This document shows, piece after piece, positions 1 to 34,382 of a DNA stretch of 34,382 nt; the stretch's first letter is position 1; each line of letters begins with the position of its first letter. A program made the position numbers and the translations under genes. Location of the stretch: NCBI GenBank assembly GCA_947476015.1, contig CANJOS010000016.1:1-34382 (forward strand), written 5' to 3'. The notes beneath the pieces are model-generated. The model ran no database searches. It was not told the origin of the DNA and was given only the letters and a program-made list of their open reading frames with translations. Source of the stretch: Comamonadaceae bacterium (lineage in GTDB: Bacteria > Pseudomonadota > Gammaproteobacteria > Burkholderiales > Burkholderiaceae_C).

Positions 1-10
1 CAGAGGGAAA

Positions 11-75
11 CACTTTGCGAATGTTGGAGTCGCAAAGCGATTCAAGGCGCTGAGAACGAGTCTCAACGCCTTGAA
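11..75. repeat. Two further strong inverted repeats at window edge
   Basis: Bases 13-20 (CTTTGCGA) are the exact reverse complement of 30-37. Bases 41-49 (TTCAAGGCG) pair with 67-75 and 51-55 with 61-65, giving a 14-bp stem with one mismatch and a five-base loop. They sit next to the hairpin at 83-127, so almost the whole of 11-127 can fold. They may be part of the nrdB 3' region, a small RNA or an intergenic repeat. No open reading frame explains them. Confidence 0.5.
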
Positions 76-82
76 CACGGGA

Positions 83-127
83 AAACCTCACCCCACCGCC
101 GCAAAGTGCGGTCGTGGCATGAGGTTT
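83..127 (-). terminator. Candidate terminator hairpin after nrdB
   Basis: Bases 83-90 (AAACCTCA) pair perfectly with 120-127 (TGAGGTTT). Inside, 93-96 pairs with 114-117 and 99-102 with 108-111, leaving a five-base loop. Read on the minus strand, it begins 26 bases after the nrdB stop, and its 3' arm ends in a short run of four T. The T-run is short for a strong intrinsic terminator, so termination is likely but not certain. Confidence 0.5.
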
Positions 128-152
128 AAACAGAATCATCATGTTTGGGTGT

Positions 153-1367
153 TTAATCCCAAGAAAGGGCGCCGCCCGATTGGTATTCAATGACGCGGGT
201 TTCGAAGAAATTGCGCTCTTTCTTCAAGTCAATCATTTCGCTCATCCAGGGGAAGGGATTCTCTTCGTTGGGGAAGAGAGCTTCCAAGCCGATTTGAGTG
301 GCACGGCGGTTGGCGATGTAGCGCAGGTAGCCTTTGAACATGGAGGCGTTCAAGCCGAGCACGCCGCGGGGCATGGTGTCTTCGGCATAACGGTACTCCA
401 ATTCAACAGCTTTCAAGAACAGCTCATTGATTTCGGCTTTGAATTCAGCGGTCCACAACTGGGGATTCTCGAGTTTGATCTGATTGATCAAGTCAATACC
501 GAAGTTGCAGTGCATGGACTCGTCGCGCAGGATGTACTGGTACTGCTCGGCAGCGCCTGTCATCTTGTTTTGACGGCCCAAGGCCAGAATTTGCGTGAAG
601 CCCACGTAGAAGAACAAGCCTTCCATGAGGCAAGCAAAGACGATGAGTGACTTCAGAAGCGTTTGGTCAGTTTCCTGAGTGCCCGTTTTGAAGTGCGGGT
701 CCATGATGGCGTGAATGAACGGAATCAGGAACTCGTCTTTGTCGCGGATGGACTGAACTTCGTTGTACGCGTTGAAAATCTCGCTTTCGTCCAGGCCCAA
801 AGACTCAGTGATGTACTGGTAGGCGTGGGTGTGAATGGCTTCTTCAAAGGCTTGGCGCAGCAAGAACTGGCGGCATTCAGGCGCCGTGATGTGGCGATAG
901 GTGCCCAAGGTGATGTTGTTGGCTGCCAAAGAATCGGCAGTGACAAAGAAACCCAAGTTGCGCTTGACCAAGCGGCGCTCGTCTTCGGTCAAACCGTTGG
1001 GGTCTTTCCAAAGCGCGATGTCGCGGGTCATGTTGACTTCTTGCGGCATCCAGTGGTTGGCGCAAGTGGCGAGGTATTTTTCCCAGGCCCATTTGTATTT
1101 GAAGGGCACCAACTGATTGACGTCGGTTTGACCATTGATGATGCGCTTGTCGGCTGCATTCACGCGGCGAGCGGCACCGGAAGGTGCGGCTTGAGTGCTG
1201 GCTGGCGACATGACCGGTGAAGGTGATGCGACGGGGGTGTTGCTTGTGGAAGTATTTGCTGTGAATGAAGACAGATCAGCGATGCGGTCTGAAGATGGAC
1301 CGCTTGGGGGGAAGCTTGGCATTGCAGGTTGCAACGCAGGTGCAGATGAATCGTTCCAGGACAACAT
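153..1367 (-). CDS. nrdB: Ribonucleotide reductase class Ia, beta subunit
   Basis: This is the R2 subunit carrying the diiron-tyrosyl radical used by NrdA to reduce ribonucleoside diphosphates in the cytoplasm. From the ATG at 1367 the protein has 404 residues. The first ~65 are Ser/Pro/Ala-rich and look disordered; the ferritin-like fold follows. Visible iron ligands are Asp145, Glu176 and His179 (motif EAIHTHAY), with radical Tyr183 four residues after the His as in the family, and a second set including ESMH near 238-241. The frame extends four codons up to a TTG at 1379, but the ATG has a GGAA ribosome site six bases upstream and gives the usual MLSW start, so I chose it. It lies 181 bases downstream of nrdA on the same strand, the usual arrangement. 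The identification is very secure. Confidence 0.97.
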
Positions 1368-1548
1368 AGAAATTTCCAATGAGTGAATTATGAAAGCTTG
1401 CGCAAGAAATGCAAAGCAATGTTTTGAAATGAAATGAAATCACGCGAAGAAGTGTTGTGCTTTTGCATCGTCTTGAATTGGAAAGATTCGAGATTTTCTT
1501 CGTCGTGATTTCTTCAATTGAAGTTTTTAAATTGAGAAATTCGAAAAA

Positions 1549-4458
1549 TTATTGGCAAGCTTCGCAGCCGACATCATCAATGGCAGTGAACTTGACATCG
1601 GTGGCAGGCACAGCAGAAAGTTGGGAAGGCGCGGCCGCGTTGGAAGTGGCACCCCCTGACGCTGCGCCAGAAGATACCGCATTCATTTGGTTGTTAGACA
1701 CAGTCGATTTCTCGGCGTGTGTAGCGCTGATGGTGCGCAAATAGTAAGTGGTTTTGAGACCACGCAACCATGCCAATTTGTAGGTGTCGTCGAGCTTCTT
1801 GCCAGACGCGCCCGACATGTAAATGTTCAGCGACTGTGCTTGGTCAATCCATTTTTGGCGACGTGCTGCAGCTTCCACAATCCAGGTGGTTTCCACTTCA
1901 AAAGCGGTGGCGTACAAGGACTTGATCTCTTGGGGCACACGGTCGATGGGACGCAAGGAGCCGTCGAAGTGCTTCAAGTCCATGACCATGACATCGTCCC
2001 ACAGACCTAGGCGCTTCAAGTCGCGTACCAGGTAGCTGTTGATGATGGTGAACTCGCCAGACAAATTGGACTTGACGGACAAGTTGCCAAAGCAAGGCTC
2101 GATACAAGCATCCACACCAATGATGTTGGAGATGGTGGCGGTGGGCGCAATGGCCACGCAGTTGGAGTTGCGCATGCCGTCTTTGGCAATCTTTTTGCGC
2201 AAAGCATCCCAGTCCATGGTGCTACTGCGGTCAACTTCCACATAGCCGCCGCGCTCTTTCTGGAGCATGTCGAGGGTGTCCAAGGGCATGATGCCTTGAT
2301 CCCACAGGGAGTCTTTGTAACTGGAGTACTTGCCGCGCTCGGCAGCCAACTCGGTGGAGGCCCAGTAAGCGTAGTAGCAGATGGCTTCCATGGAAGTGTC
2401 TGCAAATTCGACAGCTTCTTGTGACGCATAAGGCACGCGCTTTTGGTACAGCGCGTCTTGGAAGCCCATGAGGCCCAGACCCACAGGGCGGTGACGCATA
2501 TTAGAGTCACGCGCTTTCTTGACCGCGTAGTAGTTGATATCGATCACATTGTCGAGCATGCGCATGGCCGTTTTGATGGTGCGCTGCAGTTTGGCGTGGT
2601 CAAGTTGTTTGCCGTTGGGGCCGTCCATCAAGTGCTGTGGCAAGTTGACCGAACCCAAGTTGCAGACCGCCGTTTCGGTGTCGCTGGTGTTCAAGGTGAT
2701 TTCGGTGCACAAATTAGAGGAGTGCACCACGCCAGCGTGCTGCTGAGGCGAGCGAATGTTGCAAGCATCTTTGAAAGTGATCCAAGGATGGCCTGTTTCA
2801 AACAGCATAGAGAGCATCTTGCGCCACAGGTCATTGGCTTGGATGGTGCGGCTGGGCTTGATATCGCCAGCAGCGGCTTTTTGTTCGTAGGCCACATAGG
2901 CTTTTTCGAAGGCCATGCCAAATTTGTCGTGCAAATCGGGGCAGTCGGACGGCGAGAACAAGGTCCAAGTGCCATTTTCCATGACCCGGCGCATGAACAG
3001 GTCGGGAATCCAATTGGCGGTGTTCATGTCGTGCGTGCGGCGGCGATCGTCGCCGGTGTTTTTGCGCAGTTCCAGGAACTCTTCAATGTCCAAGTGCCAT
3101 GTTTCCAGGTAAGTACAGACCGCGCCTTTGCGCTTACCGCCTTGGTTCACTGCCACAGCGGTGTCATTGACCACTTTAAGGAAGGGCACCACACCTTGTG
3201 ATTCGCCATTGGTGCCCTTGATGTGGCTGCCCAAAGCCCGAACACGTGTCCAATCGTTGCCCAAGCCGCCTGCAAATTTAGACAGCAGCGCATTTTCTTT
3301 GATGGATTCGTAGATGCCGTCGAGGTCGTCGGGCACGGTGGTGAGGTAGCAGCTGGACAGCTGTGAACGCAAGCCAGCACTGTTAAAAAGAGTGGGGGTG
3401 CTGGACATAAAGTCAAAGGAAGACAGGACTTCATAGAACTCAATGGCACGGGCTTCGCGGTCGGCTTCGCCCAAGGCCAGGCCCATGGCCACGCGCATGA
3501 AGAAGGATTGGGGCAGCTCAATGCGCGTTTTGCGAACGTGCAGGAAGTAACGGTCGTACAAAGTTTGCAGGCCGAGGTAGTCAAACTGTAAATCGCGATC
3601 GGCTTTGAGGGCCGTTGCCAGTTTTTGCAAGTCAAATTGCAAAAGCCTTTCGTCGAGCAAGCCGTTTTCCACGCCTTTTTTCACATAGCCGGGGAAGTAG
3701 TCGACGTAGTGTTTGGCCATGTCTTTCAAAAGCACTTCTTTGCCCAAAACTTCTTTGGCGATGGTGTGCATGAGCAGACGGGCTGTGGCGTAAGTGTAGT
3801 CAGGGTCTTTCTCGATCAGGGTGCGTGATGCCAAGATGGACGCCTTGTACACCTCTTCCATGGGCACGCCGTCATAGAGGTTGCGCATGGTTTCGGCCAT
3901 GATGGGTTCTGGATGGACGTCTTTGCCCAGGCCTTGGCAGGCGTTGACGATGAGACCTTGCAAATAGTTGAGGTCGAGGGGGACGCGCTGGCCGCCATCC
4001 AAGACATGCAGTGTGGGATGCGCGCTGACCGCCGCTTTTTCTTCTTTCACTTGAGCGCGCTCTTGCGTGCGACGCTCGCGGTACAGCACGTAGGCACGGG
4101 CTACTTCGTGGTTGCTGCCGCGCATGAGGCCCAGTTCAACCTGGTCTTGTACGTCTTCAATGTGGAAGGTGCCGCCACCCGGACGTGAACGCATCAAGGC
4201 GCGAACCACCGCTTGGGTCAGGCTGTCCACCACTTCACGAACGCTGGCAGACGCCGCACCTTGGGTGCCATGCACAGCCAAAAAGGCTTTCATGAGGGCC
4301 ACAGCGATTTTGTTGGGTTCAAATGGAACCACAGCCCCGTTTCGGCGAATGATTTGATAATTGGCTAAAGCATGGGTTACCGAAGTGGCTGTTAGGGAGG
4401 AATCTTTGGCAGTGATATAGCCTGAGGTTGTCGGTGTCGGATTCAACTCAATTTGCAT
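1549..4458 (-). CDS. nrdA: Ribonucleotide reductase class Ia, alpha subunit
   Basis: This is the catalytic R1 subunit that converts NDPs to dNDPs with NrdB. It has 969 residues from the ATG at 4458; a TTG six codons upstream (4476) is an alternative. An ATP-cone (about residues 30-130, RRNGAVVPFEPNKI) is followed by a second cone-like region (about 145-240), then the ten-stranded barrel. Visible active-site motifs are LSSCYLTT (first redox Cys), NLCTEI (Asn, thiyl-radical Cys, Glu), AVCNLGSVNL (second redox Cys), TTYYLRT (radical-transfer Tyr pair) and the C-terminal CEAC thiol pair. The length and apparent double cone resemble the Pseudomonas aeruginosa-type NrdA, where dATP inhibits via the outer cone; this comparison is from memory. 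Control by NrdR is suggested by two boxes upstream. Confidence 0.97.
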   Translation of the reverse strand: MQIELNPTPTTSGYITAKDSSLTATSVTHALANYQIIRRNGAVVPFEPNKIAVALMKAFLAVHGTQGAASASVREVVDSLTQAVVRALMRSRPGGGTFHIEDVQDQVELGLMRGSNHEVARAYVLYRERRTQERAQVKEEKAAVSAHPTLHVLDGGQRVPLDLNYLQGLIVNACQGLGKDVHPEPIMAETMRNLYDGVPMEEVYKASILASRTLIEKDPDYTYATARLLMHTIAKEVLGKEVLLKDMAKHYVDYFPGYVKKGVENGLLDERLLQFDLQKLATALKADRDLQFDYLGLQTLYDRYFLHVRKTRIELPQSFFMRVAMGLALGEADREARAIEFYEVLSSFDFMSSTPTLFNSAGLRSQLSSCYLTTVPDDLDGIYESIKENALLSKFAGGLGNDWTRVRALGSHIKGTNGESQGVVPFLKVVNDTAVAVNQGGKRKGAVCTYLETWHLDIEEFLELRKNTGDDRRRTHDMNTANWIPDLFMRRVMENGTWTLFSPSDCPDLHDKFGMAFEKAYVAYEQKAAAGDIKPSRTIQANDLWRKMLSMLFETGHPWITFKDACNIRSPQQHAGVVHSSNLCTEITLNTSDTETAVCNLGSVNLPQHLMDGPNGKQLDHAKLQRTIKTAMRMLDNVIDINYYAVKKARDSNMRHRPVGLGLMGFQDALYQKRVPYASQEAVEFADTSMEAICYYAYWASTELAAERGKYSSYKDSLWDQGIMPLDTLDMLQKERGGYVEVDRSSTMDWDALRKKIAKDGMRNSNCVAIAPTATISNIIGVDACIEPCFGNLSVKSNLSGEFTIINSYLVRDLKRLGLWDDVMVMDLKHFDGSLRPIDRVPQEIKSLYATAFEVETTWIVEAAARRQKWIDQAQSLNIYMSGASGKKLDDTYKLAWLRGLKTTYYLRTISATHAEKSTVSNNQMNAVSSGAASGGATSNAAAPSQLSAVPATDVKFTAIDDVGCEACQ

Positions 4459-4594
4459 AGCGTTCTCTGTGGTCAATGTCGGTTCAAATTTCTGCCTGAA
4501 TCAAGCTCGACAAAGCAGTCGATCTGGGGCTCAAGCCGTTGCGTCAAAGTGTGTGTTTTCTTGGTTTTTACCAGACGGTGTCTTTGGCGTTGGG

Positions 4595-4642
4595 ACACTA
4601 TATCTGGGGTCTGGCATCATTTCAAGCCACTAGGGGTAGTGT
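4595..4642 (-). promoter_or_regulatory. nrdA promoter with tandem NrdR-box-like sites
   Basis: On the minus strand there is a -35 TTGAAA (4620-4625), exactly 17 bases of spacer, and a -10 TATAGT (4597-4602). Two sites fit the palindromic NrdR box (acaCwAtATaTwGtgt). Bases 4595-4610 match 13 of 16 positions; 4627-4642 match 11 of 16 with both outer arms intact. They are 16 bp apart, so starts are 32 bp or three helical turns apart, the usual phasing for NrdR pairs. Box 1 covers the -10 and box 2 lies just upstream of the -35, which fits repression of nrdA. Transcription would begin near 4590, leaving about 130 bases of leader. Confidence 0.8.
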
Positions 4643-4899
4643 ACAACCCTGCTTTGGGATCTTGGGCCGGCGTTACCTGTGGGTAGATTGAGAAGCGGTG
4701 CAAACTGGGCCTTTTTGGGGCTTCAAATTGATGGCTTGAGATGCTGATGAAATATGGCTCTTTTGTCGTGACCCTAGAACTGGTGCGCTTTAGCTTGCAT
4801 TTGCCTGCGCTAAGCCTTGCAAACACAAGTGTTTTGAATTCTCAGGAAACTGAAAGTGGTTTGTACGCGCTTTGACGGTGCGGAAAATGAAGCCCTAAC

Positions 4900-4924
4900 A
4901 ATCTCAAAAAATATTTTTGAGATT
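4900..4924. repeat. Perfect 11-bp AT-rich hairpin downstream of ampD
   Basis: Bases 4900-4910 are the exact reverse complement of 4914-4924 with a three-base loop. A run of eight T (4923-4930) follows on the plus strand, so it reads as an intrinsic terminator in the plus direction. The neighbouring gene ampD is on the minus strand, where the hairpin comes after an A-run and is not followed by T. It could still end or protect the ampD transcript 3' end, but its direction is odd. Confidence 0.45.
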
Positions 4925-4935
4925 TTTTTTAAAAA

Positions 4936-5505
4936 TCAGCGCTCGGGGAAAAACTGATGCGGCCACGCGACATTTTTTTGCAACCGAGTCCAATCAAATC
5001 CTGGGCCCGGATCTTTTTTTCGATCCGGCGCAATATGCTCATGTCCCGCGATGTGGGCAATGGGGTATTGTTGGCCCAAGGCTTTGCAAAGCGAAGCAAG
5101 ACTTTCATACTGTGCTGCCTCAAAGCTTTCACCCTCCAGCCCTTCAAGCTCTATGCCTACCGAGTCGTCATTGCAATCGGACCGACCCCGATAACTTGAG
5201 GTGCCTGCGTGCCATGCACGATCATTGCAACTGACAAATTGCCAAACCTTGCCAGTTCTCTCAATGAAAAAGTGAGCAGAGACTTTCAGCCCCCGAATCG
5301 TTTGGTAGTAGGGGTGTGCATCCCAGGGGAGTTGGTTGGTAAAAAGTTGCTGCACGCCACCAGCGCCATATTGACCCGGCGGCAAACTGATGGAATGCAC
5401 CACGATCAAGTCGATGTGAGCCAGCTGGGGTCTCGGCCCAAAATTGGAGGACTCACATTTTTCTGCGTCCAGGCACCAACCGTTTTTCCAAATTGAGTGC
5501 GGCAT
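4936..5505 (-). CDS. ampD: 1,6-anhydro-N-acetylmuramyl-L-alanine amidase
   Basis: This cytoplasmic zinc amidase of peptidoglycan recycling cleaves the lactyl-amide bond between 1,6-anhydroMurNAc and the stem peptide, and keeps AmpR-type inducers low. The 189-residue protein is a single Amidase_2 domain. The zinc His is seen in IVVHSISLPP near residue 36, and the second ligand pair in AGHEHIAPDRKKDPG near 154-168 (His and Asp), with SVGIELEG between them. There is no signal peptide, as expected for AmpD as opposed to exported AmiD. It is the last gene of the ccsA-like / PP0621-like / ampD run, six bases after the preceding stop. Product and symbol are secure. Confidence 0.95.
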   Translation of the reverse strand: MPHSIWKNGWCLDAEKCESSNFGPRPQLAHIDLIVVHSISLPPGQYGAGGVQQLFTNQLPWDAHPYYQTIRGLKVSAHFFIERTGKVWQFVSCNDRAWHAGTSSYRGRSDCNDDSVGIELEGLEGESFEAAQYESLASLCKALGQQYPIAHIAGHEHIAPDRKKDPGPGFDWTRLQKNVAWPHQFFPER

Positions 5506-5511
5506 ACGACA

Positions 5512-5790
5512 TTAGACTTTCAAGTCTGAAGCGGCCCGGCAGTGCTCCGAAGAGCAATAAAAACCCAGTTGACCCCTGACCATGTCTTGCTCTGGCATGT
5601 GAACTGCGCAGTGATGGCAAGACTGCATCTGATGGGGCGTCTGTGAGGCAGCGTCGGCGCTGCTGGAGGCTTGTGGCTGCTGAGAATTGCGATCCTGTTC
5701 TTTTTGCTTGTCTTTCAACTGGCCCAGACGATTTTTGCGCCAAAGCCAAACGCCAAGCAGAATCGTCAGTAAAAACAGGAAAAATTTCAA
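5512..5790 (-). CDS. PP0621-family small membrane-anchored zinc-ribbon-like protein
   Basis: This 92-residue protein has an N-terminal hydrophobic segment (about 2-17, MKFFLFLLTILLGVWLW). A charged, Gln/Ser-rich linker follows, then a C-terminal module with Cys-x2-Cys (SCHHC) and Cys-x4-Cys (CSSEHC), which looks like a small metal-binding ribbon. The layout matches the PP0621 family, whose function is unknown to me. Its ATG overlaps the end of the ccsA-like gene by four bases (5787-5790), so the two are translationally coupled; ampD follows six bases later. It may be an inner-membrane accessory protein, but nothing here shows its role. Confidence 0.85.
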   Translation of the reverse strand: MKFFLFLLTILLGVWLWRKNRLGQLKDKQKEQDRNSQQPQASSSADAASQTPHQMQSCHHCAVHMPEQDMVRGQLGFYCSSEHCRAASDLKV

Positions 5791-6593
5791 AGGCTGCGTT
5801 CCAAAAGGACTTCAATCACAAAGCGAGACCCCGCATAGGCCAGCAAGAGGAAAGCAGAGCCTGTGTACAGCACGCGAACAGCCCGGCGACCGCGCCATCC
5901 AAAGAGATAGCGTCCCAGTAGCAAGATGCCAAAGGTGAACCAAGATAAAAAGGAGAACACTGTTTTGTGATCCCATTTCCAATGGGCGCCGGCTGCACCA
6001 TAAAGTTGTTCGCCAAAAGCAATGCCCGCAATGAGGGTGAAAGTGAGCAAAACAAAGCCTAAAAAGATGAACCGGAACATCAATCGCTCTAGCGTGAGCA
6101 GGGGCAATCCACTTTGGTTTTCTTGTCCTTGGCGAATTTCAATTTCAGCGCTGGTCATGAGTGCCGCGTGAACGACGGCTGCGGCAAACATGCCATAGGA
6201 GGCAATGCCCAAGGCCCAGTGAAGGGGCAACCAAAGGGAGGCAGAAACTTGCAAGGCTTGCCCCGGAAAATACCAAGACAATGCCACCGCAGAACTGCCA
6301 AGTGCGGCCATGGTCCAGCGCGCTTTGAGTTTTGGAAAGTACTGACTTTCAACTGCGTAGCCGGTGAGAACCCACCAAACCGTGACAGACAACGCTGGCG
6401 CAAAACCAAACCGGGGCATTTCTCCCCACAAGCCTATTCCCAAGGTCATGCCGTGCAGAATCCAAGCCAACCAAAGGTATCGACGGGCCAAACCAGGCCC
6501 CATGCGACCCGCGACCAGCGCGGGGATGGCATAGGCAATGGCAGTTAAAAGCGTTAACCACATCGCCAAATCGGAGGGACTGGCTAAAATCAT
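5787..6593 (-). CDS. CcsA/HemX-like cytochrome c assembly family membrane protein
   Basis: This 268-residue integral membrane protein has about eight hydrophobic segments spread over its length. The C-terminal half carries the cytochrome c assembly-family layout, including a histidine near the middle (PLHWALGIASYGMF) and the HWKWDHKTVFSFLSWFTF stretch. The family includes CcsA (heme export/ligation) and the short YpjD/HemX-type proteins; the length and lack of a long Trp-rich periplasmic loop fit the latter better. It begins 78 bases from the divergent ffh, an arrangement common in betaproteobacteria, and heads the operon with the PP0621-like gene and ampD. The precise role in heme handling is not shown by the sequence. 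Confidence 0.85.
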   Translation of the reverse strand: MILASPSDLAMWLTLLTAIAYAIPALVAGRMGPGLARRYLWLAWILHGMTLGIGLWGEMPRFGFAPALSVTVWWVLTGYAVESQYFPKLKARWTMAALGSSAVALSWYFPGQALQVSASLWLPLHWALGIASYGMFAAAVVHAALMTSAEIEIRQGQENQSGLPLLTLERLMFRFIFLGFVLLTFTLIAGIAFGEQLYGAAGAHWKWDHKTVFSFLSWFTFGILLLGRYLFGWRGRRAVRVLYTGSAFLLLAYAGSRFVIEVLLERSL

Positions 6594-6671
6594 GCTTCCT
6601 AGTTTAGCGTTTTGAGCCCCTGCATTTTGGCAATGGACTTAAAACCTAGCGGTTTATGAGAAATTTCTACG

Positions 6672-8069
6672 ATGGCCTCCGCTCTTACAGACAAACTCTC
6701 CCAACTTGTTAAGCAAATCAGCGGACAAGCTCGGATCACCGAATCCAATGTATCCGACATGTTGCGAGAAGTGCGCATGGCCCTCCTTGAGGCCGATGTG
6801 GCGCTGCCAGTGGTTCGTGACTTCATTGCACGCGTCAAAGAAAAGGCCTTGGGCCAAGAGGTTTTAGGTTCTCTGAAGCCAGGACAAGCGTTGGTCGCCA
6901 TTGTGAACCGAGAACTTGCAGCCACCATGGGCGATGGTGTGTCTGACATCAACTTAGCGGCGCAACCCCCTGCAGTGATTTTAATGGCGGGCTTGCAAGG
7001 TGCGGGCAAAACCACCACCACCGCGAAGCTGGCCAAGCACCTCATTGAAAAACGCAAGAAAAAAGTACTCACTGTTTCGGGTGACGTTTACCGCCCCGCT
7101 GCCATTGAGCAGCTGAAAATGGTCACGGCGCAAGCCGGTGCGGAATGGTTTCCCAGCTCGCCCGATCAAAAACCTTTGGACATTGCCCGTGCGGCCATCG
7201 ATTACGCACGCAAACACTTCTTTGATGTGCTGCTGGTGGACACTGCGGGTCGCTTGGCCATTGACGAAACGCTGATGGCTGAAATTCGGGAATTGCACGC
7301 GGCCTTGAATCCCGTCGAAACCTTGTTCGTGGTCGATGCCATGCAGGGACAGGATGCGGCCAATACGGCCAAAGCTTTCAAAGATGCTTTGCCCCTCACC
7401 GGCATTGTGCTGACCAAGATGGACGGTGACTCGCGCGGCGGAGCCGCATTGTCGGTGCGTCAAATTACGGGCGCACCCATTAAATTTGCGGGGACCAGTG
7501 AAAAAATTGAGGGCCTTGAAGTGTTCGATGCTGAGCGCCATGCGGGTCGCATCTTGGGCATGGGCGATATTTTGGCTTTGGTTGAGCAAGTCACTGCCGG
7601 CGTGGACATGGAAGCTGCTCAAAAGTTGGCAGCCAAAGTCAAAAGCGGCAGCGGTTTTGACTTGAATGATTTCTTAGCCCAAATTCAACAAATGAAACAA
7701 ATGGGCGGTCTGTCGAGTTTGATGGACAAATTGCCCACGCAATTGGCGGCCAAAGCAGGCAACATGGATTTGGGTAAAGCTGAAAAAGACATCGCGCGCA
7801 AACAGGGCATCATTCACAGCATGACACCCAAAGAACGCAGCAAGCCTGAGTTAATCAAGGCGACACGCAAGCGCCGCATTGCCATTGGCGCGGGCGTTCA
7901 AGTACAAGAAGTGAACCGTTTGCTGAAAGAGTTCGAGCAGATGCAAGACATGATGAAAAAAATGTCGGGTGGCGGCATGATGAAAATGATGAAGCGCCTA
8001 GGGGCAATGAAAGGCATGGGCGGTTTGGGTGGCATGGGCGGGGGCGGCTTTCCCGGCATGAAACGCTGA
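6672..8069 (+). CDS. ffh: Signal recognition particle protein Ffh (SRP54)
   Basis: Ffh is the GTPase that binds 4.5S RNA and signal sequences of nascent membrane proteins and hands them to FtsY. It has 465 residues. The N domain is a helical bundle (about 1-90). The G domain has P-loop GLQGAGKTTTT near 105-115, DTAGR near 190, and TKMDGDSRGG near 248-257. The M domain (about 300-465) is very Met-rich with MKMMKRLGAMKG and a Gly/Met tail, as needed for signal-peptide binding. The gene is divergent from the ccsA-like gene and convergent with the GS-family gene, with only seven bases between stops. The identification is secure. Confidence 0.97.
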   Translation: MASALTDKLSQLVKQISGQARITESNVSDMLREVRMALLEADVALPVVRDFIARVKEKALGQEVLGSLKPGQALVAIVNRELAATMGDGVSDINLAAQPPAVILMAGLQGAGKTTTTAKLAKHLIEKRKKKVLTVSGDVYRPAAIEQLKMVTAQAGAEWFPSSPDQKPLDIARAAIDYARKHFFDVLLVDTAGRLAIDETLMAEIRELHAALNPVETLFVVDAMQGQDAANTAKAFKDALPLTGIVLTKMDGDSRGGAALSVRQITGAPIKFAGTSEKIEGLEVFDAERHAGRILGMGDILALVEQVTAGVDMEAAQKLAAKVKSGSGFDLNDFLAQIQQMKQMGGLSSLMDKLPTQLAAKAGNMDLGKAEKDIARKQGIIHSMTPKERSKPELIKATRKRRIAIGAGVQVQEVNRLLKEFEQMQDMMKKMSGGGMMKMMKRLGAMKGMGGLGGMGGGGFPGMKR

Positions 8070-8076
8070 GAGATAT

Positions 8077-9591
8077 TTAAATTCGGCCGAAATATTCGCG
8101 TCGCTGAAATTCAACTTTGTCTTCTGCGTTGTTGAAGCGATGTTGCTCTGACATCTTGATTCGTTGGTAATAGCGCACAAAGTCTGCGCCTAAACTGCTG
8201 CTTAAAACGCTGTCTTCTCCCAAATGTTCGATGGCCTCCCCCAAGGTCAGAGGCAAGCGCATTGCACTTTCGGCATAGGGGGCATCTGTTGCAGGCGGCG
8301 CTGGTAATGTTTGTTCAATGCCATCCAGGCCCGCAAAAATTTGGGCAGCCATGTACAGATAGGGATTGGCCGCTGGCTCGCCCAGTCTGTTTTCAATGCG
8401 GGTGGCGGCATCGCCAGGACCGCCCACCACGCGCAGCATGGCGCCTCGATTGTCGCGACCCCATAAAATCGATTGTGGTGCCAACGCGTTAGGTTGAAAG
8501 CGACCAAAGCCATTCACGGTGGTGGTGCACAAAGATGTGATGCCCGGGGCGTGCGCCAACAAACCGGCCAAATAATGTGCACCTAAGTTGGACAGGGTGT
8601 GACGTGCATCATCGGTGCGCAGCGCTTCAGCTTCTTGAATATCTTGTGACGATGTGCGAGAAAAAACATTCTGTCCTGATGACAAGTCATAAAGCGATTG
8701 ATGCAAATGCCAACCGCTGCTCATGATGTTTTCAAAAGGCGGGCGGCACATGAAAGTGGCGTGATAACCGGCCCTTCGCAAGGCTTGTTTGACCGCACTT
8801 CTAAAAAGTAGCATGTTGTCAGCGGCTGTCATGGCATCGGTGGCTTTGAAAACCGCTTCAACTTGACTGGGGCCGAGTTCAATTTCCAACGATAACAATG
8901 GCAAGCCTAAATCCTGTGCGGTTTGTTTCACGATGCGAAGTGCAGGCTCTGCCCGGTCAAACCACAGCTCATTGAGCAGGTTGAAGCCAGGGTGAATCAT
9001 GCTGACTTGGGGTGCGGGCCCGGGCCATGCGGCTTGCGAGGGATCGGCATCGTCGCCATGCTCTGTGTCTCTGAGTTTGTAAATGTGAAACTCAACTTCT
9101 AGGCCGCATTTCATGCCCCAGCCTTTGGCGGCCAGTTTTCCCAGTGCCCGTTGCAAGATGCGGCGGGAGTCGTAGGGAACGGGTTCACCATTGGGGAACC
9201 AAGCTTGGCACAAAAGCCAAGCTGTTTTTTCGGCCCAAGGTAAAATTTTGAAACTGTTTGGATCAGGCAGCATCATGACATTGCTGGCGCCTTCAAAGCC
9301 GGGCAGCTCGTTTTTGACATCTGCTTCAAACACTTTGTACACCGTTCGATCGGAGGTGTCTTTGAGCAACAAGGTACTGACCATGCCCATGCCTTCTGCA
9401 AAGGCGGTTGCCAACTCTGAGGTGACCCATGTTTTGCCGCGCAAATTACCGTGGACATCGCACCACACCAATCGCGTCCATTCAAGGCCAGAGGCTTGTG
9501 CCAAGGCCAGTACACGTTGAACTTCTGCTTGTCTTGCGGGCGTGTTGATGCCGCACTTGTCAGCGAATGTTGCTGTTGTCAATGTCCTCAT
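8077..9591 (-). CDS. Glutamine synthetase family ligase (not classical GlnA)
   Basis: This 504-residue protein has the GS beta-grasp domain (about 30-130) and catalytic domain. Visible motifs are GLEVEFHIY (metal-binding Glu), ATFMCRPPFENIMSSGWHLHQSL (ATP/metal loop with the conserved His) and RIENRLGEPAANPYLYMAAQI (the usual R-x-E-x-R and N-P-Y region). The adenylylation-site style of GlnA is absent. This points to a gamma-glutamyl ligase, as in PuuA (putrescine) or the anilide synthases of aniline degradation, joining glutamate to an amine with ATP. It follows the Rieske oxygenase gene by 13 bases, so the two are co-transcribed, suggesting an amine or N-containing ring substrate. No ribosome site is obvious at this ATG; a TTG three codons in is an alternative. 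Confidence 0.85.
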   Translation of the reverse strand: MRTLTTATFADKCGINTPARQAEVQRVLALAQASGLEWTRLVWCDVHGNLRGKTWVTSELATAFAEGMGMVSTLLLKDTSDRTVYKVFEADVKNELPGFEGASNVMMLPDPNSFKILPWAEKTAWLLCQAWFPNGEPVPYDSRRILQRALGKLAAKGWGMKCGLEVEFHIYKLRDTEHGDDADPSQAAWPGPAPQVSMIHPGFNLLNELWFDRAEPALRIVKQTAQDLGLPLLSLEIELGPSQVEAVFKATDAMTAADNMLLFRSAVKQALRRAGYHATFMCRPPFENIMSSGWHLHQSLYDLSSGQNVFSRTSSQDIQEAEALRTDDARHTLSNLGAHYLAGLLAHAPGITSLCTTTVNGFGRFQPNALAPQSILWGRDNRGAMLRVVGGPGDAATRIENRLGEPAANPYLYMAAQIFAGLDGIEQTLPAPPATDAPYAESAMRLPLTLGEAIEHLGEDSVLSSSLGADFVRYYQRIKMSEQHRFNNAEDKVEFQRREYFGRI

Positions 9592-9604
9592 GAATTGATA
9601 TTCA

Positions 9605-10966
9605 TCATGTGCTTGGCGTGGCTGCTTCCCAAGGCGCTCCGTCGCGTTTGGCTTGCATGGTTTGTTGCGACCATGTTTGCCAATCTAGGGCGGGCGCAAT
9701 GCCATCCACGGTGTCGGGTCCAAAGCGTGTGGCAGCGACTTCGGCCTTGGCAAAGCCCGGTGGCAAATTGCCTGCCGCTGCATCGTCAATGGCCTTGGCC
9801 AAAATGCGGCGATTGGCAATGATGACTTTGTCGGAGGTGCCTAAATGTTCGCGTGTGCGATTTTGAATGGCGCCCATGCTTTCACAGGCCCACTGGTCAT
9901 GCACATTGATATCGTCTTCGCCCATACCCAAAAAAGTACGGGAGAGTTGTTCCTCGGGGTTGAATCCCCAGTTGTTGGGACGACCCGATTTGGGAATGTA
10001 GTCGGGCAAGCTCACCGCTTCGAGGCGTTGGTTGCGCATGGCTTCTTTGTTGACAGGATCGGCAAAGCTGGTGAAGACGGCATACCAGTAGGTGCGCGTA
10101 TCGTCCACCGGCACGTGCATTTGCGTGATGGTCATGGTTTCAGACAGGGGAATCACAAAGGTGTTGGGGAACAAAGCATTGGTGATGCGCACATGTGTGA
10201 GCTTGTCGTTCAATGGGCGCAGTGTGGTGAGTTGCAAGCCATAGGGTTTTTCGGCGTAGGAAATGTCGGGTTGGTCAAACTCGCGCATGACGCGGGTCAT
10301 GGGCCATTTCTCGCCATCAATTTCACCAGCACTGGCCCCTCTAAACTGTTTTCCGTAAGTGTCTTCTAAAGAAGCGTCATTGAAGAATCGATGCAAGAAA
10401 GAGGCGTGTGCGGGGTCGATGCCAACCTCAAATGCTTGAAGCCAATTGCAGTTCCACAATCCTTTGAAGGCGAAAGTGTGAGTGTCCGGCGCCTTAAAAC
10501 AGTCGATGGCCGGCATGGGCGGCGGCGTGCTGCCCTCGGGTCCCATCCAAGCAAACAAAATACCACTGCGTTCTTGAAGGGGGTAGTTGCGCTGTTTGAT
10601 GCGAGTGCACAAGACGCTGCCTTTGGGCTCAGCAGGCGTTTCGAGGCACTGACCCGTGATGTCAAACTTCCAGCCGTGAAACGGGCAACGCAGGCCATCG
10701 CCCTCGTTGCGACCAAAGGCAAGGTCTGCACCGCGGTGCGGACAGTCACGGTCTAGCAAACCAAATTTACCTTCCGCATTTTTGAACAAGACCAAGTCTT
10801 GACCCAACAATCGCACGGCTTTGACAGGCCTGATGGCCATGCTTGGGTCAAGTTGGGGATCGAATTCAGCCATCAAAGCCACCGGGTGCCAGTAATGGCG
10901 CAGCATTTCGCCACACGGTGTGCCTTGACCAATGCGCGTGAAGCGCTCGTTTTGTTCTGCTCTCAT
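9605..10966 (-). CDS. Rieske non-heme iron ring-hydroxylating oxygenase, alpha subunit
   Basis: This is an oxygenase component that uses electrons from a reductase to activate O2 at a mononuclear iron. The 453-residue protein has the Rieske [2Fe-2S] motif Cys75-Pro-His77 and Cys94-Pro-Phe-His97. The iron site is Asp184-x2-His187-x4-His192 (DPAHASFLH). The start, with NERFTRIGQGTPCGEMLRHYWHPV, and the length fit the phthalate-4,5-dioxygenase-like branch, whose members work without a beta subunit and take electrons from a separate reductase. No reductase or ferredoxin gene is in the window. It is the first gene of a two-gene operon with the GS-family ligase. The substrate is not predictable; demethylation or ring hydroxylation of an N-containing compound is possible. 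Confidence 0.9.
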   Translation of the reverse strand: MRAEQNERFTRIGQGTPCGEMLRHYWHPVALMAEFDPQLDPSMAIRPVKAVRLLGQDLVLFKNAEGKFGLLDRDCPHRGADLAFGRNEGDGLRCPFHGWKFDITGQCLETPAEPKGSVLCTRIKQRNYPLQERSGILFAWMGPEGSTPPPMPAIDCFKAPDTHTFAFKGLWNCNWLQAFEVGIDPAHASFLHRFFNDASLEDTYGKQFRGASAGEIDGEKWPMTRVMREFDQPDISYAEKPYGLQLTTLRPLNDKLTHVRITNALFPNTFVIPLSETMTITQMHVPVDDTRTYWYAVFTSFADPVNKEAMRNQRLEAVSLPDYIPKSGRPNNWGFNPEEQLSRTFLGMGEDDINVHDQWACESMGAIQNRTREHLGTSDKVIIANRRILAKAIDDAAAGNLPPGFAKAEVAATRFGPDTVDGIAPALDWQTWSQQTMQAKRDGAPWEAATPST

Positions 10967-11091
10967 GAATTCACTTTAACGCAAAAAGTGAAAGATGAAA
11001 ATGATTTCGCCCATGAATCCGCCACCCGCCACGGAACTGCTTTTTGTCTAAGGTACTTTGTTATCGGGATTGATCACTCACCATCACATGC

Positions 11092-11199
11092 ATGGGGCAA
11101 AATGCCTTGGGCCCGCCATTGAGTGATGTGGCAGGTGAGTTGTACCTCATTGAGCATGGCGATTACAAACGCTACGTGACCGACACCGCAGCGGATTAA
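11092..11199 (+). other. 35-codon open frame, possible small protein or gene remnant
   Basis: An ATG frame of 35 codons ends in TAA at 11197-11199, overlapping the miaB stop on the other strand. The translation (…GELYLIEHGDYKRYV…) is protein-like in composition, unlike typical random frames. There is no clear Shine-Dalgarno site, and a stop lies seven codons upstream. It could be the tail of a lost gene or chance. It is recorded because the 229-base gap between the Rieske gene and miaB has no other content. Confidence 0.2.
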
Positions 11200-12533
11200 T
11201 CAGCCAATACCAAGTCGCCTCTGAGTGAATGCGACAAGGCGGTGTTGATGCGGACGTCCACCATTTGACCTACCAGACGCATGCCATTGGGGCCGGCAGG
11301 GAAGTTCACCACGCGATTGCACTCGGTTCGGCCCGCCATCTCGGTTGCATCTTTGCGCGCAGGACGTTCGACCAAGATGCGCTGCACCGTGTTCAAGCGA
11401 GTTTCGCCAATGCGTTTGACGTTGGCTTCAATGGTGGCTTGCAAATGGTGCAGTCGCTTGAGTTTGACGTCGTGAGGTGTGTCGTCCTGCAAGTTAGCAG
11501 CGGGCGTGCCAGGCCGCGGGCTGAAGATGAAGCTGAAACTGGTGTCGTAGCTTACATCGTCGATGAGCTTCATCATTTTGTGGAAGTCTTCGTCGGTTTC
11601 GCCCGGGAAGCCGACAATGAAGTCACTGCTCATGGCCATCTCTGGGCGAATGGCGCGCAGTTTGCGGATGGTGCTTTTGTATTCCATCGCGGTATAGCCA
11701 CGTTTCATGGCCATCAAAATTTTGTCGGAGCCATGCTGCACGGGCAGGTGCAAGTGGCTCACCAACTTGGGCACTTTGCCGTAGGCCTCAATGAGGCGCT
11801 GTGTGAATTCGTTGGGGTGGCTGGTGGTGTAACGAATGCGCTCAATACCCGGAATGTCAGCCACGTATTCAATCAACAAGGCAAAGTCGGCGACCTCTGA
11901 GGTGTCGCCCATTTTGCCGCGATAGGCGTTGACGTTTTGGCCCAGTAAGGTGACTTCGCGCACGCCTTGTTCGGCCAGGCCAGCCACTTCAACCAAGACA
12001 TCTTCGAAGGGTCGACTCACTTCTTCACCGCGGGTGTACGGCACCACGCAATAGCTGCAATATTTGCTGCAACCTTCCATGATGGAAACGAATGCGGTGG
12101 GGCCATCCATTTTAGCGGGCGGCAGGTGGTCAAACTTCTCTATTTCAGGGAAGGAAATGTCAACTTGAGGCCGTTTTTTGGCACTGCGAGCTGCCAAGAG
12201 CTCGGGCAAGCGATGCAAAGTTTGAGGGCCAAAAACCACATCGACATAAGGCGCACGTTTGATGATGTCGGCACCTTCTTGGCTGGCCACACAGCCACCG
12301 ACGCCAATCAAAACACCCCGTTCTTTGAGGTGTTTCACACGGCCTAAATCGCTGAACACCTTTTCTTGAGCGCGTTCACGCACCGAGCAGGTGTTGAACA
12401 AAATGAGGTCGGCTTCGTCAACGTTTTGCGTGGGCTCGTAGCCTTCTGCGGCCTTCATGACATCTGCCATTTTGTCCGAGTCGTACTCGTTCATTTGGCA
12501 ACCGAATGTTTTGATGAATACTTTTTTGCTCAC
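11196..12533 (-). CDS. miaB: tRNA-2-methylthio-N6-isopentenyladenosine synthase MiaB
   Basis: MiaB is a radical-SAM methylthiotransferase that adds the 2-methylthio group to i6A37 in tRNAs. From the GTG at 12533 it has 445 residues. The N-terminal UPF0004 domain holds its cluster cysteines in [19 protein letters not shown] and [10 protein letters not shown]. The radical SAM domain has CSKYCSYC (C-x3-C-x2-C) near 150-160 with VPYTRG after it. A TRAM domain closes the C-terminus (about 375-440). The frame opens at TTG 12545, but the GTG has GGAG six bases upstream and gives the family start [15 protein letters not shown], so I chose it. It is a housekeeping gene unrelated to the neighbouring catabolic genes. 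Confidence 0.96.
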
Positions 12534-12634
12534 AAGAGACTCCAAGCGTAGACTGGTTTATATCCAGGGGCTGATGGAAGGTCTGCGCCTTCAGGGGCAC
12601 AGTAGAACACCCGATTATCGCAGGGCAGGACGGA

Positions 12635-13210
12635 TTAGGATTGAGGTTCTGCTTTTCGATAGAACATGGGGTAATAACGCTGTGTGACGGGGCCATCAAA
12701 CGCCCATGACATGCATTTGCCAACATGGTGCGGCGGCGTGCTGGGCACTTCTTCAGGCAAGCCGGCTTGCTGAGCATTGAACTGGCGGGCTGAAGGGACG
12801 GTTTGGTAAGCGGCGGTGGCCATGTTGAACAGCAATTCGTTCAAATGTGTGCAACCTGCGGTGCCGCCCACGAACTTGGCAATGGTTTTACGCCAACCTG
12901 CGCTCAATGTGCTGCCAATCAATTGATGAATGCCCTTTTGCGATTGACTGCATTCGGGGTGTGGGATGTGGACCATGTCGGTGATCACATCGTGAATTTT
13001 GAAGTCATTGTCGATGGTGAGTCGAATGTTCATTTCGTGAACAGGGTGACCCGCTTCGCGAGGCCCTTGGCTGGGAATGATGAACGCATAGGGTTTGATG
13101 TCGGTCAAGTTGGCTTCGATGTCCCACAAGCCATCCCCCCGTTGGAATCCAGAATAGACCACGGTGCGGGTGTGCGAAAGTTTTCGCGGGGAGGGTGATG
13201 GAAGTGCCAA
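12635..13210 (-). CDS. DUF2889 family protein
   Basis: This protein of about 191 residues is recognised by its N-terminal pattern (RTVVYSGFQRGDGLWDIEANLTD) and an EMNIRLTIDNDFKIHDV segment, both typical of DUF2889, whose function I do not know. The C-terminus is rich in short aromatic motifs (MSWAFDGPVTQRYYPMFY). There is no signal peptide. There is no ATG: a TTG at 13210 has GAGAG seven bases upstream and fits the family start, and a TTG at 13237 is the longest option. It is divergent from the first catabolic operon across a promoter region holding the shared palindrome, so it probably belongs to the same regulon. Such genes are often seen near aromatic or ring-degradation genes (recollection, not checked). 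Confidence 0.75.
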   Translation of the reverse strand: MALPSPSPRKLSHTRTVVYSGFQRGDGLWDIEANLTDIKPYAFIIPSQGPREAGHPVHEMNIRLTIDNDFKIHDVITDMVHIPHPECSQSQKGIHQLIGSTLSAGWRKTIAKFVGGTAGCTHLNELLFNMATAAYQTVPSARQFNAQQAGLPEEVPSTPPHHVGKCMSWAFDGPVTQRYYPMFYRKAEPQS

Positions 13211-13300
13211 TTGCAGACTCTCAGATTTTAATTTCAATTATGACATGATCGATTTGATTTGAAGCAATTCAAGGCTTCGGGCCTCAGGGGGGACATCTGC

Positions 13301-13327
13301 CTAATTGTTCTATTGACAGGACAAATT
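13301..13327 (+). promoter_or_regulatory. Operator-like palindrome, copy 1, before the amidase/PuuE operon
   Basis: This 27-base element has a left arm AATTGTTC (13303-13310) and right arm GGACAAAT (13319-13326) separated by eight bases. The arms pair at six of eight positions. It matches the copy at 21994-22020 at 21 of 27 bases, the first 13 identical. A TTGACA (13313-13318) inside it could be a -35, with a weak GAGTAT 17 bases on (13336-13341). The start codon of the amidase gene is at 13373. The likely binder is the GntR-type protein encoded at 29231 (inference). Confidence 0.6.
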
Positions 13328-13372
13328 GTGCGTGAGAGTATCTTTCACATTCTTTTGAACTCTGAGGTTGCT

Positions 13373-14056
13373 ATGGAACTGTCTGATCAATCTGCCCGTC
13401 AATTGTTTGAACACGTGCAGGCCAATCCCACGCGGAAACGTTTTGGTTTTGGCAAAGTGCCAGCGCTGATCAACATCGATTTGCAAAAGGCCTACACCTG
13501 CGTGGGCGAGTTTGCCACTGCGTATGAAACTGACCCCAAGCAACTCCATTATGTGAATCAACTGGCGGAAGTCTTTCGCAGCAAAGGCTTTCCAGTCGTT
13601 TGGACGTATGTGGCTTACATGGCGTCAGGGGAGGACTGCGGCGTGTGGGGCACGCGCACCAACACGCCAGATTCTTTGCAAAATATCAAAGTGGGCAGTC
13701 GCCGTGCCGAGTTAGACGACCGCTTGGTCATTGATCGCAAGCGCGACATCATCATCAACAAGCGCATGGCTTCCACTTTTTTTGAGACCAATTTGGGTTC
13801 CCTCTTTACCCACCATGGTGTAGACACGTGCGTGATCACAGGCGGCTCTACCTCAGGTTGCGTTCGGGCAACGGTGGTGGACAGTCTGCAAAGAAGTTTC
13901 AGAACCATTGTTCCCATCGAATGTGTGGCCGACAAACATGAGTCGCCGCACTTTGCCAATCTGTACGACATGATGTTGAAGTACGCCGATGTGCTCACCA
14001 TCGCTGAAACTTTGGATCAACTCAGCAAAGTCCCTGGCAAAGGATCTGCAGCATGA
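13373..14056 (+). CDS. Isochorismatase-fold cysteine hydrolase (amidase), N-carbamoylsarcosine-amidase-like
   Basis: This 227-residue cytoplasmic hydrolase carries the family triad Asp36 (NIDLQKAY), Lys130 (INKRMASTFF) and Cys163 (GGSTSGCVRATVVDS). The GGSTSGCVRAT form of the nucleophile loop is typical of N-carbamoylsarcosine amidase/maleamate amidase-like members rather than true isochorismatases, so hydrolysis of a C-N amide or carbamoyl bond is likely. The frame is open from 13259, but the ATG at 13373 has GAGG five bases upstream and lies just after the palindromic promoter region. It is the first gene of an eight-gene operon; its TGA overlaps the next ATG by four bases. The substrate is unknown; the neighbours suggest the amide freed by ring opening. 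Confidence 0.88.
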   Translation: MELSDQSARQLFEHVQANPTRKRFGFGKVPALINIDLQKAYTCVGEFATAYETDPKQLHYVNQLAEVFRSKGFPVVWTYVAYMASGEDCGVWGTRTNTPDSLQNIKVGSRRAELDDRLVIDRKRDIIINKRMASTFFETNLGSLFTHHGVDTCVITGGSTSGCVRATVVDSLQRSFRTIVPIECVADKHESPHFANLYDMMLKYADVLTIAETLDQLSKVPGKGSAA

Positions 14057-14994
14057 CGGGCGCTGCCCAAGCGCTTCTCTCAAAGCGCGACCCTGGTTTT
14101 TACGACTATCTGCCCTACAACGACAGGCCCGTCATACGCTGGCCCAATGGGGCAAGGGTGGCATTTTGGGTGGCCCCCAATGTGGAGTTTTACGAACTCA
14201 ATCCACCGCGCAATCCTGCGCGTGCACCTTGGGCGCGCCCCGCCCCCGATGTACTCAACTATTCCTACCGAGACTATGGCAACCGCACCGGTTTTTGGCG
14301 CATGCTCGATGTCATGAAGCGCTGCAACATGCGCGGCAGTGTGTCACTCAATGTGGCCATGTGCGACCACCACCCCGAGGTGATCAAAGCGTGTGCCGAT
14401 GAAGCTTGGGAGTTTTACTCACACGGCACTTACAACACCCGTTATCTGATGGGCATGAACGAAGCGCAAGAGCGCCAAGTGATTCAAGATTCTATCGACA
14501 CCATTTACAAACACACGGGTCAAAAGTTAGACGGCTGGTTGGCACCCGCCCTCACCTACACGCCCAACACCATGGACCTGGTGGCCGACATGGGCCTCAC
14601 CTATGTCTGCGATTTGTTTCACGACGATCAACCCGGCCCCGTCAAGGTGAAGAAAGGCAAGCTCACCAGCATGCCTTATTCCTTGGAAATGAATGACACC
14701 ATTGTTTACAACGTGAACTTGGTTTCGCCGCGCCGTTATGGTGACATCCTCAAGCGGCAATTTGATCGTTTGTATGAGGAAGGCGAACATTCAGGGACGG
14801 TGATGTGCATACCCCTTCACCCCTACCTCATTGGTCAGCCTTACCGCTTGGCTGCTTTTGAAGAAGCACTGTCCTACATCACGGGGCACGAAAAAGTCTG
14901 GTTGGCCACGGGTCGAGAAATCGCACACTATTACAACGAGCACTATCACGCTGCTTTCACTGCAGCCGGCCACACAGTGGGAGAGGCACCATGA
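14053..14994 (+). CDS. PuuE-like 'polysaccharide deacetylase' family hydrolase 1
   Basis: This 313-residue protein is one (beta/alpha) barrel of the NodB/CE4 superfamily, in the branch that holds the metal-independent allantoinase PuuE. The motif Asn43-Val-Glu45 (APNVEFYE) sits where CE4 deacetylases have their catalytic Asp-Asp. Next come RDYGNRTG (about 73-80, like the YGSRAG of PuuE), Ser-His124-Gly, CDLFHDDQP and a late IPLHPYLIGQPYR histidine. There is no signal peptide, arguing against an extracellular sugar deacetylase. A cyclic amide or ureide is the likelier substrate. Its ATG overlaps the stop of the first amidase gene and its stop overlaps the next ATG, so all are coupled. It is closest in motif style to the third copy (15942). 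Confidence 0.85.
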   Translation: MTGAAQALLSKRDPGFYDYLPYNDRPVIRWPNGARVAFWVAPNVEFYELNPPRNPARAPWARPAPDVLNYSYRDYGNRTGFWRMLDVMKRCNMRGSVSLNVAMCDHHPEVIKACADEAWEFYSHGTYNTRYLMGMNEAQERQVIQDSIDTIYKHTGQKLDGWLAPALTYTPNTMDLVADMGLTYVCDLFHDDQPGPVKVKKGKLTSMPYSLEMNDTIVYNVNLVSPRRYGDILKRQFDRLYEEGEHSGTVMCIPLHPYLIGQPYRLAAFEEALSYITGHEKVWLATGREIAHYYNEHYHAAFTAAGHTVGEAP

Positions 14995-15941
14995 GCGCGA
15001 ATGTTTCTGCTCCTAAGCCATTGCCTGACGATTACCTCGAGTATCCACTGCGCCGCTATGGCATGGACCACGAGCGCTATGAATGGTCGATGCTGCCCCA
15101 GCGCAAACATGTCGTCTGGCCTAACCAAGCACGTGTGGCTTTGTGGGTGGTGCCCGCCCTCGAGTGGTTTCCCTTGAACATGGCGGGTGTGCCTTTCAAA
15201 CCACCCGGCGCCATGCAAACTGCCTACCCCGATTTTCGCCATTACACATTGCGTGACTACGGCAACAGAGTGGGTATTTACAGGATCATGAAGGCCTTGC
15301 AGCGCCATCACATTCCCGCTACGGTGGCGGTCAATGCCGCAGTGGCTGTTCGCTATCCCGCTCTGGTTGAGCAGTGCAACAAGTTGGGCTGGGAGATCAT
15401 GGCCAATGGTTTGGACATGGACCATCTGCATCACGGCGGCTTGTCGGCCGACGAAGAAAAGAAATGGGTGGACCAAACCCTCAGCATCTTGCGCAAGGCC
15501 AGTGGTCAAGCGGTGCGTGGTTGGCTCTCGCCAGCCAAGTCGGAGTCCTTCAACACGCCCGACATTTTGGCGCAAGCCGGCTTGGACTATGTGTGTGATT
15601 GGGTCAACGACGACATGCCTTACCCCATGCACACCAACAGTAAAAACTTGGTAGCCATGCCGCATCCCATCGACATCGATGACTACACCATCTTGGTGAA
15701 CAACCACCACACAGAAAATGATTTCCGTGATCAGCTGATTGATCACTTCGATGTGTTGTACAAAGAGTCAGCCACTGAAGGGGCGCGCATCATGCCCATC
15801 TCCTTGCACCCTTGGGTGATTGGCCAGCCTTACCGCATCAAGGCTTTAGAAGATGCGTTGGCGCACATCATGAGTCACTCAGATGTTTGGGCTGCCACTG
15901 GCTCGCAAATTCTGGATGCTTGGCAAGCCCAAGCCAGTTGA
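14991..15941 (+). CDS. PuuE-like 'polysaccharide deacetylase' family hydrolase 2
   Basis: This 316-residue paralogue of the gene before it has a ~40-residue N-terminal extension (LPDDYLEYPLRRYGMDHERY). It keeps the Glu58 motif (VPALEWF), LRDYGNRVG and SLHPWVIGQPYR. The segment that reads SHG or AHG in the other copies is ANG here, so the His (position 124 in copy 1) is Asn139. Its CDWVNDDMPY motif pairs it with copy 4 rather than copies 1 and 3. The changed residue suggests a different substrate, a non-catalytic partner subunit, or a shared active site. It is coupled on both sides: a four-base overlap upstream, and its stop directly abuts the next ATG. Confidence 0.85.
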   Translation: MSANVSAPKPLPDDYLEYPLRRYGMDHERYEWSMLPQRKHVVWPNQARVALWVVPALEWFPLNMAGVPFKPPGAMQTAYPDFRHYTLRDYGNRVGIYRIMKALQRHHIPATVAVNAAVAVRYPALVEQCNKLGWEIMANGLDMDHLHHGGLSADEEKKWVDQTLSILRKASGQAVRGWLSPAKSESFNTPDILAQAGLDYVCDWVNDDMPYPMHTNSKNLVAMPHPIDIDDYTILVNNHHTENDFRDQLIDHFDVLYKESATEGARIMPISLHPWVIGQPYRIKALEDALAHIMSHSDVWAATGSQILDAWQAQAS

Positions 15942-16844
15942 ATGTCGGCCGAGCGTTTGTCCATTGCCGGTCAAGAGCGTATACCTTATTCCGCGCTGCC
16001 TGAGCGCGCGCCTTTGCGTTGGCCTGAAGGTGCGCGCGTAGCCTTGTGGGTTGCGCCGAACATTGAGCATTACGAATACCTGCCAGAGCAAGTTCGAGTC
16101 CGCAATCCATGGCCTCGAGTGCCACATCCCGATATTTTGGGATACGGTCTGCGCGACTATGGCAATCGGGTAGGGGTGTGGCGGCTGATGGATTTGTTCG
16201 ATACGCTCGAACTGCCCATCACGGTGTCATTGTCGATGTCCGTGCTCGACATGTACCCGGACATTGCCGAAGCCATGCTCAAGCGTCAGTGGGAGTTCAT
16301 GTCGCATGGACTTTACAACACACGCTACCACTGGAATTTGACCGAAGGCGAGGAGCGTGCTGCCATTGAAGAGTGTCAAGAAATTCATGTGCGGCATACG
16401 GGGCAGCGTTTGAAGGGATGGTTTTCACCGGCAGCATCCAATACCTTGCGCACACCTGATCTCGTGGCGGAAAGTGGCATTCAGTACCTCTGCGATTTGT
16501 ACCATGACGATCAGCCCACACCCGTTCATGTGCGAGAAGGTGCATTGATCTCATTGCCCTATTCGATGGAAATTAACGACAGCATTGCCTGGCGACGCGG
16601 TCAAGAATCTGATGCGTTTGCGCAAAAAATGATCGATGAATTTGAGGAACTGTATGCCGAAGGCGCTGTGCATGGCCGTGTCATGAATGTGGCGGTTCAC
16701 CCTTTCATCATGGGGCAACCCCATCGCATTGGTGCTTTGGCCAAAACACTGGAATACATCCGCAGTCACGAGGGCGTTTGGTGCGCCACAGGCTCTCAGA
16801 TTGTCGACTGTTATCAACAACAACAACCCAAGGACAAGCCATGA
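15942..16844 (+). CDS. PuuE-like 'polysaccharide deacetylase' family hydrolase 3
   Basis: This 300-residue protein is the third copy in a row. It shows Asn40-Ile-Glu42 (APNIEHYEY), LRDYGNRVGVWR, Ser-His122-Gly with LYNTRYHW, CDLYHDDQP and VAVHPFIMGQPHR. These motifs resemble copy 1 closely, so the two probably form one subtype. It lacks a signal peptide and the metal motif of true CE4 deacetylases. The ATG follows the previous TGA with no spacer, and the stop overlaps the next gene's ATG. A step in cyclic amide or ureide hydrolysis is the best guess from the PuuE relationship; the substrate is open. Confidence 0.85.
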   Translation: MSAERLSIAGQERIPYSALPERAPLRWPEGARVALWVAPNIEHYEYLPEQVRVRNPWPRVPHPDILGYGLRDYGNRVGVWRLMDLFDTLELPITVSLSMSVLDMYPDIAEAMLKRQWEFMSHGLYNTRYHWNLTEGEERAAIEECQEIHVRHTGQRLKGWFSPAASNTLRTPDLVAESGIQYLCDLYHDDQPTPVHVREGALISLPYSMEINDSIAWRRGQESDAFAQKMIDEFEELYAEGAVHGRVMNVAVHPFIMGQPHRIGALAKTLEYIRSHEGVWCATGSQIVDCYQQQQPKDKP

Positions 16845-17515
16845 GCACCCCCAAAGACTACATTCGTGATTTCATGAGTGAGCCTGTGATCGATGCCAAA
16901 GGCGCTGCCTTGGTGATCATTGACATGCAAAATGCCACGGGTTCGAGACAGGGCGCGTTAGGACGTACTTTGAAAGCCCAAGGTTCAAATGTCGGGGACT
17001 ACCGCTTCGCACGCATTGAGCAATCGGTATTGCCGAGAACCCTGGAATTGCGTGCGCATTTTCATCGCATCAGCCGCCCAGTCATTCATGTGACCTTGGG
17101 CGCCGCGCTGCCCGATGCCAGCGATGCGCCGCGGCACATGCGAAAACTGCTCGCCAGTTGCAACAACCATGTGGGCAGTCCTGAGCATGAAATTTTGGAT
17201 GAACTCAAACCCATCACAGGCGAGCATGTGGTTCGAAAAACCACCGTGGGCGCTTTTGCTTCAACCGCCATCGACAGCTTGCTGCGATCCTTGAATGTGA
17301 ATCAAATTTACATGGTCGGCGTGTCGACCAACATGTGTGTGGAGAGCACTGCGCGTGAGGCAGCGGATCGAGGCTATCAAGTGACCTTGGTGGAAGATGC
17401 TTGCGGCACCACCTTTGAAGAGCTGCATCAGGTCACGATGCGCAATTTTCAAAGATTGTTTGGACGCGTGACGTCCACAGCGCAAGCTGTGTCGGAATTG
17501 AAGGTGCCCACATGA
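16841..17515 (+). CDS. Isochorismatase-fold cysteine hydrolase 2 (RutB/carbamoyl-amidase-like)
   Basis: This 224-residue protein has the triad Asp28 (VIIDMQNATG), Lys133 (VVRKTTVGAF) and Cys166 (GVSTNMCVESTAREA). The STNMCVESTAR loop is the form seen in ureidoacrylate amidohydrolase (RutB) and similar hydrolases, unlike the SGCVRAT loop of the first amidase, so the two are not a recent duplication and should act on different amides. A frame runs up to 16778, but the ATG at 16841 overlaps the previous TGA as at most junctions here and gives a normal N-terminus. The next gene's ATG overlaps its TGA by four bases. Confidence 0.88.
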   Translation: MSTPKDYIRDFMSEPVIDAKGAALVIIDMQNATGSRQGALGRTLKAQGSNVGDYRFARIEQSVLPRTLELRAHFHRISRPVIHVTLGAALPDASDAPRHMRKLLASCNNHVGSPEHEILDELKPITGEHVVRKTTVGAFASTAIDSLLRSLNVNQIYMVGVSTNMCVESTAREAADRGYQVTLVEDACGTTFEELHQVTMRNFQRLFGRVTSTAQAVSELKVPT

Positions 17516-18294
17516 CAAGCGTTAAGAAAAAAATTCTGGTGGTGGTGCCCTTTGCCATGTCACCAGAAAATTTAGCCTTGCGTCAAGCCCAACTCAAGGG
17601 CATTGATTTGTCACCTGACTTGGTGTTTGAATTTCGCACCGTCAAAGCGGGGCCAGTCAACTACTCAAGCCATCACGATTTTGTATTGGCAGATGCGGCC
17701 AATTTTGAGGCAGGGTGTCGTGCGCAAGACGAAGGTTTTGCGGCAGTCTGCATCGACACCATGAGCGACTCAGGGGTGGCGGCACTGCGATCAGTGCTCG
17801 ATATTCCCGTCTTTGGCCCTGGCAAAGTGTCGATGCTTGCAGCCTTGATGTTGGGCGACCGATTCTCCATGTTGACCCTGGCCAACCGCTGGAAGCCGCT
17901 CTACAAAAAGGCCTTGGATGAATTGGGCATGCATCACAAATGCGCTTCAGTTCGTTCCATTGAACTGTCTACAGACAATCAAGCTTTGTTGTCCGGCAAA
18001 GAAGAGGATGTTTTTCCCTTGCTGGAACAAGCCGCTTACGAAGCCATTGAAAAAGATGGTGCCGAAGTCTTGATTTTGGGCTCAACCACCATGCACCAAT
18101 CGCACATCTATTTAAGCCAACGTTTACCGGTGCCCGTCATCAACCCTGGTCCCTTAAGTTACAAAATGGCAGAAGCCGCGTTGGGATTGGGTTTGTCGCA
18201 AAGCCGCAAGGCTTATCCCCGCCCCATGCACCCTCGCCTAGACATGTTGCAAGACATGATGAGTGCGGCGAAGCAGTCAGTGAATCGGACCTGA
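17512..18294 (+). CDS. Asp/Glu/hydantoin racemase-superfamily protein with one catalytic Cys
   Basis: This 260-residue protein has two alpha/beta lobes. The superfamily (hydantoin/allantoin racemase, Asp/Glu racemase, maleate isomerase) normally uses two cysteines, one per lobe. The first is present as Cys80 in AAVCIDTMSDSG. At the second site the usual GC-T/A-x-M motif reads GSTTM, with Ser191 in place of Cys. This may change a racemase into a one-Cys enzyme, such as an isomerase or decarboxylase-like activity. The context between amidases and an oxygenase fits isomerising an amide or unsaturated acid. It starts inside the stop of the preceding amidase gene; a 39-base gap follows. Confidence 0.82.
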   Translation: MTSVKKKILVVVPFAMSPENLALRQAQLKGIDLSPDLVFEFRTVKAGPVNYSSHHDFVLADAANFEAGCRAQDEGFAAVCIDTMSDSGVAALRSVLDIPVFGPGKVSMLAALMLGDRFSMLTLANRWKPLYKKALDELGMHHKCASVRSIELSTDNQALLSGKEEDVFPLLEQAAYEAIEKDGAEVLILGSTTMHQSHIYLSQRLPVPVINPGPLSYKMAEAALGLGLSQSRKAYPRPMHPRLDMLQDMMSAAKQSVNRT

Positions 18295-18333
18295 TCGAGT
18301 TCAGAATGTCAGAAATCTTGTGGGAGTGAAAGC

Positions 18334-19158
18334 ATGCCTAAATTATTGAGTCCTGCCCAAGTTGAGGGGTATGCGCGTGATGGGTATGTGTCTCCCATTG
18401 ATGTCTTGAGTGGCAAAGAGGCGATGACCTTCCGACAAGATTTGGAAGAATGGGAAAAACAACGTGGTCAAGCCATTGATTTTCCTGAGAAGTCAAAAAG
18501 CTATCTCTTGTTCAAGTGGGCGGATCAGTTGGTGCATCACCCGTGCATTTTGGATGCGGTGGAAGACGTGATTGGCCCTGATATTTTGGTATACCACTCG
18601 ACTCTTTTTTTGAAAGAGGCCAACACCCCCGCCTACGTGCGCTGGCATCAAGACAGCACTTATTTTTATTTGTCTCCGCATTTGCACGTGACTGCTTGGG
18701 TAGCTTTAAGCGATGCCAGCGTGGCTGCGGGTTGCATGCAAGTGTTGACGGGGAGTCATCAGTGGGGCGCTTTTGAACACGATGACAAACCCGAGCCAAT
18801 GAACATGATTCGACGTGGGCAAGGCATCAGCGACCGATTTGATGATGCGAAGGGCGTCTTCATTCCGGTCGGCCCCGGCCAGATGTCGCTGCATCACACT
18901 GACCTGGTGCATGCCTCAGGCAGCAATACAACAAATGACAGACGCATAGGATTTGCCATCAGTTACATCCCTGCACATGTCAAGCCTGTAGGCGCAGTGA
19001 AGCCCTCTGCTTTGTGCGTGCGGGGTCGAAGCCATGGCAACTTTTTGGAAGAGCAGCGCATGCAGCATCCCTTGTCAGACGAGGCATACAAATCGCACCA
19101 AAGTGCCTTGGCCCTTTTTAGAGCCCTGCAAGATGCTGGCTTCAAGGAAACAGCATGA
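18334..19158 (+). CDS. Phytanoyl-CoA dioxygenase (PhyH)-family Fe(II)/2-oxoglutarate oxygenase
   Basis: This 274-residue protein has a double-stranded beta-helix fold with the iron triad His105-x-Asp107 (RWHQDSTYFY) and His193 (DLVHASG). Arg204 (NDRRIGFAISY) is placed to hold 2-oxoglutarate. Bacterial PhyH members hydroxylate or demethylate many small molecules, so the name does not mean a CoA substrate. GGAG lies seven bases before the ATG. It starts 39 bases after the racemase-family gene and overlaps the next ATG by four bases. It probably carries out an oxidation that prepares the substrate or removes an N-alkyl group (inference). Confidence 0.88.
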   Translation: MPKLLSPAQVEGYARDGYVSPIDVLSGKEAMTFRQDLEEWEKQRGQAIDFPEKSKSYLLFKWADQLVHHPCILDAVEDVIGPDILVYHSTLFLKEANTPAYVRWHQDSTYFYLSPHLHVTAWVALSDASVAAGCMQVLTGSHQWGAFEHDDKPEPMNMIRRGQGISDRFDDAKGVFIPVGPGQMSLHHTDLVHASGSNTTNDRRIGFAISYIPAHVKPVGAVKPSALCVRGRSHGNFLEEQRMQHPLSDEAYKSHQSALALFRALQDAGFKETA

Positions 19159-19550
19159 CCACAAGCGCCTTGAATGCAGCCCAAATGGTGGCCATGGTAG
19201 AAACCTATTTTGCAGCTGTTGATCGCAAAGATGTGACGGGCACCTTGGCCTGTTTTAGGGCAGAAGCAAAATTTTCCATTGCCAATCATGACTTGCTGTA
19301 CGCAGGTCGCGAGCAAGAATTGCGGGGCATGTATGAGCGTCTCAACCAGCGTTATGCGCAAGTTTGGCACGGCAACTTCACTCACACCGTAGACGTTGCG
19401 GCACAGCGAATTGCCAGCCGCTTCAGGGTGGAGAACATCACCCACCATGGTGAAAAATTGGTTAAAAATAATTGCAATTTTTTTGAATTCCAAGATGGCC
19501 AATTCATCTCGGTTGCTGTCTACATGAGTGGCGAAAATTCCCTCAGTTGA
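19155..19550 (+). CDS. NTF2/SnoaL-fold small protein
   Basis: This 131-residue protein has the cone-shaped alpha+beta pattern of NTF2-like proteins. It starts with a helix (AAQMVAMVETYFAAVDRKDVTGTLACFRAEAKF), as in SnoaL-type polyketide cyclases and ring-hydroxylating-dioxygenase beta subunits. The C-terminal strands (FRVENITHHGEKLVKNNCNFFEF) follow. No catalytic residue can be assigned with confidence. It is coupled to the PhyH gene by a four-base overlap and ends the operon, 34 bases from the convergent PrpD gene. It could be an isomerase or hydrolase for the PhyH product, or a binding protein. Confidence 0.75.
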   Translation: MTTSALNAAQMVAMVETYFAAVDRKDVTGTLACFRAEAKFSIANHDLLYAGREQELRGMYERLNQRYAQVWHGNFTHTVDVAAQRIASRFRVENITHHGEKLVKNNCNFFEFQDGQFISVAVYMSGENSLS

Positions 19551-19584
19551 AACTTGGGTTGAATTTTTTATTTTGAAAATTGAG

Positions 19585-20940
19585 TCAAAGGGCCGGATGA
19601 GCCAACAGTGCCGCCCAAGCTTGAAAGGGTATTTTCAAGTTCCCTAAGTCCAAGGTGGCCGAGAGAAGTTTTTCGCAATGCGCGAGGGGCCAAATGCGGC
19701 CCGTGAGGTTCATGAATTTATCGCGCAATTCACCGCGGGTGTAAGGCGATGCATCATCACCTCGGTTGACACCCGCTTCCCCCACTCTTGATTGGCCCGT
19801 TCTCAAATGAAGGGTGACCTTGGCGGGCCTTTCCATGGGCAATCGGGCACTCATCGCAGGATCGTGCGAGACGCTTACTTTTTTTGCCAGTGCCAACACC
19901 GCAGGGTCGCGCACAGCATCCCAAGTGAAACTGGAAAGTGCACTGGAGTTGTTGACCAAGCGAGTGGCCACAGCAAAGGGCACCGAGAATTTGGCAGCCA
20001 AGGTGTTGCTGGGGGCTGGGTCGTTGAGCTCGGCAGCCAGGTGGTAGGTGACCACTTCAATGTGGTCAATTTCTTCTGCAGAGGGTAGTTTTTCCAAAGC
20101 TGCCATTTGATCAATCGCATCGAGGGTGCCATGGTTGTAGCGACAGCAGGAGTGAAGTTTGAAATAATTGCGCATCAAATGCCACTCTTGACCCAAACCT
20201 TCAATGACAGCCTCGGGATCGAAGCTGTCAGAGATGATTTTCCCAAGCAAAGACGAGGGCCCATCGTGCTCACCTGTGAAGCCACACTCAGCCAAGCTCA
20301 AGGCTAAGAGTCCATTTCTGTTGCTGAGACCTGCATACACATTGCGAACAAGACCACCTTCGAGCATGGTTTGCTTGGAAGTTGCTGTGGTCAGAGATGC
20401 AGAAATATTGATGGTCTCTCGCATGTCGCTGGCGTTCATGCCAGCAATGCGAGCACAAGCTGCAGCTGCACCCAAGGTACCCCAGGTGCCGTGTGGGTGC
20501 ATGGCGCCTCGCAGTTGTGATGCGGCACCTAAACGTGAGCCCACTTCATAACCCACGACCAATGCCGATAAAAAACTCACTGCGTCAGCTTTGCGGGCTT
20601 GACTCAAAGCCAATGCGGCCGGAATGACATGCACTGCAGGGTGGCCACGCGAAAATCGATTGCCTTCGTCCATTTCTAAAAAAGTGCCAGATGTGCCATT
20701 GATGAAAGCGGCTGAATCGGGCGTGCTTTGTTGACCTAAGCCAATCAACTGTGCAGCATGTTGGGGCACAGACCCTGGCTGCTTGGCCGCCATGGCGCGT
20801 AACTCGGGTTCTGCGGAACCCGCGGCCATGGCTGCAACAGTGTCTGCCAAAATCCAAGCCACTTGGTCTTGAACTTGAGGATCTAACTTTCGGTAGTCGA
20901 GTTCTGCGCTGAAATGACTGAGGGTGTCGAGGTAGTCCAT
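19585..20940 (-). CDS. MmgE/PrpD family protein
   Basis: This 451-residue protein has the MmgE/PrpD layout: a long N-terminal helical domain with RGHPAVHVIPAALALSQ near 95-110 and GYEVGSRLG near 145-153, then an alpha/beta C-terminal domain. Members include 2-methylcitrate dehydratase (PrpD), cis-aconitate decarboxylase and iminodisuccinate epimerase, all acting on polycarboxylic acids. No prpC or prpB-type methylcitrate operon accompanies it, so a methylcitrate role is doubtful. A dehydratase, decarboxylase or epimerase step on a branched di- or tricarboxylate in this island is likely. It is second in a minus-strand pair, 21 bases after the PuuE-like gene, and convergent with the SnoaL-fold gene. 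Confidence 0.85.
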   Translation of the reverse strand: MDYLDTLSHFSAELDYRKLDPQVQDQVAWILADTVAAMAAGSAEPELRAMAAKQPGSVPQHAAQLIGLGQQSTPDSAAFINGTSGTFLEMDEGNRFSRGHPAVHVIPAALALSQARKADAVSFLSALVVGYEVGSRLGAASQLRGAMHPHGTWGTLGAAAACARIAGMNASDMRETINISASLTTATSKQTMLEGGLVRNVYAGLSNRNGLLALSLAECGFTGEHDGPSSLLGKIISDSFDPEAVIEGLGQEWHLMRNYFKLHSCCRYNHGTLDAIDQMAALEKLPSAEEIDHIEVVTYHLAAELNDPAPSNTLAAKFSVPFAVATRLVNNSSALSSFTWDAVRDPAVLALAKKVSVSHDPAMSARLPMERPAKVTLHLRTGQSRVGEAGVNRGDDASPYTRGELRDKFMNLTGRIWPLAHCEKLLSATLDLGNLKIPFQAWAALLAHPAL

Positions 20941-20961
20941 GGGGCCTGTCTTTCGGAGTAT

Positions 20962-21858
20962 TCAAAGTGGGGCGGTGACAGCGCATTGCGCATGAATTTT
21001 TTCAGGGGTGCTGAATTCAACATCCTGCATTTGACGCAGTTGTGAAATCATTTCTCGCAAGTAGCGAATTCGGCTGGGCATGCCCCAAACCCAAGGGTGA
21101 AGGCCCAAGCCCATGACCGCACTTCGCTCATGCACATTGCATTCGTTGCGCATTTGCGTTGCAGCTTGCACGATTTGAGCCGCATGTTGCGACGCTTCAA
21201 CGGGCCTGAACCATTGGCCTTGGACATCGTCCCATTCACTCGACAAAGGGATGGCCAGCAGGCGCTTTTGGCATGCACCTGCGGGCAACATCCAATAGGG
21301 TTGATCGTCATTGCCCCAATCGAGGGTGTAGGAGATGCCGGCATCGGCCAACAATCCGAAAGTGTGGGGCGTTGTGCCCGCATCTTGACTGAGCCAACCC
21401 TGTGCGGGTTGACCGGTGTGGTGTAGCAAGGCCTTCAAAGAAACATCGATGTGCTCACGTTGCGCTGCCAAGGTCATGTTGGCATGCATCAACCGTGTAG
21501 CAGCCACGCCATGAGCCACCCATTGTGCTTGGGAGGACTTTAATTCTTCAAGCGCTTTGGGCACACGCGAAAGCGCCAAGCTGTTGGCTGCAACCACAGC
21601 TTGGATGCCGGCATCTCGCAGGAGATCGATCAGTCGGAAGATACCGATGCGCAAACCGTATTCACGCTGTGTCCAACTGCGGTAGTCAGGGTTGAAGCTG
21701 CCAAACTCACCTACAAATCTGGGGTCGCGAAGGCTGTCTTCAGGCGCCTCAAAATCCCAGTGCTCTAAATAAATGACGGCAAAAATATGCAATCTCGGCG
21801 CTAATGGCAGAGGCCCGCGCTTGGGCAGAGCGCTGTAGTCGTAGTGCAAATGATCCAT
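20962..21858 (-). CDS. PuuE-like 'polysaccharide deacetylase' family hydrolase 4
   Basis: This 298-residue protein is the fourth PuuE-like paralogue, on the opposite strand to the other three. It shows Glu32 (IYLEHWDFE), QREYGLRIGIFR, Ala-His116-Gly (VAHGVAATRLMH), TLDWGNDDQPYWM and GLHPWVWGMPSR. The DW-x-NDD-x-PY motif places it with copy 2, but it keeps the His that copy 2 lost. There is no signal peptide. It heads the operon with the PrpD-family gene, reading away from the ABC transporter operon across a 198-base promoter region that holds the shared palindrome. Confidence 0.83.
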   Translation of the reverse strand: MDHLHYDYSALPKRGPLPLAPRLHIFAVIYLEHWDFEAPEDSLRDPRFVGEFGSFNPDYRSWTQREYGLRIGIFRLIDLLRDAGIQAVVAANSLALSRVPKALEELKSSQAQWVAHGVAATRLMHANMTLAAQREHIDVSLKALLHHTGQPAQGWLSQDAGTTPHTFGLLADAGISYTLDWGNDDQPYWMLPAGACQKRLLAIPLSSEWDDVQGQWFRPVEASQHAAQIVQAATQMRNECNVHERSAVMGLGLHPWVWGMPSRIRYLREMISQLRQMQDVEFSTPEKIHAQCAVTAPL

Positions 21859-21980
21859 GTTGGGGCAAGTGATTGCGTCCGTGGTGCGGTCGTTGACACG
21901 TCAAACAAGTTGCGAAGTGATTTGAAAAATTTAAATTTCAAAACTTAAGGAATTCTCCGCTTGACTTCACGAAACTATTG

Positions 21981-22020
21981 TTGCACAGTATCCCTAATTG
22001 TTCTATGAATGGAACAATTT
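21981..22020 (+). promoter_or_regulatory. Promoter with overlapping palindrome (copy 2) before the ABC/catabolic operon
   Basis: A -35 TTGCAC (21981-21986), 17-base spacer and -10 TATGAA (22004-22009) form a plausible sigma70 promoter. The palindrome has perfect eight-base arms, AATTGTTC (21996-22003) and GAACAATT (22012-22019), with eight bases between, so it covers the -10 and the start point; bound protein would repress. The element matches copy 1 (13301-13327) at 21 of 27 positions over 21994-22020. It also lies 136 bases from the divergent PuuE-like gene 4 and may control that operon too. Confidence 0.65.
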
Positions 22021-22056
22021 AATTTACCCCCCCAACTTCTTCATTGAGGAATTACC

Positions 22057-23274
22057 ATGACGTCTGATGTCCGCGTATCCCGTCGTTTGATTTTGCAAGC
22101 TGGTGCAGCGACCACCGCCCTGGGTGCACCTGGCCTTTTGCTGGCGCAACCTAAACCCTTGAAGATTGGTTTGATCAATCCCATCAGTGGTGGTTTGGCC
22201 TACAGTGGTGCCCAGTGCCGAGCTGGTGCTTTGCTGGCCATTGAGGATATCAATGCGGCAGGCGGCATCAAAGCTTTAGGCGGCGTCAAACTTGAGGCTG
22301 CATTGGGTGACTCGCAATCACGCCCTGAGGTGGGTGTGTCAGAAGTCGAGCGTTTGAACCAAGAAGGTGTCTCTGCTTACATTGGCTGTATGTCGAGCGG
22401 CATTGCTTTGCCAGCCACTCAAGCCGCTGCCAAATACAACACCCCCTTCATCATTGATGTGGGCGTGTCTGATGCCATCGTGGGCCGTGGCTTGAAAAAC
22501 GTTTTCCGCTTAGCGCCAGGTGCTGGCAAGTGCGTGGACGATGCCTTCGATGGCCTGAATCAAGTGAACAAGGCGGCTGGTGGTGTTGCCAAATCAGCTG
22601 TGCTGGTCCACGAAGACTCTGAATTTGGCACCAGCACTGCCAAGTTGTTGCAAGCCAAACTTGCCGCCATTGGCATTGAGGTCAAGGATGTCTTGAAGCA
22701 TGCCACGCCCACGCGTGATTTCACGAACTTGGTGTTGCGAATCAAATCCATCAAACCCGATGTCGTCATCATGAGTAACTATCAAAACGAATACGTCTTG
22801 ATAGCCCGCACACTGCATCAGCAGAAAGTGGACCTGATGGGCATGTTCAGCGTATTGGGCGGTGGCTTCAACTACAAGCTCATTCAAGAGCAACCTGAAG
22901 TGGCCCAGTACATGATGGACTTTAACCATTGGTATAACCCGCGCAACCCTAAATCCTTGGAAATGCGCAAGCGTGTGGAAGCTAAAAACACCTTGTTCAC
23001 TTTCGAGGTCTATTGTGCTTACAACTCAATCAAGCTTTTTGCGGATGCTGTTCAACGTGCTGCCAGTGCAGACAAAGACAAAGTCATTGCAGCGCTTGAG
23101 ACCAGCACCTGGTCTGATCACTTTATGCCTTATGGCCCCACCAAGTTTGTCAATGGACAAAACCAAGGCGGTCGTGCCGTCTTGTTGCAGGCTTCCAAGA
23201 CGGACATCGATGTGGTGTGGCCCAATGAATTTGCGGCTGTGAAGCCCGTCTTCCCACGTCCTAAGATCAGTTAA
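22057..23274 (+). CDS. Branched-chain amino acid-type ABC transporter, periplasmic binding protein
   Basis: This 405-residue type I periplasmic binding protein is of the LivK-like group. The N-terminus carries a Tat-like export signal (SRRLILQAGAATTALGAPGLLLA) with twin Arg9-Arg10 and a cut after LLLAQ near residue 31. The mature part begins KPLKIGLINPISGGLAYSG, typical of Leu/Ile/Val or aromatic-acid binding proteins. The ligand cannot be read from sequence; substrates of this class outside amino acids include amides, urea and aromatic acids. GAGG lies seven bases before the ATG. It is the first gene of a 13-gene operon with all other parts of the importer, and a stable stem-loop follows it. 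Confidence 0.9.
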   Translation: MTSDVRVSRRLILQAGAATTALGAPGLLLAQPKPLKIGLINPISGGLAYSGAQCRAGALLAIEDINAAGGIKALGGVKLEAALGDSQSRPEVGVSEVERLNQEGVSAYIGCMSSGIALPATQAAAKYNTPFIIDVGVSDAIVGRGLKNVFRLAPGAGKCVDDAFDGLNQVNKAAGGVAKSAVLVHEDSEFGTSTAKLLQAKLAAIGIEVKDVLKHATPTRDFTNLVLRIKSIKPDVVIMSNYQNEYVLIARTLHQQKVDLMGMFSVLGGGFNYKLIQEQPEVAQYMMDFNHWYNPRNPKSLEMRKRVEAKNTLFTFEVYCAYNSIKLFADAVQRAASADKDKVIAALETSTWSDHFMPYGPTKFVNGQNQGGRAVLLQASKTDIDVVWPNEFAAVKPVFPRPKIS

Positions 23275-23285
23275 TTCAACGCCTA

Positions 23286-23309
23286 CCGGCACCCGTTCTT
23301 GGGTGCCGG
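23286..23309 (+). terminator. Stem-loop between binding protein and permease genes
   Basis: CCGGCACCC (23286-23294) pairs perfectly with GGGTGCCGG (23301-23309) around a six-base loop, 11 bases after the binding-protein stop. Only a mixed pyrimidine stretch follows, not a T-run, so it probably acts as a partial terminator or mRNA 3' end stabiliser. That would let the binding protein be made in excess over the membrane parts, as in many ABC operons. Confidence 0.6.
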
Positions 23310-23397
23310 CCTTCGCTTCTTATTGAACTTTCAGCAGCGCTTTCTTCCTGCGGCTTATGCCTGCAAATTTCACTGAACACATCGCAAGGAATTCGTC

Positions 23398-24267
23398 TTG
23401 GACTTGACCATCATCGGAGCGGCTCTCATCAATGGCATCCTCATGGGGGGGATTTACACCCTCGTGGCCTCGGGCCTCACACTGATCTATGGTGTGCTCC
23501 ACATCATTAATTTTGCGCATGGCAGCCTCTTGATGGTAGCCATGTTTGGTGTCTTCTACATGGTCACCAAATTAGGCATAGACCCGTATTTGTCGCTGAT
23601 CGTGACCATGCCAGCGATGTTTGCCCTTGGGTATGTGCTTTACCGATTCTTAATTGGCAAGTTGTCATACGGCAAAGATGAAAACATTCTGCTCATCACA
23701 CTGGGTTTGTCCATCGTCATTGAAAACTTGGCCCTCATGTTTTTCACGGGCGATTCACGCACCATCTCAATGTCTTACAGCGACAAGATGTTTGAAGTGG
23801 GTCCCTTGCTGATCGGATTGCCTAAAGTCATTTCCTTTGTTGCGGCCATGGTGATGTGTGCCTTGCTGGGTATCTTTATCACGCGAACAGATACCGGTCG
23901 CGCCATTCGCGCAGTGGCCAAGGAGCGCATGGGTGCCCGCTTGGTGGGCATTGATGTCGACAAGGTCTTTGCCATTTCTTTTGGTTTGGGTATGGCCACT
24001 TTGGGTGCAGCGGCCTCCTTGCTCATGCCTATCTTTTATGTCTCTCCCACCACCGGTCATGTCTTTGTGATGGTGGCTTTCACCGTGGTGGTGCTGGGCG
24101 GTATGGGCAGTTTTCTCGGCGCCGTTGTGGGGGGCTTGATCGTCGGACTGACCGAATCTTTTGGGGGCCTGTATTTGGGTGAGAGCCTCGGACAAATTGG
24201 CATCTCACTGATTTTCATTTTGATTTTGTTGTTCCGACCCTCTGGCCTTTTTGGAGACAAACGATGA
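23398..24267 (+). CDS. ABC transporter permease, LivH type
   Basis: This 289-residue inner-membrane permease has about eight hydrophobic segments and the LivH-type N-terminus (LINGILMGGIYTLVASGLTLIYGVLHIINFAHG), where the NFAHG motif is characteristic. A GIDVDKVFAISFGLG stretch near 180-195 is the usual EAA-like loop contacting the ATPases. The start codon is TTG at 23398, supported by AAGGA seven bases upstream and by the conserved N-terminus; the next ATG would cut the first membrane segment. It pairs with the LivM-type protein, whose ATG overlaps its TGA. Confidence 0.92.
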   Translation: MDLTIIGAALINGILMGGIYTLVASGLTLIYGVLHIINFAHGSLLMVAMFGVFYMVTKLGIDPYLSLIVTMPAMFALGYVLYRFLIGKLSYGKDENILLITLGLSIVIENLALMFFTGDSRTISMSYSDKMFEVGPLLIGLPKVISFVAAMVMCALLGIFITRTDTGRAIRAVAKERMGARLVGIDVDKVFAISFGLGMATLGAAASLLMPIFYVSPTTGHVFVMVAFTVVVLGGMGSFLGAVVGGLIVGLTESFGGLYLGESLGQIGISLIFILILLFRPSGLFGDKR

Positions 24268-25262
24268 ACCTCAATCGTTCACCCTGGGCCCTGCATGCTT
24301 TGTTGTTGCTTGCTGCGATGGTCTTTCCTTTTGTGTCTAACTCTGCGTTTGTGATTAACTTCGGTGTGCTGGCGCTTTTTTATGCCTTCATTGGTCAATC
24401 TTGGAACATTGCGGGCGGCTTCGCAGGTCAATTGTCATTTGGGCACGTGGCCTTTTTTGGTGTGGGCGCTTATGCATCAACCATTGTGCAAATGCGTTTT
24501 GGTTTCAACCCTTGGTGGGGCTTGCCTGCTGCTGCGCTGGCGGGTGCCGCTGCAGGTTTTTTGATTGGCGTCATGTCATTCAGAGCAGGCCTGAAAGGTT
24601 CTTACTTTGCATTGATCACGCTGGCGTTTGCCGAAGTCTTCCGCATCATTGCCAATTCTGTGGAGATCACGGGCGGTGGTTTGGGCATGCTCATTCCCAT
24701 GAAGCAAACAGCGGCCAATTTCCAATTTGGTGACCGGCGTGTTTTCTATTTCATCATTTTGGCCTTGACCGTGATCTCGGTGGCGATTGCTTTGTGGCTC
24801 AAGGCTTCACGTTTTGGCGCCAGATTGGCAGCCATTCGTGAAAACGAAGATTCTGCAAGCGCCTTGGGCATCAACATCTTTGTGGAGAAAATCAAAATCA
24901 TGGCCATCTCTGGGGCCATTGCGGGTGCTGGTGGCTGCTTCTTTGCGCAGTACTTCCTGTACATCGACCCCACCATTGTGTTTGGCGTCGACAAGTCGGT
25001 TGAGATGTTGCTGGTGAGCATGATTGGGGGTGCGGGCACCGTCTATGGCCCACTCATTGGTGCTATCTTGCTGGCGGTTGTCAGTGAAGTCACTCGCTCC
25101 ATGTTCAGCTTCCAAGGCTTGTCTTTGGTGCTCTATGGCACTTTGCTGGTCATCATCATTGCCTTCTTGCCCAACGGCCTCATCGAATTGTTCAAACGCA
25201 AAAAACTCAAAGACGGGGATCAGTTGTCCGTTACCTCGTCAACCAAAGCAGGAGAAGCCTGA
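24264..25262 (+). CDS. ABC transporter permease, LivM type
   Basis: This 332-residue partner permease has about nine hydrophobic segments. It carries the LivM-type motif QSWNIAGGFAGQLSFGHVAFFGVGAYAS (about 45-75) and the loop with AIRENEDSASALGINIFVEKI (about 190-210), where the ATPase docks. A hydrophilic Lys-rich tail ends the protein. GGAG precedes the ATG by six bases, and the ATG overlaps the LivH-type stop. Its TGA shares one base with the next ATG (TGATG). Confidence 0.92.
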   Translation: MNLNRSPWALHALLLLAAMVFPFVSNSAFVINFGVLALFYAFIGQSWNIAGGFAGQLSFGHVAFFGVGAYASTIVQMRFGFNPWWGLPAAALAGAAAGFLIGVMSFRAGLKGSYFALITLAFAEVFRIIANSVEITGGGLGMLIPMKQTAANFQFGDRRVFYFIILALTVISVAIALWLKASRFGARLAAIRENEDSASALGINIFVEKIKIMAISGAIAGAGGCFFAQYFLYIDPTIVFGVDKSVEMLLVSMIGGAGTVYGPLIGAILLAVVSEVTRSMFSFQGLSLVLYGTLLVIIIAFLPNGLIELFKRKKLKDGDQLSVTSSTKAGEA

Positions 25263-26014
25263 TGCTCAAAGTCAAAGGGTTGACCAAAATATTTGGGGGC
25301 TTGCGTGCCGTAGACAACGCCACTTTGGAAGTTGCACCAGGTCAAATTGTTTCACTCATTGGACCCAATGGCGCTGGAAAGACCACTTTGTTTGCGTCCA
25401 TTGCCGGGTTTTACAAAATCGATGAAGGTGAAGTTGAATTGTTGGGGCAAAACATCTTGGGCTTGCCAGTGCACGAAATTGCACGCCGGGGCATGGTGCG
25501 AACATTTCAAATTACCCAACCCTTTGCCAAACTCACTGTGCTTGAAAACATTGCAGTGGGTGCGTTTCAGCAGTTCGCTTCCATGACCGAGGCGCATGCC
25601 CATGCGCGCTTGATTGCCGAAAAGGTCGGTATGACGGGCATGCTCGACCAGCCAGCCTCCGAGCTGACCGTAGCAGGACGAAAGCGACTTGAGCTTGCAC
25701 GTGCACTGGCCACAGGGCCGAAATTGTTGTTACTCGATGAGGTGATGGCGGGTCTGAACCCTCAGGAAATCATTGAAATCATTGCGCTCATTCGAAGTAT
25801 CCGTGATTCAGGCGTCACCATTTTGTTGATTGAGCACGTGATGCATGCCGTCATGAGCCTGTCTGAATACATCTATGTTTTGTCCTACGGCAAGATCATT
25901 GCGCAAGGAAAACCTCAGGAAGTGGTGACCAATCGCGAAGTGATCGAAGCTTATTTGGGCCGGGGTGCGGCAGATCAAATGGGCGAGAAAGAACAAGGAG
26001 AGGCGCATGCTTGA
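25262..26014 (+). CDS. ABC transporter ATPase, LivG type
   Basis: This 250-residue cytoplasmic ATPase has Walker A GPNGAGKTT (about 37-45), Walker B LLLLDEVMAGLNP (about 155-167) and the switch His in IEHVMH (about 190). The LSGGQ signature is replaced by LTVAGRKRLELARAL, a known LivG-style variant. The DEVMAGL form, with Val instead of Pro after Glu, is also usual for LivG. AGGAG lies before the ATG. The end overlaps the LivF-type gene by eight bases. Confidence 0.93.
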   Translation: MLKVKGLTKIFGGLRAVDNATLEVAPGQIVSLIGPNGAGKTTLFASIAGFYKIDEGEVELLGQNILGLPVHEIARRGMVRTFQITQPFAKLTVLENIAVGAFQQFASMTEAHAHARLIAEKVGMTGMLDQPASELTVAGRKRLELARALATGPKLLLLDEVMAGLNPQEIIEIIALIRSIRDSGVTILLIEHVMHAVMSLSEYIYVLSYGKIIAQGKPQEVVTNREVIEAYLGRGAADQMGEKEQGEAHA

Positions 26015-26708
26015 AATTCGAGGCTTGCACGCTGGCTATGGTGAGATTGAAATTTTGCGGGGCATTGACTTGGATGTCGGTGCTGGCGAAATCGTGGCCG
26101 TACTGGGCAGCAACGGCGTGGGAAAGTCAACTCTTAACAATAACATTTCTGCGCTTTACAAACCTTTCAGTGGCACCATCCGCTTTCAAGGTGAAGACAT
26201 CACCCGCATGACTTCCACTGAGGTGGTGCAACGCGGTCTGATTCATGTCCCAGAAGGTCGACGCATTTTCCCCAACCTCAACGTACGCGAAAATTTGGAG
26301 CTGGGCAGCCAGGTTCGCGGCAAAGCCAGGCGCTCTCAAAACTTGGCGCGGGTGGTCGAGATTTTTCCTCGGTTGAAGGAGCGCTTTTCACAATATGCTG
26401 GCACCTTGTCCGGTGGCGAGCAGCAAATGCTGGCCATTGGCCGAGGCCTCATGTCTGAACCCGCCTTGCTGATCATGGATGAGCCCTCTTTGGGTTTGTC
26501 TCCTCTGCTGGTGGAGCAAATGTTTGAGCTGATTGCGCGCATCAACAAAGAAGGCATGCCCATTTTGCTGATGGAACAAAATGCCGTCCAAACCTTGGCC
26601 ATTGCACACCGCGCCTACATCATTGAAAACGGTCGTGTGGCCATGCAAGGTTCTGCAGCTCAGTTGGCGCGTGATCCTGAACTCCGCAAGAATTACCTTG
26701 GGCTTTGA
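26007..26708 (+). CDS. ABC transporter ATPase, LivF type
   Basis: This 233-residue ATPase has Walker A GSNGVGKST, signature LSGGEQQML and Walker B LLIMDEPSLGLSP, all intact, followed by LLMEQN with the usual Gln/Asn in the LivF switch region. The frame reads open from 25965, but the ATG at 26007 has AAGGAG six bases upstream and gives the standard MLEIRGLHAGYG start. It completes the importer of five genes. The SDR gene follows after three bases. Confidence 0.93.
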   Translation: MLEIRGLHAGYGEIEILRGIDLDVGAGEIVAVLGSNGVGKSTLNNNISALYKPFSGTIRFQGEDITRMTSTEVVQRGLIHVPEGRRIFPNLNVRENLELGSQVRGKARRSQNLARVVEIFPRLKERFSQYAGTLSGGEQQMLAIGRGLMSEPALLIMDEPSLGLSPLLVEQMFELIARINKEGMPILLMEQNAVQTLAIAHRAYIIENGRVAMQGSAAQLARDPELRKNYLGL

Positions 26709-26711
26709 AAC

Positions 26712-27479
26712 ATGTTCAAGCCTGATCTGGAACTCTCGGGCAGACATGCACTTGTCACAGGGGCAGGCACAGGCATTGGCTTGGCAACTGCTTGTTCGCT
26801 CTCGCGCCATGGTGCCAAGGTGGCGGCTGTGGTGCAAAGCCAAAATCAGGTGGATGCATTGTCCCAGCTGCTGCCTCACGCAGTGATCTTTGTGCAAGAC
26901 TTGCTGGACGACGAGGCTTGTGCAGCATTGCCAGCCAAGGCGGCTGCGGCAATCGGGGGGCTAGATTGTTTGGCATGCTGTGCCGGTATTTTCTTCAAAA
27001 AACTTTCTGACGAAATAAGCGTGGCTGAGTGGCGCCAGACGTTGGCGCTGAATTTAGATGCCACTTTCATTTTGACGCGCGCTGCCATTGCGCAGATGCG
27101 TCAACTGCGCTCCTCTCCAAGCAGCGATGCCAGTGTGGTGGTCATCAGCAGTCAAATTGGTTTGGTTGGACACGCGCGGGGTGCGGCGTATGCGGCCTCC
27201 AAAGCAGGTCTCAATGGCATGGTGAAGTCCTTGGCTTTAGAGTGGGCCACTGAAGGGGTTCGCATCAATGCCGTGGGTCCAGGTCCGGTGGCCACCCCGA
27301 TGGTGGCGCCCACCATGGGTGACCCGCAAGCGCTGGCGGCCATGCAGGCGAGCATTCCCATGGGTCGACTGGGTGAACCAGAGGAAATTGGCGAAGTGGT
27401 GAGCTTCTTGCTTTCGCAAAGAGCCTCCTTTGTCACGGGGCAAGTGCTTTGCGCCGATGGTGGTTTTACAGCGCGTTGA
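26712..27479 (+). CDS. Short-chain dehydrogenase/reductase (SDR)
   Basis: This 255-residue classical SDR has the cofactor loop TGAGTGIG (16-23) and catalytic Asn114, Ser147, Tyr160 and Lys164 (YAASK). C-terminal [15 protein letters not shown] is the usual SDR ending. No acidic residue is clear at the end of the second strand (AAVVQSQNQ), so cofactor choice (NAD or NADP) is open. It oxidises or reduces an alcohol/ketone; in this operon it may act on the hydroxy acid after hydration, or on an alcohol group of the substrate. It is tightly packed between the ABC ATPase gene and the DUF4387 gene. Confidence 0.9.
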
Positions 27480-27483
27480 TTGA

Positions 27484-27801
27484 ATGACCATGCCTGCTCT
27501 GCCCCTTGCCCATTTGGCCAGCGTCATTCGGAGCAAAAATGCGGGGCCTTTGTGCGTGACGATTGATTTATTTTTTCGCGACACCCAAGCCTATGAGCGT
27601 GCTGTTCAAAGCGAGGCTTTGAAAGCCCCCTCCATCGCTTTCCATTACGGGCTGCATGCATCGCAAATCCGGCGATTCGAATTACCAAGAATCATGGCCA
27701 TCAAGCTTTCAATGCCCCGTGCAGTTTGCGCAGGCGATCCTGGTGATGGTGATCTGTATGGAGCGCAGCAGCATGCCCCGTTGCTGCGGTTGATGCTGTG
27801 A
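27484..27801 (+). CDS. DUF4387 family protein
   Basis: This 105-residue protein matches the DUF4387 pattern closely: an IRSKNAGPLCVTIDLFF segment near 16-32, then MAIKLSMPRAVCAGDPGDGDLYGAQQHAPLL at the C-terminus. The family is nearly always next to an AtuA/DUF1446-type gene, as here, and some long AtuA proteins have a C-terminal domain that may correspond to it. It is probably the small subunit of a complex with the next gene product. Its biochemical role is unknown to me. It is coupled by a GTGA overlap to the AtuA-like gene. Confidence 0.85.
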   Translation: MTMPALPLAHLASVIRSKNAGPLCVTIDLFFRDTQAYERAVQSEALKAPSIAFHYGLHASQIRRFELPRIMAIKLSMPRAVCAGDPGDGDLYGAQQHAPLLRLML

Positions 27802-29234
27802 AGTCGTTGCTTGAAAACACTGCCGTTGCTCATTTGTTGAGGAGCCATCGACCCGGAACCGAGCGCCTGCGTGTGTTGTCAGCTTCGGGCCAGTTGGGTT
27901 TTGGAATTGTCAAAGAATCTTTTGAACGTGGCTTGCTGCGACGTCCGCATTTCATTGGCTGTGACATGGGCTCCATTGATCCTGGCCCGTATTACTTGGG
28001 TTCAGGGCAGATGGCCGCACCTCATGAGATGGTCCGTCGCGACTTAGAGATGGTCTTGCGCGCAGCACGTGAGTTGAATGTGCCCTTGATCATTGGCAGC
28101 GCAGGAACAGCAGGGGCAAAGCCTCATTTGGAAGCCACGCTGGCTTTGCTGCGAGAAGTGGCAGAAGCCAACGAGTGGTCATTCCGAGTCGCCACCATTG
28201 GCAGTGATGTGCCGAGAAACGTTCTGATCAAGGCCCGCGCAGAGGGCCGCCTGAAAGCCTTGGACGAATCAGAGACCTCCTTTCATTTGAGCTTGCCAGC
28301 AGATCAAGTCATGAAAGATGCCAGTCACATCGTGGCCCAATGTGGCAGCCACACTTTCATCCAAGCTTTGCAGTCGATGCCCGATGTGTTGATTGCAGGG
28401 CGCTCGTGTGACACCGCCATCTTTGCCGCCTTGCCCCAAATGTTGGGCTACGATCCCGCGCTTTCATTGCACATGGCCAAGATCATTGAGTGCACTTCTT
28501 TGTGTTGTGTGCCTGGTGGACGTGATGCCATCTTGGCAGAGTTGGGTGAGACCGACTTCATTCTGGAGAGCCTGAACCCAAATGCACATGCCACGCCCGC
28601 TTCTGTGGCCGCACATGCACTTTACGAACAAGCCGATCCTTGGGTCGTTGAAGAACCCGAGGGTACTTTGGATTTGCATCAAGCACACTACACGGCTGTG
28701 GATGAACATCGCACGCAAGTATCGGGTGCGCAGTGGCGACCGCGTGCCCTACCCACCTTCAAGGTGGAAGGCGCTTTGCGTGTAGGGTCGCGGGCTGTCT
28801 TGTTGGCAGGCGTGGCCGACCCCACCATGGTCGAACAAATGCCCAGTGCACTTGAGGAAGTGAGTCGGCGTGTGCATCAGTTGTTGCCTGGTGCTTGGAC
28901 CATCGTGTCGCATCTGTATGGCCAAGGCGCAGTGAGAGAACTGCCTGAGGCACAACGAAGTTCTCATGAGATTGGTTTGGTCATTGAGTTTTTGGCGCCT
29001 GATGCAGGCATGGCCAAAACGGCCGCTTCAGTGTTCAAACAAAACCTGTTGCATTTTGGTTTTACAGGTCGATTGACCACAGGCGGAAACTTGGCGTTTG
29101 CATTCACGCCGAGCGAGATCGATGCCAACGATTGTTATCGATTTGTCCTCTATCACGTGATGGAGGGTGTTCGTGCCGATGAACTCTTCGTCATTGAGGC
29201 TCACGACTGGAACTTTCAAGGGGTTCCCGCATGA
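27798..29234 (+). CDS. AtuA-like (DUF1446) family protein
   Basis: This 478-residue protein is of the AtuA/DUF1446 type, named from the acyclic terpene utilization cluster. Recognisable parts are VLSASGQLGFGI near 28-39, the acid-rich CDMGSIDPGPYYLGSG near 55-70, GSAGTAGAKPHLE near 100-112 and the AGRSCDTAIFAALP stretch near 195-208. The GTG start overlaps the DUF4387 stop. No terpene or CoA gene is present, so the atu name should not be carried over. It likely works with DUF4387 on an organic acid; the mechanism is not known to me. It is followed by the regulator gene with a four-base overlap. Confidence 0.85.
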   Translation: MKSLLENTAVAHLLRSHRPGTERLRVLSASGQLGFGIVKESFERGLLRRPHFIGCDMGSIDPGPYYLGSGQMAAPHEMVRRDLEMVLRAARELNVPLIIGSAGTAGAKPHLEATLALLREVAEANEWSFRVATIGSDVPRNVLIKARAEGRLKALDESETSFHLSLPADQVMKDASHIVAQCGSHTFIQALQSMPDVLIAGRSCDTAIFAALPQMLGYDPALSLHMAKIIECTSLCCVPGGRDAILAELGETDFILESLNPNAHATPASVAAHALYEQADPWVVEEPEGTLDLHQAHYTAVDEHRTQVSGAQWRPRALPTFKVEGALRVGSRAVLLAGVADPTMVEQMPSALEEVSRRVHQLLPGAWTIVSHLYGQGAVRELPEAQRSSHEIGLVIEFLAPDAGMAKTAASVFKQNLLHFGFTGRLTTGGNLAFAFTPSEIDANDCYRFVLYHVMEGVRADELFVIEAHDWNFQGVPA

Positions 29235-30022
29235 CGGCCCGTTTGCCTCTGACCAAATACCACCAAATTTACCTGGTGCTGCGTGAACAATTGTTAGAAG
29301 GCCGGTTTGTCAAAGCCATGCCTGCAGAAATTGAATTGGCCAAACAGTTTGGCGTGGGTCGCGTGACTGTTCGCCATGCCATGGAGCAACTGGTAGCAGA
29401 AGACTTGATTGTTCGTGTGGCTGGGCGAGGCACCTTTCCTAAACCCCAGTCCACCCCGCCCTTGAACTTGGGTGCTGCAGGCCTTTCGCAGCCCACACGA
29501 TTGGCGGGTTTGATGGAAAATATTGTGAGTGCCAGTCGCGCCACCACTGTCAAACTACTGGATTGGCGCACCATCAATGCCCCAGAAGATGTAGCGAATG
29601 CCTTGCAAGTTCCTTTGGGAATCTCTGTGAAAAAGGCGGTGCGTTTGAGAAGCTCGCGTGAAGGGCCGATGTCTTACATCACAACCTACGTCCCTTTTAA
29701 TTTAGGCGCAGGTTTTACGCGCCGAGATTTGTCTGCCAAGCCCATGCTGCAGTTATTGAGTGAACAGGGTGTGAGCTTAGGTCGCGCACAACAAACCATT
29801 TCAGCTCGGCAGGCCGATGCCCGTGTGGCAGAGGCCTTAGGTGTGGCCATTGGCACTGCCTTGTTGGCTGTGAGGCGACGTGTATTTGACGCAGATGAAA
29901 AGCCAGTGCAATGGTTAGAGGGGCTTTACCGGCCTGATCGTTACGAATACCAACTCGAAGTCTCAAGCATCGGTAATGTGGATGCTCGAGTTTCGATGAA
30001 AGAAGAAAAGGCCAAGAATTGA
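29231..30022 (+). CDS. GntR-family regulator, HutC/UTRA subfamily
   Basis: This 263-residue DNA-binding regulator has an N-terminal winged helix-turn-helix (about 10-75; AKQFGVGRVTVRHAMEQL) and AGRGTF wing. A UTRA effector domain (about 90-245) contains SYITTYVPF and the ISARQADARVAEALG segment. HutC-type members bind a small acid or amino-acid derivative and usually repress their own cluster. It sits in the middle of the 13-gene operon rather than upstream, coupled on both sides. The palindromes at 13301 and 21994 are the natural candidate targets, though half-site spacing differs from classic short HutC operators. Confidence 0.9.
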   Translation: MTARLPLTKYHQIYLVLREQLLEGRFVKAMPAEIELAKQFGVGRVTVRHAMEQLVAEDLIVRVAGRGTFPKPQSTPPLNLGAAGLSQPTRLAGLMENIVSASRATTVKLLDWRTINAPEDVANALQVPLGISVKKAVRLRSSREGPMSYITTYVPFNLGAGFTRRDLSAKPMLQLLSEQGVSLGRAQQTISARQADARVAEALGVAIGTALLAVRRRVFDADEKPVQWLEGLYRPDRYEYQLEVSSIGNVDARVSMKEEKAKN

Positions 30023-31284
30023 GAACATACCAAACGCTTGCTCAAAAACTCATTGCCAAGGCCGCTGGCCGTTCTCATGTTGCTGTGGGAGAAATTGTGA
30101 ACTGCCAAGTTGATTTGGCCATGTTTCATGATTCGTCTGGACCCAGACGTCTCAAGCCCATGCTAGAAGAGTTGGGCGCACAAATTTGGGACAAGTCACG
30201 TGTGGTTTTGATCATGGACCATTACGTGCCCGAACAAGACGATGATTCACGCCGTATTGTCCGTATCGCGCGCGAATGGGCTGTTGAGCAAAAACTGCCG
30301 CACGTGTATGACAGTCAAGGCATTTGTCATGTGGTCTTGCCACAAAAGGGGCATCTCAAGCCAGGTATGTTTTGTGTGGGCGGTGACTCTCACTCACCCA
30401 CGGGCGGTGCGCTGGGCACTTACATGTTTGGCGTCGGTAGCACTGAAATGCTAGGGGTTGTGGTGACAGGCCAAATTTGGGTGCGTGTTCCGCAAACTTA
30501 TCTGATGCGTTGGCACCATCGCCTTCAAACGGGTGTCACTGCCAAGGACATGATGCTGCACATGATTGGCAAATTTGGCATGAACGGTGGTGAATACCAA
30601 GCGGTTGAATTTGGTGGTGAAGCGGTGCAAGCCTTGTCTATGCAGGAGCGTATGACGATGTCCAACATGAGCGCAGAAATGGGCTCTCAAGTGGGCTTGA
30701 TTGCCCCTGATGAAGTGACGCGCGCATGGCTTGCAACCACAGGCGCCCAAGATGTTCATGTGGAAGGCTGGCACACCGACGAAGGTGCAGATGCCGTGAT
30801 TCATGACTTTGATGCTGCCACGCTGGTACCTCAAGTGGCCGCACCGCACAGTCCCGCCAATACCCGCGCAGTAGGTGAGTTCCAAAACACCCCGATTCAG
30901 GTCGCCTACATTGGGGCTTGCACGGGAGCGAAGTTAGACGATTTGCGAGCGGCAGCGCAAGTCTTGAAAGGGCATCAACTGCCTTCAGGTGTGCGTTTGA
31001 TGGTGGCGCCCGCCAGCTTGCATGATCAGGCGCAAGCTGAAAGTGAAGGGGTGATGCAATCGCTTCGAGAAGCCGGCGCAGAAGTTCTGCCCACGTCTTG
31101 CGGCGCGTGTTCGGGATATGGTGGCAGCATTCCTGATGGTGCCAATGTGATTGCCACTACGGCGAGAAATTTCAAGGGCCGAATGGGCTCTGCCACTGCT
31201 CAGGTTTATTTGGCTTCTCCTTATACCGTGGCAGCTTCTGCTATCAGAGGTTTTATCACAGACCCACGCGAGGTTCTGGCATGA
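30019..31284 (+). CDS. Aconitase-family hydro-lyase, large subunit (LeuC/DmdA/homoaconitase type)
   Basis: This 421-residue protein is of the size of small two-subunit aconitase homologues. The [4Fe-4S] ligands Cys301 (GACTGAK), Cys361 and Cys364 (CGACSG) are intact, as are MDHYVPEQD and the GGDSHSPTGG motif. The late loop reads ARNFKGRMG where LeuC usually has NRNF, and CGACSGYGGS is unlike CGPCLG. A role in leucine synthesis is unlikely since no leuA or leuB is near. It probably hydrates or dehydrates an aconitate- or dialkylmaleate-like acid with the next protein. The start is TTG overlapping the regulator stop (TTGA), supported by the family N-terminus and an AAGG upstream. Confidence 0.88.
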   Translation: MRTYQTLAQKLIAKAAGRSHVAVGEIVNCQVDLAMFHDSSGPRRLKPMLEELGAQIWDKSRVVLIMDHYVPEQDDDSRRIVRIAREWAVEQKLPHVYDSQGICHVVLPQKGHLKPGMFCVGGDSHSPTGGALGTYMFGVGSTEMLGVVVTGQIWVRVPQTYLMRWHHRLQTGVTAKDMMLHMIGKFGMNGGEYQAVEFGGEAVQALSMQERMTMSNMSAEMGSQVGLIAPDEVTRAWLATTGAQDVHVEGWHTDEGADAVIHDFDAATLVPQVAAPHSPANTRAVGEFQNTPIQVAYIGACTGAKLDDLRAAAQVLKGHQLPSGVRLMVAPASLHDQAQAESEGVMQSLREAGAEVLPTSCGACSGYGGSIPDGANVIATTARNFKGRMGSATAQVYLASPYTVAASAIRGFITDPREVLA

Positions 31285-31781
31285 GTGCGATTCACAAAGT
31301 TTGGAAACTGGGCGCCGATATTGACACGGATCAATTGGCGCCAGGGGCGTACATGAAATTGGGTATTCACGACATCGCGAAACATTGCCTAGAAGGTGTT
31401 CGTCCCGAATTTGCGGCCCAAGTGAAAGTTGGGGATGTGTTGGCGGCAGGTCCAAATTTTGGCATTGGCTCTTCCAGAGAGCAGGCCGCAGATGCTTTGG
31501 TCAAATTGGGCGTGAAAGCTGTCATTGCGCCCTCTTATGGTGGCTTGTACTTTCGAAATGCATTCAATTTAGGCCTGTTATTGCTCACCTGCAAGCAAGC
31601 TTCCTCGCTGGAAGAAGGAGAGGCCATCTCCTTGGATTTAAAACAATGGGCCGTCGTGCGAACCAACGGGCAACGCTTGGCTTGCGATCCCATACCTGAC
31701 TTTCTGGTAGCCATGGTAGAAGCCGGTGGTCTGTTACCACAACTCAAACAGCGTTTGCAATCTGAAAGAGATTCATCATGA
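31281..31781 (+). CDS. Aconitase-family hydro-lyase, small subunit (LeuD type)
   Basis: This 166-residue swivel-domain subunit has LGADIDTDQLAPGAY near 10-24 and FGIGSSREQAADAL near 66-79, both strong LeuD-type signatures. The loop after the first motif, which sets substrate choice in isopropylmalate and homoaconitate enzymes, reads AYMKLG here and does not match forms I know. It forms the heterodimer with the large subunit encoded immediately upstream by a four-base overlap. The exact substrate is unknown. Confidence 0.9.
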   Translation: MSAIHKVWKLGADIDTDQLAPGAYMKLGIHDIAKHCLEGVRPEFAAQVKVGDVLAAGPNFGIGSSREQAADALVKLGVKAVIAPSYGGLYFRNAFNLGLLLLTCKQASSLEEGEAISLDLKQWAVVRTNGQRLACDPIPDFLVAMVEAGGLLPQLKQRLQSERDSS

Positions 31782-33178
31782 AACATCAACAACCGCCCCG
31801 AATTGTGCGAGCAGACAAAATGCCCGTGAACACCCCCGAGGTGCCAGTCTGCATCGTGGGTGGTGGCTCATGCGGCTTGACGGCGGCCATTGCATTGCGA
31901 ACGACTGGCATCGATGTTTTGGTCCTTGAACGCGATGAATCAGGAACGGGATCTACGGCTTTGTCGTCAGGCTTTATTCCAGCCGCGGAAACACGCCTGC
32001 AAAAATCTTTGGGTATCCATGACTCTTTTCAATTGCTCATTGATGACGTCATGAACAAGGCGCATGGGCAGGCGCCTTTGCATTTGGTGAAGGCTTATGT
32101 CGAAGCGACCACCGAAGCGATCGACGCGCTTGAAAAAATGGGTTTGCCTTTTGAGATCGTAGACGGATTTTTGTATCCGGGCCATACCGTGCGGCGCATG
32201 CATACCATGCCTGAGAAAACAGGCGCCACGCTCATGACCCGTTTGGCGCAAGTTGCCAATGATTTGGGTACCGATGTTTTGGGCCAAGCCTTGGTCTGTG
32301 AGTTGTGGGTCGATGCCCAAGACCATGTTCTGGGCGTAGGCTATCAACGTCCTGATGGGACGATTGAACATTTGTCATGCCAATATTTGCTATTGGCTTG
32401 CAATGGTTTTGGGGGCAACACAGACATGGTCAAAGAGTTGTTGCCTGAAATGGCCAATGCTGTGTTTGCAGGACACCAAGGCAACGATGGCACTGCCATT
32501 CAATGGGGTCGCCAATTGGGTTTGCAAATGGGGGACCTTGATGCCTACCAAGGACATGGTTCCTGGGTAACCCCCCAGGGCGCGCTCATGACCTGGGCCT
32601 TCATCATGGAAGGGGGCGTGCAAGTCAATGCCTTGGGCAAACGCTTCAACGATGAAACCGGTGGCTATTCTGAAGCGGCCATGCATGTGCTCAATCAACC
32701 CGGTAGCATTGCTTGGAATGTGTTTGATGCGCCCTTGCTCAAATTGCTGCGAAGTTTTCCTGATTTCCGCGATGCAGAGTCAGCAGGTGCCTTGCGAACA
32801 GCATCCGACGTCGCAAGCTTGGCTGCCATGGTGGGTTGTGATGTGGCCACTTTGCAGAGCACCCTGAATGAAGTAAGGGAAGGTCATACCGACGCCATGG
32901 GCAGAAGCTTCACACGCTCTTTGCAGGCGCCCTATCACGCCATCAAAGTGACTGGCGCGCTGTTCCACACGCAAGGCGGTTTAGAGGTGGATGCCCAATG
33001 TCGTGTGATGAAAATCAATGGTCAGACCTTGCATAACTTGTATGCAGCAGGCGGTGCGGCGAGAGGTGTTTCGGGTCGAGGTGCCGATGGCTATTTGGCT
33101 GGCAACGGTTTGCTCAGCGCAGTGGGCGGCGGTTGGTTGGCAGCCAAAGACATTGCCCGTCATTTTCAAACACATTGA
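31778..33178 (+). CDS. FAD-dependent fumarate-reductase/tricarballylate-dehydrogenase-like flavoprotein
   Basis: This 466-residue FAD_binding_2 protein has the dinucleotide fold Gly28-x-Gly30-x2-Gly33 (VGGGSCGL) ending in LVLERDE, and a capping domain. The active-site segment FHTQGGLEVD (His397) is as in fumarate reductase flavoproteins and tricarballylate dehydrogenase, and AARGVSGRGADGYLAGNGL near 427-445 binds FAD. There is no signal peptide or heme motif, so it is cytoplasmic. It would desaturate a di- or tricarboxylate to a substrate for the LeuC/LeuD pair, or run the reverse. It is coupled to leuD-like by a four-base overlap. Re-oxidation partners are not encoded nearby. Confidence 0.88.
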   Translation: MKHQQPPRIVRADKMPVNTPEVPVCIVGGGSCGLTAAIALRTTGIDVLVLERDESGTGSTALSSGFIPAAETRLQKSLGIHDSFQLLIDDVMNKAHGQAPLHLVKAYVEATTEAIDALEKMGLPFEIVDGFLYPGHTVRRMHTMPEKTGATLMTRLAQVANDLGTDVLGQALVCELWVDAQDHVLGVGYQRPDGTIEHLSCQYLLLACNGFGGNTDMVKELLPEMANAVFAGHQGNDGTAIQWGRQLGLQMGDLDAYQGHGSWVTPQGALMTWAFIMEGGVQVNALGKRFNDETGGYSEAAMHVLNQPGSIAWNVFDAPLLKLLRSFPDFRDAESAGALRTASDVASLAAMVGCDVATLQSTLNEVREGHTDAMGRSFTRSLQAPYHAIKVTGALFHTQGGLEVDAQCRVMKINGQTLHNLYAAGGAARGVSGRGADGYLAGNGLLSAVGGGWLAAKDIARHFQTH

Positions 33179-33229
33179 GTGTGACCCTGCACCCAACTAA
33201 ATTCAGTCTCTTCAAGGAAATATCTTTTT

Positions 33230-34096
33230 ATGTCTCTCGCTCAAAGATTGCAGCAACCCAGTGCCTTGTTGGCGCCAGGTATCTACGACGCACTCACAGC
33301 GCTCATTGCAGAGCAGGCTGGATTTGAGGCGCTTTATTTGTCTGGGGCTTCAATTGCCTACACGCGATTGGGACGCTCTGACATTGGCTTGACCACCGCC
33401 AGCGAGGTGGCCAACACCTTGGCCAATATCACTGACCGCGTGCGAATTCCGATCATTGTGGATGCCGACACAGGGTTTGGCAACGCGCTGAACATGCAGC
33501 GCACAGTCAGAGATTTTGAGCGTGCCGGTGCAGCCATGATTCAAATTGAAGATCAAACTTTCCCCAAACGCTGTGGCCACTTGGATGGCAAGGGGGTGGT
33601 TCCCGTACAAGAGATGCAAGGCAAAATTCGAGCGGCTTTAGATGCTCGACGCAGCAATGACACACTGATTTTGGCGCGCACAGATGCTTTGGCAGTCGAA
33701 GGATTGGACGCAGCGCTAGAGCGTGCTGAAAAGTATTTAGAATGTGGCATTGACGCGCTTTTCATTGAAGCTCTGCGAACACCAGAGCAAATGAAAATTG
33801 CTTGCGATCAGTTTGCTCATCGCATTCCACTCTTGGCCAATATGGTGGAAGGTGGCAAAACCCCCATCTTGAGTGCCACAGCCTTGAGTGACATCGGTTT
33901 CAAAATTGTTATTTTTCCAGGGGGTACAGCGCGGGCCGTGTCACACATGCTGCAAGGCTACTACAGCAGCTTGAGAACGCATCAAACTACGGCACCTTGG
34001 CGGGAAAAAATGTTGGATTTCGACCAACTCAATGAGGTGATCGAAACGCCCGCCTTGTTGGCACTGGGCAAGACCTATGATGGCAAAAATACCTGA
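33230..34096 (+). CDS. Isocitrate lyase/PEP mutase superfamily C-C lyase
   Basis: This 288-residue TIM-barrel protein has the metal-site Asp78-x-Asp80 (VDADTGFG), Glu107-Asp108 (QIEDQTFPKR) and the catalytic loop Lys113-Arg-Cys115-Gly-His117. These make it a cleaving lyase rather than a PEP mutase. Relatives include methylisocitrate lyase, 2,3-dimethylmalate lyase and oxaloacetate decarboxylase. It would split the hydroxy acid made by the aconitase-type pair into pyruvate or glyoxylate and a smaller acid. AAGGA lies eleven to twelve bases before the ATG. It ends the operon, 12 bases from the convergent gene at the window edge. Confidence 0.9.
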   Translation: MSLAQRLQQPSALLAPGIYDALTALIAEQAGFEALYLSGASIAYTRLGRSDIGLTTASEVANTLANITDRVRIPIIVDADTGFGNALNMQRTVRDFERAGAAMIQIEDQTFPKRCGHLDGKGVVPVQEMQGKIRAALDARRSNDTLILARTDALAVEGLDAALERAEKYLECGIDALFIEALRTPEQMKIACDQFAHRIPLLANMVEGGKTPILSATALSDIGFKIVIFPGGTARAVSHMLQGYYSSLRTHQTTAPWREKMLDFDQLNEVIETPALLALGKTYDGKNT

Positions 34097-34108
34097 TAAC
34101 TCAGGTGT

Positions 34109-34382
34109 TCAATTCCAGGAAACAGCAGCCATGTCATTGGCAAAAACGGGCGAGCTCGACCACAGGCCCTTCAATCCCTTTTTGTAAACAGCCGTGTTGG
34201 TGGCATTGAATATGAACACATTCACTGCATCGTTGGCAATCATGCGCTGCATATCGCCAAACAACTTGGTGCGGTCCTTGGCTCCCGTTGTGGCTGAGTG
34301 CTTGGCCGCTAAATCACGAAATGCCCTGCTGTCATAGCCCCAGTAGTACTGTGGATTGGCGTAGGCCATGTAGTCAAGTGGC
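34109..34382 (-). CDS. Peptide-type ABC transporter solute-binding protein, C-terminal part (cut by window edge)
   Basis: The frame is open to the right edge, so only the last ~90 residues are seen. NPQYYWGYDSRAFRDL, DMQRMIANDAVNVFIFNATNTAVYKKGLKGLW and the end resemble the C-terminus of SBP_bac_5 (dipeptide/oligopeptide/nickel) binding proteins. The ATG at 34369 is internal, since no stop separates it from the edge. The gene is convergent with the lyase gene. It may belong to a second transporter for the island or to an unrelated operon. Confidence 0.75.
   Translation of the reverse strand, partial: PLDYMAYANPQYYWGYDSRAFRDLAAKHSATTGAKDRTKLFGDMQRMIANDAVNVFIFNATNTAVYKKGLKGLWSSSPVFANDMAAVSWN

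Follow-up and report, generated by a model that had tools for sequence, protein, structure and literature searches.

Several described systems resemble parts of the locus analysed here. The 2,3-dimethylmaleate tail of nicotinate fermentation in Eubacterium barkeri consists of DmdAB and dimethylmalate lyase, and the maleamate/maleate (Nic) pathway uses a maleamate amidase and a Cys-containing maleate isomerase. The tail of the methylcitrate cycle leads through 2-methylaconitate, 2-methylisocitrate and PrpB to pyruvate and succinate, and citramalate lyase CmlAB is represented by PDB 9erq and 9evf. The cyclic imide/amide hydrolase routes of P. putida and Aspergillus nidulans (HxnM-HxnN) are described as employing a PuuE-related ring opener and then an amide hydrolase; HxnM, a PuuE-family enzyme that opens a six-membered imide ring, and the P. 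putida cyclic imide hydrolase provide precedents for imidase activity in this family (PMC9304392).

The window, i.e., the whole 34,382-nucleotide stretch of Comamonadaceae DNA that was analysed, carries an island that can be set against each of these. Like the imide hydrolase routes it would start with a PuuE-related opener and an amide hydrolase, but it pairs two PuuE-like proteins with an isochorismatase-fold amidase and continues with a hydratase and C-C lyases. A LeuCD-type hydratase and a PEPM-superfamily lyase are common to the island and the nicotinate tail, whereas the putative imidase front end and the link to glutaryl-CoA dehydrogenase are particular to the island; neither a methylitaconate isomerase nor upstream nicotinate genes were among the profile annotations of the window. 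The methylcitrate tail likewise has PrpD-family and PrpB-like genes and gives pyruvate plus a dicarboxylate, and the intermediate proposed for the island is the next higher homologue. However, the product would be glutarate, not succinate, the scores stay below the PrpB and PrpD equivalog cut-offs (35 of 950 bits for the one PrpD model matched), and no methylcitrate synthase is annotated in the island. Compared to CmlAB, both subunits are present and adjacent, with 34% identity for the A subunit by structural alignment, and the pair is a putative lyase. As for the Nic pathway, iso1 and 4l07 belong to one amidase group, but in place of a Cys-containing maleate isomerase the island has a hydratase and a lyase.

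Pfam and NCBIfam profile searches of the window confirmed the families named in an earlier note on this DNA, i.e., four PuuE-like hydrolases, two isochorismatase-fold amidases, an ABC importer, a LeuC/LeuD-type hydratase, an FAD enzyme and a PrpB-type lyase (Table 1), and the three-operon gene set is conserved in Limnohabitans-like and other bacteria. That note's interpretation stood as to the island, imide opening, nitrogen removal and hydration with cleavage, and was not supported as to a racemase step, a Rieske oxygenase and a route wholly free of CoA. Its borders also changed: the minus-strand stretch 12635-13237 is a DUF2889 gene beside miaB, outside the island. The Rieske oxygenase gene at 9605, which had been counted into the system, shows no conservation with it, being absent from all five relatives, out of 80, whose stretch includes a close miaB (L050, L051, L052, L055 and L071; L050, L052 and L071 show <2 kb beyond miaB).

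Table 1. Features of the island (strand as + or -; proposed functions are predictions)
Feature	Position	Strand	Evidence
Putative palindromic operator before iso1 operon, TTGTTCTATTGACAGGACAA	13305..13324	.	pattern search; kept in relatives
iso1, isochorismatase-fold amidase, N-carbamoylsarcosine/maleamate-amidase group	13373..14056	+	Pfam PF00857; PDB 4l07 E 2.2e-31
puuA, PuuE-like cyclic amidohydrolase, proposed imidase	14053..14994	+	TIGR03212 E 1.5e-40; AF2 and Foldseek
puuB, PuuE-like partner of puuA	14991..15941	+	TIGR03212 E 1e-39
puuC, third PuuE-like protein, accessory	15942..16844	+	TIGR03212 E 5.6e-46
iso2, isochorismatase-fold hydrolase, biuret-hydrolase/RutB-like	16841..17515	+	Pfam; NCBIfam 82.5 bits; PDB
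Asp/Glu/hydantoin-racemase-family protein without two expected Cys	17512..18294	+	Pfam; 3qvj/3qvk alignment
PhyH-family oxygenase, accessory	18334..19158	+	Pfam
SnoaL-like small protein, accessory	19155..19550	+	Pfam
MmgE/PrpD-family (methylcitrate-dehydratase-like) protein	19585..20940	-	Pfam
puuD, fourth, divergent PuuE-like protein	20962..21858	-	TIGR03212 E 6.6e-20; no Pfam match
Second putative palindromic operator, between divergent puuD and sbp, TTGTTCTATGAATGGAACAA	21998..22017	.	pattern search; kept in relatives
sbp, substrate-binding protein of branched-chain-type ABC importer	22057..23274	+	Pfam PF13458
ABC importer, two permeases and two ATPases	23398..26708	+	Pfam
Short-chain dehydrogenase (SDR)	26712..27479	+	Pfam
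DUF4387, homologue of citramalate lyase subunit B (cmlB)	27484..27801	+	PDB 9erq_B E 2.4e-19
AtuA-like, homologue of citramalate lyase subunit A (cmlA)	27798..29234	+	PDB 9erq_A E 6.5e-91; Foldseek 9evf TM 0.84
GntR/UTRA regulator, proposed palindrome binder	29231..30022	+	Pfam
LeuC/homoaconitase-family hydratase, large subunit	30019..31284	+	TIGR01343 408 bits, cut-off 385.7
LeuD/DmdB-family hydratase, small subunit	31281..31781	+	TIGR02087 154 bits, cut-off 109
FAD dehydrogenase, flavocytochrome-c/tricarballylate-dehydrogenase-like	31778..33178	+	Pfam; NCBIfam (below cut-offs)
PEPM/isocitrate-lyase-superfamily C-C lyase, nearest to methylisocitrate lyase PrpB	33230..34096	+	TIGR02317; PDB

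The proteins puuA, puuB and puuC match Pfam Polysacc_deac_1 and TIGR03212 (E 1e-39 to 6e-46), and the AF2 model of puuA (pLDDT 79.7), with the PuuE allantoinases 1z7a and 3cl6 as best Foldseek matches, is predicted to have the PuuE fold; the SHG motif is missing from puuB in the alignment. Because all four PuuE-like proteins score 71-157 bits, far below the TIGR03212 allantoinase equivalog cut-off of 424.6, none is called a true allantoinase, and allantoin as a substrate is not supported by the same scores. We propose imide hydrolysis by PuuA/PuuB by analogy with the precedents in the family, in keeping with the earlier view that PuuE-like enzymes open a cyclic imide or amide. The iso1 reading frame is listed from 13259, and its likely true ATG, read from the sequence, is at 13373; its best PDB match, 4l07, is presumably a maleamate amidase, and N-carbamoylsarcosine amidases are almost as near. 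Nitrogen removal by an amidase, as had been claimed, is supported. The iso1 gene lies directly 5′ of puuA in 71/71 testable relatives, and puuA is followed directly by puuB in 73/74 loci. For iso2 (ATG at 16841, read from the sequence), the NCBIfam cut-off is 370 bits.

LeuC and LeuD pass the family cut-offs of TIGR01343 (homoaconitase-type) and TIGR02087 (LeuD/DmdB), respectively. A role in leucine biosynthesis is not supported: the best piece of the island LeuC scores 144 bits against the TIGR00170 cut-off of 560, and a separate LeuC of the host genome (G000:C15) reaches 768 bits. The PEPM lyase reaches 292 bits against TIGR02317 (PrpB; below the cut-off of 354) and matches 9hra (E 8.7e-57) and 2,3-dimethylmalate lyase 3fa3 (E 2.8e-47); its motif EGGKTP (TEFG-TP in PrpB), which we take to be nearer to dialkylmalate and oxaloacetate lyases, counts against the route proposed below. 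DUF4387 and the AtuA-like gene, adjacent in the window and in relatives as a citramalate lyase subunit pair, look like a second lyase that the earlier note had left unnamed. Together with the LeuC/LeuD and PEPM matches, they agree with the prediction that a substituted maleate-type acid is hydrated and then undergoes C-C cleavage.

The genes had been read as one catabolic island, a reading at stake should the two plus-strand operons never co-occur in other genomes. The opposite was found: both lie within one fetched stretch of <20 kb in 19 genomes besides the host. PEPM homologues occur ≤25 kb from puuA in 26/50 puuA genomes (1.9 expected), and a LeuC of at least 74% identity is present in 28/50, vs 9/250 family genomes, a count that includes the own genome and two partial matches. 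No match was obtained for LeuC (at 1e-50) in 11/50 and for PEPM (at 1e-40) in 3/50 puuA genomes, many of these genomes being incomplete. Among the 80 loci as first fetched, 27 have at least 9 kb on both sides; only eight of these show LeuC, PEPM or FAD, another 15 are cut off within the ABC operon, and four show neither. One of the four, L096, is continuous with ABC genes farther on. Replacement was also seen: in 10/80 puuA loci the LeuC and/or PEPM nearby differs in type from that of the window (the LeuC type being profiled in L112 and L124 only), and 6 of 17 LeuC clusters without puuA carry an AllB/hydantoinase-type amidohydrolase instead.

A palindrome near TTGTTCTATnnATAGAACAA precedes both plus operons. 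For the search pattern, derived from the 13305..13324 site itself, 0.23 matches are expected and 0/100 shuffles reach 4; the strict form lies 5′ of iso1 in only 27/71 loci. In L035 a GntR homologue is 24 bp from the same palindrome, which the island's own GntR probably binds. In the host genome just one further strong palindrome was found, 63 bp before gcdH, the glutaryl-CoA dehydrogenase gene. This site scores 32.1 bits, compared to 27.1 and 30.6 for the island sites and ≤17.5 for the other four half-site matches, on a matrix built from 16 island sites, with the gcdH site (both orientations) and the window's own two left out. The palindrome precedes gcdH in 5/36 regions from 35 other puuA genomes vs 0/19 controls; it is absent in 31/36, two of which belong to the close relatives G251 and G253, i.e., most relatives are without a gcdH operator. 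While gcdH is near-ubiquitous (45/50 puuA genomes vs 55/60 family genomes) and ≤25 kb from puuA in only 3/50, it adjoins the island in L080, L081, L194 and L196, and AllB clusters L035 and L156. In both gene sets checked, L192 (same place as L081) and L194, a glutarate-CoA-transferase-like gene follows gcdH, with proteins at 457 and 555 of the 750 bits of the equivalog cut-off. The palindrome, the adjoining gcdH and this CoA-transferase-like gene speak against a pathway wholly free of CoA steps.

We consider it likely that this is a GntR-controlled island that converts a substituted cyclic imide into a malate-type acid for a C-C lyase. The ABC importer would take up the substrate, PuuA with PuuB would open the ring, and iso1 would hydrolyse the half-amide, releasing ammonium; saturated rings alone would need the optional desaturation by the FAD enzyme. 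LeuC/LeuD would hydrate the substituted maleate to a substituted malate, which the PrpB-like lyase would cut into a 2-oxoacid and a carboxylic acid, and the DUF4387/AtuA pair may cut malates with other substituents. This minimal route leaves out puuC, puuD, iso2, PhyH, SnoaL, SDR and the racemase-family and PrpD-family proteins. Because some genomes have gcdH in the regulon or in the gene cluster, glutarate is the most likely acid and pyruvate the most likely 2-oxoacid. The opened substrate would then be pent-3-ene-1,3,4-tricarboxylate, i.e., hydrolysed hematinic acid, one CH2 longer than 2-methylaconitate. Hematinic acid is 3-methyl-4-carboxyethyl-maleimide. We tentatively name hematinic or dihydrohematinic imide, the latter entering via the FAD enzyme, as the best-fitting substrate, at rather less than an even chance; a tetrapyrrole-derived maleimide had been a speculative candidate before and is now the best fit, whereas pyridine carboxylates via cis-aconitamide would have no call for glutaryl-CoA dehydrogenase. 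The sequence would run from imide and half-amide through 'homo-2-methylaconitate' and 'homo-2-methylisocitrate' to pyruvate and glutarate. It is possible, with similar reserve, that the genes make up a complete bacterial route for hematinic acid/dihydrohematinic imide, with gcdH in the GntR regulon and sister AllB-type clusters, whose ring opener is unrelated, doing likewise.

Dialkylmaleimides lacking a carboxyl side chain (methyl-ethyl-maleimide, methylmaleimide), from which pyruvate or 2-oxobutyrate would arise together with acetate, propionate or butyrate, much as in the dimethylmaleate tail, seem unlikely to us as the substrates. The LeuD/DmdB assignment, the dimethylmalate lyase among the PEPM matches and the citramalate-lyase homologues fit them, and they appear in the product scheme of PMC7318184, but glutaryl-CoA dehydrogenase would be unneeded, and in that study maleimides went undetected in leaves where hematinic acid was found. 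They may hold in addition, because there are four PuuE-like and two amidase genes. It is improbable that glutarimide or another simple six-ring imide is converted directly to glutarate by PuuAB and iso1, with LeuCD, FAD and PEPM serving a second, linked substrate. This would explain gcdH and the CoA-transferase-like gene, which lie directly beside iso1-puuA in L192 (gcdH likewise in L080), and HxnM offers a precedent for the opening of a six-ring imide; moreover, L098, L121 and L122 show iso1-puuA-puuB without LeuC, PEPM, FAD or sbp in ~20 kb, the L098 genome (G282) being without a LeuC or PEPM match at the above thresholds. Against it stand the excess of PEPM near puuA, the joint presence of LeuCD, FAD, PEPM and gcdH in L194 and L196, and the retention of a hydratase through different LeuC types. 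A hydantoin/ureide pathway to an amino acid (PuuE-like or AllB-like hydantoinase, racemase, N-carbamoyl amidase) is also improbable: it could draw on the racemase-family gene, the nearness of iso1 to N-carbamoylsarcosine amidases, the AllB-type enzymes of sister clusters and a Hydantoinase_B adjoining puuB in L121, but LeuCD, PEPM and gcdH have no role there, the PuuE-like proteins fall far short of the allantoinase cut-off, and the racemase-family gene (38/80 loci, many cut short) has Thr and Ser, conserved in 41 homologues, at both cysteines of hydantoin racemase (3qvj/3qvk alignment), presumably catalytic there as in allantoin racemase and maleate isomerase, so that a maleate/hydantoin racemase step is not supported.

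Our preferred reading, on which the island removes the imide nitrogen and splits the acid left over into pyruvate and, probably, glutarate, would bear on tetrapyrrole turnover. Chlorophyll synthesis and degradation are put on a scale of 10^12 kg per year, and the same source, which found hematinic acid in leaves, cites maleimides and hematinic acid from senescent leaves and lake sediments (PMC7318184). Hematinic acid is a fragment of heme and chlorophyll, and it and dihydrohematinic imide are propionate-bearing ring fragments from oxidised heme, bilins and chlorophyll. No description of a bacterial pathway that finishes hematinic acid/maleimide degradation was found in our literature search. 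If true, the proposed route would provide a genetic marker of a late step in the recycling of carbon and nitrogen from tetrapyrroles, a physiological setting for DUF4387/AtuA lyases, and a one-carbon-longer analogue of the methylcitrate-cycle tail.

The earlier note had placed three operons in one catabolic island, among them two plus-strand operons, the first carrying the amidase genes iso1 and iso2 with the PuuE-like genes puuA, puuB and puuC and the second running from the importer gene sbp to LeuCD, FAD and PEPM genes. Searching genome contigs with PuuA gave 412 relatives, and among the best 80 loci, which were retained, iso1 lay directly 5' of puuA in all 71 with enough sequence and puuB directly 3' in 73 of 74. 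In a deeper search of 50 of these 80 puuA genomes, chosen mostly for longer contigs, LeuC of at least 74% identity was present in 28, against 9 of 250 family genomes, a set not phylogenetically matched to the first and whose nine include the window's own genome and two partial matches. By the definition used in the test for linkage to puuA, 30 genomes carried such a LeuC, and it was linked in 22. In 26 of the 50 genomes a homologue of the PrpB-like lyase PEPM (E up to 1e-40) was no more than 25 kb away from puuA, where 1.9 such genomes were expected from PEPM numbers and genome sizes; no LeuC was found at 1e-50 in 11 of the 50, and no PEPM at 1e-40 in 3. The two operons co-occur as the earlier note had supposed: 19 of 35 fetched regions, most of them centred on LeuC, combine iso1 or puuA with the ABC genes and with LeuC on a single stretch, in 19 genomes (L127-L135, L137, L139-L146 and L150). 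Within the first 10 kb of flank, LeuC, PEPM or the FAD gene was reached in only 8 of 27 well-flanked loci, and 15 more ended inside the ABC operon. The apparent split of the island in genome G082 is a contig break between the DUF4387 and AtuA genes. A compact form, in the order iso1, puuA, puuB, race, prpD, gntR, LeuCD, FAD, PEPM, is found in Caballeronia, Chitinasiproducens and Burkholderia (L075, L077 and L078).

Profile searches recovered every gene family previously listed for the window, including four PuuE-like genes, although the fourth is divergent and matches TIGR03212 only. At the left edge, the DUF2889 gene was removed from the island and grouped with miaB instead. Open reading frames in the relatives' loci were called by a codon-usage score, so that their start positions may be misplaced. 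The source genome (2.8 Mb, 79% complete) contains 10 PuuA matches in total. Among the matches found, the closest PuuA relatives came from Burkholderiales and Comamonadaceae bins (98%), followed by Limnohabitans sp. Rim11 (96%), and the record titles of the nearest relatives point to a lake origin.

Positions of the genes, putative operators and neighbouring regions discussed in the text
Feature	Position	Sequence	Context
Rieske gene	9605		window
Rieske and glutamine-synthetase-like region	8077-10966 (-)		window
DUF2889 gene	12635-13237		window
iso1 start, most likely	ATG 13373		window
iso2 start, most likely	ATG 16841		window
racemase-family gene	17512-18294		window
gntR (GntR/UTRA gene)	29231		window
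palindrome 1		TTGTTCTATTGACAGGACAA	48 bp before iso1
palindrome 2		TTGTTCTATGAATGGAACAA	39 bp before sbp, between divergent operons
third palindrome	L162:9937-9956 = G000:C2:20336-20355		63 bp before gcdH, divergent from msrA
fused PuuA-like/PuuB-like frame	L044 2573-4450		window's own genome, contig C83
iso1-puuA-puuB with flanking genes	L121 7868-17380		relative's locus

Both operons are preceded by a palindrome. A pattern derived from the one before iso1 itself matched the window four times, counting both strands, against 0.23 expected, and none of 100 shuffles gave as many. The two positions are kept in relatives: 45 of 47 loci (L047-L150, with some genomes represented twice) have a site in the 600 bp before sbp, and 27 of 71 have one no farther than 320 bp from iso1. 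Neither window operator showed a sigma-70-type promoter in simple consensus scans. The cluster L035, which has no PuuE genes, encodes a GntR protein 54% identical to that of the window 24 bp from the same kind of palindrome, and we infer that the GntR protein of the island is the regulator of this putative site.

The half-site pattern was scanned in 12 genomes, and elsewhere only the regions upstream of the glutaryl-CoA dehydrogenase gene, gcdH, were scanned for the operator. In the window's own genome the half-site pattern occurs at seven places. These were scored with a matrix built from 16 island sites, from which the third palindrome in either orientation and both window sites had been excluded: the third site reached 32.1 bits, the window sites 27.1 and 30.6, and the other four places at most 17.5; the chance of reaching at least 25 bits is 2.8e-9 per position, assuming equal base frequencies. 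The reverse complement of the third site is identical to the island site of L068/L073. The gene behind it was first matched as an acyl-CoA dehydrogenase and then to solved glutaryl-CoA dehydrogenases (E 1.7e-193); the prediction of gcdH, and of pyruvate and glutarate as the products of hematinic acid, was framed only after the acyl-CoA dehydrogenase match, alongside the test of identity. Among 36 gcdH upstream regions from 35 other puuA genomes, five scored 13.5-28.6 bits (L165, L166, L181, L187 and L188) and 31 scored at most 5.4, which leaves most relatives without the operator; the best score in 19 control genomes was 0.5, and 300 shuffles of a single gcdH region reached at most 9.2 bits with the first matrix.

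Since gcdH is almost universal (45 of 50 puuA genomes, 55 of 60 family genomes), finding it in a genome is no evidence in itself, and only three of the 50 (G269, G271 and G274) have it at 25 kb or less from puuA. Where it is linked to the island, the gene set would appear telling. In L192, on the contig of L081, LysR, gcdH and a succinate-glutarate-CoA-transferase-like gene are followed directly by the operator and iso1, an order shared by L080, whose CoA-transferase position is unprofiled. In L194, PEPM is followed by a porin, an ETF subunit, LysR, gcdH and a CoA-transferase-like gene, and gcdH also follows PEPM in L196. The CoA-transferase-like genes of L192 and L194 fall under the equivalog cut-off, at 457 and 555 of 750 bits. 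In clusters with an AllB-type amidohydrolase, gcdH lies within about 0.7 kb (L035) and 1.1 kb (L156) of gntR. The gene msrA recurs beside PEPM in the LeuC-operon clusters L034, L035, L036 and L156. It was not accepted into the regulon: besides adjoining PEPM or gcdH in several loci, it is found next to gcdH in operator-less controls too, and its adjacency was treated as coincidence.

The enzymes were then compared with known structures and profiles. Iso1 matched 4l07 at E 2.2e-31, which we take to be maleamate amidase, as well as N-carbamoylsarcosine amidases at E 4e-27 and 2.5e-26. Where 3qvj has two cysteines, presumably catalytic, that are Ser in 3qvk, the racemase-family protein has Thr and Ser instead, and these are conserved across 41 homologues of 55-95% identity; a racemase step was rejected because both expected cysteines are lacking. 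The window copy of the FAD protein carries the motifs GKRFNDE and HTQGG, and its matches to models of flavocytochrome c and tricarballylate dehydrogenase stay under the cut-off. The EGGKTP motif of PEPM differs from TEFG of PrpB, which weakens the proposed reading. By alignment, PuuA and PuuC retain SHG-x-YNTRY and CDL-x-HDDQP, and PuuB lacks SHG. The predicted PuuA model (pLDDT 79.7) is closest to the PuuE-type structures 1z7a and 3cl6, with HP0310 (3qbu) lower. HxnM of A. nidulans is described in PMC9304392 as a cyclic imidase that shares 64% identity with a P. putida cyclic imide hydrolase homologue and resembles HP0310 in structure. DUF4387 matched chain B of 9erq, a citramalate lyase subunit (E 2.4e-19), and the AtuA-like protein matched its chain A (E 6.5e-91) and the structure 9evf (TM 0.84); judged by these matches, the two are homologues of citramalate lyase subunits. 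In the open-access literature, a search for CmlA/DUF4387 gave no paper, and among the papers listed in a further search none appeared from its title to concern the solved citramalate lyase.

For a lyase of the PEPM superfamily to release pyruvate and glutarate, its substrate would have to be HOOC-C(OH)(CH3)-CH(COOH)-CH2CH2COOH, a homologue of 2-methylisocitrate that is longer by one CH2. Dehydration of that malate and closure of its vicinal carboxyls as an imide would give hematinic acid (3-methyl-4-carboxyethyl-maleimide), and for the saturated form, dihydrohematinic imide, a FAD enzyme similar to tricarballylate dehydrogenase would be required, for which the island has a candidate. This chemistry is inferred from the named enzyme families. 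A general route through imide opening, hydratase and lyase is probable, and hematinic acid is a tentative choice of substrate within it. Glutarimide would instead account for gcdH without LeuCD and PEPM, but it leaves the linkage of those two unexplained and is an unlikely substrate. The allantoin and leucine pathways and the classical methylcitrate cycle were ruled out, as curated profile cut-offs were not reached. PMC7318184 reports hematinic acid in leaves and cites earlier finds of both maleimides and hematinic acid in senescent leaves and in lake sediments; its own measurements detected no maleimides.

The Rieske gene of the window, once considered as a pathway member together with the glutamine-synthetase-like gene at 8077, is not found beside miaB in relatives and was dropped; of the LigXa_C type, it adjoins a glutamine-synthetase-like gene and is not conserved with the island. 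Other Rieske genes lie near iso1-puuAB in L059, L108, L112 and L113, so that an oxygenase front end may exist in other loci. In L108, L112 and L113 the oxygenase, of LigXa_C type as profiled in L112, is upstream of iso1-puuA-puuB, with TctC receptors near. In L121, JmjC-type and Hydantoinase_B genes flank iso1-puuA-puuB, with a CaiB-type CoA-transferase near. In L065, iso1 adjoins a group of HPPD-like, TIM-barrel, lyase and CMD genes, with similar sets in L087-L090; this group looked like a neighbouring protocatechuate-type set.

In eight loci (L103, L110, L112, L113, L116, L117, L123 and L124) iso1-puuA-puuB is accompanied by a LeuC that resembles the one of Microvirga (L124) more closely than it does the window's, and the two profiled, L112 and L124, score above the isopropylmalate-dehydratase cut-off. 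PEPM is of another type in L105, L110, L117, L118, L123 and L124, so that one or both types are swapped in 10 of the 80 loci together. Fused PuuA-like and PuuB-like halves occupy one open frame in the window's own genome (645 residues), in G205 (640 residues) and in a 634-residue frame of L043, which suggests that PuuA and PuuB act as a complex. Of the 17 LeuC clusters that lack puuA, several of them truncated by contig ends, six have an AllB/hydantoinase-type amidohydrolase (L034, L035 and L039 by profile; L156, L159 and L161 by similarity) and 11 have none. In these six it stands beside LeuCD and ABC genes, mostly also with island-like FAD, PEPM and GntR genes.

Each enzyme family is already known. 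A search of the open-access literature with the gene names of the cluster gave no paper, and among the papers listed in related searches none was found to describe this combination of families, how it is regulated or the substrate proposed here, subscription journals being outside the scope. That two unrelated ring-opening families stand before the same kinds of hydratase, FAD enzyme and lyase speaks for a coupling of ring opening to malate-type cleavage. The accessory genes puuC, puuD, iso2, PhyH, SnoaL, SDR, PrpD and CmlAB could broaden the pathway to rings with other substituents.
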